Below, in pieces: positions 1-64,000 of a stretch of DNA of 64,000 nt. Position 1 is the first letter of the stretch, and every line of letters begins with the position of its first letter. Source of the DNA: Pelagibius sp. Alg239-R121 (GTDB lineage: Bacteria > Pseudomonadota > Alphaproteobacteria > Kiloniellales > Kiloniellaceae). Position numbers and translations under genes: made by a program. The DNA lies in contig NZ_CAMZOF010000002.1 in assembly GCF_947331435.1 (NCBI RefSeq), positions 496,001 through 560,000 of the forward strand. The letters run 5' to 3'. Under the pieces are notes generated by a model. That model did no database searches. It was not told the origin of the DNA and saw only the letters and a program-made list of their open reading frames with translations.

Positions 1-453
1 ACGGTGGAGTCTCAGAGCGTTATCGACCTTGGAGAACGGCGTCTGGTTCTCGATGCCGTCAAGACCGCGCACACTGATGCCGATTTAACGGTCCTGGACG
101 AAAGCACAGGAACCCTATGGACCGGCGATTTGCTCTTCCAGAAACACCTGCCGGTGGTTGATGGGCGACTGAAGGGCTGGCTTGAGGTCATGGACAAACT
201 GTCGGCCCTGCCGGTCACGCGGGCAGTGCCCGGCCACGGACCGGTCTCTTTACCCTGGCCCGAGGCTCTGGAACCCCAGCGCGCCTATTTGACCAAGCTC
301 GCCGGCGATCTTCGCGGCTTGATCGCCGAAGGTAAAACCATGCGCCATGCGTCATCGATTGCGGGGCAGTCGGAACGTGACAAGTGGCTGCTGTTCGAAG
401 AGTTCAACACCCGCAATGCCACGGCAGGTTTTGCCGAACTTGAGTGGGAATAA
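1..453 (+). CDS. Quinoprotein relay system zinc metallohydrolase (C-terminal part, cut by window edge)
   Basis: This is the C-terminal half of a metallo-beta-lactamase-fold hydrolase; the frame is open through base 1, so the true start lies outside. Counting from the codon at base 4, it keeps H23 in HTDADL, D42 in the TGDLLF motif and H78 in VPGHGP, the usual late zinc ligands of the fold. The sequence resembles the secreted hydrolases (SoxH-like) found in quinoprotein relay clusters, and the next gene encodes the SoxYZ-like carrier of the same clusters. The likely role is periplasmic, in a relay that accompanies a PQQ-dependent dehydrogenase; the exact reaction is not established. The family assignment is by recall of conserved motifs and context. 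Confidence 0.75.
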   Translation, partial: TVESQSVIDLGERRLVLDAVKTAHTDADLTVLDESTGTLWTGDLLFQKHLPVVDGRLKGWLEVMDKLSALPVTRAVPGHGPVSLPWPEALEPQRAYLTKLAGDLRGLIAEGKTMRHASSIAGQSERDKWLLFEEFNTRNATAGFAELEWE

Positions 454-559
454 CGCGGTTTTGACCGGAGTTCGGTCCTCAGAGGGTGACCGGATGACGG
501 AATTCGCATAGACTTCTGGCCGCTTGGAGAACATGCGGCACAGCGGATGGAGTAGAAGT

Positions 560-1441
560 ATGAGAGCTTTAACCCTGACCAGCGCAAATATGGCGCGCCG
601 TTTCTTAACATCTCTGGCACTCTTCGCCGTGGCCAGTCTGCCCGCAGGCGCAGCTGTTGCCGCGGAAGACATCTGGCCTGAACTGAAGGAAGACATCTTC
701 GGGGATCGCCCCATTCTGGATGGCCAGGACTGGGTTCAGCTCGAAGCCCCCTACCGCGCACACGACGCCGCGGTTGTGCCGATCGATATCGCCGCCCTGC
801 GTCCGCAGGAGAAAGACCGCTACATCAAATCCATCACCCTGGTGATCGATGAAAACCCGGCGCCGGTCGCCGCCGTATTTCATCTGGGCAAGTCCATCGG
901 CCTTGCCTCGCTCTCGACCCGGGTGCGGGTAAACGCTTATTCCCACATTCGCGCCATTGCCGAAGCCAACGATGGACAACTCTACATGGTCAGCCGTTTT
1001 GTGAAGGCTTCCGGCGGTTGCTCGGCGCCGGCCGGCAAGGATCCCGACGAGGCCCTGGCCAGCATGGGCAGGATGAAACTTCGGCAGTTCCCCATGTCCA
1101 CGAAACCCGCAGCACCGAAAGTCTCAACCGCCGTGAGCGGCGGGATGAGTGAGCTGCGGGAAGCGCAGATCATGATCCGCCATCCCAACCATTCCGGCCT
1201 GCAGATGGACCAGATCACACGCTATTTCATTCCCGCACATTACGTCAGCGACATCGAAGTCCGGCAGGGCGATGAAGTTATCCTGGCGGTTGAAGGCGCC
1301 ATTTCATTGAGCGAAGACCCCTCGATCCGTTTTCACTATGTGCCGAATGGCAGCAGCCAGCTCAATGTCGTGATCGAAGATACGGAAGATCAGGTTTTTA
1401 CGAAGTCCTGGGACATCCAATCCGCATCATCAGGTTCCTGA
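560..1441 (+). CDS. Quinoprotein dehydrogenase-associated SoxYZ-like carrier
   Basis: A 293-residue secreted protein. The ATG at 560 is preceded by GGAG at good spacing and begins a Sec-type signal peptide (basic start, hydrophobic core around residues 16-32, cleavage near AVAAED). An earlier TTG at 524 is in frame but less likely. The N-terminal half is SoxY-like and carries a GGCSAP motif with Cys at about residue 154, the counterpart of the swinging-arm cysteine in the GGCGG motif of SoxY. The last 100 residues form a SoxZ-like beta-sandwich. SoxYZ carriers hold sulfur intermediates covalently; the fused form near quinoprotein dehydrogenases has an unproven cargo. It lies about 100 bp after the metallohydrolase and is probably co-transcribed. 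Confidence 0.82.
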   Translation: MRALTLTSANMARRFLTSLALFAVASLPAGAAVAAEDIWPELKEDIFGDRPILDGQDWVQLEAPYRAHDAAVVPIDIAALRPQEKDRYIKSITLVIDENPAPVAAVFHLGKSIGLASLSTRVRVNAYSHIRAIAEANDGQLYMVSRFVKASGGCSAPAGKDPDEALASMGRMKLRQFPMSTKPAAPKVSTAVSGGMSELREAQIMIRHPNHSGLQMDQITRYFIPAHYVSDIEVRQGDEVILAVEGAISLSEDPSIRFHYVPNGSSQLNVVIEDTEDQVFTKSWDIQSASSGS

Positions 1442-1522
1442 CGTCAGGGCGCTAATGATTTAGGCGGGGTTGCAGTTCGGGTAACCGCCGGCCCATTTCC
1501 TATTGCTGGAGGGCGGTTCACG

Positions 1523-1885
1523 TCAGAAACAGCGGATTTCGGCTTCTGCTTGCGCGCGCCTCAGGTCGGCAACCGCATTCTTGAACCCCACGCCCGCCCG
1601 AAAGACCGATCCCTTTTCACCGCCCAGGTGGCGGAGCTGCAGGACGGTCTCAGCCTCGATGTAGCGTTCATAGGGTAAGATGGAGGCAATGACATCGATG
1701 CTGCAGGAGCAGCGTTCCAGGACCTGACGAGTTTGACCATTGGTCGACATACAGGCAAAAACGTAGTCGGCCCGCGTCGCCGTGCTGTAGTCGTTGGTAA
1801 CATCGTGTGCAAAAACATCAGATGTTGCGGCGATGGGCAGCAACAATGCCATCCACAAAGCGGGTAAGATCAAATGATTCCGCAT
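1523..1885 (-). CDS. Small secreted cysteine-containing protein of unknown function
   Basis: A 120-residue protein with a clear signal peptide (hydrophobic residues about 5-20, cleavage near VFAHD). The mature part is alpha-rich and has four cysteines, including a CSC motif near residue 60 and a Cys next to the C-terminus. I do not recognise a named domain. It points toward the SoxYZ-like gene and lies in the quinoprotein region, so a periplasmic accessory role in PQQ-dependent oxidation is possible, but that is inferred from position only. The gene is real on the basis of signal peptide, composition and intact frame. Confidence 0.65.
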   Translation of the reverse strand: MRNHLILPALWMALLLPIAATSDVFAHDVTNDYSTATRADYVFACMSTNGQTRQVLERCSCSIDVIASILPYERYIEAETVLQLRHLGGEKGSVFRAGVGFKNAVADLRRAQAEAEIRCF

Positions 1886-2131
1886 ATCGTTACCTCGCTT
1901 TTCGCCGACCCCGACAATTCTCCCAAAAATCGGGAGTCATCACAGGTCCAATATAACTTGCCCTTGGATAGCTTGATAGCAAGACCGGCGAACCGGAGCA
2001 ATTATGCCTATGAACAATAAGGCCCTGATATCCCGATTGGGAACACTGGGACCGAGGGCATCGACGACCCGGCGAAGGGTGCTTCGGTTTTCAGTGTTGC
2101 GGGTGCCGGTAGCGCCGGCACGGGCCGTCAT

Positions 2132-2596
2132 TTGACGCAGCTTGCTGAAATCGTGGCCGAACTCCTGTTGTTCGCGCAAAGCTTTACGGGCTATGCCCCT
2201 GCGAACGACCGCCCTGACGTCGTCTTCGTTGCGCAGGCAGAACTTCAACGCCAAGCCTGTAAGACACCCTGTGAAGTTTTCGGCTGGTATCCATATGGCG
2301 GCAAAATTTTTCTCGACGAGCGGCTGAATCCGGTCTTGAACATAAAGGCCAGAGGCGTGTTGCTGCACGAACTTGTTCACTACCTTCAGGAACACAACAG
2401 CGCCTATGAAGACAACACGCCCTGCATGAACTGGGCGCTGCGGGAACGCGAGGCCTATCGGGTTCAGGCATCCTGGCTCGCCCGGCAAAATATCTTTGGC
2501 GCGCTCTATTCATCTGCGCGTCCGCCCTGGTCGGGGGTCTGCCGGGATGAACCGGCAAAGACGCCCCCTGCAACCGATGCAACCGGCCCCGGATGA
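2132..2596 (+). CDS. Putative HExxH-containing protein, unknown function
   Basis: A frame of 154 codons that starts at a TTG at 2132. It carries a zincin-like HELVHYLQ motif (HExxH) at about residues 78-85, followed by CxNW and an EREAY helix about 20 residues later, consistent with a small metal-dependent peptidase-like fold. No good ribosome site precedes the TTG. A separate frame from ATG 2004/2010 ends at TGA 2133, overlapping the TTG, so the real N-terminus may lie upstream and be joined by a frameshift, or translation may be coupled. Proteins of this look are annotated as domain of unknown function in proteobacteria. Function is not claimed; the start is uncertain. Confidence 0.55.
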   Translation: MTQLAEIVAELLLFAQSFTGYAPANDRPDVVFVAQAELQRQACKTPCEVFGWYPYGGKIFLDERLNPVLNIKARGVLLHELVHYLQEHNSAYEDNTPCMNWALREREAYRVQASWLARQNIFGALYSSARPPWSGVCRDEPAKTPPATDATGPG

Positions 2597-3143
2597 TCGC
2601 CTGACCGTTGGCCCATTGCCTGCCCGAAAACCCCCGCCAATCTGCTAATTCGAAGACCCATAACAGCGCATTCCGAAGAGTGTGATACGAAAGTCCTATG
2701 CGGTAATCCCCAAAGGTATGGATAAACTGTCTCAGCGATTAAGCCTGTTGCAAAATGTTTGACCGTGCGACAACCTTCTTCAGGAAATTATCTAGCCGTT
2801 GAATAGGGTTACGAGCTGTTGGGCGCCGGTCGGATGGACAAAACGACGATCCGGATTGTGGCAGGTCCGATAAGACCAGGGACGGTCGCCAAGGGACGAT
2901 AGACCAATTGACGAAAAATGATGTCAAGGCATCGGACCTCGCTGAGGTGAGCACGCTTGATCCTGTGTTCACGAGACTGACCGAGCTAGAGTCTGATCGT
3001 TTTTCACTGCACAGCGGAAAACGTGAATCAGCCTCTCATTTGATAGGATAGGGGGCGCTTCAAGTTCTTGACTTTTACCGTCATGAGCAACCGCTCTCCA
3101 GGAACCCGAGATTGGACCAGCGTGCGCCGACCTGGAACAAACA
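2597..3143. other. Intergenic region upstream of the NarL-type regulator
   Basis: This 547-base stretch has no convincing gene. Short frames on the minus strand (for example 2739-2972) lack a ribosome site and have protein composition typical of antisense frames. It must contain the promoter of the response regulator at 3144, but no clear -35/-10 pair stands out by eye. Confidence 0.5.
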
Positions 3144-3812
3144 ATGCAAAAAATTCTGATTGTCGATGACCATCCTTTGTTTCGCGAAGCCGTCTGCAGT
3201 TCGATCAGGCAGGCTTTCGAAAGTGCCGAGGTGCTTGAGGCACGCAACCTTCAGGAAACGGTCGAGATCATATCCGACAATTCCGACATAGATCTGGTGC
3301 TTCTCGATCTGAATATACCCGATACGACAGGCTTCAACGGCCTGCTGACGATCCGGACCCAGCATCCGAAGCTGCCGGTTGTGGTGGTTTCAGGCAATGA
3401 CGACCGGCGCATAGTGGCGGAGGCTTTGAGCTATGGCGTGGTCGGTTTCATTCCAAAGTCCTCACCGAAGTCCATGTTGAAGGAAGCAATTCTGGAGACC
3501 CTGGACGGCGGCGTCTTTCTGCCCCCGAGCTATCAGCGCGATGCCAATGACGAAGAAAGCGGCTCCGAAGGCGGGAACGATCTTGCGCAGCAGCTCGCCA
3601 CCCTCACGCCGCAGCAGTTCCGCGTGCTCCGCATGTTGAGTGAGGGCAAGCTGAATAAGCAGATCGCCTATGAGCTCAGCGTTGGCGAGACGACTGTAAA
3701 AGCCCACGTGTCGGCCATTCTACGCAAGCTGAAGGTTTACAGCCGTACGCAAGCCGTCATCAAGGCGCAGAACATCGAATTCGAAAACGTCCTGGCATCC
3801 GGCGAAGACTAG
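3144..3812 (+). CDS. NarL/FixJ-family response regulator (AgmR/ErbR-like)
   Basis: A 222-residue two-component regulator. The receiver domain (residues 1-120) has the acidic pair D8-D9, phospho-acceptor D55 in LLLDLN and K105 in FIPKS. A short acidic linker (about 130-145) leads to a LuxR-type helix-turn-helix (about 150-205) with LTPQQFRVLRML and GETTVKAHVSAILRKL. Family members such as AgmR and ErbR control PQQ-dependent alcohol oxidation, and this gene lies between the quinoprotein genes and pqq. It converges on the hybrid kinase gene at 3863, its likely partner. The partner assignment is inferred from adjacency; the domain call is secure. Confidence 0.88.
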   Translation: MQKILIVDDHPLFREAVCSSIRQAFESAEVLEARNLQETVEIISDNSDIDLVLLDLNIPDTTGFNGLLTIRTQHPKLPVVVVSGNDDRRIVAEALSYGVVGFIPKSSPKSMLKEAILETLDGGVFLPPSYQRDANDEESGSEGGNDLAQQLATLTPQQFRVLRMLSEGKLNKQIAYELSVGETTVKAHVSAILRKLKVYSRTQAVIKAQNIEFENVLASGED

Positions 3813-3862
3813 CTCCCCCGGCAAAGCAACCCTGGGAACTGAGGACGTTTCGCCCTTTGGTG

Positions 3863-6325
3863 TTACGCCAGCAGATGCGACATCAGTGAACGAAGTTCGG
3901 CAGGCTTGACCGGTTTTTGCAGCAGTTCGAAACCCGCATCCTTGACTTCCATCCGCACCGCAGAGGTGTGATCCGCAGTTACGATAATACCCGGTACCGG
4001 CGAGCGGCAGTGCCGCCGGATTTCGGAAATCGCCGCAATACCCGTGCGGCCGTCGTCCAGATGATAGTCAGCGATGATCAAATCGGGATGAATCTGTTCC
4101 TGCTCCATCAGGCTGCTCGCCTCGACCCCGTCATGGGCGCCGATCACGTGGCAGGACCAGCGCTCGAGCAAGGCCGCCATGGCTTCCAGGTTATCCTGAT
4201 CGTTCTCGACAAAGATAATCGTCGCATTGCCGAGGCCATAGTTTTTGTGGAGCGCCGGAGTCAGGTCCATGGTGTCGAGGCTGTTGACCCGGCCATAGGG
4301 AACCTCGACCGCAAACATCGCCCCCTGTCCGGCCACTGAACGAAGCTTCAAGGGATGATTCAGGATCCTTGCGGAGCGTTTGGCGATGGCCAGCCCAAGT
4401 CCGAAACCCGTATCGTTCCCCGAGTTGGGATGTACAAACCGCTGAAATTCATCGAATACGGCCCGCTGATGCTCTTCGCGGATGCCCGGACCCGTATCCC
4501 AGATCTCAATCGAAAGCGCATTGGCTTTTCGGCGACAGCCCAACAGCACCTGCCCTTCCGATGTATAGCGTACAGCGTTGCTGACGAAATTCTGGAGAAT
4601 TCTGCGCAGCAGCAGCATATCGCTCTTGATGACCACGTGGCTGGGCACGACCCGGAAAACCAAGCCCTTGTTTTCGGCCAGAAGCGCAAACTCACTGGCC
4701 AGAGCTTCGAGCAGAATATCGACGGGGAACTCGCGCCACTCCGGTGTCACGGTCCCGGTGTCCAGCTTGGAAATATCGAACAGGGCCTTGAGCAGACCGT
4801 CGACCGATTCCAATGCGGTATAGACCCGTTCGATCAGGCGGTTGACCTCGTCGGAAGGATCGGAATCCAGCAAGGCGGAAACAAACAACCGGGCTGCATT
4901 CAAGGGCTGCAAAAGATCGTGACTGGCTGCGGCCAGAAACTTGGTCTTACTGAGGTTGGCCTCTTCGGCCATGGCTTTCGCGGTCTTCAACTGCTCGTTC
5001 AGTTCGGTCAGTTCCGCTGTCCGCTCCTGGACCCGGATTTCGAGATTTTCCTTCGCTTCCTCCAGAACCTTGGCGGTGCGGCGCTGCTCGGTCACATCGG
5101 TGTAGGTCGAAACGAAGCCGCCGTCAGGTATCGCGTTGCGGCGCACTTCGATCACGACGCCGTCGCGCCGATGATACTCGGCGCGCAGCGGCTGCGCGCC
5201 CCCTTCATAGCGCAGCCAATCGACAAGATCGGACACCATGTCGGTGTCGGGAAAGGCCCGCTTGACCTCCGGCGAACCAAGAATCTGATCGAAACGCATG
5301 CCTTCGCGCACCATCGGCTGAGACAGACCGGTCAGCCATACAAAGTGCTTGTTCCAATAAGCCAGGTGATGATGGTGATCGAACACAGAAACGCCCTGTG
5401 CGAGATTGTCCAGGGTGGCCGTAAGCTGGATCGATTTTTCTTCCAGTTCCCGTTCACGCCTTTGCGATTCGACCTTCTTGATCTCGGTAACGTCGGTATA
5501 GATGCCGACCGTGCCGTTTTTGGTCGGGCGCTCGCTGACCTGGATCCAGCGGCCGTTCGCCAAAGACAGCAGAATCGCATCGTCCGGGTCGCGGTGATGT
5601 CTGAGTCTCTGCTCGATCCAGCTTTCATGATCGCTCTTGGGAATTGCCAGGACGTCACGCTCGAGAATGCTGCGCAGGAACTCTTCGAAGGTCATACCCG
5701 GAGCGATCGTATCTTCCATATCCGGATAAAGTGCCCGGAACTTGGAATTCGACTGAACCAGAAGATCGTCGGCATCGAAGAGTGCAAAGCCCTCGGAGAG
5801 AGATTCAATCGCGTCGGCCAGGCGTGTCCTTGCGGTTTCAGCTTCTTCGTTGGCGATGGTAAGCGCCGTATTGGAGTGCTCGAGGTTGTTGAGGGCGTGT
5901 TTCAGTTCTTCCGTGCGGTCGCGCACCTGATTTTCCAGCAGGATCGCAGTCTGAAACAAGGAGAAGGAGTTGCCGTGGTAATCGATACTGCGTTCAACAC
6001 GCTTCATCAGCGCGTCGTTTATCTTGCTCAGCCGCGCAACCTGCTGCTCGAGCTCTTCTATTCTTTCCGCCGGGTCCGTTCGTGCCAGGTCCGGCTGCGC
6101 CAAATCCAGCTGGGCCAAATCCAGCTGAGCCAAATCCGGCTGGGCCAAATCCGGCTGGGCAGAGTCAAGTTGAGCAGAATCGGGCTGCGCGCCGTCCGTC
6201 CCGGCCAAATCTTGATGCTCCTCAAACGACATCAGCTCGGCGGAGGATTGTCCCGACGTCTTTTGTGACTTCGGATCGGCCTTCGTCTCTGAGCTATCCG
6301 GTGAATCCGTGTTTTGAATTGACAT
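3863..6325 (-). CDS. nahK: NahK/ErcS-type hybrid sensor histidine kinase with C-terminal receiver
   Basis: An 820-residue cytoplasmic hybrid kinase without membrane segments. Order of parts: a low-complexity N-terminus with five-residue repeats (46-80), coiled coil (about 85-170), two PAS domains (about 170-285 and 298-415), a second coiled coil, HisKA with H469 in ASHDLLQPL, an ATPase domain with DTGPGI (about 610-615) and GFGLGL (640-645), and a receiver with phospho-acceptor D753 and K804. This is the architecture of NahK/ErcS kinases, which pass signals to a phosphorelay for biofilm or alcohol-oxidation control. The ATG overlaps the stop of the NosP-like gene (ATGA), so the two are translationally coupled, matching the NosP-NahK pairing of Pseudomonas. 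Naming by similarity of architecture and context. Confidence 0.85.
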   Translation of the reverse strand: MSIQNTDSPDSSETKADPKSQKTSGQSSAELMSFEEHQDLAGTDGAQPDSAQLDSAQPDLAQPDLAQLDLAQLDLAQPDLARTDPAERIEELEQQVARLSKINDALMKRVERSIDYHGNSFSLFQTAILLENQVRDRTEELKHALNNLEHSNTALTIANEEAETARTRLADAIESLSEGFALFDADDLLVQSNSKFRALYPDMEDTIAPGMTFEEFLRSILERDVLAIPKSDHESWIEQRLRHHRDPDDAILLSLANGRWIQVSERPTKNGTVGIYTDVTEIKKVESQRRERELEEKSIQLTATLDNLAQGVSVFDHHHHLAYWNKHFVWLTGLSQPMVREGMRFDQILGSPEVKRAFPDTDMVSDLVDWLRYEGGAQPLRAEYHRRDGVVIEVRRNAIPDGGFVSTYTDVTEQRRTAKVLEEAKENLEIRVQERTAELTELNEQLKTAKAMAEEANLSKTKFLAAASHDLLQPLNAARLFVSALLDSDPSDEVNRLIERVYTALESVDGLLKALFDISKLDTGTVTPEWREFPVDILLEALASEFALLAENKGLVFRVVPSHVVIKSDMLLLRRILQNFVSNAVRYTSEGQVLLGCRRKANALSIEIWDTGPGIREEHQRAVFDEFQRFVHPNSGNDTGFGLGLAIAKRSARILNHPLKLRSVAGQGAMFAVEVPYGRVNSLDTMDLTPALHKNYGLGNATIIFVENDQDNLEAMAALLERWSCHVIGAHDGVEASSLMEQEQIHPDLIIADYHLDDGRTGIAAISEIRRHCRSPVPGIIVTADHTSAVRMEVKDAGFELLQKPVKPAELRSLMSHLLA
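6086..6190 (-). repeat. 15-bp tandem repeat inside the hybrid kinase gene
   Basis: Seven near-identical 15-bp units encode residues 46-80 of the kinase, each reading AQPDL, AQLDL or an S-ended variant, with a degenerate eighth unit (ARTDP). Units 15 bp long can expand or contract without shifting the frame, so the linker length may vary between strains. The repeat does not match the A(D/N)LxX pentapeptide beta-helix and is more likely a flexible acidic spacer. Confidence 0.9.
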
Positions 6326-7482
6326 CAGTCGGGCTCGAGTCCGATTGCGACGGCGGTAAAGGTCTGGTTGACGTGCATCGAATGATACTGTTCACCGTAG
6401 GTGCTGAAACCTATGACCTTGTTTCCGAGCAGTATTTCCGAAATTGCCGATTTGACCTCTTTGCGCTCCATCTCAAGGCGCCGCAGGATACAGTCGCACC
6501 CAATGACGACCTGCACGTTGTTGACGGACGCCCGCAGCTCAGCGAACTGATTTTCCAAATCCTGCACGATGTCGCCGCTTTCGGCCACTGTCAGGACAAT
6601 TCCCTCGTCGATGGCACAGAGAAAACTCAGGCTGTCGTCTTCGTTCACCCGCTGGATCGAACGAACATGATACTCACCGCCAACCCGTACCACGAGCGGA
6701 TGAGCCGCAAAAACCAAAGGATTGAGCTCCTCCTTCGGCAATCCGATGACCCTTGCGTACTCCCGCGCCGCCGGCACCGCGTTCAGTTCTTCCACACGCC
6801 GGTCACTGCCGGCCGCCGTGACGACCATTTTTTTACCGGTGCTGCTGAAGTGCTCGGTTTTAAAAATCCGGAAGGGGTGACGGGTGTGAACCAGCACCAG
6901 CGCTGCGGATGCGCTATGGAAACTGCCGTTTTGAAAAACGTAGGAGGCCACGTAGGAGAGATCGTCACCGGCTGATCCCCCCAGCAGAGGAATATCCCCC
7001 AGGGCATTGAAGACGGATGAAGCCACCTGCTCTTCCTGCTGGGACATGCCGTCTATCATCAAAAACGCGAAGGTGGTGCCCGGACTTCTGTTCGGTGCTT
7101 TCTGATCGAGTCGCGCGATGGCGCTTTGGACCACTTCGCGGACCAGAGATATGCTGAGATGCTTCAGGTCGCTTATGACCTCGGAGACTGCGACAAAATC
7201 CGGCGCAGAGAACCCAACACCGGTGATACTGCCTTCGATATATCCGCGCGGCGTGATTTCCCCTGCCGTCGTGCACCCAACCAGATGCACATCTCCGAAC
7301 AGCGTGTTCAGCTCACCACTCAGAACAGCGAGGTCATACTGCGGAGAGCAGAAGAATAGAACCGTGTCCAGATTCGGCCGATTAACAGCTTCGAAAAACT
7401 CTTTCGCTGCAGACGCCGGATCCTGTGCACAGGACACGCCGGTCGTAATCTGCGCCGACTCCTGTGCTGCCGCCGGATACAT
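6325..7482 (-). CDS. nosP: FIST-domain protein, NosP-like nitric oxide sensor
   Basis: A 385-residue soluble protein. The start at 7482 is chosen because GGGAGG lies six bases upstream; the frame runs further to 7650 but the added residues look random. It has a FIST N-terminal domain (about residues 25-215, with the VGCTTAGEI motif and GGSAGDDL) and a FIST C-terminal domain (about 220-380, ending in GFSTYGEQ). In Pseudomonas aeruginosa NosP binds haem and NO and controls the autophosphorylation of the adjacent kinase NahK. Here the gene overlaps the NahK-like gene by ATGA, so the same pair is predicted. Haem binding is inferred from the family and was not tested by finding the histidine ligand. 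Confidence 0.85.
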   Translation of the reverse strand: MYPAAAQESAQITTGVSCAQDPASAAKEFFEAVNRPNLDTVLFFCSPQYDLAVLSGELNTLFGDVHLVGCTTAGEITPRGYIEGSITGVGFSAPDFVAVSEVISDLKHLSISLVREVVQSAIARLDQKAPNRSPGTTFAFLMIDGMSQQEEQVASSVFNALGDIPLLGGSAGDDLSYVASYVFQNGSFHSASAALVLVHTRHPFRIFKTEHFSSTGKKMVVTAAGSDRRVEELNAVPAAREYARVIGLPKEELNPLVFAAHPLVVRVGGEYHVRSIQRVNEDDSLSFLCAIDEGIVLTVAESGDIVQDLENQFAELRASVNNVQVVIGCDCILRRLEMERKEVKSAISEILLGNKVIGFSTYGEQYHSMHVNQTFTAVAIGLEPD

Positions 7483-7921
7483 TGTTGCCTCCCATATGCA
7501 GTCCCGATTATAGCTTACCTGCCAGGAACCGCTGATTTTTATGTCGTTTTTTCTTGATCCTGCCTCTTCTGGCGGCAGAAATAAAGCTCGTTGCCGCCTG
7601 ACCCCGATTGCTGCGCCGCAATATTCTGCTGATCTCGCCGTAGAATTCACGCTGATTTGATCGGTTCGGATAGCGTCGTCAAATCAAATAGATAGAACCC
7701 TCAACAGCGAGGTTGCCATCCTATCCGGACCGCGCTAGTTTAGAATCCTTCAAGACTAGGACTTTAGTAGGATGGGCGCGGACAAGCCGACAGGTTAACA
7801 TAGCCAGCATTGCAAAGACCCGACTGTGGATTGCCGCAGCTTTCCGTTACGACGGTCGTTTGCATTGAGGGACGCTTATCCAACGTGTTTCTAAGACCAA
7901 CGTGTTTCTGAGGAGAAAAAA
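7483..7921. promoter_or_regulatory. Divergent intergenic region between nosP and pqqA
   Basis: This 439-base region separates nosP (minus) from pqqA (plus) and should hold both promoters. No further gene is supported in it. Visible structure: an inverted repeat CTAGT (7735-7739) and ACTAG (7755-7759) separated by 15 bases, a candidate regulator site, and a 13-bp direct duplication just ahead of pqqA. No convincing sigma-70 hexamer pair was found by eye. Confidence 0.5.
7880..7909 (+). repeat. 13-bp direct repeat in the pqqA leader
   Basis: The sequence CCAACGTGTTTCT occurs at 7880-7892 and again at 7897-7909, a 17-bp period. The second copy runs into the pqqA ribosome site (GAGGAG). It could be a replication-slippage duplication, a double operator, or part of the untranslated leader. 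Confidence 0.8.
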
Positions 7922-7999
7922 ATGAGCTGGGCAACCCCAAAAGTCATCGAGATCTCCGTAGGTATGGAAATCAACTGCTACGCTTGCGCGGAGTTGTGA
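7922..7999 (+). CDS. pqqA: PQQ precursor peptide PqqA
   Basis: A 25-residue ribosomal precursor of pyrroloquinoline quinone, too short for routine gene callers. It contains the ExxxY core: Glu16 and Tyr20 in MEINCY, the two residues joined and excised to form PQQ, at exactly the positions seen in many family members. A GAGGAG ribosome site lies nine bases upstream of the ATG. The gene heads pqqBCDE and is followed directly by a hairpin that probably makes pqqA mRNA more abundant than the downstream message. The flanking Cys19 and Cys22 are unusual but not disqualifying. Confidence 0.95.
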   Translation: MSWATPKVIEISVGMEINCYACAEL

Positions 8000-8023
8000 A
8001 ACTCCACTTCGGAGTGGTTATTT

Positions 8024-8076
8024 AAAAAGCCGGGTGCGTCATCCACTGTTTTCGGATAAACGCTCCCGGCTTTTTT
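8024..8076 (+). terminator. Attenuator or partial terminator between pqqA and pqqB
   Basis: An 11-bp perfect stem pairs AAAAAGCCGGG (8024-8034) with CCCGGC plus Ts (8065-8075), and is followed by a T tract, with a 30-base loop. A smaller hairpin at 8002-8018 (CCACT/AGTGG) precedes it. Together they form an intrinsic-terminator-like signal that would reduce read-through from pqqA into pqqB, as expected for a peptide needed in excess over its enzymes. Confidence 0.8.
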
Positions 8077-8101
8077 CATTTTTAATCCCAGGAGAGTTTG
8101 G

Positions 8102-9034
8102 GTGCTTCGTGTCTTAGTGCTAGGCGCTGCGGCAGGCGGCGGCTTTCCACAGTGGAACAGCAACAACGAAGCGTCGCAGCGCGCACGGCGTGGCGACCCT
8201 GCTGCCCGGCCGTCGAGCCAGTCTTCGGTCGCTGTTTCCGCTGACGGTGAAAACTGGGTGATGTTGAATGCCTCGCCGGACATACGGCAGCAGATCAACG
8301 ACAACCACCAGCTTCATCCCAAAATCGGTGTCCGGCACAGTCCGATCGCCTGCGTGCTGTTGACCAACGGCGATGTCGATCACGTGGCCGGGCTGCTCAC
8401 GCTCCGCGAGCGTTATCCTCTGGCGATCTATGCCACTGGCCGGGTGCTGGAGGTTCTGCGCGCCAATTCCATCTTCAACGTCCTCAATCCTGAATTCGTC
8501 GAGCGGCGCTCCATCACTCTCGACGAAGGTTTCGAGCCGCGCACGAAAGACGGAACCGGGACAGGGCTTCGTATCGTGCCCTTCGCGGTCCCGGGCAAGG
8601 TTGCCCTTTATCTGGAAGACGATGCCGCCGGCGACAATTTCGGAACGGTCGAAGAAGACACGATTGCGCTGCGCATCGAGGATACGAAAAGCGGCGACTA
8701 CTTCCTTTACGTGCCCGCCTGCGCCAAACTCTCCAGCGGACTTACCAGCCAACTGGACGAAGCCTCGTTGCTCATGTTCGATGGAACCCTCTGGCAGGAC
8801 GATGAAATGCCGGTGCAAGGTGCAGGCAGCAAGACCGGACGCCGTATGGGGCATATGAGCCTCTCAGGCCCGGACGGCACGCTTGCAGCTTTTGCCGACA
8901 GCAAGGTCAAACGCAAGGTGTTCATTCACATCAACAACACCAACCCGATCCTGCTCTCCGACTCGCCCGAACGCGCAGCGGTCGAAGACGCGGGCTGGCA
9001 GGTCGCTTACGACGGCATGGAGATAACCATATGA
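8102..9034 (+). CDS. pqqB: PqqB, metallo-beta-lactamase-fold PQQ biosynthesis protein
   Basis: A 310-residue protein starting at GTG 8102 behind AGGAGAG. The N-terminus LRVLVLGAAAGGGFPQWN is the PqqB signature, and TNGDVDHVAGLLTLR carries the family's metal-binding region of the MBL fold. PqqB is thought to hydroxylate the tyrosine ring of the cross-linked PqqA during PQQ formation in the cytoplasm. Its stop overlaps the pqqC start (ATGA), giving translational coupling. Full length for the family. Confidence 0.96.
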   Translation: MLRVLVLGAAAGGGFPQWNSNNEASQRARRGDPAARPSSQSSVAVSADGENWVMLNASPDIRQQINDNHQLHPKIGVRHSPIACVLLTNGDVDHVAGLLTLRERYPLAIYATGRVLEVLRANSIFNVLNPEFVERRSITLDEGFEPRTKDGTGTGLRIVPFAVPGKVALYLEDDAAGDNFGTVEEDTIALRIEDTKSGDYFLYVPACAKLSSGLTSQLDEASLLMFDGTLWQDDEMPVQGAGSKTGRRMGHMSLSGPDGTLAAFADSKVKRKVFIHINNTNPILLSDSPERAAVEDAGWQVAYDGMEITI

Positions 9035-9852
9035 CCCTCGCCGCTGAGTCTGCCATCACGCATTACGGCCCTGACGACTTTCTTGACGCAGAGGAATTCG
9101 AACGCCGCCTGCGCAAGGTCGGCGCCGAGCGCTACCATAATCTTCACCCCTTCCATAAGCTCCTGCATTCCGGCGGCTGCAGCCACGCGCAGGTGCAGGC
9201 CTGGGTGCTGAACCGCTTCTACTATCAAAGCCGCATTCCCCTGAAAGATGCGGCGCTGCTATCGCGCGCGGAAGACCTCGACCTGCGGCGCGAATGGCGC
9301 CAGCGGATCGAGGACCACGACGGCCATGCGGGAAATGCCGGCGGCATAGAACGCTGGTTCGTGCTGGCCGAAGCGGTCGGTCTGAAACGCGATTACGTGG
9401 CTTCAACAGATGGAATTCTGCCGGCGACGAAATTCGCGGTCGAAGCCTATGTCCGCTTCGTGCGCGACAAGTCCCTGCTGGAAGCTGTCGCGTCCTCGCT
9501 GACCGAGCTCTTTGCGCCCAAGATCCACGAAGAACGCATAGCCGGCCTGCTGGAGCACTACGATTTTGCCAATGACCGGACAATCGCCTACTTCACCAAT
9601 CGCCTGAACGAGGCGCCGAAGGATGTGAAGTTCGGTTTGGCCTATGTCATACGGGAAGCCCGTAACCGCGAGCAGCAGGAACAGGTCATCGCTGCGCTGC
9701 GCTTTAAGACCGACGTCCTCTGGGCGCAGCTTGACGCGCTTTATCACGCCTATGTCTCGCCCGGCCACATCCCGCCGGGTGCCTTTGTGCCCGATGGACA
9801 TACGGGCGAAACCCACCACCGCGTCGGCCGGTCATCAGGCGAAGTGTCATGA
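9031..9852 (+). CDS. pqqC: PqqC, pyrroloquinoline-quinone synthase
   Basis: A 273-residue all-helical oxidase that carries out the final ring closure and eight-electron oxidation to PQQ without metal or cofactor. Family hallmarks are visible: HPFHKLLHSG near residue 31, WVLNRFYYQSRIP, and EDHDGHAGNAGGIERWF with the histidines that bind substrate and oxygen. It is about 20 residues longer than many homologues, mostly at the C-terminus. It overlaps both pqqB and pqqD by four bases. Confidence 0.96.
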   Translation: MTLAAESAITHYGPDDFLDAEEFERRLRKVGAERYHNLHPFHKLLHSGGCSHAQVQAWVLNRFYYQSRIPLKDAALLSRAEDLDLRREWRQRIEDHDGHAGNAGGIERWFVLAEAVGLKRDYVASTDGILPATKFAVEAYVRFVRDKSLLEAVASSLTELFAPKIHEERIAGLLEHYDFANDRTIAYFTNRLNEAPKDVKFGLAYVIREARNREQQEQVIAALRFKTDVLWAQLDALYHAYVSPGHIPPGAFVPDGHTGETHHRVGRSSGEVS

Positions 9853-10136
9853 CCGAGCGCATAGAAATCACCGAAACCTCAGTCCCGGCGCTGCCGCGCG
9901 GGGTCAAGTTGCGGTTCGATAAACAGCGCGATCAATGGGTGCTTCTGGCACCTGAACGCCTCTTCGTGCTCGACAGTATCGCGCTGGAAATCGTCAAGCG
10001 CTGCAAAGGCGAAGCAAACATCGATGAAATCGCCGATGACCTCGCCACCAGCTTTTCCGCGCCCAAAGACGTGGTCATGAAGGACGTCATCGCGCTGCTG
10101 CAGGATCTCACGGACAAGCGGATACTGACCGCATGA
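9849..10136 (+). CDS. pqqD: PqqD, PqqA-binding chaperone
   Basis: A 95-residue RiPP recognition element. PqqD binds PqqA and presents it to the radical SAM enzyme PqqE. The conserved PRGVKLRFDKQRDQWVLLAPE segment (residues 15-35) and the C-terminal helix (about 70-92) are both present. The gene overlaps pqqC and pqqE by ATGA junctions, which fits the need for a stoichiometric PqqD-PqqE complex. Confidence 0.95.
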   Translation: MTERIEITETSVPALPRGVKLRFDKQRDQWVLLAPERLFVLDSIALEIVKRCKGEANIDEIADDLATSFSAPKDVVMKDVIALLQDLTDKRILTA

Positions 10137-11275
10137 CCAGCCAGCCCTCAGGCAGCGAGCCCTCAGGCACGCCCCCCGGCTTTCCGCTGGCCATCCTGGC
10201 GGAACTGACGCACCGATGTCCGCTGCAATGCCCCTATTGCTCCAACCCCGTGGCCCTTGAAGCCGCCAGTGCGGAGTTGGATACCGACACCTGGCTGCGG
10301 GCAATCGAAGAGGTCGCCGAGCTGGGCGCCCTGCAGATTCATTTTTCCGGCGGCGAGCCGACATCGCGCAAAGATCTGGAAACCCTGATCAGAAAAGCCA
10401 ATGAGGTCGGTCTCTACAGCAATTTGATCACGGCGGGAGTCCTGGTCGGCGAAGACCGTCTGAGCAGCCTTGCAGACGCAGGCCTGGACCACGTTCAGCT
10501 CAGCTTTCAGGACAGCGAAGCGGCTGGCTGTGACCGGATCGGCGGGTTCAAAGGCGGTTTCGAAAAGAAACTCGAATTCGCGAAGTCGGTCAATGCGCTC
10601 GACCTTCCTTTGACAGCGAACATGGTGGTGCACCGGCAGAATCTCGCCAATCTTGAAACCATGCTTGAGCTGGCTGTCGAGCTCACGGCACGGCGGGTCG
10701 AGATCGCTCATGTGCAATACTACGGCTGGGCTTACGTCAACCGCGCTGCTCTCATGCCAACGCGCGCCCAGCTTGAGCGCGCCACCGAAATCGTCGAGGA
10801 AGCCCGTGAACGCCTGAAAGGTATTCTGGTCATCGACTACGTGGTGCCCGACTACTATGCCAAGCGTCCGAAATCCTGCATGGGTGGTTGGGGCCAGCAG
10901 TTCCTGAACATCTCGCCGGCCGGCAAGGTGCTCCCCTGCCACGCGGCGGAATCGATCACTTCGCTATCGTTCGACCGCTTTCCCGACAAGAGCCTGCGGG
11001 AAATCTGGGAGACCTCGGACGCCTTTCTCGCCTACCGGGGTACGGATTGGATGCCAGAGCCCTGCCGGTCCTGCGACCGGCGCGAAATCGACTGGGGCGG
11101 CTGCCGCTGCCAGGCCTTCGCAATTACCGGCGCGGCGGACAACGTCGACCCGGCCTGCGCCCTCTCCCCCGAGCATGAACTGCTCCAGGCACTGGCACAG
11201 GAAGACTCGCACGCAGGAAGCGACGATTTCCTCTATCGCACGCGGCGGACAGGGTTAGAGCTTCAAGACGCGTAA
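10133..11275 (+). CDS. pqqE: PqqE, radical SAM enzyme joining Glu and Tyr of PqqA
   Basis: A 380-residue radical SAM/SPASM enzyme. The SAM cluster motif CxxxCxxC is at C29, C33 and C36 (HRCPLQCPYC). The C-terminal SPASM region carries many cysteines (CMGGWG, LPCHAAES, CRSCDRRE, GGCRCQAF) that bind auxiliary iron-sulfur clusters. It forms the carbon-carbon bond between Glu and Tyr of PqqA, the first step of PQQ synthesis. It is the last gene of the cluster; pqqF is absent here, so precursor trimming must use proteases encoded elsewhere. Confidence 0.96.
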   Translation: MTSQPSGSEPSGTPPGFPLAILAELTHRCPLQCPYCSNPVALEAASAELDTDTWLRAIEEVAELGALQIHFSGGEPTSRKDLETLIRKANEVGLYSNLITAGVLVGEDRLSSLADAGLDHVQLSFQDSEAAGCDRIGGFKGGFEKKLEFAKSVNALDLPLTANMVVHRQNLANLETMLELAVELTARRVEIAHVQYYGWAYVNRAALMPTRAQLERATEIVEEARERLKGILVIDYVVPDYYAKRPKSCMGGWGQQFLNISPAGKVLPCHAAESITSLSFDRFPDKSLREIWETSDAFLAYRGTDWMPEPCRSCDRREIDWGGCRCQAFAITGAADNVDPACALSPEHELLQALAQEDSHAGSDDFLYRTRRTGLELQDA

Positions 11276-11427
11276 GAGTTCTCAGCCTAAGCAGGCGCAT
11301 TGCACTGCATTGAGTTACGAACCACCCGCTTGGCACTTTCATCCTTCAACGAAAAATCAGACCTCAGCCAAATTCACGCAGTGTGAAACCGAAGGTCAGC
11401 ATTTGGCCGCAGAGCCATCAGCATTCT

Positions 11428-12150
11428 TCATTCATCCGGGCAGGTCCAAGGCCTGACCAATTCCCCCTCGAACCGTTCGCACTTCACGTTTGACTCCAAT
11501 GAGTCGGAATGCTCGGTCTTACTTACCAATTGCCGCTTTATGTTGGGAAAACCTTGGAGAAACGCCCGCACCTCATCCAATCTTGGTTCCGCTATGTGAA
11601 CCGACAGATCTTCCATATCTCTCGTGTCAGGTTCTTGCTCACCCTCGAAATACGGCGCCTCCAGCCAAATATCACCGATATAGGTGGTTTTTTCGGATAT
11701 CACTTCGAAGTTTACCAATCCTCGAGGGTACAGTCTGGCAGCGTAAGTAGCCGCGGTTGCTGTATATACCGCTGCCCCAGGCACTAAAGTCCCAAAACTA
11801 CCTACTGAATGCCCATACAGCGTGTATTTTCCCGGTGGAATCTGTAGCAATTGGTACTCTCTAGATGTCGAGTTTGTTCCCAAAATAGAGACTCCACCGG
11901 GACGATAGATTTTAATCATCTGGCTTAAATCGCCATCTACCGCTCCTTCACGAATGAAGTAGATGTATAAATTATTTAAAATCTGGTACTGCGTTTGAGT
12001 CGAGAAAACGACCACCCCTGAACTACCCTCAACGCTTTGCTCAGAACTAAGCGGCGCATCGTGTTCTCCGATATCATAGGGGCCACTCGCGCACCCTGAG
12101 AGCGCCAGTACCGCCGAAATAACAAGCGCCAGCCGCCGAAAATTCGTCAT
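11428..12150 (-). CDS. Predicted outer-membrane lipoprotein, unknown function
   Basis: A 240-residue protein beginning at the ATG at 12150, chosen because it gives a compact lipoprotein signal (MTNFRRLALVISAVLALSGC) with lipobox LSGC and Cys20 as the acylation site. A longer frame to 12219 only adds polar residues. The body has a beta-rich region with IPPGKYTLYGHSVGSFG and, further on, PRGLVNFEVISEKTTYIGDIWLE, which resembles a small surface-fold domain (DUF2846-like). I do not assign a function. Codon use is more AT-rich than the pqq genes, hinting at a different origin. It stands alone between pqqE and the SorC regulator. Confidence 0.7.
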   Translation of the reverse strand: MTNFRRLALVISAVLALSGCASGPYDIGEHDAPLSSEQSVEGSSGVVVFSTQTQYQILNNLYIYFIREGAVDGDLSQMIKIYRPGGVSILGTNSTSREYQLLQIPPGKYTLYGHSVGSFGTLVPGAAVYTATAATYAARLYPRGLVNFEVISEKTTYIGDIWLEAPYFEGEQEPDTRDMEDLSVHIAEPRLDEVRAFLQGFPNIKRQLVSKTEHSDSLESNVKCERFEGELVRPWTCPDE

Positions 12151-12495
12151 GCAGGATTCCGATCCAATTTTGATTTGCCGATTGCTCTGAATGACTTGAG
12201 CTGAGGTGATGTTAGGCAAGCCACCCGGGACTTATCAAGTTAAACACCGCGACATTCAACGCCGCCACTCAACTTTGAGTTCGGGTCCGGAACGGGTTCC
12301 TGAACCTGCCTCTCGTGCGTCCGGCCATACGAAACACTGATTCGCATTGAGATGTGGCGAAAACACAGCTCACCAAGGCCAGTAAGACCAATTGCTACCC
12401 GGCATCGTGCGCGCCCCGGAGCCGACTCTCCTTGACTCTTTTCCTTGTGTATGAAAAAATTTTCATTAGTTGATAATTTTTTCTATCTTGGGCTC
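12151..12495. promoter_or_regulatory. Divergent intergenic region with AT-rich palindromes before the SorC gene
   Basis: A 345-base region between the lipoprotein (minus) and the SorC-type regulator (plus), with no other gene seen. At 12452-12465 it holds a perfect dyad, TGAAAA and TTTTCA separated by AA, and 20 bases on an imperfect GATA/TATC dyad at 12472-12487. SorC-family proteins bind AT-rich palindromes near their own promoters, so these are candidate operators for autoregulation. Confidence 0.55.
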
Positions 12496-13506
12496 ATGGC
12501 AGGCAAATCGGCGAACGGAGCACTCAGGGACAGTGACGCGAGTACGGCGACCCGTGCGGCCTGGCTGCATTTCGCCGGCGGCCTCACCCAGGCCGAGGTT
12601 GCCAAGCGTCTGGGACTGACCAGCCTCAAAGCCCACCGTCTGATTGCGCGCGCCAGCCGCGAAGGTCTGATCAAGGTCTATATCGACGGTGAGATTTCCG
12701 AATGCGTCCAACTGGAAGAACAGCTGAGTGCGCGCTACGGGCTGGAGTTCTGCCAGGTCGTCCCGGATCTGGATGAAGGAGAAAACGATAACAGTGCCCT
12801 GCCGCTGAAATCGCTCGGCATGGCCGGGGCGCAGTATCTCAAACTGGCCCTCGAACGTGACAAAGACCAGCTCATCGGCGTCGGTCATGGCCGGACGCTG
12901 GCTGCCTGTATCGATTATCTGCCGCGAACCTCTGCCGGAAAAACCCGCTTCGTTTCCCTGCTGGGCGGGCTGACCCGCAAGTTCGCGGCAAACCCCCACG
13001 ATGTGATCCACCGTCTCGCGGAACGCACCGGCGCCGAAGCCTATGTCATGCCTGTGCCGTTTTTTGCGAATTCGGTCGAAGACCGCTCGGTTCTGCTGAA
13101 TCAGCGCGGCATCAGCGACGTCGTCGATCTCGCCAAACAGGCCAACCTGCTGATCGTCGGCATCGGCACGGCCGAACCGGGCGCATCGCTGGTGGCGACG
13201 GGCATGATCGAACGGAAAGAGATCAATGACATCAAACGCAAGGGCGGGTGCGGCGAACTGCTTGGGCATTTCTTCGACCGCAGCGGTGCACCGGTCAAAA
13301 CCGATCTGTCGGACCGCACGCTCTCGCTCACACGCGACGACCTGCGGGACCGCAAATTGATTGCCGTCGCCGGGGGAAGCGAAAAAACCGATGCCATCCG
13401 CTCAATTCTGAAGAGCGGATTTTTAAAGGGCCTGATCACCAACGAGTTCACGGCAAATGTACTCGCAGGCTCGCCGCCGAAATCAGTTAAATCGGCGAAG
13501 GGATAG
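12496..13506 (+). CDS. SorC/DeoR-family sugar-binding transcriptional regulator (EryD-like)
   Basis: A 336-residue regulator with an N-terminal helix-turn-helix (about residues 15-60: GGLTQAEVAKRLGLTSLKAHRLIARA) and a C-terminal sugar-phosphate-binding domain (about 65-330; GVGHGRTLAACIDYLP, VSLLGGLTRK). The domain senses a phosphorylated sugar or polyol and alters DNA binding. The frame extends upstream to 12445, but that stretch overlaps candidate operator dyads and lacks a ribosome site, so ATG 12496 is preferred. It is the first gene before the transport and catabolic operon, the same position held by EryD in erythritol loci. The ligand is inferred only. Confidence 0.85.
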   Translation: MAGKSANGALRDSDASTATRAAWLHFAGGLTQAEVAKRLGLTSLKAHRLIARASREGLIKVYIDGEISECVQLEEQLSARYGLEFCQVVPDLDEGENDNSALPLKSLGMAGAQYLKLALERDKDQLIGVGHGRTLAACIDYLPRTSAGKTRFVSLLGGLTRKFAANPHDVIHRLAERTGAEAYVMPVPFFANSVEDRSVLLNQRGISDVVDLAKQANLLIVGIGTAEPGASLVATGMIERKEINDIKRKGGCGELLGHFFDRSGAPVKTDLSDRTLSLTRDDLRDRKLIAVAGGSEKTDAIRSILKSGFLKGLITNEFTANVLAGSPPKSVKSAKG

Positions 13507-13554
13507 CAGGTACCAGAGGCGAAAAAATCGCCCCACTCAAACGGAGGGAACGTC

Positions 13555-14991
13555 ATGTACAGTAGAGAACAAGATCTCTTTAAGTCTTACGCGGCCCAGA
13601 AAATGAGCCGCCGTGAGCTGATTGAAAAATCACTCAAGCTCGGCATTGCGGCCGGGACGGCAAATTTCCTGTTAAACAGCGCTTCGACCGCGGCCATGGC
13701 GGCCGATTTCGACTGGATGAAGCATAAGGGTAAATCGGTCAAACTGCTGTTGAACAAGCATCCCTACGCGGATGCCATGATTGCGAACATCGACAACTTC
13801 AAAGCCATGACCGGCGTCGACGTAACTTACGACATCTTTCCGGAAGACGTCTATTTCGACAAGGTCACCGCAGCGCTCTCGTCCAAGTCGAGCCAGTACG
13901 ACGCCTTCATGACCGGCGCCTATCAGACCTGGCAATACGGCCCGGCCGGCTGGATTGCCGACATGAACGAATACATCGGCGATCCTGAAAAAACGAACCC
14001 GAACTATAACTGGGACGATGTGTTGCCCGGCCTGCGTGCTTCGACCGCCTGGTCCGGCGTTCCCGGCGCCGAGCTCGGCGGTGCGGACTCGAAACAGTGG
14101 TGCATCCCCTGGGGCTTTGAGCTCAACAACGTCGCCTACAACCGCAAGATCTTCGACAAGCTGGGTCTCGCACCGCCGGAGAACATGGCCGACATGATGG
14201 AAGTCGCGGCCAAGATCACCAAGGATGCCGGCGGCCCCTACGGTATCGGTGTACGCGGTTCGCGCTCCTGGGCCACGATCCACCCGGGTTTCCTTTCCGC
14301 CTATACCAACTTCGGCGGCAAGGACCTGAAACAGGACGGCGGGAAACTGCGCGCGGCAATGGACTCTGCGGAATCCAAGGCCTTCACGGCGCAGTGGGTC
14401 AAGATGATCCAGGATTCGGGCCCCAAGGACTGGGCAACCTATACCTGGTATCAGGTCGGAACCGATCTGGGCGCAGGCGCATCCGGCATGATCTACGACG
14501 CCGACATCCTCGGCTACTTCATGAACGGCGGCGACAACAAGGAAGCCGGCAATCTGGCCTATGCCTCCTTCAAGGCAAACCCCGATGCGGCGACACCGAC
14601 GTCGAACGTCTGGATCTGGTCACTCGCCATGTCCAACTTCTCCAAGGAAAAGGACGCGGCCTGGTACTTCATGCAGTGGGCCTCGAGCGCAGATCACGGC
14701 CTGTTCGGCGCACGCAAGATGGATTTCGTCAATCCGGTCCGCGGTGCGGTCTGGAAGGATCAGGAGTTCCGGGACCGGATCGCTCAGAGCTATCCGGGCT
14801 ACATTGAGCAGTACGAAGCCTCGGCGCCGGACGCGAAGATTTACTTCACGCCGCAGCCGCTGTTCTCGACACTGACGACTGAATGGGCGGCCGGATTGCA
14901 AAAGATGGTCACCAAGGAAGTCCCTGTGGACGAGGGTCTCGATCAGCTGGCGGAAAGCGTCAATCGTCAGCTGAAATCGGCAGGCCTTTAA
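13555..14991 (+). CDS. ABC transporter sugar/polyol-binding protein
   Basis: A 478-residue periplasmic solute-binding protein of the MalE type. Start at 13555 is supported by GGAGGG seven bases upstream. The leader contains SRRELIEKSLKLG, a Tat-like twin-arginine motif, and a hydrophobic stretch ending near AMAADF. Typical cluster 1 features are visible: TAALSSKSSQYDAFMTGAY, IPWGFELNNVAYNRKIF and a tryptophan-rich C-terminal region. Located after the regulator and before two permeases, it defines substrate uptake for the operon. The substrate is unknown; the neighbouring EryA-like kinase points to a polyol such as a tetritol or pentitol. Confidence 0.86.
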   Translation: MYSREQDLFKSYAAQKMSRRELIEKSLKLGIAAGTANFLLNSASTAAMAADFDWMKHKGKSVKLLLNKHPYADAMIANIDNFKAMTGVDVTYDIFPEDVYFDKVTAALSSKSSQYDAFMTGAYQTWQYGPAGWIADMNEYIGDPEKTNPNYNWDDVLPGLRASTAWSGVPGAELGGADSKQWCIPWGFELNNVAYNRKIFDKLGLAPPENMADMMEVAAKITKDAGGPYGIGVRGSRSWATIHPGFLSAYTNFGGKDLKQDGGKLRAAMDSAESKAFTAQWVKMIQDSGPKDWATYTWYQVGTDLGAGASGMIYDADILGYFMNGGDNKEAGNLAYASFKANPDAATPTSNVWIWSLAMSNFSKEKDAAWYFMQWASSADHGLFGARKMDFVNPVRGAVWKDQEFRDRIAQSYPGYIEQYEASAPDAKIYFTPQPLFSTLTTEWAAGLQKMVTKEVPVDEGLDQLAESVNRQLKSAGL

Positions 14992-15008
14992 GGACTGACG
15001 GGCTAGGG

Positions 15009-15119
15009 AGCGCGGTGGATCTCGATTGGCCTCGATTGAGGACTGCCGCGCGCCAAAGGGCCTCCGGAGCGAAAACTCCGGAGCTCTGCGGGGCGGCCGT
15101 TCTCCCATGGCTGCCCCGC
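15009..15119 (+). repeat. Hairpin cluster between binding protein and permease genes
   Basis: Three dyads follow the binding-protein stop: GCGCGG with CCGCGC (15009-15014, 15046-15051); two copies of CTCCGGAG around a CGAAAA loop (15062-15069, 15076-15083); and an 11-bp stem GCGGGGCGGCC with GGCTGCCCCGC (15088-15098, 15109-15119, one G-T pair). There is no T run, so they probably stabilise the 5' message or slow read-through and keep binding protein in excess over the membrane parts, rather than end transcription. Confidence 0.7.
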
Positions 15120-15277
15120 ATCCCTAAGGTCAGTGGACGAACCTGCTTGAGAGCAAATGGCAGATCATCCGGTCAGATTGCCCGTCGAAAATTTGACCGG
15201 CTTCAAAGCCTTGCCACGACCCTTGAGACTCGGTTTTGCTGTATAACATTATCCGCTTATTGATCGGAGACCGTTAG

Positions 15278-16156
15278 GTGTATCGCCGCGCCCTACCCTA
15301 TATGCTGAGTCTGCCCGCTCTGCTTGTCTGCATCGGCATTCTCATTCCTTTTGGAACCGCGGTTTACTATTCGACCCAGCGCTACAATCTTTCCTTTCCG
15401 CAGGCGCGCGGTTTTATCGGTCTTGAAAACTACATCGATTTCTTCTCCGACTCTGCGTTCTGGAACACCATTGAGATCTCTCTGCTCTACACGTTTCTGA
15501 CCGTCGTGCTGGAGCTGTTGCTCGGCCTCGGTATCGCGCTTTTGCTGCGCACACCGGGGCGCTTCAACAACATGGTTTCGATCTTGCTGCTGCTGCCGTT
15601 GATGACGGCGCCGGCGATTGCGGCCTTGATGTGGAAGCTGATGACCAATCCGAATTTCGGCGTGCTCAGCTATCTGATCAGCCTGATCGGTTTCGACGAT
15701 TTCCGCTGGGCCTCCTCGCCCTCCTCGGCGCTCTTTACCGTCGTGCTGGTGGATATGTGGGTCTACACCCCTTTCATCATGATCCTGCTGCTGGCTGGCC
15801 TGCGCTCGCTGCCGCGTCAGCCCTTCGAGGCCGCCGAACTGGACGGCGTGCCGCGCTCCTTCGTCTTCTTCCGCATCACGCTTCCCATGCTGATGCCCTA
15901 CATCATCACGGCGACTCTCTTCCGCCTGCTTGATTCAATTCAGCAGTTCGACATCATCTATGCCATGACCCAAGGCGGTCCCGGCGACAAATTGATGGTG
16001 TTCCAGGTGCAGAGTTATCTGGAGTTCTTTCAATACACCAACGTCGGGCGTTCGGCCGCCCTGCTCATGGTGCTCTGGGCCATCACTTATTTCCTCTCAA
16101 ACCTCTTCGTCAAACACTGGCTGAAGCTGCGCGAACGCGCGCACGGCAACGCGTGA
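15278..16156 (+). CDS. ABC transporter permease, MalF-type
   Basis: A 292-residue inner-membrane protein that starts at GTG 15278 behind CGGAGA. About six hydrophobic segments are visible, and the cytoplasmic EAA loop reads QPFEAAELDGVPRSFVFFRITLP at about residues 180-202, the contact point with the ATPases. It belongs to the binding-protein-dependent sugar permeases and pairs with the next permease. The gap from the binding-protein gene is 286 bases and holds hairpins, but no separate regulator, so it is still considered one operon. Confidence 0.9.
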   Translation: MYRRALPYMLSLPALLVCIGILIPFGTAVYYSTQRYNLSFPQARGFIGLENYIDFFSDSAFWNTIEISLLYTFLTVVLELLLGLGIALLLRTPGRFNNMVSILLLLPLMTAPAIAALMWKLMTNPNFGVLSYLISLIGFDDFRWASSPSSALFTVVLVDMWVYTPFIMILLLAGLRSLPRQPFEAAELDGVPRSFVFFRITLPMLMPYIITATLFRLLDSIQQFDIIYAMTQGGPGDKLMVFQVQSYLEFFQYTNVGRSAALLMVLWAITYFLSNLFVKHWLKLRERAHGNA

Positions 16157-16169
16157 GGCCGCGACGAAT

Positions 16170-17027
16170 ATGAACCACACTTCAACAGCCGAACGCATCA
16201 TCCGGGGCCTCCTTCTGACCTTGGTTCTGCTGTTCTTCCTGTTCCCGATTTTCTGGATCTTCCTGATGTCGTTCCAGACCAACGAGGACATCCTGCGCAT
16301 TCCGCCCAGCCTGTTTTTCACGCCCACGCTTGAAAACTACGTGGCGCTGATCTCCGGGCGTCTGTCGACCGTGGCGGGCGATCTGGACATCGCCTTTATG
16401 CGGAACCTCTGGAATTCGGTGCTGCTGTCCAGCCTCTCGGTCGGTGTCGCACTGATCCTGGGCGTGCCGGCGGCCTACGCCTTCGCGCGCTTCAAATTCC
16501 GTCTAGGGGAGAACATTGCCTTTACGCTGCTGTCCTTCCGTTTCGCGCCGCCCTTGCTGGTGCTGCTGCCCCTGTCGCTCTACTTCAGCGAACTGGGCCT
16601 CAGCGACACCTACCTCGGTCTCGTATGGGTCTATCAGCTGATCGCGCTGCCGCTGATTCTCTGGATCGTACGCGGCTATTTCGAGGACATCAGTCCGGAT
16701 ATCGAAAACGCTTACCGGATCGACGGCCATTCCTGGGCCAAGACCTTCCGTAAGATTGCCATTCCGCTTGCACGGCCAGGCATCGCCGCCGCCAGCCTTC
16801 TGGCTTTCATCTTCTGCTGGAACAACTTCGTCTTCGCCCTGGTGCTGGCTTCCGCCGACAAGCAACCGGTGACGGTCGGCGCTCTGGCCTTCGTGACGGC
16901 ATCAGGCATTCAGTACGGTCAGGTGGCTGCCGCCATCGTGCTATCGGTTACACCAACCTTGTTGCTGGCGCTCTATGCCCAACGCTATCTGGTCGAGGGT
17001 CTCTCTCTCGGCGCTGTGAAGGGATAA
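16170..17027 (+). CDS. ABC transporter permease, MalG-type
   Basis: A 285-residue partner permease with six predicted membrane segments and the EAA-loop segment DIENAYRIDGHSWAKTFRKI (about residues 177-196). The N-terminal RGLLLTLVLLFFLFPIFWIF helix and the EDILRIPPSLFF segment after it are typical of MalG-like sugar permeases. It lies 13 bases after the first permease and four bases before the first ATPase, so all are co-translated. With the MalF-type partner it forms the channel of the polyol/sugar importer. Confidence 0.9.
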   Translation: MNHTSTAERIIRGLLLTLVLLFFLFPIFWIFLMSFQTNEDILRIPPSLFFTPTLENYVALISGRLSTVAGDLDIAFMRNLWNSVLLSSLSVGVALILGVPAAYAFARFKFRLGENIAFTLLSFRFAPPLLVLLPLSLYFSELGLSDTYLGLVWVYQLIALPLILWIVRGYFEDISPDIENAYRIDGHSWAKTFRKIAIPLARPGIAAASLLAFIFCWNNFVFALVLASADKQPVTVGALAFVTASGIQYGQVAAAIVLSVTPTLLLALYAQRYLVEGLSLGAVKG

Positions 17028-17031
17028 AGCG

Positions 17032-18159
17032 ATGACAAGCTTGGAGCTGAACGCCGTCAGCAAGTCGTTCAAGAACGACCAGGTTCTTTCCGGACTCTCC
17101 CTATCGGCAACGGAGGGGGAGACCGTCGTGGTTTTTGGGCCGTCCGGCACCGGCAAGACAGTTCTTTTGCGCTTGATATCAGGCATCTACGACCCCGACG
17201 ATGGCGACATCCGGCTCGACGGCAGTTCCGTCGTCGGCATCGCGCCCGAGCATCGCGGCATAGGCATGGCCTTTCAGAATTTCGCCCTCTATCCCCACAT
17301 GGAAGCGGCCGACAATATCGCCAGCCCCTTGGAAGCCCGCGGCGGGACGGCGGCGCAGATCATGGAGAAGGTGCGCGAGATCGCCACACTGCTGAAAATC
17401 GACCACGTCCTGAGTCATCGGCCCAAGGAACTCTCGAATGGCCAGAAGCAGCGAACCGCTTTGGCGCGCGCGCTGGTCGCCGGCCCGAAGATCCTGCTGC
17501 TGGACGATCCCTTGCGAAATGTCGATGCTAAGCTGCGTTTCGAGATGCGTCTGGAATTACCTCGCCTGCTCAGGGATTTTGGTTCGACCACGCTCTACGT
17601 CACACAGGACTATAAAGAAGCCATGGCGCTGGGCGACCGGATCGCAGTGTTGCTGAAGGGTGATTTCGCACAGGTCGCGACCCCTCAGGACATCTACAAC
17701 AATCCTGTAAATGTCGAGGTGGCCAAGCTGTTCGGGGATCCGACCATCAATCTGATCGAAACGCGCCTCACGGTGGCAGACGGGCGTGCGCAGGCCGACC
17801 TCGCTGGAACAACCGTGGAACTCGGCACAGGTTACGACCATGCGGATGGACGCGATATCGTTGTCGGCGTTCGGCCCGAGGCGATCTCGGTGTCGGAAAC
17901 GCCCCTCGAAGGCGCACTGCCGGTCGAATTAATCGCCGTCACGCCTCTCAACGAGCGTGTCGTGATGCTGTTGCATCTCGCAGACGGCACGGAATTCTTT
18001 GCCTCCTCGCCGGAAGATGGCGCGACCGGGACCCGCCGTCATGGACCGGCCTTCGCGCGTATCGCACCCGACGCCGTCCTCGTCTTCGACCGTGACAGCG
18101 GACAGCGCATCCACCCGCTGGACGCCGGGCCGCAAGTCTCTGGGCAGCAGACGCAATGA
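17032..18159 (+). CDS. ABC transporter ATPase with degenerate catalytic residues
   Basis: A 375-residue ATPase with C-terminal regulatory (TOBE) domain. Walker A is intact (GPSGTGKT, 36-43) and the Q-loop has Q82, but the signature is LSNGQ (134-138), the Walker B catalytic glutamate is Asp159 (LLLDDP), and the H-switch histidine is Gln192 (YVTQDY). These changes predict weak or absent hydrolysis at the site this subunit builds. The next gene encodes a second, different ATPase, so the pair probably forms a heterodimer with one good catalytic site. Overlaps that gene by four bases. Nucleotide-binding residues are seen directly; the activity is inferred. Confidence 0.88.
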   Translation: MTSLELNAVSKSFKNDQVLSGLSLSATEGETVVVFGPSGTGKTVLLRLISGIYDPDDGDIRLDGSSVVGIAPEHRGIGMAFQNFALYPHMEAADNIASPLEARGGTAAQIMEKVREIATLLKIDHVLSHRPKELSNGQKQRTALARALVAGPKILLLDDPLRNVDAKLRFEMRLELPRLLRDFGSTTLYVTQDYKEAMALGDRIAVLLKGDFAQVATPQDIYNNPVNVEVAKLFGDPTINLIETRLTVADGRAQADLAGTTVELGTGYDHADGRDIVVGVRPEAISVSETPLEGALPVELIAVTPLNERVVMLLHLADGTEFFASSPEDGATGTRRHGPAFARIAPDAVLVFDRDSGQRIHPLDAGPQVSGQQTQ

Positions 18160-19379
18160 GTATTGAAGCCGTGAAACCACCATCACCCGGGCTTGATACA
18201 GCCGGACAGGCACCGGTTATAACGGATGCGGGAAATACCTCCGCCCGGACCGCACTTCACCTGGATGCCGTCGACAAGTTCTACGGCGACCCCGCCAACC
18301 CGGCCGTGCATGCGGTAAAGAGCTTCTCCATGGAGGTCGCGGAAGGCGAAATCGTTGCGCTGTTGGGCTCATCCGGTTGCGGCAAGACCTCGACCCTCCG
18401 CATGATCGCCGGGTTTGAGACTGTGAGCCGGGGCGAGATCAAGCTGGCGGGACGCCGCATCGACGAACTCCGCCCCGCCAAGCGTAACGTCGCGATGGCT
18501 TTCGAGGGCTACTCGCTCTATCCGCCCCTGACCGTGCGGGACAATATCGCCTTCGCACTCAAAGCCGCGAAACTCGAACAGGGCGAAGTGGATCGAAAAG
18601 TCGACCATATCGCAGACCTGCTCGAAATCGAGACGATCCTGGGCAAATATCCCTCTTCGCTCTCCGGTGGCCAGCAGCAACGCGCCAGTCTCGCCCGCGC
18701 CCTGATTCGCAAAGCCGATCTCTATCTGCTCGACGAACCCATGTCTCAACTGGAACCGCAGCTTCGCTCGGTGTTGCGCGGCCGCATCAAGAGCTACCTG
18801 ATCGAACACGGCCTGACCTCGGTCTTCGTAACCCACGACCAGACCGAAGCAAATGCGCTCGCCGACCGAATTGCCGTGATGGAAGACGGTGTACTGCAGC
18901 AGATCGCCAGCCCCGCGGAACTGAAGGACCGGCCTGCCAACCTCTTTGTTGCGACCTTTATCGGCGAACCGCCCATGAATGTCTTCCCCGCCAGACTTGC
19001 CGACGATAACGGTCATTTGCATGTGGTGGTGGAAGGTGAAGGTGCCGCGGCCGGATTCACCCTGGATCTGGGCGAGGTTTCGCGGCCGGCCGGCAGCAGG
19101 CTAACAGGCGGCGCGGCGGTTCATCTCGGTGTGCGCCCGCACAGCGTTTCCCTGGGCAGAGGCGGCAACAAAGGCCTCCTGGTGTCAAATCAATGGCTCG
19201 GCGATCAGACCCATGTGGTCATTGAGGCTGCAGGCCAGACCATGGTTGCCGTCAGCTATGGCCGTGTGGATGAGCAGGTCGGCGCGGAAATCACCTTTTC
19301 CCTTTCGCCTCAGGCGATCCATCTTTTTGCCCAGGATGACGGCAGAGCTCTTCTCCACGGCACGGAGGCTGTCGGATGA
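18156..19379 (+). CDS. ABC transporter ATPase, catalytic partner with altered Q-loop
   Basis: A 407-residue ATPase with an extra N-terminal stretch of about 30 residues and a C-terminal TOBE domain. Walker A is GSSGCGKT (71-78), signature LSGGQQQR (169-176), Walker B LLDEP with the catalytic E194 and H-switch H227 are canonical. The Q-loop glutamine is replaced by Glu117 (AMAFEGYSLYP), and the D-loop reads SQLE rather than SNLD. It therefore carries the catalytic residues missing from the preceding ATPase. Both lie in one operon with two permeases, as in the heterodimeric glycerol importer of rhizobia. ATGA overlap with the kinase gene follows. Confidence 0.88.
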   Translation: MSIEAVKPPSPGLDTAGQAPVITDAGNTSARTALHLDAVDKFYGDPANPAVHAVKSFSMEVAEGEIVALLGSSGCGKTSTLRMIAGFETVSRGEIKLAGRRIDELRPAKRNVAMAFEGYSLYPPLTVRDNIAFALKAAKLEQGEVDRKVDHIADLLEIETILGKYPSSLSGGQQQRASLARALIRKADLYLLDEPMSQLEPQLRSVLRGRIKSYLIEHGLTSVFVTHDQTEANALADRIAVMEDGVLQQIASPAELKDRPANLFVATFIGEPPMNVFPARLADDNGHLHVVVEGEGAAAGFTLDLGEVSRPAGSRLTGGAAVHLGVRPHSVSLGRGGNKGLLVSNQWLGDQTHVVIEAAGQTMVAVSYGRVDEQVGAEITFSLSPQAIHLFAQDDGRALLHGTEAVG

Positions 19380-20941
19380 AAGACGTCCTGATCGGAATCG
19401 ACGCCGGTACATCAGTCATTAAGGCCATCGCCTTTTCGACCGGCGGCGAACAGCTTGCCGTTTATGCCTGCACAAACAGCTACGAGAACCTTCGAGACGG
19501 CGGCGTCGAGCAGGATATCGGCCGCACCTGGCGGGATGCGGCAAAGTCGATTTGCGGGTTGGCCGAACAACTGCCCGGTCTCGCGGAACGGACAGTGGGG
19601 GTCGCCGTGACCGGCCAGGGCGACGGCACCTGGCTGATCGACGCAGTGGGCGAACCGGTAGGACCTGCCTGGGTCTGGCTGGACGCCCGTGCCGCGGAGA
19701 TCGTCCACGAGATGCGGGCTTCGCCGGACGACCGTGCGCGTTTCGAGATCACCGGCACCGGCCTTGCCGCCTGCCAGCAAGGCCCGCAGCTTCAGTGGAT
19801 GAAGCGGCATCAACCGGAGGTTCTTGCCAAGGCCGCAACCGCCTTTCATTGCAAAGACTGGCTCTACTATAAGTTCTGCGGCGACCGGGTCACCGATCCG
19901 TCGGAAGGAACCTTTACCTACGGCGATTTTCGCAAGCGGAACTATTCAGACGACGTCGTCGCTTCCCTTGGCCTCATCGACCATATCCATCTTTTGCCGG
20001 AAATCATCGAAGGCACCAGTCAGCACGGCAGCCTGACCGCCGAAGCGGCAGGGGATACGGGACTGTTGGAAGGGACGCCGGTCGTGCTCGGGTATGTCGA
20101 CGTCATCTGCGCGGCGCTGGGGGCCGGCCTTTACGAACCGGGCGTCGATCTGGGATGCACCATTGTCGGTTCCACCGGCATGCACATGCGTTTCGTCAAA
20201 TCAGCGAACGAGGTTGTGCTGAACCCGCATAGCACCGGCTACACCATGCCCTTCCCGGTGCCTGGCAGCTATGCCCAGATGCAGTCGAATCTGGCGGGAA
20301 CCTTGAACATCGATTGGCTCCTGGATGTGGCGCTCGGCGTGCTTTCCAGCGAGGGTGTCGAGCGGTCCCGTGCAGACCTGTTGTCCAAAGCAGACGATTT
20401 GGTTGCCGCGGCGCAACCTGCCAACCTGCTTTATCAGCCTTATATTTCAGAAGCGGGCGAACGCGGTCCCTTCACCGACGCCACCGCAAGCGCGGCCTTT
20501 CTGGGCCTGTCGACCCGGCACGGCTATGGCGACTTCCTGCGCGCAACTTACGAAGGCCTCTCCTTCGCGGCCCGCGACTGCTACGGCGCCATGGGGCCCT
20601 TGCCCAATGAAGTGCGCCTGACCGGAGGTGCGGCGCGCAGCAGGCAGATCCGTCATATACTGAGCGCCGCCCTGAATTCAGGTGTCCGGACCAGCGGACG
20701 GGAAGAAGCCGGTGCCGCCGGCGTTGCCATGATGGCTGCCGTCTGCCTTGGCGTTTATCCGGATATGGCTGCCTGCGCCGCAAAGTGGGTCTCGCCTTAT
20801 CTCGGTGAAGTCGAGGACCCGGATCCGGATCTCGCCGAAATCTATCAAGCAACCTTCGCAGTCTACGAGGAAGCCCGGCGCAATCTGCCACCGCTCTGGC
20901 GGTCTCTGACGCAGAGGAATGGAGCCGACCATGGCCAGTGA
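19376..20941 (+). CDS. eryA: FGGY carbohydrate kinase, erythritol kinase (EryA)-like
   Basis: A 521-residue FGGY-family kinase that phosphorylates a polyol with ATP. It opens with IGIDAGTSVIKAIAF (phosphate loop) and contains VTGQGDGTWLID, WVWLDARAAEIV, CQQGPQL, HCKDWLYYKFCG, LGYVDVICAALGAG and GSTGMHM, which I recall as near-identical to Brucella-type erythritol kinase. The second ATPase half has LTGGAARSRQIR and GREEAGAAG. The start overlaps the ATPase gene by ATGA. The product would be an erythritol (or related tetritol/pentitol) phosphate, to be oxidised by the GlpD-like enzyme downstream. Substrate is inferred from homology by memory. Confidence 0.82.
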   Translation: MKDVLIGIDAGTSVIKAIAFSTGGEQLAVYACTNSYENLRDGGVEQDIGRTWRDAAKSICGLAEQLPGLAERTVGVAVTGQGDGTWLIDAVGEPVGPAWVWLDARAAEIVHEMRASPDDRARFEITGTGLAACQQGPQLQWMKRHQPEVLAKAATAFHCKDWLYYKFCGDRVTDPSEGTFTYGDFRKRNYSDDVVASLGLIDHIHLLPEIIEGTSQHGSLTAEAAGDTGLLEGTPVVLGYVDVICAALGAGLYEPGVDLGCTIVGSTGMHMRFVKSANEVVLNPHSTGYTMPFPVPGSYAQMQSNLAGTLNIDWLLDVALGVLSSEGVERSRADLLSKADDLVAAAQPANLLYQPYISEAGERGPFTDATASAAFLGLSTRHGYGDFLRATYEGLSFAARDCYGAMGPLPNEVRLTGGAARSRQIRHILSAALNSGVRTSGREEAGAAGVAMMAAVCLGVYPDMAACAAKWVSPYLGEVEDPDPDLAEIYQATFAVYEEARRNLPPLWRSLTQRNGADHGQ

Positions 20942-21971
20942 GATCACGATCATCGGCGATCGCTTTATGATGGCGGGGGCATTTAGCGATGCCATCGAAA
21001 AGGCCTGCGGCGCAGAGCACCAGATTCGAAGCCTGGAGTTTGCCTGGCCGGACGAACCCATGGAACACGGCTACGCCAAGCCCGGCATGGACGGCCTGAA
21101 GGAATACATGGGCGATCCGGACGAAGTGGTCGATTTTATCGGCGAATCCGAGATCTTCGTGACCCATCTCGCACCGCTGTCGGACGGAATGATGGCGCGC
21201 CTGCCAAATCTTAAGTTCGTGGCGGTTTCCCGTGGCGGCCCCGTCAACATCGACATGGACGCTGCCCGCAAACGTAACATCCGGGTGGTCAATGTCCCGG
21301 GGCGCAACGCCAGCGCTGTCGCCGAGTTCACCATCGGTGCCATTCTGGCGGAAACCCGCCTGATACGGATGGGCCACGAATCCCTGCGCAAGGGCGAGTG
21401 GCGCGGCGACCTCTACCGCGCGGACAGGACCGGTAGGGAGCTGAACGAAATGACCATCGGGGTCATCGGCTACGGCAACATCGGAACCCTCGTCGTGCCG
21501 CTTCTGCGCGCCTTCGGCAGCCGGGTCCTGGTCTCGGACCCCTACGTCCAGCTGTCGGCCGCCGATATGAAGGCCGGGGTCGAGCAGGTCAGCCTGGAGG
21601 AACTTCTGGAACAGTCCGATGTGGTCACGCTGCATGCACGTGTGACCCCTGAGACCACCAAGTTCATAAACGCGGAGGCCTTCGCCCGGATGAAGCCGGG
21701 CAGCCTCTTCGTCAACACGGCCCGCGGGCCGATGGTCGACTACGACGCGCTTTACGACGCCCTGACATCAGGTCACCTGGGTGGCGCCATGCTGGAAACC
21801 TTTGCAATAGAGCCGCCGCCGGCCGACTGGCCGCTGCTCCAGCTTCCGAATGTAACACTCACACCGCATATCGCCGGTGCCTCGGTCCGGACTGTGACCT
21901 ATGCGGCCGAACAGGCAGCCGACGAGGTCCGGCGGTTCCTGAACGGAAAGCCACCAAAGAATCCCTGTTAA
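20931..21971 (+). CDS. NAD-dependent 2-hydroxyacid dehydrogenase
   Basis: A 346-residue enzyme of the D-isomer-specific 2-hydroxyacid dehydrogenase family. ATG 20931 is preferred over the ATG at 20919 because GGAG precedes it; it overlaps the kinase gene by 11 bases. The Rossmann fold is seen in IGVIGYGNIGTLVVPLLRAF (about 178-197), with catalytic Arg in NTARGPMVDY, Glu in the AIEPPPADWPL region and His in PHIAGASVRT. Such enzymes reduce or oxidise 2-keto/2-hydroxy acids. Its role in a polyol operon is unclear; it could act on an acid formed from the sugar backbone. Confidence 0.85.
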   Translation: MASEITIIGDRFMMAGAFSDAIEKACGAEHQIRSLEFAWPDEPMEHGYAKPGMDGLKEYMGDPDEVVDFIGESEIFVTHLAPLSDGMMARLPNLKFVAVSRGGPVNIDMDAARKRNIRVVNVPGRNASAVAEFTIGAILAETRLIRMGHESLRKGEWRGDLYRADRTGRELNEMTIGVIGYGNIGTLVVPLLRAFGSRVLVSDPYVQLSAADMKAGVEQVSLEELLEQSDVVTLHARVTPETTKFINAEAFARMKPGSLFVNTARGPMVDYDALYDALTSGHLGGAMLETFAIEPPPADWPLLQLPNVTLTPHIAGASVRTVTYAAEQAADEVRRFLNGKPPKNPC

Positions 21972-22045
21972 CGAGCAGGTCAAGCAACTAGATAGAGCGC
22001 CAAGAAGTTTTGAACGCCGGCGCGGCAAGGACAACGGAGAGATCC

Positions 22046-22867
22046 ATGACGGAACGGGAAATACGTAAGGCAATCGTTGAGAATTGCCTGAAGATGAATT
22101 CGACAGGCCTCAATCAGGGTACCTCGGGCAACCTCAGCGCCCGCTACAAAGACGTGATGATCATCACCCCCAGCGGTATTGCCTATGAGGTTCTTAAGCC
22201 GTCGGATCTCGCCACCATGCCGATCGGCAAGAACTACGGTTCCTGGGAAGGTCCGCTCAAACCCTCGACCGAATGGCGCTTTCATCTCGACATCATGATC
22301 GATCGTCCCGACGTGGGCGGCATCGTTCATACTCACTCGACCTACGCCACGATCCTCTCCATCGCGGGCAAGGAAATCCCTGCTTGCCACTACATGATCG
22401 CGGCCTTCGGCGGCCCGACGATCCGCTGCGCCGACTACGCCACTTTCGGTACTGAGGAGCTTTCGGCCAATGCCCTGAAAGCCCTGGAAGACCGAACCGG
22501 CTGTATTCTCGCCAATCACGGCATGATCGCGACAGGCGCCAACGTTGCAAAGGCCATGTGGCTTGCCGTCGAACTGGAGACCATTGCCAAGCAGTATTAC
22601 CAGAGTCTTCTGATCGGCGGCCCTAACCTCTTGAGCAACGAAGAGATCGCCAACGTAAAGGAACGCTTCAAAGGCTACGGTCTCCAGGACAAAAAGCCTG
22701 CGAACAGCAGCCGCAAGACTAAGGCCGCCGCCAAGCCCCGCGCGAAAGCGCAAGCTAAACCGGGCGCGAAAGCGCGAGCTAAACCCAGCGCAAAAGCGCA
22801 AGTGAAACCTCGTGCGAAAATCCAGGCAAAACCCCGAACGAAACCCAAAGCAAAGAAACGCGCGTAA
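22046..22867 (+). CDS. Class II (FucA-type) aldolase with histone-H1-like C-terminal tail
   Basis: A 273-residue protein. ATG 22046 sits behind ACGGAGAGA. Residues 1-212 form a class II aldolase/adducin domain with E76, H95, H97 (HTHS) and H158 (NHGM), each exactly three positions after the catalytic Glu73 and zinc ligands His92, His94 and His155 of L-fuculose-phosphate aldolase. Residues 216-273 are a basic tail of Lys, Arg, Ala and Pro repeats (such as AKAQAKPGAKARAKP) with no acidic residue, like histone H1 or AlgP/Hc1 tails. The aldolase probably cleaves a ketose phosphate to dihydroxyacetone phosphate and an aldehyde. The tail is unusual for the family; its role is unknown. Confidence 0.88.
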   Translation: MTEREIRKAIVENCLKMNSTGLNQGTSGNLSARYKDVMIITPSGIAYEVLKPSDLATMPIGKNYGSWEGPLKPSTEWRFHLDIMIDRPDVGGIVHTHSTYATILSIAGKEIPACHYMIAAFGGPTIRCADYATFGTEELSANALKALEDRTGCILANHGMIATGANVAKAMWLAVELETIAKQYYQSLLIGGPNLLSNEEIANVKERFKGYGLQDKKPANSSRKTKAAAKPRAKAQAKPGAKARAKPSAKAQVKPRAKIQAKPRTKPKAKKRA

Positions 22868-22912
22868 CTTGAATCCGGGCCGGGACCGGCCCGCATCTGC
22901 AAAACCGGAACA

Positions 22913-24469
22913 ATGACACCGCCGCCCACCGCAACGAACACGCTGGAAAAGGACATTGGCAGCGAGCCTGGCATCGTCGATCTCTGCGTGATCGGCGGCG
23001 GCGTCAACGGGACCGGGATCGCCCGTGACGCAGCCGGCCGGGGGCTTTCGGTCGTACTCTGTGAGAAAGATGATTTAGGACAGGGGACCTCTTCGCGGTC
23101 CGGCAAACTCGTGCATGGCGGGTTACGGTATCTGGAATATTACGAGTTCCGTCTGGTACGCGAAGCGCTTATCGAGCGCGAGGTCCTGCTGGAGAGCGCC
23201 CCGCACATCATCTGGCCCCTGCGGTTTGTGCTGCCGCACAGTCCACAGGACAGGCCGGCCTGGCTGATCCGGATCGGCTTGTTTCTCTACGACCATCTGG
23301 GCGGCCGCAAGCGCCTGCCCGGCACGCGAACGCTTGACCTGCGCAGCGCACCTGAGGGAGCCGCAATTCAGGAGAACTACCGTAAGGCCTTCGAGTTTTC
23401 CGATTGCTGGGTTGATGATGCGCGTCTGGTTGTGCTCAATGCGTTGGATGCCTGCGAGCGCGGGGCAGAGATCCATACCCGGACGGCCTGCATTTCCGCG
23501 CGCCGTGAAGATGGTTTCTGGCGGGTCGAGCTGCGGCATGGCCGGACGGGTCAGACCCGGACCATAGCCGCGAAGACCCTGGTCAACGCCGCGGGCCCCT
23601 GGGTGCAGGAGGTTTTGAGCAAGGTCACCGGGTTCAATTCCTCGCGCGCTGTCCGCCTGGTCAAGGGCAGCCACCTGGTGGTGCCGAAATTCTGGGACGG
23701 CCCCCAGGCCTATCTGGTTCAGAACAGTGACAAGCGGGTGATCTTCATCAATCCCTACGAAAACGATCTCTGCTTAATCGGAACGACTGACACTCCCTAC
23801 AGCGGTAAGGCCGACGACGTCACTGTGGATGATAAAGAGGTCGACTATCTTCTCTCGGCGGTGAACCGCTATTTCCGGAAGCAGCTGAGCGTTGAAGACG
23901 TAATCCATCGCTTTTCCGGCGTGCGGCCGCTTTACGACGATGCTGCGGAGAACCCGAGCGCCGTCACCCGTGACTATGTCTTCGATCTCGACGCGAGTAA
24001 GGGGGCACCGCTGCTTTCGATCTTCGGCGGCAAAATCACCACCTACCGCAAACTCGCGGAACATGCGCTGCAAAAGCTTCAACCCTATTTTCCAGGCCTG
24101 GGGCCGGACTGGACCGCCTCCTCGGTCTTACCGGGCGGCGGCATCGAAAATGCCGACTACAGTGCTTTCCATGCAGCGGTCAAACAACGCTATTCCTGGC
24201 TGCCCGATAGTCTCGCTGATCACTATGGGCGCCTCTACGGCACCCGGTTGCACGACCTTCTCGGCCAATCGAATTCGCTGAGCGAACTGGGTATCCACTT
24301 CGGCGGAGATTTCTATGAAGCCGAAGCCCGCTATCTGATGGACAGAGAATGGGCCATGACAACCGAAGACATTCTGGAACGCCGCACAAAGCATGGGCTG
24401 CATCTGTCGAAAGAACAGCGGCAGAGCTTCGAGGCCTGGTGCTCAGGCGTAATCGCAAAGGCAGTATGA
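22913..24469 (+). CDS. glpD: GlpD-family FAD-dependent polyol-phosphate/glycerol-3-phosphate dehydrogenase
   Basis: A 518-residue flavoenzyme. The FAD site is CVIGGGVNGTGIARDAAGRG (about 25-44), followed by SSRSGKLVHGGLRYLE and, later, VRLVKGSHLVVPKF, GTTDTPYSG and GGKITTYRKLAE, the full set of GlpD motifs. It oxidises a polyol phosphate to a ketose phosphate at the membrane and passes electrons to quinone. In this operon the substrate may be the product of the EryA-like kinase (as for EryB), or glycerol 3-phosphate. The two cannot be told apart by sequence here. It is followed after one base by the second class II aldolase. Confidence 0.9.
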   Translation: MTPPPTATNTLEKDIGSEPGIVDLCVIGGGVNGTGIARDAAGRGLSVVLCEKDDLGQGTSSRSGKLVHGGLRYLEYYEFRLVREALIEREVLLESAPHIIWPLRFVLPHSPQDRPAWLIRIGLFLYDHLGGRKRLPGTRTLDLRSAPEGAAIQENYRKAFEFSDCWVDDARLVVLNALDACERGAEIHTRTACISARREDGFWRVELRHGRTGQTRTIAAKTLVNAAGPWVQEVLSKVTGFNSSRAVRLVKGSHLVVPKFWDGPQAYLVQNSDKRVIFINPYENDLCLIGTTDTPYSGKADDVTVDDKEVDYLLSAVNRYFRKQLSVEDVIHRFSGVRPLYDDAAENPSAVTRDYVFDLDASKGAPLLSIFGGKITTYRKLAEHALQKLQPYFPGLGPDWTASSVLPGGGIENADYSAFHAAVKQRYSWLPDSLADHYGRLYGTRLHDLLGQSNSLSELGIHFGGDFYEAEARYLMDREWAMTTEDILERRTKHGLHLSKEQRQSFEAWCSGVIAKAV

Positions 24470-24470
24470 C

Positions 24471-25526
24471 ATGAACCAGCAGGCAGACAGTCTCGACGAG
24501 CTTCGGGCTCTTCGCGCGCTCTCCGTACGTATCGGTAAGGACCCCGCCCTTGTGCAGGCAGCCGGCGGCAACACCTCGATCAAGCATGACGGCATACTCT
24601 GGATCAAAGCATCGGGCACTTGGTTGAGCCAGGCGCATGATCGGAATATCATGGTCCCCGTGCGCTTAAAGCCCCTGCAGTCGGCCCTTGCCGCCGGCGA
24701 CCCTGCAGCGGAAAAAGCCCAGAGCTTTGTGGTCAAAGACGCCAACCCGGAAGGCCTCCGGCCGTCGATCGAAACCACGCTGCATGCGGCCATGCCGCAG
24801 AAGGTGGTCATCCACGCCCACTGTGTGGAAACGATCGCCTGGTCGATCCGTCAGGACGGCGAAGCCGAGCTGCAGGACCGCATGAGTGCCTTCAATTGGG
24901 CCTGGATCCCCTATGTCCGTCCCGGCCTGCCGCTCTCACGCGCGATCGCGGAACGAACGGATCCGGACACCTCCGTCCTGGTTCTGGCCAATCACGGGCT
25001 TGTCGTTGCAGCTGATACGGTCGCTGAAGCCGAAGCATTGCTGAAGGATGTTTGCGACGCCCTCAGAGAAGCGGCACGGTCTCTGCCGGAAACTGACATT
25101 GACGCCTTGGAAGAGATCGCAAGGGATACGCCGTATCACCTGCCGCGCCACAGGGACACGCACGCCGTCGCGATCGACCCTCTGTCTCGTCGCGCTGCCC
25201 TTGGCGGTTCACTCTATCCGGATCACGTGATCTTTTTGGGAACCGGTTGCACGGCACTGAAATCCGGCGAGACTCTGCAGGCGCTGATCTCGGACCGGGA
25301 AGCCTCCGGCAACCTGGCACCGGCTATGCTGCTTATTCCAGGTGTCGGTGTACTGCTCCATGATTCGGTCTCCGACAGCGGCGAGGAACTGGCACGTTGT
25401 CTCGCGCATGTCACCAGCCGTATTCAGGAAGACAGCGAGATACGCTATTTGACAGCCGAACAGGATTACGAGCTCTTGAACTGGGATGCGGAAAAATACC
25501 GAAAGCAGTTGGACGTTGGTGCCTAG
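24471..25526 (+). CDS. Class II aldolase/adducin-domain protein
   Basis: A 351-residue protein. The aldolase domain spans about residues 10-210: QAAGGNTSIKHDGILWIKASGTWL, ETTLHAAMPQKVVIHAHCVE (metal-ligand HAH) and LANHGLVVA. The C-terminal 140 residues resemble the second part of the large RhaD/YuxG-type aldolases but lack a dehydrogenase domain. It probably acts on a phosphorylated ketose or keto acid with the GlpD-type enzyme and the tailed aldolase. It begins one base after the glpD-type stop, so the two are coupled. Two class II aldolases in one operon suggest either two substrates or a functional split. Confidence 0.8.
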   Translation: MNQQADSLDELRALRALSVRIGKDPALVQAAGGNTSIKHDGILWIKASGTWLSQAHDRNIMVPVRLKPLQSALAAGDPAAEKAQSFVVKDANPEGLRPSIETTLHAAMPQKVVIHAHCVETIAWSIRQDGEAELQDRMSAFNWAWIPYVRPGLPLSRAIAERTDPDTSVLVLANHGLVVAADTVAEAEALLKDVCDALREAARSLPETDIDALEEIARDTPYHLPRHRDTHAVAIDPLSRRAALGGSLYPDHVIFLGTGCTALKSGETLQALISDREASGNLAPAMLLIPGVGVLLHDSVSDSGEELARCLAHVTSRIQEDSEIRYLTAEQDYELLNWDAEKYRKQLDVGA

Positions 25527-25667
25527 AGTAGATCCGGGTTAGACGGAATCGCCTTAGGCGATCTGTCGTCCCGGTGAATCTACTCTAACCATATGATTTA
25601 GAGCGGATTCACATGTTTAGACGGAATCGCCTTAGGTGATCAGTCGTCCCGGTGAATCCACCTTAAC
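25525..25667. repeat. Two palindromic intergenic repeats (REP-like), direct tandem
   Basis: Two copies, 25525-25588 and 25600-25667, share a 40-base core (starting TTAGACGGAATCGCCTTAGG and ending GTCGTCCCGGTGAATC with few changes). Copy 1 also pairs AGAGTAGATCCGG at its 5' end with the complementary CCGG...ATCTACTCT at its 3' end, and the core has a GATCGCC/GGCGATC-type inner stem. This is the form of a genome-wide palindromic element. It lies directly after the aldolase stop and before the second kinase, and could end or stabilise transcripts. Confidence 0.8.
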
Positions 25668-25747
25668 TGTATGATCCGATCTAGAGCCTGATTTCGGCTT
25701 CAGCATCGCACTCTAAAAGTAAAAACAACGCAGGAAAGATACACGCA

Positions 25748-27043
25748 GTGATCGGCGGAGAGAAAGTTTCAGATAATTTGGCGCTTGGAATTGATGTCGG
25801 TACGACGGGTGTCAGAGCCGTGGCCATCGATGAATCAGGTACCGAGGTTGCCCGCGCAGACACGCCGATGGCGATCGCCGGACCGAACCCGCGCAGTCCG
25901 GCAGTCTGGTGGACCGCCACGACTAGAACGCTTCAAGCTTTGATGCATGAAGTGGATATGTCTCGCATCAAGGCCGTCGCCGTGGACGGCACCTCCGGAA
26001 CACTCTTGGCAATCGATGCCAACGGAATGCCGCTCGGCAACGCCCTGATGTACAACGATGTGGCCAGCACTCCGGACGCCATCGCCGATCTCGCGGCACA
26101 CGCGCCCAAGACGTCTGCCGCCCACGGCCCGACCTCCGGCCTGCTGAAAGTCATTCGATTGCAGGATACCGAGGGGACGTCGAAAGTTGTCCATCAGGCC
26201 GACTGGATTGCTGGCTGTCTCACGGGACGCTTCGATATCAGTGACGAGAATAATGCGCTGAAGACCGGATATGATCCCGTAGAACGCTGCTGGCCCGGTT
26301 GGCTTGAACAAACCGCTGTCAAATTACCACTGCTGCCGGACGTCGCTGAGCCCGGCAGCGTCATCGCCGAAATTAAATCGGATGTTGCCGCGCAGTTCGC
26401 GATTGCCCGCAATGCCGTGGTCGCGGCGGGCACGACGGACGGCTGCGCTTCGTTCCTGGCGACCGGTGCCGAAAAGCCCGGCGACGCCGTGACCGCCCTC
26501 GGCTCGACACTGGTGCTCAAAATGCTCTCGGATGAACCGCTTTTCGCGCCCGAGTACGGCCTCTACAGTCACCGTATCGGCGATCGCTGGCTCGCAGGCG
26601 GCGCCTCGAATTCCGGCGGAGCGGTTTTGGCGAAACACTTCACTCCCGAGCGCATCCAAGCGCTTTCCGCGGAGATCGATCCCGATAAGCTTCTGGACTT
26701 CGGCTACTATCCACTCACCAAGGCGGGCGAGCGCTTCCCGATCAATGATCCGGAATTACCGCCCCGTATGGATCCACGGCCTTTGAGTGACGGTCAGTAT
26801 TTGCAAGCGATCCTGGAAGGAATAGCCGATGTGGAGGCGCTCGGATATCAGCGCCTCAAAGAACTTGGCGCGCCGGATCTCAAGTTTCTTCGCACGGTAG
26901 GCGGCGGCGCGAAGAACGCAGCCTGGACGGCCATACGCCAAAGAAAGCTTTCCGTTCCCTTCGTGACGCCGGCTTCCCAGGACGCTGCCGCGGGAACGGC
27001 CCGGCTGGCCCTGTCCGGGGCGCATACTGCGGGCCTTATATGA
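25748..27043 (+). CDS. FGGY kinase, D-ribulokinase-like
   Basis: A 431-residue sugar kinase smaller than standard FGGY enzymes. Motifs LGIDVGTTGVRAVAIDESG, VAVDGTSGTLLAID, QADWIAGCLTG, NALKTGYDP, AGTTDGCASFLATGA and LGSTLVLKML closely match the cyanobacterial/plant D-ribulose kinase (SePSK) as I remember it, including HRIGDRWLAGGASNSGG and GGGAKNAAW. It probably makes ribulose 5-phosphate. The annotated GTG at 25748 is the most upstream start; a TTG at 25778 behind GGAGAGA is an alternative. ATGA overlap with the HAD gene. It is separated from the upstream operon by two palindromic repeats and may have its own promoter. Confidence 0.82.
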   Translation: MIGGEKVSDNLALGIDVGTTGVRAVAIDESGTEVARADTPMAIAGPNPRSPAVWWTATTRTLQALMHEVDMSRIKAVAVDGTSGTLLAIDANGMPLGNALMYNDVASTPDAIADLAAHAPKTSAAHGPTSGLLKVIRLQDTEGTSKVVHQADWIAGCLTGRFDISDENNALKTGYDPVERCWPGWLEQTAVKLPLLPDVAEPGSVIAEIKSDVAAQFAIARNAVVAAGTTDGCASFLATGAEKPGDAVTALGSTLVLKMLSDEPLFAPEYGLYSHRIGDRWLAGGASNSGGAVLAKHFTPERIQALSAEIDPDKLLDFGYYPLTKAGERFPINDPELPPRMDPRPLSDGQYLQAILEGIADVEALGYQRLKELGAPDLKFLRTVGGGAKNAAWTAIRQRKLSVPFVTPASQDAAAGTARLALSGAHTAGLI

Positions 27044-27882
27044 CCTCTTCCAAAACACTTGGCGGGCTGGAAGAAATTGCCGGGAACTACGATCTCTTTC
27101 TGGTCGATCAGTTTGGCGTTCTGCACGATGGGCATACGCCCTACGCCGGCGCAATCCGCGTTCTCGAAGAGTTGAAATCCTGCGGAAAGCAAATCGTCCT
27201 GCTTTCCAACTCGGGCAAACGCTCGGCACCAAATGCGGAGCGCTTGAGCCGCTTGGGGTTTACGGAAGATCTTTACCACCTGCTGGTCACCTCAGGCGAA
27301 GTTGCCTGGCATCAACTCTCCTCCAACACTGCAACGCTGGAAAAACGGCGCTGTCTTCTGCTGTCGCGAGGCGGCGACCGGTCCGCGGTTGAGGGCTTGA
27401 ATCTGCAGTTGGTTGAAGACGGTACCGAGGCTGACATCGTCTTGATTTCCGGCAGCGAAGGCAGCCAGATCGGATTGGAAGTCTATGCCGAACGGCTGCG
27501 GCCCGCAGCCCAACGGGGCGTTGCTTGCCTCTGCACCAATCCCGACAAATTGATGATTACACCGGCTGGCCTGGATTTTGGCGCAGGTCGCATCGCCGAG
27601 CTCTATGAGTCACTCGGCGGTTCTGTACAGTGGATCGGCAAGCCCTGGTCCGCCATCTATCGCTTCGCCATGGAGCGTAGCGGTAATCCGGCCCCTGAAC
27701 GCGTGATCGGTATAGGCGACAGCGTCGAACACGACATTGCAGGCGCCGGCGGCATCGGCGCCGCAAGCGTTCTGATAAAAGCGGGGATCCTTGCCGATAC
27801 CAACAACAGGGATCTCTCGGAACTTTTCGAAAAGCACGGGGCGACGCCCGACTTCCTGCTTCAATCCTTTGTTTGGAACTGA
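27040..27882 (+). CDS. HAD-IIA family phosphatase (TIGR01459-like)
   Basis: A 280-residue haloacid-dehalogenase hydrolase of the IIA group. It has motif I DLFLVDQFGVLHDG (about residues 18-31), motif II LLSNSGKR, and motif IV VIGIGDSVEHDIAGAGG. This group hydrolyses sugar phosphates or phosphoglycolate-like by-products. It overlaps the ribulokinase-like gene and could remove dead-end phosphoesters of the polyol pathway. The substrate is unknown. It is the last gene of the plus-strand cluster and converges with an EamA exporter. Confidence 0.82.
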   Translation: MTSSKTLGGLEEIAGNYDLFLVDQFGVLHDGHTPYAGAIRVLEELKSCGKQIVLLSNSGKRSAPNAERLSRLGFTEDLYHLLVTSGEVAWHQLSSNTATLEKRRCLLLSRGGDRSAVEGLNLQLVEDGTEADIVLISGSEGSQIGLEVYAERLRPAAQRGVACLCTNPDKLMITPAGLDFGAGRIAELYESLGGSVQWIGKPWSAIYRFAMERSGNPAPERVIGIGDSVEHDIAGAGGIGAASVLIKAGILADTNNRDLSELFEKHGATPDFLLQSFVWN

Positions 27883-27934
27883 TCCCTCAGAGCAGAGCCG
27901 GCAATCAACACCAAGCAGCGTTGACAATAACTCT

Positions 27935-28813
27935 TCATACTTCCGGGCAAGCTTCCTTCTGGCCACCTCGTTCGATAAGGATGGCCGCAACACCCGCGAT
28001 GACAATTGCACCGCCGGCCATGACCTGCAGGCTCAGCGTTTCGCCGAGAAAAAGAACACCTCCGATAACCGAGAACACCGGCAACAGCAGGAGAAACGGC
28101 GCGACCATGTTGACCGGATGCCGTCGTAAAAGCGTGTACCAAAGACCATAACCGGCCGCCGTCATAATCAGCCCGAGGTAAAGCACGGTCCCCCACACGA
28201 CCCAACCGGCCGAGGTCATCGCCTGCATATGATTCTCTTCGAAAACCAGCGACATAATGAGAAGCTGCGGTGCGGCAAAAACCGCGACCCAGGCGGTCAT
28301 GGTAATGCCGTCAATCTCCTTCAGCTTCCGGATCAGGATCTGCCCGAAAGCCCAGGCGCAGGCACCGCCGACCACCATGAACATTGAACTCCAGGCACCG
28401 TTCAGCTTCGGCTCGCCGGCAATGAGCATCACGCCGCCAAAAGCCATGGCGATCCCGAACCACTTTCTTACGCTCGGCTGCTCCTTCAGAAACAGGACTC
28501 CGAACAACACGAGAAACGGCACCTCCAGCTGCACGACAAGCGCCGTAACCGACGCATCCAGTCCAAGCATCCCGGTAAAGGTCAGGCTGTATTGAATGGC
28601 GGCCGAGATGATCGCAATTCCGCAGATCCTCCCCAATGCCCAGACCGGCGGCTTTACGAACCATACCAGCGCCAAGGCCGTAACCGTGAAACGCAGGGAC
28701 ATCAGCAGGATCGGCGGAAAGTGATCGATGGCAGCCTTCGCCACGACAATGCCCATACCCCAGGTGAAGGCAACGGCGATGCCCATTGCAATATCGAGCC
28801 GGGTCAGGCGCAT
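27935..28813 (-). CDS. EamA/DMT-family transporter
   Basis: A 292-residue membrane protein with about ten predicted helices in two EamA repeats (approximately residues 5-135 and 145-280). The PVFSVIGGVLFLGETLSLQVMAGGAIVIAGV stretch near the end is typical of drug/metabolite exporters. It probably exports amino acids or another small metabolite. It is divergent from a second EamA gene and convergent with the HAD gene. Substrate not identifiable. Confidence 0.85.
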   Translation of the reverse strand: MRLTRLDIAMGIAVAFTWGMGIVVAKAAIDHFPPILLMSLRFTVTALALVWFVKPPVWALGRICGIAIISAAIQYSLTFTGMLGLDASVTALVVQLEVPFLVLFGVLFLKEQPSVRKWFGIAMAFGGVMLIAGEPKLNGAWSSMFMVVGGACAWAFGQILIRKLKEIDGITMTAWVAVFAAPQLLIMSLVFEENHMQAMTSAGWVVWGTVLYLGLIMTAAGYGLWYTLLRRHPVNMVAPFLLLLPVFSVIGGVLFLGETLSLQVMAGGAIVIAGVAAILIERGGQKEACPEV

Positions 28814-28839
28814 CTGTGTCGATCCTTGGTGTTAAGAAG

Positions 28840-28891
28840 CCGCTTTAAAGCGGTGACGCTAAGCCTTTACCGCGTCCTGGTCACGCGGTAA
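28840..28891. promoter_or_regulatory. Two perfect dyads between divergent EamA genes
   Basis: A 14-base palindrome CCGCTTTAAAGCGG lies at 28840-28853, and a 9-bp inverted repeat TTACCGCGT/ACGCGGTAA (28867-28875 and 28883-28891) surrounds a 7-base loop. They sit in the 216-base region that must hold the promoters of both exporter genes, so operator sites are a fair guess. No T run follows the second dyad, making a terminator less likely. No adjacent regulator gene identifies the ligand protein. Confidence 0.6.
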
Positions 28892-29029
28892 GACGTCGGG
28901 CCGTTGCGTTTTCTGAGAATGATCTTTAGGTGCTGCTCCCGCATTCCTTAATGAACGCACAAAAGCAGACACCACGCAGTGTGGCACCCGTCGAACGGGC
29001 GCAGCGGTTAGTTTATTAGACAGGTATCA

Positions 29030-29926
29030 ATGTCCTCAATCCCGGCCACCAACGAATTGACCGCGCCCGTGCCCTCGATCGGCCGCGCCGTGGCCTGGAT
29101 ATCGGTGGCACTTGTCTCCTTCTCTGTGATGGCGGTTGCGGGCCGGGAAATCGCGCCCGATCTCGATACTTTTTCGATCATGCTCTACCGCAGCCTTTTC
29201 GGTCTGACGCTGGTGCTCAGTTTCCTCCTGGTCTTTCGACGAGGCGTCTCGGCCGTAAAAACCCGTCGACTGCCGCTGCACCTGATCCGGAACCTGTTCC
29301 ATTTTGCCGGGCAGAACCTATGGTTTTACGCGGTTGCGCTGGTGCCTCTTGCGCAGGTCTTCGCACTCGAACTGACCACGCCGATCTGGGTTGCCCTGTT
29401 GGCGCCTCTGCTGCTGGGCGAACGCTTTACGGCCCTGCGTCTCGGCGCGATCATACTCGGTTTCATCGGTATCCTGATCGTCGTTCGCCCCGGCTTCACG
29501 ACCCTCGGCCCGGGTGAACTTGCCGCCATCGCCTGTGTCGCCGGCTTTGTCGGAACTGTCATCGGCACAAAGAAACTCACCGGAACGGAAACCACGCTGA
29601 CAATCATGTTCTGGATGACCCTGTCGCAGACGGTCATGGCGCTGGTCATGCTGAAGGGCGTGCCGATTATCCCCCAAGCGGCGACGATTCCCTGGGTTCT
29701 TCTGGTCGGCATCTGCGGTCTGTCAGCGCATTTCAGCATCGCCCAGGCTTTCCGCTATGCCGACGCCTCCATCGTGGCACCGATGGATTTCCTTCGGCTC
29801 CCCCTGATCGCTGTTGTCGGCATGATCGTCTATGGCGAAAGCCTCGACATCTGGGTTTTCGTCGGCGGTGTCATCGTGTTCCTCGGGAACTACCTGACGA
29901 TCCAAACCGCACGGCGGCGCGGCTAA
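29030..29926 (+). CDS. EamA/DMT-family transporter
   Basis: A 298-residue membrane protein with about ten helices and two EamA repeats. LIRNLFHFAGQNLWFYAVALVPLAQVFALE and IAQAFRYADASIVAPMDFLRLPLIAVVGMI mark the RhaT/YdcZ-like branch of the superfamily. It is the divergent neighbour of the exporter at 27935-28813. Exported or imported substrate is unknown. The start at ATG 29030 is not backed by a strong ribosome site (GACAGGT region), but matches the hydrophobic N-terminus. Confidence 0.85.
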   Translation: MSSIPATNELTAPVPSIGRAVAWISVALVSFSVMAVAGREIAPDLDTFSIMLYRSLFGLTLVLSFLLVFRRGVSAVKTRRLPLHLIRNLFHFAGQNLWFYAVALVPLAQVFALELTTPIWVALLAPLLLGERFTALRLGAIILGFIGILIVVRPGFTTLGPGELAAIACVAGFVGTVIGTKKLTGTETTLTIMFWMTLSQTVMALVMLKGVPIIPQAATIPWVLLVGICGLSAHFSIAQAFRYADASIVAPMDFLRLPLIAVVGMIVYGESLDIWVFVGGVIVFLGNYLTIQTARRRG

Positions 29927-30011
29927 GCACGCAGGCACAAATCCCTCTCACGGTATCGCGGTACAGGAAACAGGCGGCACGCCCCAAGAGTCTTACCTGT
30001 GACCGGCCCCT

Positions 30012-30048
30012 GGTTTCCGGTTTCTGGTCTCCGGTCTCCGGTCTCCGG
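30012..30048 (+). repeat. Short heptamer tandem repeat
   Basis: Five copies of a seven-base unit (GGTTTCC, GGTTTCT, GGTCTCC three times) end with GG. The stretch is non-coding, between the second EamA gene and the stress operon promoter. It is a simple sequence repeat that may vary in number between strains. Confidence 0.85.
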
Positions 30049-30090
30049 CGAACACTGCCCCTTTATCATCAAAACAACCTGATCGAGAAA

Positions 30091-30149
30091 TTACATTTGT
30101 AATTATTTGTACTACATATGTTGACATTTCTCCTATAAGTGTATATAAA
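30091..30149 (+). promoter_or_regulatory. Near-consensus sigma-70 promoter with operator-like dyad, upstream of the PspA operon
   Basis: TTGACA at 30121-30126 and TATAAA at 30144-30149 are separated by exactly 17 bases, close to the sigma-70 consensus. Just upstream, TTACA and TGTAA form a dyad with two-base centre at 30091-30102, in an AT-rich patch unlike the surroundings. A strong core promoter next to an inverted repeat suggests control by a repressor, possibly the RHH-like first gene of the operon. The ATG of that gene lies 48 bases after the -10. Confidence 0.75.
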
Positions 30150-30196
30150 TCGATTCATGTTCAGTCTTGAATTGCGCTTTCCCTGGGTGAAATCAC

Positions 30197-30718
30197 ATGG
30201 TCGAAAAGTCTGTTCCCTTGAGCGTTCGCATGAGCGCGAACGACATGGCAATGCTGTCTTCTCTTGTATTGCCAGGCGCCATCACCCCCAGCGAAAAGCT
30301 GCGAAAACTCGTTCGAGACGCCTACAGGAGGGAAACGGCGAAGCATCAATTCGACGCTGCGCTGGAGTTGAGCGAAGAGCAGGTCAATCCGACCGCGCAC
30401 AATGTGAGAGTCGCGGAGGCAAGACACCATCTTCACTCGGAGTTTCTGCTCCAGGTTCTGAACTGGCTACCCGACGTCATCGCCCTGGCAATGACGAGAT
30501 CCGGCGAGAAAACGCTTAATCCAGAGCAGCTTGCAGAGCTCGAACAGGAGCTCGCAGATCGTGTTTTCGCCTTGATGATTGCGGTTCTGAATATGGCAAT
30601 AACCGCGGATCAACAGTGTTACGAGCCGAAAGTTCTGCTGCAGCGCATGCCTTCTGTGCTCGCGGTCTCCCGGCTTCTGGATAGTGTCGTCGCCATCAAT
30701 TATGGAGAACGAAAATGA
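30197..30718 (+). CDS. Unknown protein with RHH-like N-terminus, first gene of the PspA/flotillin operon
   Basis: A 173-residue cytoplasmic protein. The N-terminus (PLSVRMSANDMAMLSSL, then ITPSEKLRKLVRDAYRRE, about residues 6-46) has the beta-helix-helix pattern of ribbon-helix-helix DNA-binding domains. The rest is helical with amphipathic segments and no known domain. It overlaps the PspA gene by four bases and lies behind a strong promoter with an inverted repeat, so it could be an operon repressor or a partner of PspA. I do not recognise the family; function is not claimed. Confidence 0.65.
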   Translation: MVEKSVPLSVRMSANDMAMLSSLVLPGAITPSEKLRKLVRDAYRRETAKHQFDAALELSEEQVNPTAHNVRVAEARHHLHSEFLLQVLNWLPDVIALAMTRSGEKTLNPEQLAELEQELADRVFALMIAVLNMAITADQQCYEPKVLLQRMPSVLAVSRLLDSVVAINYGERK

Positions 30719-31392
30719 GTGAATCTCTTGCCGGTCGTGTGAAACGACTGATCTCTGGAAGCGCCAACATGGTCGTCTCAGCGATGGAAGATATGGCGCC
30801 CGAAATGGTTATGGAGGAAGCGATCCGCGAGATCGATACCGCCATCGACGACATCCGTGTCGAGCTTGGCCAGGTGATGACCCGGCAGTATCACGCGAGC
30901 CAGCGGATCGGCTCTGAAAATCAGCGCCATGAAGACTTAAGCGAGAAAATCAGAGTTGCCCTCCGGGAGGAGCGCGCGGATCTGGCGGAGGCGGGAGTGG
31001 CCCGGCTGCTCGACATCGAAGCACAGATTCCTCTGCTCGAATCAGTCCTCGCGGAAACCCGGGAAACGCAGGCGGAACTGGAAGGTTACATCAGCGCGCT
31101 ACAGGCCCGCCGCAGAGAAATGCGGGAGGAGTTGAAACAATTTCTGAACGCGACGCAATCCGCAGCAACTCAGCCTGAAGTGTTGGGAGCGGCCGACAGT
31201 GCCAGCGGTGTTGAACGCCGGGTGGAAAAAGCCTCCCAAAGTTTCGATCGGATCATGGAGCGCGCCAGTGGTGTGGGGCGCGGCGATATCGCCCTCGACC
31301 GTAAGACGTTGGCCGCTACTGCTGAGCTGGAAGAGCTTGCCCGCAGAAACCGCGTAAAGGAACGCATGGTGGCCTTTAGAGAACGGGGATAG
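30715..31392 (+). CDS. PspA/IM30-family membrane-stress protein
   Basis: A 225-residue, highly helical protein of the PspA/VIPP1 (ESCRT-III-like) family. Coiled-coil helices run from about residue 25 to 145, and a C-terminal helical region (about 175-222) follows a short linker. The family binds stressed or curved inner membrane and stabilises it, often under a sigma factor or regulator. The N-terminus MSESLAGRVKRLISGSANMVVSAMEDMAPEMVMEEAIREI keeps the PspA-typical amphipathic start. Overlaps the preceding RHH-like gene; the YqiJ and flotillin genes follow. Confidence 0.85.
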   Translation: MSESLAGRVKRLISGSANMVVSAMEDMAPEMVMEEAIREIDTAIDDIRVELGQVMTRQYHASQRIGSENQRHEDLSEKIRVALREERADLAEAGVARLLDIEAQIPLLESVLAETRETQAELEGYISALQARRREMREELKQFLNATQSAATQPEVLGAADSASGVERRVEKASQSFDRIMERASGVGRGDIALDRKTLAATAELEELARRNRVKERMVAFRERG

Positions 31393-31486
31393 CTCCGCAA
31401 CCGGTGCCTCTTTCAACAGGTTAAAGGATTAATGTTCCTGACCGAATCCGACACAAACGATCGCACTCAAGTAGGGGAGATTGCTC

Positions 31487-32191
31487 ATGATCGATTTACT
31501 TCTGGCCTCAGACTCACGACCTTTCTCGGTCGCCCTAGCAATGATGTCCGGCCTTGCGGTACTCGAAATAGGTTTCCTGCTTGGCGGCCTGGGGGGAATA
31601 TCCCAGCTGATCGATGCGGTGCTGCCGGAAGGATTGAGCGCGGGCGTAGATCTGGACCTGGATGCTGATATCGAGGCCGACGCGGATTTGCCTGACGGCA
31701 ACGGCCCGTCGTTTCTTCAAGGTGTGTTGGGGTTTTTCGGCATTGGCACGGTGCCGTTCCTCGTCGTCCTGGTCGCGTTCCTGACCTCTTTCGGTCTGGT
31801 CGGGCTGGCGGAGCAGTATCTGGTTAAAGCGCTCACAGGCACTTACCTTCCCGCAACCATCGCGTCGATGCCTGCCTTGATCCTCGGGTCGTCCCTGAGT
31901 GGCCGTATCGCGCTCTTCTTCGGAAGACTGATCCCAAGCGTCGAAACCGACGCGGTGTCTTCGGAAACCTTCGTTGGGCGGGTGGCCAGGATCACCGTGG
32001 GAACGGCGCAACAGGGCCAGCCTGCCCAAGCACGGCTGCACGACCAGAAAGGCCACAGTCACGTGGTTTTGGTGGAACCCGACCAGGACCACCAGACTCT
32101 CCCGGAGGGAAGCAGCGTCCTTTTGGTGTCCCGCGAAAGCAGCATTTTCCGCGCGATCCCGGCACCGAGCGATTCCCTCTACGAACAATAG
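31487..32191 (+). CDS. YqiJ-like membrane protein with OB-fold domain
   Basis: A 234-residue inner-membrane protein. ATG 31487 is chosen over the TTG at 31481 since GGGGAG lies upstream. Membrane segments occur at about residues 15-45, 82-110 and 120-145; an acidic loop (DLDLDADIEADADLPDG) lies between the first two. The C-terminal 80 residues form a soluble OB-fold/NfeD-like domain (FVGRVARITVG and HVVLVEPD). YqiJ-type proteins are encoded beside flotillin YqiK and help form flotillin membrane complexes. Located directly before the flotillin gene. Confidence 0.8.
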   Translation: MIDLLLASDSRPFSVALAMMSGLAVLEIGFLLGGLGGISQLIDAVLPEGLSAGVDLDLDADIEADADLPDGNGPSFLQGVLGFFGIGTVPFLVVLVAFLTSFGLVGLAEQYLVKALTGTYLPATIASMPALILGSSLSGRIALFFGRLIPSVETDAVSSETFVGRVARITVGTAQQGQPAQARLHDQKGHSHVVLVEPDQDHQTLPEGSSVLLVSRESSIFRAIPAPSDSLYEQ

Positions 32192-32221
32192 ATTTTCGAT
32201 AACGGCGTAAGGAGTATTGGT

Positions 32222-33982
32222 ATGAATGATTTAATTGGTATTGGAATTACAGCAGGCCTCGCCCTGCTGGCTTTAATCACCATCAGCTTGATCTTTGCCC
32301 GGCTTTATGTCCGGGCCTCAAAGGAAGTCTCCTTTGTGAGAACGGGTCTGGGTGGACAGAAAGTTGTGCTTAACGGCGGCACCCTGGTGTTTCCGGTTTT
32401 GCACGAGGCGATCCCGGTGAACATGAACACCCTGCGCCTCGAAGTGCAACGCTCCAACGAACAGGCGCTCATCACACGCGATCGTATGCGCGTCGATGTG
32501 CTGGCCGAGTTCTACGTGCGGGTTCAGCCGACCTCGGAATCCATCGCTGCGGCCGCTCAGACTCTGGGCCAGCGGACAATGCAGCCCGATGCCCTGAAAG
32601 ACCTGATCGAGGGCAAATTCGTCGACGCCTTGCGCGCGGTCGCGGCAGAAATGACCATGGAAGAACTGCACGAGCAACGTGTCAGCTTTGTGCAAAAAGT
32701 GCAGAAAGCTGTCTCCGAGGACTTGCTGCAGAACGGTCTCGAGCTGGAATCCGTCTCGCTCACCGGTCTCGATCAGACCAAGAAGGAGTTCTTCAGCTCC
32801 GACAACGCGTTCGATGCGGCCGGTCTGACCAAGCTGACCGAGGAGATCGAGGCAAAGCGCAAACGGCGCAACGACATCGAGCAGGATACGCGCGTCGAAA
32901 TCGAACAGAAAAATATGCAGGCCGAGCAACAGCGCCTGCAGATCTCCCGCGATGTCGAATACGCCCGGCTGGAACAGGAACGCGAAGTCTCGGTTCGTAA
33001 AGCCACGCAAGCCAGTGAAATCGCACGCGAAGAAGCCGAACGCACGCGGATTGCGGACGAAGCGCGGATTCTTGCCGCCCAGGAAGTCGAACTGGCGAAG
33101 ATCAGTGCGGAACGGGAGACGGAAGAGCGCCGCATTGAGAAGGAGCGGACCATCCGCGAAAAGGATATCGATCGCGAGAAGACGGTCGAGGTCGCCAATC
33201 AGGACCGGACCATCGCAATCGCTGAAAAATCCCAGCAACAGGCTGCTGCTCAGGCAGAGGCCGACCGCGCCCGCGCCATTGCCGTGCAGGCCGAAGAGCA
33301 GGTCGTGACGGTACGGGAAACCGAACGCTCCGAGCGCGAAAAGGCGATCGAGCTGATCGAAGCCAGCAAAGAGGCCGAACGTAGCGCCATTGCCGTCCAG
33401 GTGAAGGCGGAAGCCGAAAAAATGGCGGCGGAAGACGAGGCCGATGCCATCACCACGCTGGCACAGGCGGGCGCAAGCAAGAGCCGCATCGAAGCCGAAG
33501 GTGATGCCGAGGCTGAAAAGTTGCGGGCGGAAGCTGCGCGGCTGCGTTACGAAGTTGATGCCAAGGGTCGCATGGCACTCAACGAGGCCGACAATCTGCT
33601 GTCAGATGACATCGTGCAGATGAAGGTGCGCCTGGCCCTGATCGAGCAGATGCGCGATATCATCCGCGAATCGGTCAAGCCGATGGAGAACATCGACTCC
33701 ATCAAGATCCTGCAGCTTGACGGCATAGCCCCAATGGGCGGCAACGGTGCGGCCAGCGCCGGAAATGGAACCGGAGGCGGCGGAGCCGATCAGATCGTGC
33801 AAAGCGCGCTGAAGTACCGGGCGCAGGCACCGCTGGTCGACGGCCTGCTGAAAGAACTGGGTCTGGAGAACGGCGATTGGAGCAACATGACCGCCGCGCT
33901 CAATGAGCAGCTGAACGGCAAAGCTGCGCAAATTCTGCCGAGCAGCGACAGCCCGCCGGAAGCGCCGGCTTCGCAAGCCTAA
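32222..33982 (+). CDS. Flotillin-family (YqiK-like) membrane scaffold
   Basis: A 586-residue protein anchored by an N-terminal membrane helix (about residues 6-27), then a band-7/SPFH domain (about 30-200) and a very long charged coiled coil (about 220-470) rich in Glu, Lys, Arg and Ala, ending with a flotillin C-terminal region and a short glycine-rich linker (GNGAASAGNGTGGGGA). It probably oligomerises at the inner membrane and organises microdomains. Together with PspA and the YqiJ-like protein it forms a membrane-integrity operon. Length matches the family. Confidence 0.92.
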   Translation: MNDLIGIGITAGLALLALITISLIFARLYVRASKEVSFVRTGLGGQKVVLNGGTLVFPVLHEAIPVNMNTLRLEVQRSNEQALITRDRMRVDVLAEFYVRVQPTSESIAAAAQTLGQRTMQPDALKDLIEGKFVDALRAVAAEMTMEELHEQRVSFVQKVQKAVSEDLLQNGLELESVSLTGLDQTKKEFFSSDNAFDAAGLTKLTEEIEAKRKRRNDIEQDTRVEIEQKNMQAEQQRLQISRDVEYARLEQEREVSVRKATQASEIAREEAERTRIADEARILAAQEVELAKISAERETEERRIEKERTIREKDIDREKTVEVANQDRTIAIAEKSQQQAAAQAEADRARAIAVQAEEQVVTVRETERSEREKAIELIEASKEAERSAIAVQVKAEAEKMAAEDEADAITTLAQAGASKSRIEAEGDAEAEKLRAEAARLRYEVDAKGRMALNEADNLLSDDIVQMKVRLALIEQMRDIIRESVKPMENIDSIKILQLDGIAPMGGNGAASAGNGTGGGGADQIVQSALKYRAQAPLVDGLLKELGLENGDWSNMTAALNEQLNGKAAQILPSSDSPPEAPASQA

Positions 33983-34007
33983 TCTGCATAACAGGCGAAA
34001 ACAGACC

Positions 34008-34039
34008 CCGCCGGTCTTCTTTAAAAAGGAGATCGGCGG
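34008..34039. terminator. Hairpin between flotillin and NnrS genes (likely bidirectional terminator)
   Basis: A stem of about 15 bp pairs 34008-34022 with 34025-34039 (CCGCCG with CGGCGG at the base and AT-rich pairs at the tip, only G-T wobbles breaking it). It lies between convergent genes and can serve both. No long T run is visible on either strand, so termination may be partial. Confidence 0.65.
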
Positions 34040-34045
34040 TTGCCG

Positions 34046-35245
34046 TTACGCAGTCCCGGCATCGGCCCGCGGCCTTGTCAGGATCGGCCAGTAGAGGCCG
34101 AAGAAGATCAGAAAGGACGCCGACCAGCAGACGGCGGAAATCGTTAGAAACGTCAGCGAGGCCTCCGGCCAGAAGAGAGCCGGGAATACCCGGGTCACCG
34201 CAGCCAGCGGCACCAGGACCAAGGCCAGGGTCTCGGGACCCGAAGCGGACAAAGCCCGCCCGGTGTGGCCGCGGGAGCTGCGCATCATCATCGCGAGCAT
34301 CAGCCCCCCCATCGCCCCGACCGTCATGGCGTGCAGCGACAACAACGGCGGAACCTCCTCGAACACGAGCGAAGCGCCACGCAGGGCGAGAGCGATCGGG
34401 ATCCAGGCATAAGACAGCGGCAGAATCCAAAGCAGCGGCTCTCGGCGGGTCGACCAGGGTGCCCAGAGCAAAACCCGCAGACCATGCAGCAACGCGGCAA
34501 AGCACAACAGCACCGCCAATAAGGTCTCGCCGATCGGGCGCCAGGGCTCCAGAACGTCCACAACTGCGATGGCGAGGAGCGAGAGGATCGCCAGACTCTC
34601 GATGGGCATCAATCTTACGGGCCGCGCGTCCGGCACAGCATTTGCCGTAAAGACGGGAATGATTCGCCCGCCGATCACCGCCATCAGGATGGCAATCACG
34701 TCCACCGACAGCCGCACGGCAAACGCACCCAGATCCAGTGCCTGGCTTGGAAACAGCTGCTCCAGGTGGAACAGGGCGTTGGCTGTGCCGAGCAGCAGGA
34801 GAATTGCAACAACGAAGAGATTCCGCCGATTACCGCTACGCAGGAGTGGTATCGCCACCGCCAGGGCAGCGAGCGGAAGGAACAGCACATCAACAATTGC
34901 GGCAAGCAGCCCCGGTCCGGTGACGACCAGAACCCGCCCCAATAGCCAGAGCACCGCAAAGCCCGCCAGGACGGCACCGCGCGGCGTGCGCCGGCCGCTC
35001 CAGTTCGCGGCAGCGGTAAAGAGAAATCCGGTGATGACGGCCGCCGCAAAGCCGAACAGCATCTCATGGCTGTGCCATGTGGCGCCGGTCAAGTAGCTTC
35101 CCCCCTGCAGCAGGCCCGCGAAGTTCGCCAGCCACAGCGGCACGGCAAGCCCCGCAGAGAGCGCAGCAAGCAGGTAGAACGGACGGAAACCCATTTCCAG
35201 CAGCGGGATTGAGAGCCCTTGCCGTTCCGTCCCCGCCATGGTCAT
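34046..35245 (-). CDS. nnrS: NnrS family membrane protein (nitric oxide stress)
   Basis: A 399-residue polytopic protein with about twelve predicted membrane segments. The start region (LLEMGFRPFYLLAALSAGLAVPLW) and TWHSHEMLFGFAAAVITGFLFTAAANWSG carry the histidines typical of haem-copper NnrS proteins; HAMTVGAMGGLMLAMMMRSSRGHTGR lies near the C-terminus. NnrS lowers the effects of nitric oxide and is usually controlled by NsrR or NnrR. It follows the truncated haemoglobin gene on the minus strand, so both probably share the NsrR-type operator at 35827. Confidence 0.9.
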   Translation of the reverse strand: MTMAGTERQGLSIPLLEMGFRPFYLLAALSAGLAVPLWLANFAGLLQGGSYLTGATWHSHEMLFGFAAAVITGFLFTAAANWSGRRTPRGAVLAGFAVLWLLGRVLVVTGPGLLAAIVDVLFLPLAALAVAIPLLRSGNRRNLFVVAILLLLGTANALFHLEQLFPSQALDLGAFAVRLSVDVIAILMAVIGGRIIPVFTANAVPDARPVRLMPIESLAILSLLAIAVVDVLEPWRPIGETLLAVLLCFAALLHGLRVLLWAPWSTRREPLLWILPLSYAWIPIALALRGASLVFEEVPPLLSLHAMTVGAMGGLMLAMMMRSSRGHTGRALSASGPETLALVLVPLAAVTRVFPALFWPEASLTFLTISAVCWSASFLIFFGLYWPILTRPRADAGTA

Positions 35246-35286
35246 ACCGTCCTTCCTTCCGTTACCAGCTGTTCAGGACCAGCTGT

Positions 35287-35805
35287 TCAGGCAGGTGTCT
35301 CGCGCAGCGGCAGTATCCGCCCGGGGTTTGCCGGATCGAAGAACATGGCCAGCTGAAGGCTTTCGCCAATACGTTCCGCGCGATCGATGAAGATAGCCGC
35401 CACCTCCGGCGCACAAAGCGTGCGTGCGGTTTCGCGAAACAGCGTAAGCCAGCGCAGAAAATGCTCCGGTTCGACGCCCGTCAGGCGGTGGTGAACCGCC
35501 GTGGGTTTGCCCCGGTAGCGGCCGGTCATTCGCGTGACCGAAGACCAGAAATCGAACATCTTGGATAGGTGCGGCTCCCAGTCTTCGCCGATTTCACGCG
35601 CAAAAACCGGACCCAGGTCCGAATCCGCGCGCACCTTCGTGTAAAAGCTGCGGACCAGCTGTTCGATGAGCTCTTCGGTTATCTCGGGATGCAGGGGCTG
35701 GCGCAGAGGTTTTGGATAACCGGAGCGGGGATCTGGTATCGCACCCAAGCTCTGCACAGCTTCAGCATCTGGTTCCGGAGATTTCTTCCGCGTCTGGTCC
35801 GTCAT
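35287..35805 (-). CDS. Group III truncated haemoglobin
   Basis: A 172-residue protein read from the ATG at 35805 (a GTG at 35814 also opens the frame). Residues about 40-160 are a truncated globin: VRSFYTKVRADSDLGPVFA, then the helix-E/F region with WEPHLSKMFDFWSSV and HHRLTGVEPEHFLRWLTLF, where the HFLRW histidine is the likely proximal ligand. A 35-residue polar N-terminal extension is unusual. Group III globins with NsrR operators are thought to bind or convert NO. It lies upstream of nnrS and behind an NsrR-type site. Confidence 0.87.
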   Translation of the reverse strand: MTDQTRKKSPEPDAEAVQSLGAIPDPRSGYPKPLRQPLHPEITEELIEQLVRSFYTKVRADSDLGPVFAREIGEDWEPHLSKMFDFWSSVTRMTGRYRGKPTAVHHRLTGVEPEHFLRWLTLFRETARTLCAPEVAAIFIDRAERIGESLQLAMFFDPANPGRILPLRETPA

Positions 35806-35826
35806 AGCCTTCACTTAAAACAGTGT

Positions 35827-35849
35827 AATCTGTATTTTAAATACCTCTT
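35827..35849. promoter_or_regulatory. NsrR-type operator upstream of the globin/nnrS genes
   Basis: A 23-base palindrome of 11-1-11 form at 35827-35849, with core TGTATTTTAAATAC. It closely follows the known NsrR consensus (AAGATGCATTT-N-AAATGCATCTT). It sits directly upstream of the globin start on the minus strand, so NsrR should repress the globin and nnrS until NO destroys its iron-sulfur cluster. Confidence 0.88.
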
Positions 35850-35880
35850 TGATGGATCATATATTGCCTCCGGCCGCTAA

Positions 35881-35903
35881 AAGCAATATTTTAAATACAT
35901 CTT
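35881..35903. promoter_or_regulatory. NsrR-type operator upstream of nsrR (autoregulation)
   Basis: A second 23-base site at 35881-35903, with core ATATTTTAAATACATCTT, 31 bases from the first operator and 15 bases before the nsrR start codon. It has the same 11-1-11 form and shares the TATTTTAAATAC centre with the first site. It should give NsrR negative autoregulation. Confidence 0.88.
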
Positions 35904-35918
35904 ATCGAGGAGCGCAGT

Positions 35919-36368
35919 GTGCGGCTGACGGTTTACACGGATTATGCCTTGCGGATTCTGATGTATCTGGGCACCCATCCAGATGATCTCTGCACGATTC
36001 AGCAGATCGCTGACGCTTACGGCATTTCCAAGAACCACCTGATGAAGGTCGCCCATCAACTCGGCGTGTCGGGTTACGTGGCAAGCCATCGTGGACGTGG
36101 GGGCGGCTTGCGCCTGGCGAAACCGCCTGCGGAGATCGGGATCGGCGATGTGGTGCGCGCGACTGAGGACGACTTCCGCCTGGTGGAATGCTTCGATCCG
36201 GAACGCAACAGCTGCCTGATCACGAAAGCCTGCCGGCTGCGCGGTGTGCTCTCGGATGCCCTTGATGCCTACATCGCCGTGCTGGATCGCTACAGCCTGG
36301 GAGATCTCATCTCAGACGAAACGGCCCTGCTTGAACTGCTGGACGGACCGGCCCGGAAAAAGGGCTGA
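35919..36368 (+). CDS. nsrR: NsrR, Rrf2-family nitric oxide sensor
   Basis: A 149-residue Rrf2 repressor starting at GTG 35919 behind GAGGAG. The winged helix covers residues 1-70 (MRLTVYTDYALRILMYLG; IADAYGISKNHLMKV). The [4Fe-4S] ligands C91, C99 and C105 are in the NsrR spacing, and D8 matches the fourth ligand seen in studied NsrR. Binding of NO to the cluster releases DNA and switches on NO detoxification genes. It is divergent from the globin/nnrS pair and has its own operator. Confidence 0.94.
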   Translation: MRLTVYTDYALRILMYLGTHPDDLCTIQQIADAYGISKNHLMKVAHQLGVSGYVASHRGRGGGLRLAKPPAEIGIGDVVRATEDDFRLVECFDPERNSCLITKACRLRGVLSDALDAYIAVLDRYSLGDLISDETALLELLDGPARKKG

Positions 36369-36476
36369 CAAGGCGCCCATATCGAGGAGACCGCCATCAT
36401 CTCGATGCAGGCGCAGCGCACCGCGGTACAATCGGCTACCGTCGCGTGCAACGCGGCAGACCGCGGCCGAGGCCAT

Positions 36477-36504
36477 TTGACAAGCGCAGCGAAAGGGCTA
36501 AGCT
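36477..36504 (+). promoter_or_regulatory. Candidate promoter of the amiC leader
   Basis: TTGACA at 36477-36482 is followed after 16 bases by TAAGCT at 36499-36504. The leader would begin near 36511 and contain two hairpins and an intrinsic terminator before amiC. The -10 is only a partial match, but the position is right. Confidence 0.5.
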
Positions 36505-36513
36505 AAACCAAAT

Positions 36514-36560
36514 CGCGCCTCGTTATTTGTGGCGCGCAGACATGATGCGGGAAAACCGCA
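36514..36560 (+). promoter_or_regulatory. Two leader hairpins upstream of the amiC terminator
   Basis: Stem 1 pairs CGCGCC (36514-36519) with GGCGCG (36531-36536) around an 11-base loop. Stem 2 pairs TGCGG (36546-36550) with CCGCA (36556-36560) around GAAAA. Two hairpins followed by a terminator is the layout recognised by ANTAR proteins such as AmiR. The loops are not the expected hexaloops with A at position 1 and G at position 4, so the match is only partial. Confidence 0.5.
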
Positions 36561-36570
36561 ATCGGCGACG

Positions 36571-36618
36571 AAGCCTCACAGCCAATTCCGCAGGGATTCT
36601 GGCGCGTGGGGCTTTTTT
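36571..36618 (+). terminator. Leader terminator immediately before amiC
   Basis: AAGCCTCAC (36571-36579) pairs with GTGGGGCTT (36606-36614; one G-T), extended by CCA/TGG (36582-36584, 36600-36602), and six Ts follow (36613-36618). This is a complete intrinsic terminator 20 bases before the amiC start. It would stop transcription unless an antiterminator acts, which fits regulation by the ANTAR protein encoded two genes on. Confidence 0.85.
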
Positions 36619-36638
36619 CGTTTTCGCAGGAGGCTTGT

Positions 36639-37820
36639 ATGCGCCGGGAAATTCCGCTCGGTCTGCTTTATTCGGTTACGGGAACCTACGGCGCCATTGG
36701 GCGTGACGCGCTCGATGGCGCGCTCCTCGCCCTGGAAGAAATCAACCGCGACGAAACCCGCCCGATCAGCTTTAAGGCCGTCTCCAAAGATCCCGGCGGC
36801 AACATCGACAGCTACCACCGTATGAGTGAGGCGATGCTGCGCGAACAGGGATGCCGGCATGTTGTGGGCACCATCACCTCGATCGGCCGCAAGGAAGTCA
36901 TCCCGATTATCGAAAAATACGATGCGCTGCTTTGGTACATCCTGCCCTACGAGGGCTTTGAAGCCTGCGAAAACGTGATCTACACCGGTGCCGCCCCCAA
37001 TCAGCACATCCTTCCGCTCTTCGCTCACCTGATCCCCACCTATGGGAACCGGGTTTATCTGACCGGGTCCAACTACATCTGGGGCTGGGAGACCAACCGG
37101 ATCGCACGGGAACTTGTCCTGGCGACGAAAGGCGAGATCCTGGGCGAGCGATATCTGCCGCTGGACGACACCGATGTCGAACGGATGATCACCGAGGTCG
37201 AACAGAAGCGGCCGGATTTCATCCTCAACAATTTGATCGGCACCTCGAGTTACGCCTTCCTGCAGGCCTATCACCAACTGGGCCTCAAAGACGCCGATTT
37301 CCTGCCAGCCAAGCGCCCGGTGGTAAGCTGCGATCTGACCGAATGCGAGCTGGCCGATATCGGTTTCGAGGCCGCCGCCGGCCACCTTTGCTCGGCGGTC
37401 TATTTCGAGGATGTGGACAATCCGCTGAATGCGCTGTTCCGCACCAAAGTCACTGAAAAGTTCGGCGCAGACCGTCCCCTCTCAGCCTTCCTGGTCGGCG
37501 GTTATGCGGCGATTCATATGATTGCCGAAGCCATAGCCGGCGCTGGAACAGATGAGATCGAGCCGGTCAAACAGGCCCTCTTCACCAAGACCTTCGATAC
37601 GGCACAGGGCCCCATCACAATCGACGCCAAAACCAATCATGCCGCCTTGATCCCCCATCTCGGGCGCATCAACGACAAAGGTGGTTTCGATATCGTCCTG
37701 GCCGCGGAATCGCCGGTTCCCGCAGACCCCTATCTGGTGGATTTCGACCCGCAGGCCTTCGCGGAAGAGGTCGGCCGGGCAAGAACCGACGGCAGCTCGC
37801 ATCTGAGGCTGGTGAAATGA
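36639..37820 (+). CDS. amiC: AmiC-like amide sensor, negative regulator
   Basis: A 393-residue periplasmic-binding-protein-like protein without a signal peptide, so cytoplasmic. ATG 36639 is chosen because AGGAGG lies eight bases upstream. The fold is seen in IPLGLLYSVTGTYGAIGRDALDGALLALEEIN at the start, typical of AmiC/UrtA binding proteins. AmiC holds AmiR inactive until an amide ligand binds. It overlaps amiR by four bases, as in Pseudomonas. The ligand here may be a short amide or a peptide-like compound, judging by the downstream amidase and Dpp-type transporter. Confidence 0.87.
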   Translation: MRREIPLGLLYSVTGTYGAIGRDALDGALLALEEINRDETRPISFKAVSKDPGGNIDSYHRMSEAMLREQGCRHVVGTITSIGRKEVIPIIEKYDALLWYILPYEGFEACENVIYTGAAPNQHILPLFAHLIPTYGNRVYLTGSNYIWGWETNRIARELVLATKGEILGERYLPLDDTDVERMITEVEQKRPDFILNNLIGTSSYAFLQAYHQLGLKDADFLPAKRPVVSCDLTECELADIGFEAAAGHLCSAVYFEDVDNPLNALFRTKVTEKFGADRPLSAFLVGGYAAIHMIAEAIAGAGTDEIEPVKQALFTKTFDTAQGPITIDAKTNHAALIPHLGRINDKGGFDIVLAAESPVPADPYLVDFDPQAFAEEVGRARTDGSSHLRLVK

Positions 37821-38437
37821 CCAGGTTCCGCACCCCCAACTTTCGCGGCCGTCACGCCATCATTCTGCACCGGAGCAGCAAGGGTACCGGTCAACTCGCC
37901 CGGCAACTCGAACGCCTGGGCATGACGGTCGAAGTCTGCTGGCCGGATTTTCCGGCAGAAGGCAGTAGCGCGGATGTCGTTTTCTTCGATGCCGACAACG
38001 GCTTCGACGGCCTGTTTCCCTGGGCGCAGGGCGAGGCGCCCATGCCGCTGATCGCTCTGCTCGGTTCGGAACTGCCCGGCCGGCTCGAATGGGCGCTGGC
38101 CCAGGGTATCGCATCCCATGTGGTCAAGCCCGTGCAGTCGAGCGGCGTCTTCAGTGCGCTGGTGATCGCCGCCTCAAATTTCGACGCCGCGAAAACGCAG
38201 CAGGAACAGTTTGAAGAACTGCAGGCGCGATTGGGGCGCAGACCGGACGTGATCCGGGCCGTGGTCAATCTCATGCAGCTCGGGCTGCTGGATGAGGACA
38301 CTGCCTTCAGCTGCCTCCGCTCGGCAGCGATGGACGAGCGCATCACCATTGAGGAGTTCTGCAGCCGCCTGGACGCCGACCGGCTCGCGCAGTTGATCCG
38401 TCATCAATCAAGAGACAAGTGGCGCGTCGAGGAATGA
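37817..38437 (+). CDS. amiR: AmiR-like ANTAR antitermination regulator
   Basis: A 206-residue protein with a pseudo-receiver domain (about residues 12-125; no full set of phosphorylation residues visible) and a C-terminal ANTAR domain (about 135-195: LQARLGRRPDVIRAVVNLMQ and LRSAAMDERITIEEFCSRL). ANTAR domains bind paired RNA hairpins and prevent terminators from forming. The terminator at 36571-36618 is the obvious target. Coupled by ATGA to amiC before and to the permease after. Confidence 0.87.
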   Translation: MTRFRTPNFRGRHAIILHRSSKGTGQLARQLERLGMTVEVCWPDFPAEGSSADVVFFDADNGFDGLFPWAQGEAPMPLIALLGSELPGRLEWALAQGIASHVVKPVQSSGVFSALVIAASNFDAAKTQQEQFEELQARLGRRPDVIRAVVNLMQLGLLDEDTAFSCLRSAAMDERITIEEFCSRLDADRLAQLIRHQSRDKWRVEE

Positions 38438-39282
38438 CAATTCTGGGGAAGCTCATACGGCGAAAACTTTCGCTGTTTGGATTGCTGGTGATCTCAGTCA
38501 CCGTCCTGGCGGCGCTGTCGGCGGACTGGATCACACGCTACGCGCCCGATTATCAGCCCTTCGAAGGCCTGACGCTGGAAGGTGCGCCCCTTCCGCCCAA
38601 TGGTCAGTTCTGGCTGGGTACGGATACCCTCGGGCGCGACCTCTTCTCCCGGCTGGTCTACGGCGCGCAGACCTCGCTCATCATCGGTGTGGTCGCCAAC
38701 GGTGTCTCGTTGCTCATCGGCTCATTGGTCGGCATCGTCGCCGGCTTTATGCGCGGCGCCGTCGGCGCGATCCTGATGCGCTTCACCGATCTGATGATGG
38801 CCTTTCCCGCCCTGCTGCTTGCGATCGTCCTCTCGGCGATCTTCAAACCCAACCTTTGGATCGTCGCGATGGTCATCGCCATGGTCAATTGGGTTCAGGT
38901 TGCCCGGATCATGTATTCGGAGACGGTGTCTCTGGCCGAGCGCGACTTCATTGAGGCCGAACGCAGTATCGGGGCATCCCGGATCCGGATCCTGCTTCGC
39001 CATATCGCGCCCCATCTTCTGTCATCGATCGTCGTCTTCGGTACGCTCGGCATCTCGACGACCGTGCTGCTGGAAGCGACCCTCAGTTACCTAGGGGTCG
39101 GCGTACAACCGCCAACGCCGAGTTGGGGCAATATCGTTTTCGAGAACCAATCTTATTTTGAAAGCGCTCCCTGGCTGGTGTTCTTTCCCGGCTTTGCCAT
39201 CGTGACACTGGCCCTGGCATTCAATCTGGTGGGGGACGCGCTGCGCGAAATCCTCGACCCCACCCTGAAGGGAAGGCACTGA
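38434..39282 (+). CDS. ABC transporter permease, DppC/OppC-type
   Basis: A 282-residue inner-membrane permease. ATG 38434 overlaps the amiR stop; a GTG at 38419 is a less likely start. N-terminal helix LSLFGLLVISVTVLAAL, FWLGTDTLGRDLFSRLVYGAQTSL and EAERSIGASRIRILLRHIAPH (EAA loop) are classic for peptide/nickel permeases of the OppC group. The gene order is unusual: the C-type permease comes first. Paired with the next gene. Confidence 0.9.
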   Translation: MTILGKLIRRKLSLFGLLVISVTVLAALSADWITRYAPDYQPFEGLTLEGAPLPPNGQFWLGTDTLGRDLFSRLVYGAQTSLIIGVVANGVSLLIGSLVGIVAGFMRGAVGAILMRFTDLMMAFPALLLAIVLSAIFKPNLWIVAMVIAMVNWVQVARIMYSETVSLAERDFIEAERSIGASRIRILLRHIAPHLLSSIVVFGTLGISTTVLLEATLSYLGVGVQPPTPSWGNIVFENQSYFESAPWLVFFPGFAIVTLALAFNLVGDALREILDPTLKGRH

Positions 39283-40202
39283 TGGCCGCCTATCTCTTTC
39301 GCCGGATTGTCGAAGCCGCGTTCATCCTGCTGGGAATCTCGCTCGTCACCTATGTCCTGCTGTATCTCTTGCCGGCCGATCCCGTACGTCAGATCGCCGG
39401 CCGCAGCGCCACACAGGAAACCATCGCGAACATCCGCCAGCAGCTCGGCCTGGATCTGCCGTTTTACGAGCAGTATTGGCGCTATCTCTCTTCGCTCGTA
39501 CAAGGCGATCTCGGGCGCTCCTATATCCAGCGCAGCGAAGTGTCCGAACTCATCGCCGCCCGCCTTCCCGCCAGCCTGCTGCTGATGGTCGCGGCGATCT
39601 TCGCCGAGCTGGTCATGGGCCTAACGATGGGGGTCGTCTCTTCGATCCGCCGGAACAGCGCTACCGACCAAAGCCTGATGGTGCTTTCCTTCGTCGGCGT
39701 ATCGGCCCCGCAGTTCGTGGTCGGTTTCCTGCTCCTCTATGTATTCGCCGCCCAGCTCGGCTGGTTCCCGATCGGCGGTTACGGAACCTTCAGCCATCTG
39801 GTGCTGCCCGCCATGACCCTCGGGTTCATGGGCGCTGGCTGGTATTCGCGCATGATGCGTTCCTCCATGCTGAACGTTTTGGGGCAGGATTTCATCCGGA
39901 CCGCACGGGCTAAGGGACTGGGTAAGGCGCGCATCATTTTTCGTCACGCCGTGCCCAACGCCCTGCTGCCGATCATCGCCATGATCGGGATCGATATCGG
40001 CATCTTCATGAGCGGCATCGTTGTGGTCGAGGCCGTATTCGGCTGGCCGGGCATCGGCCAGCTTGCGTGGCAGGCCATCCAGCGGGTCGACATTCCCATC
40101 ATCATGGGCGTGACGCTGGTCGCCGCCTTTTCGATCGTGATGGGCAATCTGCTCGCCGACATCGTCGCGCTGTTCGTCGATCCGAGAATCAAACTGAAAT
40201 AA
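39282..40202 (+). CDS. ABC transporter permease, DppB/OppB-type
   Basis: A 306-residue inner-membrane permease. It begins with YLFRRIVEAAFILLGISLVTYVLLYLLP, shows the DPVRQIAGRSATQETI segment of OppB proteins and a late EAA loop (RTARAKGLGKARIIFRHAVPNALLP). It starts on the last base of the preceding gene. With the C-type partner it forms the channel of a peptide- or amide-type importer. Confidence 0.9.
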   Translation: MAAYLFRRIVEAAFILLGISLVTYVLLYLLPADPVRQIAGRSATQETIANIRQQLGLDLPFYEQYWRYLSSLVQGDLGRSYIQRSEVSELIAARLPASLLLMVAAIFAELVMGLTMGVVSSIRRNSATDQSLMVLSFVGVSAPQFVVGFLLLYVFAAQLGWFPIGGYGTFSHLVLPAMTLGFMGAGWYSRMMRSSMLNVLGQDFIRTARAKGLGKARIIFRHAVPNALLPIIAMIGIDIGIFMSGIVVVEAVFGWPGIGQLAWQAIQRVDIPIIMGVTLVAAFSIVMGNLLADIVALFVDPRIKLK

Positions 40203-40266
40203 CGAGAATTTTTAAGGGAGGGGCCGGACCATCTTTCGGCCGCAGTTCAACAAAGGGAGACAGAAA

Positions 40267-41886
40267 ATGAGAAAATGGCTTCTTACCGGCGTCGCAAGCG
40301 CCGCCATGCTCGGCATCGCCGGAACGGCCTTAGCGGAGGTCAAACAAGGCGGGTCGATGATCGTCACCTATAAAGACGATGTGTCCACGCTCGATCCCGC
40401 CATCGGCTACGACTGGCAGAACTGGTCGATGATCAAAAGCCTTTTTGACGGGCTGATGGACTACAAACCGGGCACGACCGAACTGGTGCCGGACCTGGCC
40501 GAGAGCTTCGAGATCTCGGACGACGGACTGGTTTATACCTTCAAGCTCCGCAAAGGCGTGAAATTCCACAACGGCCGTGAAATGACGGCCAAGGACATCA
40601 AATACTCCCTGGACCGGGTCGCCAATCCCAAGACCCAGAGTCCGGGCGCGGGTTTCTTTGGCTCGATTAAAGGCTTCGACGCGGCATCGGACGGCTCGGC
40701 AGGCGGACTGTCGGGCGTCGAGGTTGCCGACGACAGCACGATCCGCATTACCCTGGCGCGGCCCGACGCGACCTTCCTGCACGTCATGGCGCTGAACTTC
40801 GCGTCCGTCGTCCCGGAAGAAGCCGTCGCCGAGCACGGTGAGGACTTCGGCACCAATCCGGTTGGCACCGGCGCCTACAAGATGACCGACTGGACGCGTG
40901 GCCAGCACGTGGTCTTCGAACGCAACGCGGACTACTACCACGCCGGTCTGCCAAAGCTCGACAAAATCACCTTCGAAGTCGGCCAGGAGCCCATCGTTGC
41001 CTTGCTGCGCCTGGAACGCGGCGAGGTGGATATCGCCGGTGACGGCATTCCTCCGGCGAAGTTCCTTGCAACCATGAAGGATCCGAAGTTCAAGGATCAA
41101 ATCGTTGAGGGTAAGCAGCTGCACACCGGCTATGTCACCATGAACGTGAAGATGAAACCCTTCGACGACGTCAGGGTGCGCAAAGCCGTTGCTATGGCGA
41201 TCAACAAGGACCGCATCGTGCGCATCATCAACGGGCGGGCCGTCACGGCGAACCAGCCTCTGCCGCCGCTGATGCCCGGCTACGACAGCAAGTACAGCGG
41301 CCAGGCCTACGATATCGAGGGCGCGGTCAAACTACTGACCGAGGCCGGCTTGGGGGATGGTTTCACCACTGAACTCTACGTGGCGAATACCGATCCGCAG
41401 CCGCGCATCGCCCAGGCCATCCAACAGGATCTGGCAGGTATCGGCATCAAGGCGGAAATCAGATCGCTCGCCCAGTCCAACGTCATCGCCGCCGGCGGTG
41501 AAGAAGATCAGGCGCCCATGATCTGGTCCGGCGGCATGGCCTGGATTGCGGACTTCCCCGATCCCTCCAACTTCTACGGCCCGATCCTGGGCTGCGGCGG
41601 TGCCGTTCAAGGCGGCTGGAACTGGTCCTGGTACTGCAATGCAGAGCTGGACGAACGCGCCAAGAAGGCCGATGCCATGACCGATCCCTCGCAGGCCGAC
41701 GCCCGGATTGAGGAGTGGAAGCAGATCTTCACCGCGATCCAGGAGGAAGCTCCCTGGGTGCCGATCTTCAACGAACAGCGCTTCACAATCCGTTCGAGCC
41801 GTCTGGACGGTCCCGAAGGCATCTTCGTGGATCCCGTGCACATCCCCGTGCACTACGATCACGTCTATGACAAGGGCGCGCAGTAA
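40267..41886 (+). CDS. ABC transporter peptide/amide-binding protein, DppA-type
   Basis: A 539-residue periplasmic binding protein of family 5. The signal peptide ends near AGTALAEVK. Family motifs: IVTYKDDVSTLDPAIGYDWQNW, LAESFEISDDGLVYTFKLRKGVKFHNGREMTAKDIKYSLDRV, NPVGTGAYKM and WSGGMAWIADFPDPSNFYGP. It is preceded by GGGAGACAG as ribosome site. Ligand is unknown; the operon's amidase suggests an amide or a short peptide. It follows the two permeases and precedes the amidase. Confidence 0.88.
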   Translation: MRKWLLTGVASAAMLGIAGTALAEVKQGGSMIVTYKDDVSTLDPAIGYDWQNWSMIKSLFDGLMDYKPGTTELVPDLAESFEISDDGLVYTFKLRKGVKFHNGREMTAKDIKYSLDRVANPKTQSPGAGFFGSIKGFDAASDGSAGGLSGVEVADDSTIRITLARPDATFLHVMALNFASVVPEEAVAEHGEDFGTNPVGTGAYKMTDWTRGQHVVFERNADYYHAGLPKLDKITFEVGQEPIVALLRLERGEVDIAGDGIPPAKFLATMKDPKFKDQIVEGKQLHTGYVTMNVKMKPFDDVRVRKAVAMAINKDRIVRIINGRAVTANQPLPPLMPGYDSKYSGQAYDIEGAVKLLTEAGLGDGFTTELYVANTDPQPRIAQAIQQDLAGIGIKAEIRSLAQSNVIAAGGEEDQAPMIWSGGMAWIADFPDPSNFYGPILGCGGAVQGGWNWSWYCNAELDERAKKADAMTDPSQADARIEEWKQIFTAIQEEAPWVPIFNEQRFTIRSSRLDGPEGIFVDPVHIPVHYDHVYDKGAQ

Positions 41887-41888
41887 TC

Positions 41889-42833
41889 ATGTGCGGGCCT
41901 AGCGATTACACGATCCACGGCGCGCATCATCACTTCGGGTGGGATCATTCGATCCCACCCGTCGAGACCGTCGCCCCGGGATCCACAATATATTTCGAAT
42001 GCCGCGACTCCTCGGCGGGGCAGCTGACTCCTGATTCGACGGTCCAGGATGTAGGCACCCTCGATTTCGGCAAGATCAATCCGGTGACCGGACCGATTTT
42101 CGTGGACGGTGCAGAGCCCGGCGATGCGGTGAAAGTAACGATCCGGCAGTTCGAACCTTCCGGTTTCGGCTGGACCGCGAACATTCCGGGGTTCGGGCTG
42201 CTCGCAGACCAGTTCGAAGAGCCTGCCCTCCATATCTGGAAATACGATCCGGACTCCATGGCGCCGTCACTCTACGGGCCTGGCGGCAAGGTTCCGCTGA
42301 AGCCTTTCGCCGGGACCATCGGTCTTGCGCCCGCGGAACCGGGATTGCATTCCATCGTGCCGCCCCGCCGTGTCGGCGGCAATATGGATATCCGCGATCT
42401 TTCCGTCGGGGCGGAACTTTATCTGCCGGTGGAGGTCGCGGGCGCCCTCTTCTCAATCGGCGACACCCACGCCGCACAAGGCGACGGTGAAGTCTGCGGC
42501 ACAGCCATCGAAAGCCCGATGAACGTGACGGTAACGCTGGATCTGGTGAAAGACGCCAAACTCACCATGCCACGCTTTACGACGCCGGGTCCGGTGACGC
42601 GACATCTGGACGAGAAAGGCTACGAGGTGACGACAGGTATCGGCGAAGACCTCTTCGCCGGCGCGCGCGCAGCCTTGAGCCAGATGGTCGACCTGCTCGC
42701 CGGGCGCTACAACATGGCGCCGGTCGACGCCTATATGCTCTGTTCGGTCTGTGGTGACTTGCGGATCAGCGAGATCGTCGATCAGCCGAACTGGGTCGTC
42801 TCCTTCTACTTCCCACGCGTGGTCTTGGAGTAG
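41889..42833 (+). CDS. Acetamidase/formamidase family hydrolase
   Basis: A 314-residue enzyme of the FmdA/AmdA family that hydrolyses short amides to ammonia and an acid. It starts two bases after the binding-protein stop. Family features include HHHFGWDHSIPPVETVAPG with the N-terminal histidines, GPIFVDGAEPGDAVKVTI, GNMDIRDLSVGAELYLPVEVAGALFSIGD (metal-site region) and the ending DLRISEIVDQPNW. It gives the operon a catabolic role and explains the amide sensor AmiC. Whether the natural substrate is formamide, acetamide or a larger amide is not visible. Confidence 0.9.
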   Translation: MCGPSDYTIHGAHHHFGWDHSIPPVETVAPGSTIYFECRDSSAGQLTPDSTVQDVGTLDFGKINPVTGPIFVDGAEPGDAVKVTIRQFEPSGFGWTANIPGFGLLADQFEEPALHIWKYDPDSMAPSLYGPGGKVPLKPFAGTIGLAPAEPGLHSIVPPRRVGGNMDIRDLSVGAELYLPVEVAGALFSIGDTHAAQGDGEVCGTAIESPMNVTVTLDLVKDAKLTMPRFTTPGPVTRHLDEKGYEVTTGIGEDLFAGARAALSQMVDLLAGRYNMAPVDAYMLCSVCGDLRISEIVDQPNWVVSFYFPRVVLE

Positions 42834-42841
42834 CAGAATAA

Positions 42842-44632
42842 GTGTCGGCGGAAACTGATCAGGCGATGAACCAGCGGGCCATACTGGATGTGCGCAATCT
42901 CACGACAGAGGTTGCGACATCCGAGGGCTCGAAGACCATTATCGACAACGTCTCGTTTCAGCTCGCTCAGGGTGAGACTCTCTGCGTAGCGGGTGAATCC
43001 GGATCCGGAAAGTCAGTCACCTCGCTGTCGATCATGGGTCTGCTGCCACCCTCCGCGCGCGTCAAAAGCGGCGAGGTCCTTCTGGCCGGCCACAACCTCC
43101 TGACACTTAACGACCGGCAGATGCAGGACGTTCGCGGCGGCGACATCGCCATGATTTTCCAGGAACCGATGACCTCGCTCAACCCGGTCATGACCGTGGG
43201 CGCCCAACTTGTCGAGGCCATTGCCGCGCACCACGGTCTTCGCGGCAGCGCCGCCCGGACCAAAGCGCTGGAAGCCCTGGATGCCGTGCGCATGTCGGAA
43301 AGCAAACGCCGGCTCGTGCAATACCCGCACGAGCTTTCGGGCGGAATGCGGCAGCGCGTGATGATCGCCATGGCGCTTTCGGGCAACCCCAAGGTCCTGA
43401 TCGCCGACGAACCGACCACGGCGCTCGACGTCACGGTTCAGGCCCAGATCCTGGCCTTGATGAACGATCTGAAGCGGGATTTCGGTACAGCCATCATGCT
43501 GATCACCCATGACATGGGCGTTGTCGCCGAGATGGCGGACCGGGTCGTGGTGATGAACGGCGGAAGCATTGTGGAATCCCAGGCGGTCATGAACCTCTTC
43601 GCGACGCCGCAAGACAGCTATACGCAAAAACTGCTGGAGGCGGTTCCCCAGCTTGGCAGCAAACAGGGCGAGAAAGTCGAGTCCGAAGCCGGAAAGCCGG
43701 ACCGGCAGGCAATCGTGGAAATTCGGGATTTGACGGTTCGTTTCGACATTCACGGCGGACTGCTGCAGCGCCCGGTCAAGCGGGTTCATGCCGTAGAGCA
43801 GGTGTCGCTCGACCTCTTTCCCGGTGAGACCCTGGCTCTCGTCGGCGAAAGCGGCTGCGGCAAGTCGACCATCGGCAAGTCGCTGGTCAATCTCATCCCC
43901 TGGACGGGCAGCATCAAAATCGGCGGGCAGGAAATTGCCGGCTTGTCCTCTGTGCACATGCAGCCGATCCGCCGCAACATTCAGCTGGTGTTCCAGGATC
44001 CCTACGCCGCCCTGAACCCGCGCATGACCGTTGGTGAGCTGGTCGGCGAACCGCTGATCATTCATCGCCTCGCCCAGGGCGGTGAGTTGACGGACCGGGT
44101 GGCGGAACTCTTTCGCCGCGTCGGGCTGGACCCGGCCATGATGGATCGTCACCCGCACGAATTCTCCGGCGGCCAGCGCCAGCGGATCTGTATCGCGCGG
44201 GCTCTGAGTCTGGGTCCGAAGGTCATCATCGCCGACGAATCCGTTTCGGCGCTTGACGTGTCGGTTCAGGCACAGGTGCTCGACCTTCTCGATGAGCTTC
44301 AGGCCGAACTGGGGCTGAGCTATCTCTTCATCTCCCACGATATGGCCGTCGTTGAACAGATCAGCCACCGGGTGGCCGTTATGTTCCTGGGTCAGATCGT
44401 CGAGATAGGACCCCGCGACCGGGTCTTCGAAAATCCGCAACACCCCTATACACAGAGGCTGCTCGACGCGGTTCCCATCGCCGATCCGGCGCGGCGCCGG
44501 ACCGACCGCGTTCTGCCGACCGGCGAGGTCCCCAGCCCGATTCAATCTTTGGACTACGTACCGTCAATCGCCCGACTCACCGATTTTGGCGGCACGCACT
44601 TTGCCGCGATCGAGCAGGAAGGAGCCGACTAA
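42842..44632 (+). CDS. Fused ABC ATPase, DppD-DppF type
   Basis: A 596-residue ATPase with two complete nucleotide-binding domains in one chain, joined near residue 280. Domain 1 has GESGSGKS, LSGGMRQRVMIAMAL and LIADEPTTALDVTVQ; domain 2 has GESGCGKS, FSGGQRQRICIARAL and IIADESVSALDVSVQ, plus an oligopeptide-transporter C-terminal segment after each. Domain 2's Walker B reads ADES in place of ADEP, keeping the catalytic Glu. It powers the Dpp-type importer. Starts at GTG 42842 or ATG 42866. Confidence 0.9.
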   Translation: MSAETDQAMNQRAILDVRNLTTEVATSEGSKTIIDNVSFQLAQGETLCVAGESGSGKSVTSLSIMGLLPPSARVKSGEVLLAGHNLLTLNDRQMQDVRGGDIAMIFQEPMTSLNPVMTVGAQLVEAIAAHHGLRGSAARTKALEALDAVRMSESKRRLVQYPHELSGGMRQRVMIAMALSGNPKVLIADEPTTALDVTVQAQILALMNDLKRDFGTAIMLITHDMGVVAEMADRVVVMNGGSIVESQAVMNLFATPQDSYTQKLLEAVPQLGSKQGEKVESEAGKPDRQAIVEIRDLTVRFDIHGGLLQRPVKRVHAVEQVSLDLFPGETLALVGESGCGKSTIGKSLVNLIPWTGSIKIGGQEIAGLSSVHMQPIRRNIQLVFQDPYAALNPRMTVGELVGEPLIIHRLAQGGELTDRVAELFRRVGLDPAMMDRHPHEFSGGQRQRICIARALSLGPKVIIADESVSALDVSVQAQVLDLLDELQAELGLSYLFISHDMAVVEQISHRVAVMFLGQIVEIGPRDRVFENPQHPYTQRLLDAVPIADPARRRTDRVLPTGEVPSPIQSLDYVPSIARLTDFGGTHFAAIEQEGAD

Positions 44633-44860
44633 TACCAAGGAGCGCTGATACCGAGAGGCTCTCAATCCGGTGAACGAAAGTGAAAACGCCACGCTCTTGA
44701 CCTCTCAGCGTAAATCACCATTTGTTCGATTGCCTATAAAGCCCGATGCGCATTTTTCACCAAATCCGTCGCAGAAACCCGGACTCTCTATAGGGATTTT
44801 ACGATCCGGAAGGATCGAAAAATAGTCACGGTCCACACCGGCAAGGATCAGTTTGAAGCG

Positions 44861-45478
44861 ATGGCACACGATCACAAGGAACTCGGCGCTGCTGAGTATG
44901 TGCTCGGAACCTTGAGCGCCGAATCGCACGCCGCCTTCAAGCGCGAACTGTCGGAATCCGAAGCGTTACGCCAGGCAGTTGCGAATTGGGAAGACAGACT
45001 GTCCGGGCTGGCCGATCTCGATCCGCAGGCCGCCCCCCCGGCAGAACCTCACGCAGAACTTCACGCAGAACCTCACGCAGAACCCCAGGCCGCACCCCCA
45101 AGTGATCTGTGGCATAAAATCGACGCTGCAATTGAACAGTCGACGCGGCCGGACGGTGAAAGTAAATCATTTTCCACAACAATCAGAAGCACAGACGGTC
45201 GCTGGGAAGAACTCTCCAAGGGCATCGCGAAAAAGCCGCTGTTTACCGACCCCACGCTCGGGACGGAATCCTATCTGATCCGATTGGCTCCAGGCGCCCG
45301 CTTTTCGGCCCACGCCCACCGCATGACGGAAGAGTGCCTGATGCTCTCCGGCGAGATCTGGATTGGTGAACTTCATCTGAAAGCCGGGGATTATCATGTC
45401 ATTTCCGGGCAGACCGTGCACGACGAGGTCTATTCCGAGACCGGCGGCACGCTCTACGTTCATGGTGAAATTCGCTGA
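44861..45478 (+). CDS. Anti-sigma-like N-terminus fused to a cupin (ChrR-like), orphan
   Basis: A 205-residue soluble protein. Residues 1-55 (GAAEYVLGTLSAESHAAFKRELSES, VANWEDRLSGLA) match the N-terminal anti-sigma domain of RskA-type factors. A repeat-rich linker (about 58-78) follows, then DLWHKIDAAI. Residues about 125-205 form a cupin with HAHRMTEE (HxH) and later HDEV. There is no membrane helix, unlike RskA, and no HxxxCxxC zinc motif, unlike ChrR. No ECF sigma gene is near. It may sense a metal, peroxide or singlet oxygen. Function inferred from domain order only. Confidence 0.65.
   Translation: MAHDHKELGAAEYVLGTLSAESHAAFKRELSESEALRQAVANWEDRLSGLADLDPQAAPPAEPHAELHAEPHAEPQAAPPSDLWHKIDAAIEQSTRPDGESKSFSTTIRSTDGRWEELSKGIAKKPLFTDPTLGTESYLIRLAPGARFSAHAHRMTEECLMLSGEIWIGELHLKAGDYHVISGQTVHDEVYSETGGTLYVHGEIR
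45041..45088 (+). repeat. 12-bp tandem repeat in the anti-sigma/cupin linker
   Basis: Four units of GCAGAACCTCAC, with single changes, start at 45041, 45053, 45065 and 45077. They encode AEPH-type tetrapeptides in the linker. Twelve-base units keep the frame, so linker length can change between strains. Confidence 0.85.
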
Positions 45479-45491
45479 GTCTATATGGCTC

Positions 45492-46549
<1,058 letters not shown>

Positions 46550-46550
<1 letters not shown>

Positions 46551-47341
46551 TACTTTTCTCCTCCGAACCTGAAGAACCGTGCTGCGAGCAGCATCGAGCC
46601 CATGGATACGGTCATGATGATGGTTGAAACGGCGTTGATCTCCGGCGTGAAGCCCTTGCGGATCGCAGCGTAGATCTCGACTGGCAGAGTGGCTTCGCCG
46701 GGCGTCGAGAGGAAATAGGACACCACGAACTGATCGAACGACACGGCAAAGGCGAAGAGCGCGCCCGCAACCACGCCCGGTGCAATCCAGGGCAGGGTCA
46801 CGCGGGTCGTGACCTGCCATTGGGTCGCGCCCAGGGAACGCGCCGCTTCCTCGTATTCCGGTGCGAAGGTTTCAAGGCGCGCGGACACGACCACAATGAC
46901 ATAGGGCAGCGCGAGCGCGACATGCCCGAGCACGATCGCATGGAGTCCCCTGCCGATCCCGACGCCGAAAAAGAAGATCAGCATGGCCGTGCCCGTGATC
47001 AGCCAGGGGATCGCAATCGGCGGAAACAGCAGCGCCCTCAGCAGGCGTTTGCCCGGAAAGACATAGCGGCGCAGGGCGAGGGAGGCGGCGGTCCCCAGGA
47101 TCGTCGCGATCACGGTTGTCAGGACCGCAATCCGCAGGCTGTTCCAGGTCGCGTCGATCAGCCCGCTGTTGCGGGCGAGAGCTTCATACCAACTCGTCGT
47201 CCAGTCCATAGGCAACTGGTAAAAGGGCGAGGCGTTGAACGACATCAACGCCATGATGAAGATCGGCAGATAGAGAAAGGCGAGCATCAGCCCGACGAAA
47301 GCGCGCCCCAGCAGTTCAAGCAATCGCGTGGTGCCCATCAT
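46550..47341 (-). CDS. ABC transporter permease, PotC-like
   Basis: A 263-residue inner-membrane permease with about six helices. FVGLMLAFLYLPIFIMALMSF at the start and EYEEAARSLGATQWQVTTRVTLP (EAA loop) mark the PotC-type branch. It overlaps the PotB-like gene by four bases and the ATPase by one. Such permeases take polyamines or other cations; the binding protein here is divergent, so the substrate may differ. Confidence 0.9.
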
Positions 47342-48222
47342 GCCGCCCTCTTGAGGATCGGCGAGGCTGCGCCGAGAATGATCAAAACGACCGCCAGCAG
47401 GATGAAGGACAGAGCCGCCCCCAGCGGCCAGTTGAAGACAGCCACAAACTGGTCCTCGATCACCGTCCCGTAAAAGGTTCCTGCACGGCCACCGAGAATA
47501 CGCGGCTCCATGAAGGAGCCCACCACCGGCACGAAGATCAGCACACTGCCGGCAACCAGGCCCGGAAGGGACAGAGGAATGATCAGCCGCCGCAGTACGG
47601 TAAAGCGTGACGCACCCAGCGATCGCGCTGCTTCAATTAGAGAGTCGTCGATCGCCTGCAGGGTCAGATAACAGGTCAGGACCATGTAGGGGAGATAGGA
47701 GTGAACCAGCCCGATGACGATTGCCGGATAGGAAAACATCAGATCGACATTGACCTGAAACGGCAGGATCGCGTTGAGGGTCCGGTCCAGGAGCCCGTTC
47801 CCTCTCAGCGCGATCGCCCAGGAGAAAACCCGCACCAGGCCGTTGCTCCAGAAGGGCAGAATCACCAACAGGAAGATCGCTTCCCGGCTTCTGCCCTTCA
47901 GTATCTTTGCGAGCACATAGGCACAGGGAAACCCCAGCAGCGCGCACCAGAGCGTAACCTCAAGGGCCAGTCTCAGAGAGTCGCGCAGCAGGACCGCATA
48001 GAAGCTCTTTTCGAAAAAGGCCGCGTAGTTGGCCAGGGTAAAGGCCCAGGGCTTTCCCGAAAGCGGCAGTTCGGTCATGAAGCTGAAGAAAGCCATGGCC
48101 GAAAGCGGCAGAAAGATCGCAACCGTCAGCCAGAGATAGGCCGGCAGAAGTAAGGGAAGCGCCGGCCGCCACTGCGACCGGGGTCCAGTCGATGCGCGCT
48201 GGCTCACGTCGGTTTGCGGCAC
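47338..48222 (-). CDS. ABC transporter permease, PotB-like
   Basis: A 294-residue inner-membrane permease. A 25-residue polar leader precedes LPLLLPAYLWLTVAIFLPLSAMAFFSF, and the EAA loop reads LIEAARSLGASRFTVLRRLIIPLS. Partner of the PotC-like gene. The start follows the binding-protein gene by 24 bases. Confidence 0.9.
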   Translation of the reverse strand: MPQTDVSQRASTGPRSQWRPALPLLLPAYLWLTVAIFLPLSAMAFFSFMTELPLSGKPWAFTLANYAAFFEKSFYAVLLRDSLRLALEVTLWCALLGFPCAYVLAKILKGRSREAIFLLVILPFWSNGLVRVFSWAIALRGNGLLDRTLNAILPFQVNVDLMFSYPAIVIGLVHSYLPYMVLTCYLTLQAIDDSLIEAARSLGASRFTVLRRLIIPLSLPGLVAGSVLIFVPVVGSFMEPRILGGRAGTFYGTVIEDQFVAVFNWPLGAALSFILLAVVLIILGAASPILKRAA

Positions 48223-48246
48223 GGCTCTTCCTCCCCCTGCGCGGCG

Positions 48247-49308
48247 CTATTTCACCTCGACCTTCAACTCCTGCCAAAGCGCCAGATACTTCTCGCGGTC
48301 GGCATCGGACACGGGCGCCTGGAACTGAATACGGGCGGCGACTTTCGGATCACCGAGCACGGTGCGGTTAAAAGCCGTCTCGGGCAAAGCCGCCACAGCC
48401 TTGCTGTTGGCGGAGACCGGCGCGCCGACCTTTGTATCCCATTCCACATAGAAGCCCGGATCGATCATGTAGTTGATGAAGGCAGCGGCGCCCTCGACGT
48501 TTTTTGCGCCGGTCGGAATGGACAGGCCGTCAAGCCAGCCGACCACGCCTTCCTCGGGAATGACGAAAGCCACGGGCAGTTTGAAGTTGGTCTTTGCGCG
48601 CGACGCCGAACCGCTCCAGTAAGTTCCGACATCGAGCTGGCCCGACGCGACCATCTGGTTCCATTCGTTCTCCGAACCCCAGAAGGCGCGGACCTGGGGC
48701 ATCAGCGAAGCAAGCTTTGCGCGCACGGCCCCGAGATCCTTTATGTCGTTGATGTTCTGGCCCGTGGCGATCGCCCCGAACTGCACGGCTTCCAGCGCGT
48801 CGTCGCGCAGTACGACCTTGCCCTTGTGCTTTTCATCCCACATCACCTGGATGGAGGTCGGCAGCTGTGAAAAGGCATTTTCATTGACGGCAATTGCGGT
48901 CAAGCCCCAGACCCAGGGCACACCGTAGGTCTTTCCATCGGCGTTGAGCATGGGAGACTCGGCCATTTCCAATGCGACATCCGCGACGTTGGGAATCTTC
49001 GAAACATCAACCGGCTGGATCAGGCCTTCACTGAGCGCCTGACCAGTGAAGGCGGCATTGATCATCACGACGTCGTAAGTCCCCGGATTGGTCCGGAGTT
49101 TGGTCAGCATCTCCTGCTCGGAGTTGAAGTAGTCGTGGATAACATTGTGGCCGCTTGCCTTTTCGAAGGCTTCGACTGCCCAGGTCTCGTCGGTGCCGTA
49201 CCCTTTCCAGTTGAGCACATGCAGATCTGCCGCCTGCACCGCACCGGCGAGCAACCCCGCCGTCAGAAAACTTGCTGTTATCGTGGCAATCCGTTTTGGC
49301 TTATTCAT
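48247..49308 (-). CDS. ABC transporter binding protein, PotD-like
   Basis: A 353-residue periplasmic binding protein with a signal peptide (cleavage near AVQAADL). LHVLNWKGYGTDETWAVEAFEKASGHNV and GVPWVWGLTAIAVNEN resemble PotD/spermidine-type proteins, while the ligand pocket residues are not checked. The operon's neighbours (ADP-ribosylglycohydrolase and a PfkB kinase) suggest a nucleoside- or glycoside-like ligand instead of a polyamine. Upstream and downstream genes are within 54 bases. Confidence 0.85.
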   Translation of the reverse strand: MNKPKRIATITASFLTAGLLAGAVQAADLHVLNWKGYGTDETWAVEAFEKASGHNVIHDYFNSEQEMLTKLRTNPGTYDVVMINAAFTGQALSEGLIQPVDVSKIPNVADVALEMAESPMLNADGKTYGVPWVWGLTAIAVNENAFSQLPTSIQVMWDEKHKGKVVLRDDALEAVQFGAIATGQNINDIKDLGAVRAKLASLMPQVRAFWGSENEWNQMVASGQLDVGTYWSGSASRAKTNFKLPVAFVIPEEGVVGWLDGLSIPTGAKNVEGAAAFINYMIDPGFYVEWDTKVGAPVSANSKAVAALPETAFNRTVLGDPKVAARIQFQAPVSDADREKYLALWQELKVEVK

Positions 49309-49361
49309 TGCCGCTTCCTCTCCTGAGTTTAGTTGAATTTATTGATCTGGTATGGGGGCCG

Positions 49362-50321
49362 TTAACCTGCCCTCCGATTCCGGCTATGCGCGTTATCGCG
49401 CAGAAACGCCTTGGTTTCCGACCTGTCCGGCGCGCTGGACCCACCGGCCCGCGTCGCTGATATGGCCGCTGCGGCGTTGGCGTAGACGACAGCTTCGTGC
49501 GGTTCGGCACCGCGGCTAAGCTCGGCGAGGAACGCACCGATATGCGTATCGCCCGCCCCATTGGTATCGACCGCATCGACGGCAAAAGCCGGGACAGGCT
49601 CCAACGCCCTTCCCGGCAGCTTGAGGAAACAGCCGTCGGCGCCCGCACGTATGATGACGCCCTGCGCCTTTGGACAGTGCGTGGCCATGAGAGCATCTGC
49701 CTGTGCTTCTGTCCCGCCGGGACCTGCGATCGTCCCGGCTTCTGCGCGATTGCAGCTCAGCCAGTTTGCGCGCTGCAATAGGCTTGCGAGATTGTCCTTG
49801 GAGATGCTGCCCACCAGCGGCGAAGGATCGAAAACCACCGGAATGCCGTCTGGAATCGCCGTGACCCAAGCCGCGAGCGCCTCACCGCTGTCGGCGTAGC
49901 TCAGCGTGTAGCCTGAAATGAAAACCCAATCGTCCGGTCGGGGAACGATGGACGCGAGATCACCGGGCACCATAATCCCTTCCGCACCGGGCCAGGAAAC
50001 AAAGGTCCGTTCCGCGTCCGCCGTTACCAGAACCACGCAGGTTCCGCTATCGAGTGACGAATTCACGGTTTGAAGAATGGTAATTCCCTCTTCCGAAAGC
50101 GCCGCGCGGATCAGATCGCCGTAAGGGCCGGTACCGTGCTGCCCGCCGTAAGCAACCGTCATGCCGCTGCCTGCCGCTGCTGCCATCATGTTGAATCCGC
50201 CGCCGGGTAAGGTCTCGAAGGCACTCGCCAGGGATTCTTCGCCGGGCGCGGGAAGATGTGAAATGCGGTAGACGAAGTCGACGACCGCGCCGCCCATGTG
50301 AAGGAGTCGGGATCCGGTCAT
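49362..50321 (-). CDS. PfkB-family sugar/nucleoside kinase (YegV-like)
   Basis: A 319-residue ribokinase-fold kinase. It has LHMGGAVVDFVYRISHLPAPGEE and GGGFNMMAAAAGSG at the substrate lid, and DTNGAGDTHIGAF, the anion hole with the catalytic base Asp, near residue 265. It probably phosphorylates a ribose-like sugar or a nucleoside with ATP. It overlaps the ADP-ribosylglycohydrolase gene by four bases, the same neighbour as YegV in E. coli. Substrate unknown. Confidence 0.85.
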   Translation of the reverse strand: MTGSRLLHMGGAVVDFVYRISHLPAPGEESLASAFETLPGGGFNMMAAAAGSGMTVAYGGQHGTGPYGDLIRAALSEEGITILQTVNSSLDSGTCVVLVTADAERTFVSWPGAEGIMVPGDLASIVPRPDDWVFISGYTLSYADSGEALAAWVTAIPDGIPVVFDPSPLVGSISKDNLASLLQRANWLSCNRAEAGTIAGPGGTEAQADALMATHCPKAQGVIIRAGADGCFLKLPGRALEPVPAFAVDAVDTNGAGDTHIGAFLAELSRGAEPHEAVVYANAAAAISATRAGGSSAPDRSETKAFLRDNAHSRNRRAG

Positions 50322-51391
50322 GCGGCGTCTTTTCCATTTGAATCCGTGTCACCGGCCTTGGCCGGCTCGCGTTCGCCCTCCTGCGGACGAACGGCCAAAA
50401 GATCTGCCGCCAACTGCCGGACGTCAGCCGAATTTATGCCTTTAAGCCTGGCAATCTTATCGGAAGGTAGAGCCGTCAGGCCTGTGCAGGCGCCCGCCAT
50501 CCCGGCGGCGATGGCGCCGATGGTATCGGTGTCGCCGCCGACGTTGGCGCCAATCACGGCCGCCTGCCAGGGGTCGCCCTGCGCGATCTCCAGAATTGCG
50601 AAGGCCGCCGGAACCGATTCCTGCGAGGCAACACTGGTACCCACAAGATCGACCACAAGCGTGATCGCCTCCTGCCGGTCGCAGCCGCTCACCAGATCCC
50701 GCGCCCACTTGATCCGGGCTGCAATGTCTGCGCCGGCAATCCAATGCCCCTGTCCGGCGGCCCGGTCCGCCGCCTCAATGGCAAGGAGGCTGGCCGCGCG
50801 CCAGTCACCGCCTGCAACGCCATAGCTCACCGCCGCCGCAACGGCTGCGGCGGAGGCAATCGCGACCGAAGTATTGTGGGTCGCGCGGCAGGTATCGGCG
50901 ACCCTTTCGATCAGATCCTCGAGCGGCTCAAAGTGAGCCATAATTCCAACCGGTGCGATGCGCATGGCCGCGCCGTTCGTATCGCCGGACGAACCGGCTT
51001 CCTCCGCACTCGCGCCATTCTTGATGGCCTCAATCGCCCGCTTGGTCGAAGGGCCGAGAAGATCGAGGCTGCCGCGCGCGCGCACGTCGCGCTCCCATTC
51101 GACCAGGGCTTCGATCCAACCCGCATGATCGAATCCCTCTGTCGAGTTCAGCAGAACGCGCGCCAGCAGAAGAGTCTGTTCGGTGTCATCCGTGATGGCG
51201 CCGGCGGGCAAGCCTTTGGAGACCGGGTGATCCGCCGTGGGCGCAACGAAGTCGTCGACATAACCGTAGGTTTGCGCAATTTCGCCCGGCGACAGCAGTT
51301 GCGTGGGCATGCCGAGCGCATCCCCCAGGGCGCCTCCGATGAGGGCACCAAGGGCGCGATCCAGTCGTTGGTCGTCCGAAGCTGTTACCAA
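50318..51391 (-). CDS. ADP-ribosylglycohydrolase family protein (YegU-like)
   Basis: A 357-residue all-helical hydrolase. The paired magnesium-binding motifs ITDDTEQTLLLAR (near residue 66) and GGDTDTIGAIAAGMAGA (near 290) are intact, as is SGDTNGAAMRIAPVG. Family members cleave N-glycosidic bonds of ADP-ribose conjugates. In this catabolic operon, with a kinase and an importer, it may cleave an imported N-riboside. It starts three bases after the regulator and overlaps the kinase. Confidence 0.87.
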   Translation of the reverse strand: MVTASDDQRLDRALGALIGGALGDALGMPTQLLSPGEIAQTYGYVDDFVAPTADHPVSKGLPAGAITDDTEQTLLLARVLLNSTEGFDHAGWIEALVEWERDVRARGSLDLLGPSTKRAIEAIKNGASAEEAGSSGDTNGAAMRIAPVGIMAHFEPLEDLIERVADTCRATHNTSVAIASAAAVAAAVSYGVAGGDWRAASLLAIEAADRAAGQGHWIAGADIAARIKWARDLVSGCDRQEAITLVVDLVGTSVASQESVPAAFAILEIAQGDPWQAAVIGANVGGDTDTIGAIAAGMAGACTGLTALPSDKIARLKGINSADVRQLAADLLAVRPQEGEREPAKAGDTDSNGKDAA

Positions 51392-51394
51392 CCT

Positions 51395-52129
51395 TCAGAA
51401 CTCCAGATGAAGGGCGAAATAGGCCGGGTTAAGCAGACTCACCACATATTCGATCGGCCGTTCGTCCGCGGCGCGCGTCAATCTGCGCGCCCGCAAAAAA
51501 GCAGCGCCCGGATCGCATCCGAGCACAGCCGCATCTTCCTCGTTCAGCATCTCGATATCGGCCCATTCGTCACCGTGGTGCGCAATAAGACCGGCCGCCC
51601 GCATGGTCTCGTGGAGCGAACCATCCCGCAGGCCGCGTAGAGGAACGTCCTCGAGTTCGGGGAGAAGCGGTAGCCGGCTCCGCTCGAGAGAAATCCCAAG
51701 CTTCGTCGAGGCCAGGCTGCGAAGACGGTCGACCGCCACGAACTCCGTGGCTTCTATTTCAAGCGAAGCCGCGAGGGACTGGTCATGAATGATTTCGACG
51801 CGAAGTGTCCGTGTCTCCGTCTCGACCCCCGTGTCGGCCAGGGCACGTGACCAGCCCACGCCGGCATTAATCGTCTGCCCGTTGAAGGTAACAAAAGAAC
51901 CGATCCCCATCCTGGTCGTGATCAGCCCGCGGCTGTTCAGCTCCTCGAGACCTTTGCGGACGGTATTGCGGCTGACCGAAAAGCGCTGAACCAGTTCGTT
52001 CTCACTCTGCAGCTGATCACCGAACCCCAGAAGGCCGGACCGGATATCCTGCTCAAGCGCGTTCGCCACCCGTTCGGGCTTGGCAACCCCGGGGCTGGTT
52101 CCAGCCATCGCCTTCCTGCTCAATGTCAT
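51395..52129 (-). CDS. GntR-family regulator with UTRA domain (YegW-like)
   Basis: A 244-residue repressor-type protein: winged helix (about residues 15-85, LQSENELVQRFSVSRNTVRKGLEELNSRGLI) and a UTRA ligand-binding domain (about 95-240). It is the first gene of a seven-gene operon, so it probably controls the operon in response to the imported substrate or its phosphate. Two direct repeats stand upstream of its start. The UTRA domain usually binds sugar-phosphate or small organic ligands. Confidence 0.87.
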   Translation of the reverse strand: MTLSRKAMAGTSPGVAKPERVANALEQDIRSGLLGFGDQLQSENELVQRFSVSRNTVRKGLEELNSRGLITTRMGIGSFVTFNGQTINAGVGWSRALADTGVETETRTLRVEIIHDQSLAASLEIEATEFVAVDRLRSLASTKLGISLERSRLPLLPELEDVPLRGLRDGSLHETMRAAGLIAHHGDEWADIEMLNEEDAAVLGCDPGAAFLRARRLTRAADERPIEYVVSLLNPAYFALHLEF

Positions 52130-52459
52130 ACCTGTTCATTATACTTGTTTAGACCTGTTCATTTTTAACCAATCACATACAAGACTGTCAAGTTGCGATG
52201 AGGAATGAACGCCGCAAGGCACCTCAATCCACCGCGACTCTTTCCATCGCGGCTTATGGGATCAGACGGCGCATTGGGCTCGTCTTGAGCTCGAGATCGA
52301 AGGGCAGATGTACTTGATTCCAAGGTCTTAACCGTGATCCGGCGCGACCAGGATACAGCCGTTTTCTATCAAGTGAGTTCATTTCCGAAGACAGAAAATT
52401 AAGATATCCGTTGACTAGTATGGAAGTATGGAAATAATAAAGCACGAGGGGAGAGACAG
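52130..52459. promoter_or_regulatory. Divergent promoter region of two GntR genes, with direct repeats
   Basis: This 330-base region separates two divergent GntR-type regulators. CCTGTTCATT occurs at 52131-52140 and 52154-52163, 23 bases apart, next to the UTRA-GntR start; read on the minus strand it is AATGAACAGG, with TATAAT overlapping the first copy. Such paired sites two helical turns apart are typical operators. On the minus strand TTGACA (52187-52192) and TTAAAA (52164-52169) have a 17-base spacing. No further gene is supported. Confidence 0.6.
52411..52439 (+). promoter_or_regulatory. Candidate promoter of the FCD-GntR gene
   Basis: TTGACT (52411-52416) and ATAATA (52434-52439) are 17 bases apart. 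The spacer holds two copies of AGTATGGA in tandem (52417-52424 and 52425-52432), a possible operator. The GTG start at 52460 follows with GGGGAGAG as ribosome site. Confidence 0.6.
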
Positions 52460-53155
52460 GTGGAATTAAGAGCTGAAACCGACTGGACGATTGAACAGGG
52501 ATCACCTGTCGGACCTCAGGTCTACCGGATCCTGCGTAAAAGAATTATCCGCGCGGAACTGACCCCGGGCAGCCTGATTTCAGAATCCGAGATCGCCCGC
52601 GCCTTCTCCCTAAGCCGCCAGCCGGTGCGCGAAGCCTTCATCAAACTCAGCGAAGACGGCCTGGTGGAAGTCAGACCCCAACGAGGGACGCTCGTTCGAA
52701 AGATCTCGATGGACGCGGTCAGGGATGCCCGCTTCGTGCGCGAAGCCATCGAGGCCGACGTCGTGAAACTGGTGGCGGAAAAGAGCGACCCTGCCGTCGT
52801 CTCCGAGCTGCGCGCGCAGATCGCCCTTCAGCGGGCCGTCGCCCCGAGCGACCACAAGCGCTTCATGAAGCTCGACGAGCTTTTCCACCGCACCCTGTCG
52901 GAAGCTGCAGGCAAACCCTACGCCTGGAAAATTATCGAAGACGTCAAGGCGCAGATGGACCGGGTCCGCTACCTGAGCCTGCTGCATTTTCCAATGAATA
53001 AACTGATCGCGCAGCACGAAGCGGTGGTAGACGCCATCGAAAAGGGTACGCCCGAAAGGGCCGACACGGCACTGCGCGAACACCTTCGTGAAATTCTGAC
53101 CGACCTGCCGGCCATCGCCAAGGCGAAACCGGAGTTTTTCGAAGCCATCCGATAG
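52460..53155 (+). CDS. GntR-family regulator, FCD (FadR) branch
   Basis: A 231-residue regulator starting at GTG 52460. The winged helix (about residues 15-80) contains PGSLISESEIARAFSLSRQPVREAFIKLSEDGLV; the FCD domain (about 90-215) has the FHRTLSEAAG and HEAVVDAIEKG histidine motifs that bind a metal and a carboxylate ligand. It precedes a TRAP transporter for carboxylate-type substrates and probably controls it. Ligand unknown. Confidence 0.9.
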   Translation: MELRAETDWTIEQGSPVGPQVYRILRKRIIRAELTPGSLISESEIARAFSLSRQPVREAFIKLSEDGLVEVRPQRGTLVRKISMDAVRDARFVREAIEADVVKLVAEKSDPAVVSELRAQIALQRAVAPSDHKRFMKLDELFHRTLSEAAGKPYAWKIIEDVKAQMDRVRYLSLLHFPMNKLIAQHEAVVDAIEKGTPERADTALREHLREILTDLPAIAKAKPEFFEAIR

Positions 53156-53209
53156 GGCGCCAAGCCCAAGCCGTTCGCAATGCGAACACAGCAAACGAGG
53201 GAGGAACTC

Positions 53210-54202
53210 ATGCTGTCATTTGATAATATTGGTAAGACCTTTTTTGCCGGCCTCGCCGGCGTCACCTTGGCAGGTGCCATGGCGAGCGGACCTGTACTCG
53301 CAGCCGATATCACACTCAAGCTTGGTCACCTCGCCAACGAAGAAAACATCTGGCACAAGGCTTCGGTGAAGTTCGGTGAGGAGCTGAGCACGCTGACCAA
53401 GGGCCGGATCGAAGTCGAGGTCTTCCCCAACGAATCTCTCGGCAAGGAAATCGACCTGATCAACGGCATGCAACTGGGCACTGCCGACATGACGATCTCG
53501 GGCGAGAGCCTGCAGAACTGGGCGCCCATGGCGGCATTGCTTGCGGTTCCCTATGCCTATAAATCGCTTGATCACATGGACGAGGTCGCCGGCGGCAAAA
53601 TCGGTGACGACATCAAGGCCGAGATCATCGACAAGGCCCGGGTCCGGCCCATTGCCTACTTTGCCCGCGGTCCGCGCAACCTGACCTCCAAGCGGCCGAT
53701 CAAAAGCCCGGACGATCTGGATGCCCTGAAGCTGCGTGTGCCCAACGTCCCGCTGTTCGTGGATGTCTGGAAGACCCTCGGTGCCCAACCGACGCCGATG
53801 GCCTTCTCGGAAGTCTTCACGTCGCTGCAGAACGGCACCATCGACGCGCAGGAAAACCCTCTGGCACTGATCAAGTCGGCGAACTTCAACGAGGTCCAGG
53901 GCTTCGTCAACAAGACCGAGCATGTGCGGTCCTGGATCTATCTCGTCATCTCGGAAATTACCTGGGACAAGCTTTCCGACAGCGACCGGGAAGCGGTCAT
54001 GCAGGCCGCCGCCACGGCCCAGGCCTACGAGCGCGAGCTGTTTCTCGCGGATGAAAAGAAACTGGTCGACGAGTTGAAAGGCAAGGGCATGACCTTCGTC
54101 GACGTCGATGGCGCCGCCTTTGCCTCCAAGGCCAAGGATGCGGTTTTGGCCAACGTCAAGGACGAGATCCGGCCTATCGTCGAAGATCTCTTTAAGCAGT
54201 AA
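53210..54202 (+). CDS. dctP: TRAP transporter solute-binding protein, DctP-type
   Basis: A 330-residue periplasmic protein. ATG 53210 has GGGAGGAAC upstream; an earlier in-frame start at 53180 is less likely. Signal peptide ends near PVLAADI. LGHLANEENIWHKASVKFGEEL and the pocket segment RGPRNLTSKRPIKSPDDLDALKLRVPN with its conserved arginine show the DctP fold, which binds organic acids. The next two genes encode the membrane parts, after a strong hairpin. Confidence 0.9.
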   Translation: MLSFDNIGKTFFAGLAGVTLAGAMASGPVLAADITLKLGHLANEENIWHKASVKFGEELSTLTKGRIEVEVFPNESLGKEIDLINGMQLGTADMTISGESLQNWAPMAALLAVPYAYKSLDHMDEVAGGKIGDDIKAEIIDKARVRPIAYFARGPRNLTSKRPIKSPDDLDALKLRVPNVPLFVDVWKTLGAQPTPMAFSEVFTSLQNGTIDAQENPLALIKSANFNEVQGFVNKTEHVRSWIYLVISEITWDKLSDSDREAVMQAAATAQAYERELFLADEKKLVDELKGKGMTFVDVDGAAFASKAKDAVLANVKDEIRPIVEDLFKQ

Positions 54203-54210
54203 ACTGGAAA

Positions 54211-54247
54211 GGCGCCGCTGCATCTTTGAAAAACGCGCAGCGGCGCC
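54211..54247 (+). terminator. Hairpin between dctP and dctQ
   Basis: A perfect 11-bp stem pairs GGCGCCGCTGC (54211-54221) with GCAGCGGCGCC (54237-54247) around a 15-base loop. There is no clear T run, so it probably protects or attenuates the message and keeps the binding protein in excess over the permease. This mirrors the hairpins after the first binding protein at 15009-15119. Confidence 0.75.
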
Positions 54248-54277
54248 AATCCTCCTGATCGCTTATTCTTCTAAGCG

Positions 54278-54856
54278 ATGCGCGTAGCCGGTTTCGTTGG
54301 GATCAGCTTTCAAGTGATGTTCAAACAAATGCAGTCCTGGCAGATGCAGTCCTGGCTGGAGAGGCCCATCCGCATAGCCACCGGGCTCGCTTTTGTGGTT
54401 TTGATGGCAGCCGTCATCATTCAGGTCCTGGGCCGCTCCGTCTTTTCCAGCTCACCGGTCTGGACCGAAGAACTGACACGCTTTGCCCTGCTTTATCTTG
54501 CCGCCCTCGGTGCCGGGCCGTCCTACCGCAACGGCGAACTGGTGAATGTCGATCTTCTTTGCGAGGCCCTGCCCGGACGCGGCCCCCGCCTTGCCCGCCT
54601 CCTCGCCGCCGTCGCAACCCTGGTACTCTGCGCGATGCTGATCCTGCCGGCCTGGACCTACACTTCGATCGGGGCGCTGCAGACCTCGCCTGCGCTCGGC
54701 TGGCGAATGGATTTCATCCACGCGAGCGTACTCGTCCTCTTGCTCACACTCTTCCTGTTTGCGGCATTGCGTGTCCTCGCCATGCTCACGGGCGCATCGG
54801 ACGGATTGGCGCGGAGACAAGAGGACCAACCCCCAAAGACGGATGAGCTGCCGTGA
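54278..54856 (+). CDS. dctQ: TRAP transporter small permease, DctQ-type
   Basis: A 192-residue membrane protein with four helices, starting around RPIRIATGLAFVVLMAAVIIQVLG. The true start is uncertain: ATG codons at 54278, 54317, 54329 and 54344 are in frame and none has a clear ribosome site. ATGCAGTCCTGGC is duplicated at 54329-54341 and 54344-54356. DctQ links DctP to the large permease. It overlaps dctM by four bases. Confidence 0.85.
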   Translation: MRVAGFVGISFQVMFKQMQSWQMQSWLERPIRIATGLAFVVLMAAVIIQVLGRSVFSSSPVWTEELTRFALLYLAALGAGPSYRNGELVNVDLLCEALPGRGPRLARLLAAVATLVLCAMLILPAWTYTSIGALQTSPALGWRMDFIHASVLVLLLTLFLFAALRVLAMLTGASDGLARRQEDQPPKTDELP

Positions 54857-56130
54857 ACCTGGCCATTCTGATTGCAGTCTTCGTCGGCGGCCTGGCCGCC
54901 GGCATTCCCGTTGCCGTCACGCTGGGTCTCGCGTCCCTATGCTATCTCCTGGCCGCAGATATCCCGCTGGTCGTGATGCCGCAGAAAATGTACGCCGGGA
55001 TCGACGTCTTCGTTTTGCTGTGCATTCCAGGTTTCATTCTGGCCGGCAATCTGATGAACCACGGGGGCATCACCGAACGCATCATCCGTTTCGCCAACGC
55101 CGTCGTCGGTTGGATGCGCGGCGGGCTGGGCCTGACCAACGTCGCAGGCTCCATGCTGTTCGGTGGAATTTCGGGCACCGCCGTCGCCGACGCCGCCTCT
55201 ATCGGCGGCATGATGATTCCCGGCATGAAGAAGGCCGGCTACCCGGCCGATTTCTCCGCCGCCGTCACTGCGGCCTCCTCGACGGTCGGCCCCATCATTC
55301 CCCCCAGCGTCCCGATGATTATCGTCGGCGCGCTATCCGGAATTTCCGTCGGCAAGATGTTTCTGGCCGGGGCCATTCCCGGTCTGCTCATGGGCATCGC
55401 CATGATGGTGACGACCTATGTCGTCGCCGTGCGCCGGAATTTTCCGCGCCAGCAATGGCAGGGCTTTCCTGAACTCGGCCGCGCCTTCCTCGGCGCCTTC
55501 TGGGCACTGGCCATGACGGCGCTGATCATCGGCGGGCTGCTGAGTGGGCTGGCGACACCGACCGAAACGGCGGTGGTCGCAAGCGTCTACGCCTTCGTCG
55601 TCGGCTGCTTCGTCTACCGTGAACTCCCCATGAGCGCCGTGCCCCGCATCGTGATCGACAGCGCGATATCTTCAGCCGCAATCCTGGCACTGGTCGGCTT
55701 TGCCAACGTCTTCGGCTGGATCCTGGTCTCGGAGAGGATCCCGCAAACGATCGCGGCAGGCGTCCTGTCGGTCACCGAAAACAAATTCCTGGTGATCCTG
55801 CTCATCAACCTGCTGCTGCTGTTCGTCGGAATGTTCATGGAGACGATCGCGGCGCTGATCATTCTCTTCGTGCCGCTGCTGGCACTGGCGCAGGGCGTGG
55901 GCGTGGAGCCGCTGCATTTCGCGACCTTCGCCGTGCTGAACCTGATGATCGGCCTCACCACCCCGCCGGTCGGGGTCTGCCTCTTCGTCTGCGCCAACAT
56001 CGCCAAGCTGCCGCTGACACCGGTGGTCAAGGCCATCGCGCCCTACCTGCTGACCAACATCATCGTGCTGTTTCTGGTGTCCTACATCCCGGCCATCGCA
56101 ACCTGGTTGCCGAACCTCTTGCTGGATTGA
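54853..56130 (+). CDS. dctM: TRAP transporter large permease, DctM-type
   Basis: A 425-residue protein with about twelve membrane segments. Typical DctM features are visible: FGGISGTAVADAASIG, AVTAASSTVGPIIPPSVPMIIVGALSG and, later, GLTTPPVGVCLFV. It uses a sodium or proton gradient to import the acid presented by DctP. ATGA overlap with dctQ; last gene of the operon. Confidence 0.93.
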   Translation: MNLAILIAVFVGGLAAGIPVAVTLGLASLCYLLAADIPLVVMPQKMYAGIDVFVLLCIPGFILAGNLMNHGGITERIIRFANAVVGWMRGGLGLTNVAGSMLFGGISGTAVADAASIGGMMIPGMKKAGYPADFSAAVTAASSTVGPIIPPSVPMIIVGALSGISVGKMFLAGAIPGLLMGIAMMVTTYVVAVRRNFPRQQWQGFPELGRAFLGAFWALAMTALIIGGLLSGLATPTETAVVASVYAFVVGCFVYRELPMSAVPRIVIDSAISSAAILALVGFANVFGWILVSERIPQTIAAGVLSVTENKFLVILLINLLLLFVGMFMETIAALIILFVPLLALAQGVGVEPLHFATFAVLNLMIGLTTPPVGVCLFVCANIAKLPLTPVVKAIAPYLLTNIIVLFLVSYIPAIATWLPNLLLD

Positions 56131-56254
56131 GCACAAAAGACGGCTGCATCTGTTTCCAAGAAACCCGCTCGACATCCATCCAATCCAAACTGCGCGGGTA
56201 ATTGGTCTGTGCCACGAAGCGTGACGAAAATACACGGCCTCGCTGAACGGCCGT

Positions 56255-57208
56255 TCACGACTGCACCGCTGCCGCGCGCGCCTCCCGGAACCGTGCAGCG
56301 ACCACCAGCAGGCTTCCCGCCAAAATGCCCAGGGCCAGAACAACGGTCTCCACCCGGAAGCGTGAGACATCGAGCAGTCCTGCGGCGAGAGCGGCCTGTT
56401 CGAACAGCATGCCGGACAGCGGCAGCAGCGAAACCGCAGCCATATAGTTCTGCCCGCCCACCAGACGGATGGACCAGAAGGACAGGAGCATCGAGGGCGC
56501 ACGAAGTGTGACCCCGACGGCGGCACCGGCAAGCCATAACCGCCAGTCCCAGATACCACCCGTCATCACACCCTGCGGTCCTCCCTCAAGTCCGCCCCCT
56601 GCTCCGGCCTGCATGACCCGGACGGCAAGAAACAGTGCCGCGGTGATCAGCAAAACGCTGCCCGTAAAGCGAAGACGCAGGCCCGGCTCATCGGAAACAT
56701 TGTCGGGATGCCGTTCCGCCAGGAGAGTGTTGGCGACCAAACAGACTTCATTGAGCAGCATCAGCCCAACCACGGGATGCCAGATCCCGCCTTCCAGATT
56801 CAGGACCAGGAAGGGGATGGGGACGAGGATCACGAGATGGCCGAGCCACTCGCCGCGGGCCGGACGCCGCCCGAACGCCACCCAAACCGCGATGGCAATC
56901 ATCGGCACGTTGACCGCCCCCAGTATCCCGGCCTCCAGAACGCTGACCCATGCAAGAACGGCTGTGTAAAAAGCCGCCGAGAGCACCCTCAGAATCCCGA
57001 GCAGCCAAGTTGTAGGCCGCAGAAAGCTCGAGAATTCCAACAACGGCCGTCCGCTGAGTGCCACCAGGGCGACGCCACCGGCAAAGAGCTGAACGAAGCT
57101 GAAAGCCCAGGGATCGAGGTCCAGCCGCAGCAGGAGGATCCGGCTGACGGCGCTCAGCGCCGCCCAGGACAAAACGGCGCCGATGGTGACAAGCAATGGT
57201 ATGTGCAA
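56255..57208 (-). CDS. EamA/DMT-like membrane transporter
   Basis: A 317-residue polytopic protein with about ten helices (for example LVTIGAVLSWAALSAVSRILLL at the start and RVETVVLALGILAGSLLVVAARF at the end). It has the overall DMT pattern but weaker EamA motifs than the two earlier exporters. Divergently placed to the LysR regulator at 57305, which probably controls it. Substrate unknown. Confidence 0.75.
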   Translation of the reverse strand: MHIPLLVTIGAVLSWAALSAVSRILLLRLDLDPWAFSFVQLFAGGVALVALSGRPLLEFSSFLRPTTWLLGILRVLSAAFYTAVLAWVSVLEAGILGAVNVPMIAIAVWVAFGRRPARGEWLGHLVILVPIPFLVLNLEGGIWHPVVGLMLLNEVCLVANTLLAERHPDNVSDEPGLRLRFTGSVLLITAALFLAVRVMQAGAGGGLEGGPQGVMTGGIWDWRLWLAGAAVGVTLRAPSMLLSFWSIRLVGGQNYMAAVSLLPLSGMLFEQAALAAGLLDVSRFRVETVVLALGILAGSLLVVAARFREARAAAVQS

Positions 57209-57269
57209 GGAAGCGGCTCCAACAGACTGAACAGCCGCAAGGTCTCATAGGGATCGTAAGACATAAATT

Positions 57270-57304
57270 GCATATTTCCATCTCATGCGTTAAAAAATTT
57301 TAAC
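57270..57304 (+). promoter_or_regulatory. LysR-type T-N11-A site and palindrome at the LysR start
   Basis: GCAT (57270-57273) and ATGC (57285-57288) are separated by 11 bases, the classical LysR T-N11-A operator form. A second dyad, GTTAAAA and TTTTAAC around AA, occupies 57289-57304 and touches the start codon at 57305. It leaves no room for a ribosome site, so the message may be leaderless or poorly translated. The region also serves the divergent transporter. Confidence 0.65.
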
Positions 57305-58186
57305 ATGAACTGGTCTGATCTCCCCGCTTTCCTGGCGGTGGCGCAACTCGGAAGCCTGCGTCAGGCTGCGGATATGCTGGACGTCACCCAGCCGACCATC
57401 GCCCGGCGCATCCAAACACTGGAGGCCGATCTGGGAATCCCGCTATTCGAACGGGACCGCGAAGGTCATCGGCTGACCGCTGCGGGAGCCCAACTCCTGC
57501 CGGAAGTCCGCGCGGTCGAGACCGCCGCCTTGCGCGTGCAACAGCGTTCGCTTGGTCTGGTCGGGCGCCTGACGGAGACCGTGAGGGTCGAAGCCGGCGA
57601 AACCGCGGCGGCCGTGCTTGCGCGTGGCCTGAAGGATATAGCCGAGGGACCGAATATCGAGTTGCTGGTCACGGGACTTCCCTCATCCGGCACGGGCCGG
57701 AGTCCGGAAATTCTGGTTCAGCACGGCCTCCCGGACGCAGGAAGCGGCCTGACCCGGCGGGCCGGATCGATCAGCTGCGCGCTCTACGGGGTAGCGGCCT
57801 TCGCGGAGGGCCGGACCCTGCCGCTCGCGCCCAGGGATCTGTCAACTCTTCCTTGGCTCGGCTTCGTCGAAGAGCAGGAACACTACGTGACCATGCGCTG
57901 GCTCCGCACGCAGATGCGGGACCGCCCACCGGCCGCCCGGCTGATGAACATCAACCTTATGACCGTCGCGGCTACCGAGGGAATCGGCGTCGCGGTGCTG
58001 CCCGTTTTCCTCGGCAATTCCCTCCCCGGTCTCGTACGGCTCTCGGCGCCCATCGAAGAGCTGCGTGCCGACTACTGGACGATCACCCATCCGGACCTGT
58101 CCCGGAACACCTCGGTCCGTACCGTCATCAATTGGATTATCAACTGCTTTCAGACCTCGGGGCATAAGCCGGACGACGGCCGCTGA
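57305..58186 (+). CDS. LysR-family transcriptional regulator
   Basis: A 293-residue LysR protein. The helix-turn-helix spans about residues 1-60: WSDLPAFLAVAQLGSLRQAADMLDVTQPTIARRIQTLE. The effector domain follows (about 90-285) but is less conserved; the N-terminal pattern is GcvA/CysB-like, as usual. It is divergent from the EamA-like transporter with a T-N11-A site between them, and so probably regulates it. Ligand unknown. Confidence 0.88.
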   Translation: MNWSDLPAFLAVAQLGSLRQAADMLDVTQPTIARRIQTLEADLGIPLFERDREGHRLTAAGAQLLPEVRAVETAALRVQQRSLGLVGRLTETVRVEAGETAAAVLARGLKDIAEGPNIELLVTGLPSSGTGRSPEILVQHGLPDAGSGLTRRAGSISCALYGVAAFAEGRTLPLAPRDLSTLPWLGFVEEQEHYVTMRWLRTQMRDRPPAARLMNINLMTVAATEGIGVAVLPVFLGNSLPGLVRLSAPIEELRADYWTITHPDLSRNTSVRTVINWIINCFQTSGHKPDDGR

Positions 58187-58228
58187 GGGCAAATTGCCGC
58201 CGGTCGCAGATGCAGCCTTTAAGTGCCG

Positions 58229-59005
58229 CTACAGGACGCGGGAAAAGTAGGTCTCCGCGAGATCCACCAGGGCGCGGGTGGAAAACAACAGAGCCTCAGC
58301 CTCTCCCACGCGCCCCTTGCGCACCGCGCCCGTCTCCATGAAGAGTTCGCCGACGACAGGAAAGTGCTGCCCGCCATCGGTGGACATGTCGGTGACCTCC
58401 ACCCAGGTCCGCGTCCCGTCGCGCAGCAGGGGATAACGGTTCCTCTCGGTTCTGCGCTTCGGCACCAGGGATTCGGCGTAGTGCAGCGAGGTGCAGCGGG
58501 TGAAGCCCACACCCAGCAGCAGGGTGTAGCCATCGAGATTGTACAGCTTCTCGAAAGGCGTGCCCCTCCCCTCGCAGAATTCCAGCGCATGATCCCTGGT
58601 GATCTCTTCGGCGTGCCGGCCGTTGGCGCAAACCGACACCAGCGGATGCAGACTGCGGAGCGTTCCGGGAAAAGTCCGAAAAGCCTCCGGTATTGCGCCC
58701 ATAGTCGTCGGCGTCGTCGCAGGATCGAAGAGCGGCAGATGCGCCCTTATGACATCATGCCATTCGGGCTTCACGCGCGGGTCGTTCCAGATGCTTGGAT
58801 CCGAGAGCTGTGGCGTCTCGGCCGGCATGGCCAGGGTTCCGGCCTCTCCAAGCGCCTCAAGCAGCGCCCGGATGACACTGACCGGCCCGCCGACCGTCCA
58901 GCCGACCTGCCCCAACGACGAATGCACCATCACGGTCGTACCGGGTTCAAGTCCCAGTGTGGAAAGATCATCCCGAAGGGACGCCTGCGTGTTGGGCAGG
59001 GACAT
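58229..59005 (-). CDS. AAC(3)-family N-acetyltransferase
   Basis: A 258-residue protein of the aminoglycoside 3-N-acetyltransferase family (Antibiotic_NAT). TVMVHSSLGQVGWTVGGPVSVIRALLEAL and LAMPAETPQLSDPSIW lie at the N-terminus; the conserved HPLVSVCANGRHAEEI and LLLGVGFTRCTSLHYAE segments hold the CoA and active-site residues. Environmental members often lack true resistance activity, so it may act on another amine. It converges with the LysR gene and is preceded by AT-richer DNA. Confidence 0.85.
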   Translation of the reverse strand: MSLPNTQASLRDDLSTLGLEPGTTVMVHSSLGQVGWTVGGPVSVIRALLEALGEAGTLAMPAETPQLSDPSIWNDPRVKPEWHDVIRAHLPLFDPATTPTTMGAIPEAFRTFPGTLRSLHPLVSVCANGRHAEEITRDHALEFCEGRGTPFEKLYNLDGYTLLLGVGFTRCTSLHYAESLVPKRRTERNRYPLLRDGTRTWVEVTDMSTDGGQHFPVVGELFMETGAVRKGRVGEAEALLFSTRALVDLAETYFSRVL

Positions 59006-59195
59006 AAATTCTCCCGAAGCTTTCTCGATGATCGCCGGCGCGCCGGTTTCGATTCTGCAGCTTGGGAGACTTACCGCAAGCCTGAACCGAGCGATCTAAA
59101 ATAGATCTACGGTTTGGAAGGCGGGCAATTTGGCGCGTATGATTTTAAGTCGGCGAAATTGACGCCCGTCACGGGCATTTACACTTTCGCCTTCG

Positions 59196-60053
59196 TCAAA
59201 CTGAACTTACCTGAAAGGCGGAGCGTATCGCTTTTTCCATTGCAGATACAGTCTCACTAGCCGCGTCATTGTTCCGCCATAGCACTATATTTGTCATGTC
59301 GACTTGATCAAAACCGTCGGCCGCCGTCAGTTCTCGGCAATCTGGAGGGATTTTGCTACGTGACAGCGGCGCAATCGCAAGCCCTGCGGACACAGCAAGT
59401 TTAAGAGCGGCCCCCGTATCACCACGATAGACAACGCGGAACTCTCGCTTTCGCAGTTGTAGAGATCTGATGGCGTAGTCTTTGGACCAATTACCATGAT
59501 CGTAGATAGCAATCGGTAGTGGTGATTGTTCGTGCAGTCTGTGGGTATCCGATGTTGCCCAGACAGTCGGATCAGACATCAAGATCTCGCTCTGTTACGA
59601 GCGCTCCCAATCAAAGATCACGGCTAGATCTAGTTCGCCTTTTTGCAGTGCCTGCTTTTGCACATTTGAGCAGGCCGATCTGACCAATACCTCGACGTTC
59701 TTGTGCACCTTGCCGAACAAAGCCAAGGCGTGAGACGCTATCTCTGATCCATATTCTTCTGGAAGACCTATCCTTACCTGACCTTTTAGTGAGGGTGCGA
59801 TGATGTATGCCGCTGTCTCGTCGAGTAGATTGACGATTCGCCGAGCGTTTACGAGAAGTTCATCCCCAAAGCCGGTAAGCGTAACACCGCGTGGTCCTCG
59901 ATCGAATAGTGGTTTCCCAACAATTTCTTCGAGACGTTTTATCTGCACACTGATGGCAGATTGAGTGCGACCCAACGCGTTTGCAGCATGGGTAAAATTC
60001 TTCAGATCGGCGACGGTGACAAAGCACCGCATCAAATCGCTTTCGAGTTTCAC
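59196..60053 (-). pseudogene. LysR-family regulator interrupted by an in-frame stop
   Basis: A 286-codon frame for a full-length LysR regulator is broken by one TAA at codon 153 (59595-59597). The first part (60053 to 59598) has the helix-turn-helix, LMRCFVTVADLKNFTHAANALGRTQSAIS, and half of the effector domain; the second part continues in the same frame from the TAA to 59196 with SDPTVWATSDT and AVSAGLAIAPLS. One base change would restore the gene, so recent decay, a sequencing error or a nonsense codon are all possible. It is divergent from the DadA-like gene at 60178, its probable target. Codon use is AT-richer than the rest of the window. Confidence 0.85.
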
Positions 60054-60177
60054 ATTTGCACCCAGACATTCGTGAAATTCATGTTAGCTATACTGGATAT
60101 TCGTTTGCAGCATGTCAACACGAACGCAATTATCGCCAGATTGAAGGAAACAACGGATTTTTAGAGCGGGGAAGTTA

Positions 60178-61422
60178 ATGAAGGTAGTAGTTGTAGGTGG
60201 CGGGATCACTGGCGTTTCTGTAGCCGAATGGCTTCGACGTGATGGACATGACGTCACGATAGTTGATCGGGTTCATCCTGGTGACGTGACACAGTCGTCC
60301 TATGGCAATTGCGGGATTGTGGGGCGCAATAGCGTCGTGCCGGTGTCCACGCCGGGTCTTTTCTTGCAGGCACCGGGAATGTTGCGCAATCCTGATACCC
60401 TGCTTTTTTTGAGGTGGCGCTATTTGCCTCAGCTGATCCCCTGGCTGGTTCGGTTCCTGTGGAATGGCCGGCGCGAGAAGGTGTATCAGATCGCAAAAGA
60501 CCTGTCGTCGCTGGTTCAAGATTCTAATGAACAGCATTTTGCGCTGGCGGCTGGGACCGCTGCCGAACGTTTCCTCCAACGTGGGACTTACGTCACCCTA
60601 TTTCGAGCGCGAGAAGAGTTCGCCAGGAATACTTTTTCGAATGAACTGAGAAAAAAACATGGCGCAGTTTGGGAAGAATGGGATCGCATGGCAATAGACG
60701 CATATGATCCCGCGATCTCAGGCGCCTATATCTTTGCCACCGCCATGCGCGATTATGTCTTTGTTACCTCGCCTTCTAAATATGTCACCGCATTGGCGGA
60801 TCATTTTCGGCAATCAGGCGGGAACATTCTGTGCAATGAGGCTGTCGATATAAGACAGCTGAAACAAAGCAAAGCGGTCGTGGAATTGACAGACGGTCGA
60901 CGGCTTGAAACGGATCGTGTGGTATTGGCAGCCGGGGTCTGGTCTGGGCGCTTTGCTTCCCGATTAGGCCACCAGGCGGCAATGGAGTCAGAGCGCGGGT
61001 ATCACTTGATGCTTAGAGGGGCAAGTCATATGCCGCCAGCCGTCTTGAATGTTCCCGACACAGGCTTGGGTGTTTGTCCAATGGAGGAGGGATTGTGTTT
61101 TGGCGGTGCAGTGGATTTCGGTGGCGTTGACGGAGTGCCAAACGAGCGCGTGTTCGATGCGATCAGACGGCAGATACGGCGCGTCTATCCTGATTTGACG
61201 TGGGAAGGAGAGACCAAATGGATGGGGCAGCGACCGTCTACAATTGATAGCCTGCCTTTGCTTGGGCCGTCTCCCAAAGCACCGTCGATCTATTTTGCCT
61301 TTGGCGGTCAACATATCGGCCTGACGATGGGGCCTCGAATTGGCAGAACCGTCGCGGACCTAATTTCAGGGAAACAGACTGACATCAACATCAGTCCCTA
61401 CAGAGTAAATAGGTTCGATTAG
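60178..61422 (+). CDS. FAD-dependent oxidoreductase, DadA-like (D-amino-acid dehydrogenase family)
   Basis: A 414-residue flavoenzyme of the DAO family. The FAD motif KVVVVGGGITGVSVAEWLRRDGHDVTIVDR begins at residue 2, followed by TQSSYGNCGIVGRNSVVPVSTPG as in DadA proteins. The C-terminal FAD site is WMGQRPSTIDSLPLLGPS with AFGGQHIGLTMGPRIGRTVADLI. It probably deaminates D-amino acids or a similar amine with electrons passed to quinone. Divergent from the broken LysR gene. Its codon use is AT-richer, so it may have been acquired. Confidence 0.85.
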   Translation: MKVVVVGGGITGVSVAEWLRRDGHDVTIVDRVHPGDVTQSSYGNCGIVGRNSVVPVSTPGLFLQAPGMLRNPDTLLFLRWRYLPQLIPWLVRFLWNGRREKVYQIAKDLSSLVQDSNEQHFALAAGTAAERFLQRGTYVTLFRAREEFARNTFSNELRKKHGAVWEEWDRMAIDAYDPAISGAYIFATAMRDYVFVTSPSKYVTALADHFRQSGGNILCNEAVDIRQLKQSKAVVELTDGRRLETDRVVLAAGVWSGRFASRLGHQAAMESERGYHLMLRGASHMPPAVLNVPDTGLGVCPMEEGLCFGGAVDFGGVDGVPNERVFDAIRRQIRRVYPDLTWEGETKWMGQRPSTIDSLPLLGPSPKAPSIYFAFGGQHIGLTMGPRIGRTVADLISGKQTDINISPYRVNRFD

Positions 61423-61731
61423 TGCAGGCGACACAAACCAAATCATGCAACAATCGGCATTTAGACTACCCGTTTTATGCCCGTTATTTGCATAAGTGAC
61501 GGTGAGAGATATGTCGTAGGTAGATCACCCAACCAAATTAAGACCGGTGGCTTGTCCGCTATTCAGCCATTCGTATCACCCAATCCCAATGACCGCTCTG
61601 GAACCGCTTCGAGCCCTTCTCAGACGTCCTAAAATGCCTGCGTGTTGCAGGCTGTGTGACGTTTGCTGCCGTTCGGTACTTCCAGTAGAGTCCGGGCACC
61701 GCGCTGATCGCGATTTTTAACGAGAGTTTCA
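61423..61731. other. Intergenic region without a supported gene
   Basis: This 309-base gap has no convincing open frame. The minus-strand frame 61559-61750 has arginine/serine-rich composition and no ribosome site. GCCTGC (61636-61641) and GCAGGC (61647-61652) form a small hairpin. The stretch may be degenerate sequence. Confidence 0.4.
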
Positions 61732-62241
61732 ATGCAGCAAATTCCAACATTGGAAACCGAGCGACTGGTGCTGCGTGCGCCGCGCGAAAGCGATACGCAA
61801 GCCTATCAGGATTTTTATGCCGATGGCGAGGCCTCGAAGTTCTATGGCGGCCCCTTAGCTGCTGATGCGGCCTGGCTCAAGCTCGCCCGCGACGTTGGCC
61901 ATTGGCATCTGCGCGGATACGGGCCATGGATTCTTGAGCGAAAAAACGACAAGGAAGTCGTCGGCGGCTGCGGGTTGTTTTTGCACAACGGCTGGTCGAG
62001 ACCTGAATTGACATGGTGGATCGCCCCCCACGCACGCCGCAAGGGTTTTGCAACCGAGGCATCGAAGGCTGCCATTCGCTTTGGCTACCAAACGATGAAG
62101 TGGGAACTGGTTCAGACCTACATGAAGGATGAGAACGCAGCCGCAATATCTCTCGTTAAGTCGCTCGGCGGCGTGTTTATGGTTCGAGAGACCTTCCCCG
62201 ATGGCATTGCTCGGGATGTTTACGCGTTGCCGAGGCCGTGA
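61732..62241 (+). CDS. GNAT-family N-acetyltransferase (RimJ/RimL-like)
   Basis: A 169-residue acetyltransferase. The start LETERLVLRAPRESDTQAYQDF is typical of RimJ/RimL-like GNAT proteins, and the acetyl-CoA site is visible as IAPHARRKGFATEASKAAIRFGY (about residues 96-118). It acetylates an N-terminal amine or small molecule; substrate unknown. Its neighbours do not suggest a pathway. The codon use is mixed. Confidence 0.85.
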   Translation: MQQIPTLETERLVLRAPRESDTQAYQDFYADGEASKFYGGPLAADAAWLKLARDVGHWHLRGYGPWILERKNDKEVVGGCGLFLHNGWSRPELTWWIAPHARRKGFATEASKAAIRFGYQTMKWELVQTYMKDENAAAISLVKSLGGVFMVRETFPDGIARDVYALPRP

Positions 62242-62725
62242 AGTGAAGTGACCGCCTTTGCTGGGAAAAGCTCCAGCCTGTAGCCGGCTTGCAGCAAGCG
62301 ACGAAAAAGTGCCCCGGCCTCACAATGGAGGTGGGGACTTTCTTAGCTGGGTCCGATTTACTTTTTTTCGGAACGCCGCACCCTGCCACATCACCACCCG
62401 CCGTTGGCGAGCCAATGATAGCGCAACTTGGCGCGGTGTATCGAAGGGCTGGGTTGAGCCCAATCTGCCGAATGGATGCAGTGTGCAGAAAGCTGACTCT
62501 GCCGGTCGCTGGGGTGGCCAGGAATAGCCCTTTGTAAGGTGGTCTGAAGTGCTGAGCAGTCGTTGGGCGAGACTTCGCAACTATTGCTAGCGGTGCTGTA
62601 TCTGCTGCGTGGACTGGCGGGGATTTTAAACGCTGGTCTGCGATATCGCCGTCAGCAACCGTATCGGCGAGATCAAAGTAACTATCTTCACGCAATGGCT
62701 TGACGCATCGACCATCGATGTATAC
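62242..62725. other. Intergenic region with only shadow frames
   Basis: A 484-base gap between the GNAT and the PadR gene. Frames on both strands (for example 62289-62537 plus and 62177-62746 minus) run through it, but lack ribosome sites and domain signals. It may hold gene debris. No repeats or hairpins of note were found. Confidence 0.4.
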
Positions 62726-63112
62726 ATGAACAATATGCGCAAGCAAGCCGATGTTCCCGATCTACTGAGCCCCGTCTACTGGAACAGTACGATTAAGATG
62801 AGCTTATCGAAGTTCTTTATCCTGTGCGTTTTGAACGAACAGGATCTGCACGGATATGACATCGCCAAAGAAGTCGAACGGCGAACAGATGGCTGCTGCT
62901 CGCCCAGGGAGGGCACGATCTACCCGGTTCTCAAGCAGTTTACGGAAGGTGGATATGTCACGTTCGAGTCGGAGATCGTTTCAGGCCGTGAACGGAAAAT
63001 CTATACCATCACCCAAACGGGGCGTGAGGCTTTCAAAGTTGGCCTGGGCGAATGGATGAAAATCACCAGGGCTCTGGAAGACTGCGTCACAATGATTGAG
63101 AAGCGTTCGTAA
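62726..63112 (+). CDS. PadR-family transcriptional regulator
   Basis: A 128-residue winged-helix regulator. The PadR core is seen in MSLSKFFILCVLNEQDLHGYDIAKEVERRTDG and REGTIYPVLKQFTEGGYVTFES, with a helical C-terminus (residues about 95-128). PadR proteins repress nearby transport, detoxification or metabolism genes and respond to small phenolics or drugs. The nearest downstream gene is the MalY/PatB-like aminotransferase, with a palindrome between them. The start has no strong ribosome site; an in-frame ATG at 62798 is possible. Confidence 0.85.
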   Translation: MNNMRKQADVPDLLSPVYWNSTIKMSLSKFFILCVLNEQDLHGYDIAKEVERRTDGCCSPREGTIYPVLKQFTEGGYVTFESEIVSGRERKIYTITQTGREAFKVGLGEWMKITRALEDCVTMIEKRS

Positions 63113-63130
63113 AAAAAATTTACCCAAAAG

Positions 63131-63152
63131 CATCGAAGTTCGATGCATCGAA
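63131..63152. promoter_or_regulatory. Inverted repeat after the PadR gene, candidate operator
   Basis: CATCGAA (63131-63137) and TTCGATG (63139-63145) form a perfect dyad around one G, and a third CATCGAA follows at 63146-63152. This lies in the 237-base gap between padR and the aminotransferase gene. It may be the PadR operator controlling the downstream gene; the usual PadR motif ATGT-N8-ACAT is not present. Confidence 0.55.
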
Positions 63153-63165
63153 GGAAATAGTATGA

Positions 63166-63297
63166 ATGAATCGCACTGCGCTCAACAATGCGAATGCCAT
63201 CAGTGGCGACGCCGCACTTCAGGTAAAATTGGAACTGTGTGAACAGATGCAGAAGGCATTGGTTACTTCGAAGGATCAGTTGAAGAATCCGTTGTGA
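63166..63297 (+). CDS. Possible small protein of 43 residues
   Basis: An open frame of 43 codons starting at ATG 63166, with GAAGGA about ten bases upstream. The product (starting MNRTALNNANAISGD) is mildly amphipathic with LQVKLELCEQMQKAL and no recognisable domain. It lies between padR and the aminotransferase. It could be a real small protein or chance; a second frame from ATG 63162 overlaps it. Confidence 0.3.
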   Translation: MNRTALNNANAISGDAALQVKLELCEQMQKALVTSKDQLKNPL

Positions 63298-63349
63298 CGA
63301 CCGCGGTTCAATTCCTGTCGCGTGATCACAACTCTGTAGGGAGCACAAG

Positions 63350-64000
63350 ATGAGCAACTTTGATCAATCAAACAAGGACGTTGAGAACACATTCGTCCGC
63401 TATAGCGAATCGATGCTGAATGACATATTCGGCACAACAGACGTGACCCCGTTCTGGGTGGCCGATATGGACTTTACCGTTGCCAACCCGATCAAAGCCG
63501 AACTTCAACGGATCACGGACCGCGCGCAGTTTGCCTATGAATTCAATTCCGACGCCGTTTTTGCCGCCATCACAGGTTGGTATCAACGGCGCCACGATCT
63601 GACGCTGGACGCAGCGAAATTCGTTCAGGTGCCCGGTGTTCTGACCGGCATCGCACTGCTGATCCGCGAACTGACGAAAAAAGGTGACGGCGTGCTGTTC
63701 CAGGCACCGGCCTATCACCAGTTCAACAAAGTGATTGTCTCTGCTGGCCGCAAGGCCGTGAAGAGCCCGCTCAAGATCGTCGATGGTCGCTATGAGATGG
63801 ATTTCGATGACCTGAACACCAACCTGAGCGCAGATGACGTGAATGCCATGATCCTGTGCAACCCGCACAACCCGGTTGGCCGTGTCTGGACCAGAGAGGA
63901 GATGGAAAAAGTTGCGGAGATTGCCAATAAGCACGGCGTAACCATCATCAGTGACGAAATTCATTCAGATATCATTTATCCAGGCCACACCTTTACAAGC
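63350..64000 (+). CDS. MalY/PatB-family pyridoxal-phosphate aminotransferase, cystathionine beta-lyase type (5' part, cut by window edge)
   Basis: The first 217 codons of a fold-type I pyridoxal-phosphate enzyme, open to the right edge. ATG 63350 follows GGGAG with good spacing. FWVADMDFTVANPI is the family start motif; CNPHNPVGRVWTREEM and SDEIHSDIIYPG hold the cofactor-binding Asn and Asp. The catalytic lysine lies beyond the window. The family cleaves cystathionine and similar sulfur amino acids and often affects gene control. Codon use here is close to that of padR. Confidence 0.9.
   Translation, partial: MSNFDQSNKDVENTFVRYSESMLNDIFGTTDVTPFWVADMDFTVANPIKAELQRITDRAQFAYEFNSDAVFAAITGWYQRRHDLTLDAAKFVQVPGVLTGIALLIRELTKKGDGVLFQAPAYHQFNKVIVSAGRKAVKSPLKIVDGRYEMDFDDLNTNLSADDVNAMILCNPHNPVGRVWTREEMEKVAEIANKHGVTIISDEIHSDIIYPGHTFTS

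Follow-up and report, generated by a model that had tools for sequence, protein, structure and literature searches.

The locus at positions 12496–27882 of the window (the whole 64,000-nucleotide stretch of Pelagibius sp. Alg239-R121 DNA that was analysed) encodes a polyol kinase of the EryA type and a dehydrogenase of the EryB type without EryC. Which polyols does it serve, and where does their carbon go? The initial annotation rightly recognised a polyol catabolic locus lacking EryC, and it proposed a new variant of erythritol-type catabolism. The sequence makes it probable that these genes form an operon for the uptake and catabolism of polyols, a member of the Sinorhizobium mpt-ery-rbt-lal family that lacks eryC and tpiB and most likely serves ribitol (adonitol) and L-arabitol. 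A locus of this kind was already described in root-nodule bacteria in 2013.

Organization of the locus

The region contains 13 intact genes, all on the + strand. Families were assigned by hmmscan to 11 of the 13 proteins; the two permeases (15278–17027) were identified by eye and from their relatives in EryA loci, to which they are mostly 73–97% identical (55% in one case). The loci of S. medicae USDA1037 and S. meliloti Ak57 were used for identity values as stand-ins for S. meliloti 1021.

The first gene encodes an eryD-like SorC-type regulator (12496–13506; PF04198, E 1.7e-69) with 69% identity to the regulator of the Ak57 pSymB locus. It is followed by an ABC transporter consisting of an MptA-like substrate-binding protein (13555–14991; PF01547; 67% identical to Ak57 and 69% to the partial S. 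medicae protein), two permeases (15278–16156 and 16170–17027; 77% and 81% to S. medicae) and two UgpC/MalK-like ATPases (17032–18159 and 18156–19379; 52% and 61%). The EryA-type FGGY polyol kinase (19376–20941; PF00370/PF02782) is 57% identical to the S. medicae gene in the EryA position and 53–55% identical to kinases in eryABC operons of Rhizobium, Thalassospira and Paracoccus plasmids. Next come a 2-hydroxyacid dehydrogenase (RbtA, 20919–21971; PF02826; 73% to S. medicae), a FucA-type class II aldolase with a Lys/Ala/Pro-rich tail (22046–22867; E 4.4e-59 against E. coli FucA), an EryB/GlpD-type FAD polyol-phosphate dehydrogenase (22913–24469; NF009906, 834 bits; 67% to S. medicae) and an enzyme with the class II aldolase fold (LalA, 24471–25526; PF00596; 53%). 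A 239-base gap with inverted repeats (25527–25765), possibly an internal promoter or a repeat element, separates LalA from an FGGY kinase related to SePSK and AtXK-1 (RbtB, 25766–27043; 57%), which overlaps by 4 bases with a HAD-IIA phosphatase (RbtC, 27040–27882; PF13344/PF13242; 54%). The names LalA, RbtA, RbtB and RbtC were given by gene order and exclusion. All the enzyme classes named in the initial annotation, namely the regulator, the EryA-like kinase, the GlpD/EryB-like dehydrogenase, two class II aldolases, the 2-hydroxyacid dehydrogenase, a second FGGY kinase and the HAD phosphatase, are thus present and intact. A guessed palindromic operator pattern occurs five times against 2.34 expected.

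The same gene order is found in three genomes of the same genus and in Sinorhizobium, which rules out a chance arrangement.

Relationship to known polyol loci

The Sinorhizobium locus (S. medicae USDA1037, S. meliloti Ak57) reads mptABCDE-eryA-rbtA-fucA-eryB-lalA-rbtB-rbtC-eryC-eryR-tpiB-rpiB. The Pelagibius locus has the same genes in the same order over the span that begins with the transporter, or with the regulator when compared with Ak57, and runs up to the HAD phosphatase; identity per gene is 52–81%. Unlike in Sinorhizobium, eryC, eryR, tpiB and rpiB do not adjoin these genes in the window, and EryC was not found in a genome-wide search.

Geddes et al. 2013 distinguished a third class of loci, which lack eryC and tpiB and were assigned to adonitol and L-arabitol. 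Identities to the stand-in proteins lie above every cut-off that these authors set for the class against S. meliloti proteins: MptA 67–69% (at least 56%), EryD 69%, from Ak57 only (at least 44%), EryA 57–58% (at least 46%), RbtA 73% (at least 50%), EryB 67–69% (at least 65%), LalA 53% (at least 49%), RbtB 56–57% (at least 51%) and RbtC 54% (at least 40%). The MptA range includes the partial S. medicae protein, and the RbtC value is from S. medicae, as the Ak57 RbtC reads as two pieces of 49 and 57%. The class also excludes genomes with an EryC of at least 68% or a TpiB of at least 69% identity; the present genome gave no EryC match, and its best TpiB match is 37% identical. An EryR of at least 61% anywhere in the genome is likewise excluded, and none was found in the three same-genus loci (L015–L017). 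As in the class 3 loci of Bradyrhizobium BTAi1/ORS278, Acidiphilium and Verminephrobacter, LalA, RbtABC and the Mpt transporter are present, EryC and TpiB are absent, and EryR does not adjoin the locus; the published loci, unlike the window, vary in the arrangement of lalA and rbtBC. The locus thus matches a class described in 2013 for adonitol and L-arabitol and does not represent a novel form of erythritol catabolism.

The transporter and EryA might instead have drifted towards a hexitol, a deoxy- or branched polyol, or some other compound that shares this end of the molecule. The identity to Sinorhizobium EryA is only 57–58%, and to LalA 53%, which would fit such a change. The binding protein (67–69%), the permeases (77–81%) and RbtA (73%) are better conserved, and a substrate of this sort is considered quite unlikely.

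The locus resembles the eryABCD operon of the Brucella/Rhizobium leguminosarum type in its EryA- and EryB-type enzymes and its SorC regulator. It differs from that operon in the lack of the EryC, TpiB (EryH) and EryI partners that are encoded there with EryA and EryB, in its different transporter, and in the additional LalA, RbtABC and FucA.

Search for EryC and the isomerases

EryC was found in none of the 61 genomes of the host's order, the Pelagibius genome included (E≤1e-20), and in none of 13 genomes searched again at E≤1e-10; all five control records were positive (E≤4e-150). The Pelagibius genome has one triose-phosphate isomerase match, the 37% one mentioned above, and two RpiB homologues at 44–45%, both outside the locus. 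The failure to find EryC and its partners, noted for the locus in the initial annotation, extends to the whole genome, and the search for EryC and EryH encoded elsewhere did not refute the interpretation given there. In five genomes, RbtB adjoins an RpiB homologue, which favours the pathway proposed below.

Apiose, tetronate and sulfo-sugar pathways were rejected by comparison with their gene contents: the scan of 11 of the 13 proteins detected no isomerase, transcarboxylase or DUF1537 kinase. The same holds for a natural erythrulose-phosphate cycle of formaldehyde assimilation, which was rejected because it needs EryC and isomerases that were not found here.

With EryC missing, EryA, EryB and FucA could turn erythritol into dihydroxyacetone phosphate (DHAP) and formaldehyde, replacing EryC, EryH and EryI. 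The opposite reaction is carried out in E. coli by FucA and RhaD, which make D-erythrulose-1-phosphate, the epimer acted on by EryC, and cleavage had earlier been suggested for S. meliloti. Such a short erythritol route is nevertheless very improbable. According to Geddes et al. 2013, fucA is not needed in S. meliloti for growth on erythritol, adonitol or L-arabitol; formaldehyde is toxic; and LalA, RbtB and RbtC would be left without a role.

Probable substrates and the proposed pathway

S. meliloti uses the transporter and EryA for three polyols, namely erythritol, adonitol and L-arabitol, and uses lalA-rbtABC for the two pentitols. These substrates are identical over three carbons (Geddes 2013). 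Comparison of the pentitol stereochemistries shows that the erythritol-type end is shared by ribitol and L-arabitol only, which points to these two as the EryA substrates. Among the passages of PMC10433430 that deal with the matter, three name L-arabitol as an Mpt substrate and one names D-arabitol; the latter counts against the L-arabitol assignment.

It is possible to propose a pathway on this basis. EryA would phosphorylate the terminus at which the C2 and C3 hydroxyls are arranged as in erythritol (right, right in a Fischer projection with the phosphate on top). EryB would then oxidise C2, so that ribitol would yield D-ribulose-1-phosphate and L-arabitol would yield L-xylulose-1-phosphate. 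LalA would either epimerise L-xylulose-1-phosphate at C4 to D-ribulose-1-phosphate or cleave it to DHAP and glycolaldehyde. RbtC would strip the C1 phosphate from D-ribulose-1-phosphate and RbtB would phosphorylate C5, so that the carbon would enter the pentose phosphate pathway as D-ribulose-5-phosphate. FucA may provide a side exit whose products would be DHAP and glycolaldehyde, or DHAP and formaldehyde should erythritol be the substrate.

Gene content, gene order, protein families and the failure to find EryC are read directly from the sequence, and the enzyme assignments are predictions built on them. RbtA has no step in this scheme, though it accompanies EryA throughout, being present in 41 of 41 EryA loci (among the best 80 of at least 509 relatives). 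This and the cost of two phosphorylations per pentitol count against the scheme. The open-access papers searched, the primary 2012 paper not among them, yielded no description of the lalA, rbtB and rbtC reactions, and no polyol route combining a class II aldolase with an FGGY kinase was found in the literature search.

Possible cleavage by FucA and LalA

The initial annotation proposed a route of kinase, dehydrogenase and aldolase. In its fullest form, EryA and EryB would make 3R ketose-1-phosphates, which FucA and LalA, having complementary stereochemistry, would split to DHAP and glycolaldehyde: FucA would act on D-ribulose-1-phosphate, and LalA, as an enzyme of the RhaD type, on L-xylulose-1-phosphate. 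RbtB and RbtC would only salvage leaked sugar. The chemistry is plausible. Aligned to 1fua, the FucA-type aldolase retains the catalytic Glu, the His ligands and the Tyr residues of E. coli FucA. In E. coli, carbon from D-arabinose is cleaved by FucA at D-ribulose-1-phosphate, and a review gives E. coli pathways through D-ribulose-1-phosphate and FucA and through L-xylulose-1-phosphate, RhaB and RhaD. The locus shares with these routes the ketose-1-phosphate chemistry and the FucA family; it differs from them in its entry by a polyol kinase and an FAD dehydrogenase in place of an isomerase and a ketose kinase. Two genomes (G026, G013) have EryA, RbtA, FucA and EryB together, with no LalA or RbtB at the thresholds used.

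The route is incomplete as an account of the locus. FucA was detected in only 19 of 41 EryA loci (among the best 80 of at least 509 relatives, its absence from the others being an upper limit), the reported dispensability of fucA in S. meliloti also speaks against it, and the linkage of lalA to rbtB and rbtC would be left unexplained. At the level of whole genomes, FucA homologues (E≤1e-50) occur in 47 of 61 genomes of the order, and these counts were therefore not used. Overall, cleavage as the main route is a possibility that we rather doubt.

The properties of LalA bear on both schemes. Class II aldolases carry Glu at the catalytic position, where the epimerase AraD has Asp. In LalA, Glu101, His115, His117 and His175 are invariant in 29 sequences, and no AraD-type Asp replaces the aldolase Glu. 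This retained set of aldolase residues favours cleavage, and the invariant Glu counts against the epimerase version of the LalA step. The NCBIfam models that fit LalA best describe bifunctional aldolase/dehydrogenases of the rhamnulose-1-phosphate type, with every match far below the cut-off of its model, and no AraD model is among the 17 families listed. The predicted structure (pLDDT 86.8) has the class II aldolase fold, with 3m4r as the best match (Z 24.1), and no AraD entry is among the 50 matches listed in each fold comparison; such comparisons do not separate aldolases from epimerases. The fold and these residues are common to the whole superfamily.

The RbtB kinase and the RbtC phosphatase

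The initial annotation called the second kinase ribulokinase-like. RbtB matches L-ribulokinase models weakly, and its nearest relatives of solved structure are SePSK of Synechococcus and AtXK-1 of Arabidopsis (5htr/5htn), which it matches over nearly the full length with E about 1e-94. SePSK is a D-ribulose kinase in vitro, whereas AtXK-1 showed little activity with D-ribulose. In SePSK, Asp8, Thr11 and Asp221 are needed for activity, and Ser72, Asp221 and Ser222 contact D-ribulose. Equivalents of Asp8, Thr11, Ser72 and Asp221 are kept in RbtB and Ser222 is replaced by Gly, if the numbering is offset by two residues, as we interpret it. RbtB also differs from both relatives in its operon context. 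It is predicted to be a D-ribulose 5-kinase; its equal closeness to AtXK-1 and the Ser222 replacement argue against this. RbtC is predicted to be a D-ribulose-1-phosphate phosphatase. HAD homologues (E≤1e-20) occur in 60 of 61 genomes of the order, so the presence of RbtC by itself proves nothing and its co-occurrence is uninformative.

Linkage of LalA, RbtB and RbtC

The survey covered the best 80 of at least 509 confirmed relatives, with flanks of up to 10 kb, several ending at contig ends. Automatic gene picking missed some over-extended reading frames, for instance FucA in L152, recovered in a later FucA search; absences are therefore upper limits. In 71 of these 80 LalA loci, RbtB and RbtC occur as well and complete the triple, which favours the proposed scheme. 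Among the other nine, L090 is cut off by the contig end after LalA and RbtB. The remaining eight come from Mesorhizobium or similar strains and are ery loci; for four of them, the 80 loci include another one from the same strain that does carry the triple (L088/L131, L095/L111, L097/L128, L099/L107).

In 34 of the 80 loci, the triple stands with none of the other enzymes tested, although L108 is probably not a lone triple, as an Mpt-type transporter precedes the end of its flank. The triple adjoins rhamnose-type genes in an Aminobacter locus (L030) and in L120, whose rhamnose-type kinase is recognised by Pfam with no NCBIfam match, and it lies near an FGGY_C_2 kinase in L136. The product of rhamnulokinase is a ketose-1-phosphate, so these neighbours favour the scheme. 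In two loci labelled Verrucomicrobia, no ketose kinase or polyol-phosphate dehydrogenase was detected among the genes tested near the triple (three in L086, two in L129), which counts against it.

A possible shared downstream hub

It is possible, though less likely than not, that a further arrangement exists: LalA as a 4-epimerase, RbtC as a ketose-1-phosphate phosphatase and RbtB as a D-ribulose 5-kinase might form a phosphate-shift hub that drains 3R pentulose-1-phosphates from two stereochemically opposite front ends. One would be the EryA/EryB pair, with its dehydrogenase of the glycerol-3-phosphate type, for ribitol and L-arabitol; the other would pair an FGGY kinase with an enzyme resembling glycerol-1-phosphate dehydrogenase and would handle D-arabitol and xylitol.

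Of the order's 61 genomes, 13 have RbtB, and every one of these also carries the glycerol-1-phosphate-dehydrogenase-like gene. In the six genomes in which its surroundings were inspected, that gene belongs to a second polyol locus. The hypergeometric value for co-occurrence, 2e-12, ignores the kinship of the genomes and is not a probability; the 61 genomes are mutually related, and of their 28 genera 5 have LalA and 4 have RbtB. LalA and RbtB are found in either polyol locus or split between the two, depending on the genome, which suggests a shared downstream hub. Of 21 genomes with the glycerol-1-phosphate-dehydrogenase-like gene, eight lack RbtB (one of them, G019, counts among the 21 only by a weak match at 29% identity), so this front end does not depend on RbtB, which speaks against the hub. 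The family scores 121–145 against a cut-off of 413 bits, which makes the stereochemistry of its enzyme a guess.

Implications

What looked like an odd erythritol pathway can thus be placed among the recognised pentitol loci, with a named set of candidate substrates. The scheme proposes a concrete mechanism for lalA, rbtB and rbtC, genes with reported roles in growth, and a further prediction, concerning four pentitols, follows from the co-occurrence of the putative hub and a second polyol locus.

Gene content and layout

The locus at 12496-27882 comprises 13 intact genes, all on the + strand, and their families match the polyol gene set reported in the initial annotation, which is thereby borne out. 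Families were identified for 11 of the 13 proteins: a SorC regulator, a binding protein and two ATPases for control and transport, and, as enzymes, FGGY kinase 1 (EryA type, 19376-20941), a 2-hydroxyacid dehydrogenase (20919-21971), a FucA-type aldolase (22046-22867), a GlpD-type dehydrogenase (EryB, 22913-24469), a longer class II aldolase (24471-25526), FGGY kinase 2 (25766-27043) and a HAD-IIA phosphatase (27040-27882). The remaining two are permeases, as is clear by comparison with relatives. Adjacent genes overlap in four places, by 4 to 23 bases with the starts used, and large gaps lie 3' of the binding-protein gene (286 bases) and 5' of kinase 2 (236 to 239 bases, depending on the start).

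A 13-base inverted repeat (12453-12483, 92% complementary) immediately 5' of the regulator gene is a candidate operator. Inverted repeats are also present at 25574-25666, within the gap 5' of kinase 2, and are possibly a small dispersed element; the 15-base repeat arm GTGAATCCGCTCTAA has four exact copies in the genome versus none in the reversed control. Upstream of the locus, at 8102-11275, four ORFs were recognized by eye as resembling pqqB, pqqC, pqqD and pqqE.

Relationship to the Sinorhizobium locus

In Sinorhizobium medicae USDA1037 and S. meliloti Ak57 the genes have the same order as in the window and are then followed by EryC, EryR, TpiB and RpiB. This is the S. meliloti locus described by Geddes and colleagues. 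The HAD phosphatase gene of Ak57 is split into two reading pieces (pSymB, L027:19062-20023), which is a frameshift or sequencing error. The primary genetic paper on the S. meliloti locus is reportedly that of Geddes and Oresnik, 2012.

According to passages of PMC3599248, S. meliloti uses the MptABCDE transporter and EryA for erythritol, adonitol and L-arabitol, and lalA-rbtABC for the two pentitols, adonitol and L-arabitol; fucA is described there as dispensable for all three. The same 2013 paper distinguishes three locus classes, the third having LalA-RbtABC and Mpt without EryC, EryR and TpiB (PMC3599248). The window proteins pass the identity cut-offs of that paper when S. medicae and the Ak57 strain of S. 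meliloti take the place of strain 1021 as references. EryC had no match in the window's own genome, with five of five control records positive, and was found in 0 of the 61 genomes of the window's order. Parts of a later paper list erythritol, L-arabitol and adonitol (ribitol) as Mpt substrates, D-arabitol being written in one passage (PMC10433430).

Three same-genus genomes (L015-L017) carry the complete set in identical order. More distant genomes keep the core of transporter, EryA, 2-hydroxyacid dehydrogenase and EryB, and the number of other genes varies. The window locus is genuine and conserved, and its kind is already known.

Assignment of LalA, RbtA, RbtB and RbtC

In PMC3599248, lalA-rbtB-rbtC is handled as a single suboperon, one that is also located apart in Mesorhizobium. 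Among the loci of the best 80 of at least 509 confirmed relatives, 34 contain the triple but lack the other enzymes tested for; Mesorhizobium is in the title of 29 of these. On these grounds the genes at 24471, 25766 and 27040 are assigned, by order and exclusion, as putative LalA, RbtB and RbtC. The 2-hydroxyacid dehydrogenase gene is present in 41 of 41 EryA loci; with the triple so assigned, it follows that this enzyme would be RbtA.

The surroundings of the triple were inspected in detail at four loci. In Aminobacter (L030) it stands among annotated rhamnose genes. It adjoins a DeoR regulator and an RbsA-like transporter in L102, the same two and an FGGY_C_2 kinase in L120, and has an FGGY_C_2 kinase nearby in L136. 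The triple also lies on metagenome-assembled contigs titled Prosthecobacter and Verrucomicrobia (L086, L129), which suggests transfer or mis-binning; no ketose kinase or polyol-phosphate dehydrogenase was seen among the few neighbours scanned (three in L086, two in L129).

Proposed chemistry

The substrate epimerised by EryC in the erythritol pathway is given in part of PMC10733421 as D-erythrulose-1-phosphate, and the stereochemistry of EryA and EryB is therefore fixed. For the Brucella-type pathway, PMC10190533 states that all five enzymes, EryA, EryB, EryC, EryH and EryI, were characterised in vitro. The inferred substrates, ribitol and L-arabitol, are in line with pentitol use via the locus in S. 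meliloti and with the identity of erythritol, adonitol and L-arabitol over three carbons remarked on in PMC3599248.

RbtC would then strip the C1 phosphate from D-ribulose-1-phosphate, and RbtB would add a phosphate at C5, giving D-ribulose-5-phosphate. The nearest relatives of RbtB are AtXK-1 and SePSK (E about 1e-94); D-ribulose is phosphorylated in vitro by SePSK and hardly by AtXK-1, according to part of PMC4880283. The SePSK functional residues Asp8, Thr11 and Asp221, and also Ser72, are retained in RbtB, and Ser222 is replaced by Gly. The RbtB and phosphatase genes overlap by 4 bases. A phosphate shift by RbtC and RbtB is the simplest interpretation. An RpiB homologue adjoins RbtB in five genomes (G050, G052, G054, G055 and G056), which fits a ribulose-5-phosphate product.

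FucA retains its catalytic residues and could, by analogy, cleave D-ribulose-1-phosphate like E. coli FucA (as stated in part of PMC6443609). At its C terminus (22690-22867) it has a tail rich in Lys, Ala and Pro, about 55-60 residues long, which is also present in three same-genus genomes and is reduced or missing in the remaining FucA proteins listed.

LalA would act on L-xylulose-1-phosphate either as a 4-epimerase or as an aldolase. Linkage to RbtB and RbtC favours the epimerase over the aldolase; the invariant Glu101, however, points to an aldolase. Aldolases have Glu at the position where AraD has Asp. The predicted structure (pLDDT 86.8, pTM 0.87) has the class II aldolase fold and was compared with 3m4r (Z 24.1, 190 aligned, rmsd 2.3), FucA 1fua (Z 18.7, 174 aligned, rmsd 2.7) and RhaD 2v9e (Z 16.8, 185 aligned, rmsd 3.4). 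The modelled fold is compatible with epimerase and aldolase alike and does not decide between them.

Distribution and a second polyol locus

Among the 61 genomes of the window's order, EryA is present in 16, LalA in 14 and RbtB in 13, LalA accompanying RbtB in all 13. In the fourteenth LalA genome (G007), LalA lies near a contig end. Three genomes have EryA without LalA and RbtB: FucA adjoins EryA and EryB in two (G026, G013), and the contig stops just past EryA in the third (G053). Wherever visible, EryA and EryB are therefore accompanied by one or another possible ketose-1-phosphate consumer.

A second, different polyol locus in this order has its own transporter, an FGGY kinase that shares about 28% identity with EryA, and a glycerol-1-phosphate-dehydrogenase-like protein (PF13685; NF002022 121-145 bits, below the 413 cut-off). 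In the window's own genome (contig C11, 10233-20000) it encodes a transporter, an SDR, an FGGY kinase 64% identical to its G052 counterpart, the glycerol-1-phosphate-dehydrogenase-like protein, a GpsA-like protein and an RpiB homologue. Of the 61 genomes, 21 have the second dehydrogenase: every one of the 13 that carry RbtB, and eight that do not; the locus itself was inspected in six of the 13 (G000, G003, G004, G005, G052 and G055).

LalA and RbtB lie inside the EryA locus in the window's own genome (G000), G036-G038 and G059. In G003 and G004 they lie inside the second locus, which there directly adjoins the EryA locus; all signs point to the same in G005, in which they are at contig breaks. 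FucA is also in the second locus with the triple in G003 and G004, and G005 looks alike (L022, L025, L026, L156, L157). In G050, G052, G054, G055 and G056 the two are split between the loci: LalA is with EryA, except in G056, where it shares a short contig with a piece of EryB, and RbtB is at most 4 kb from the second dehydrogenase.

What we infer beyond the known kind of locus is a mechanism for lalA-rbtB-rbtC and a link to the second locus. The family name of the second dehydrogenase suggests a stereochemistry opposite to that of the EryB type. If so, and this is the boldest reading, D-arabitol and xylitol would be converted to the same two pentulose-1-phosphates.
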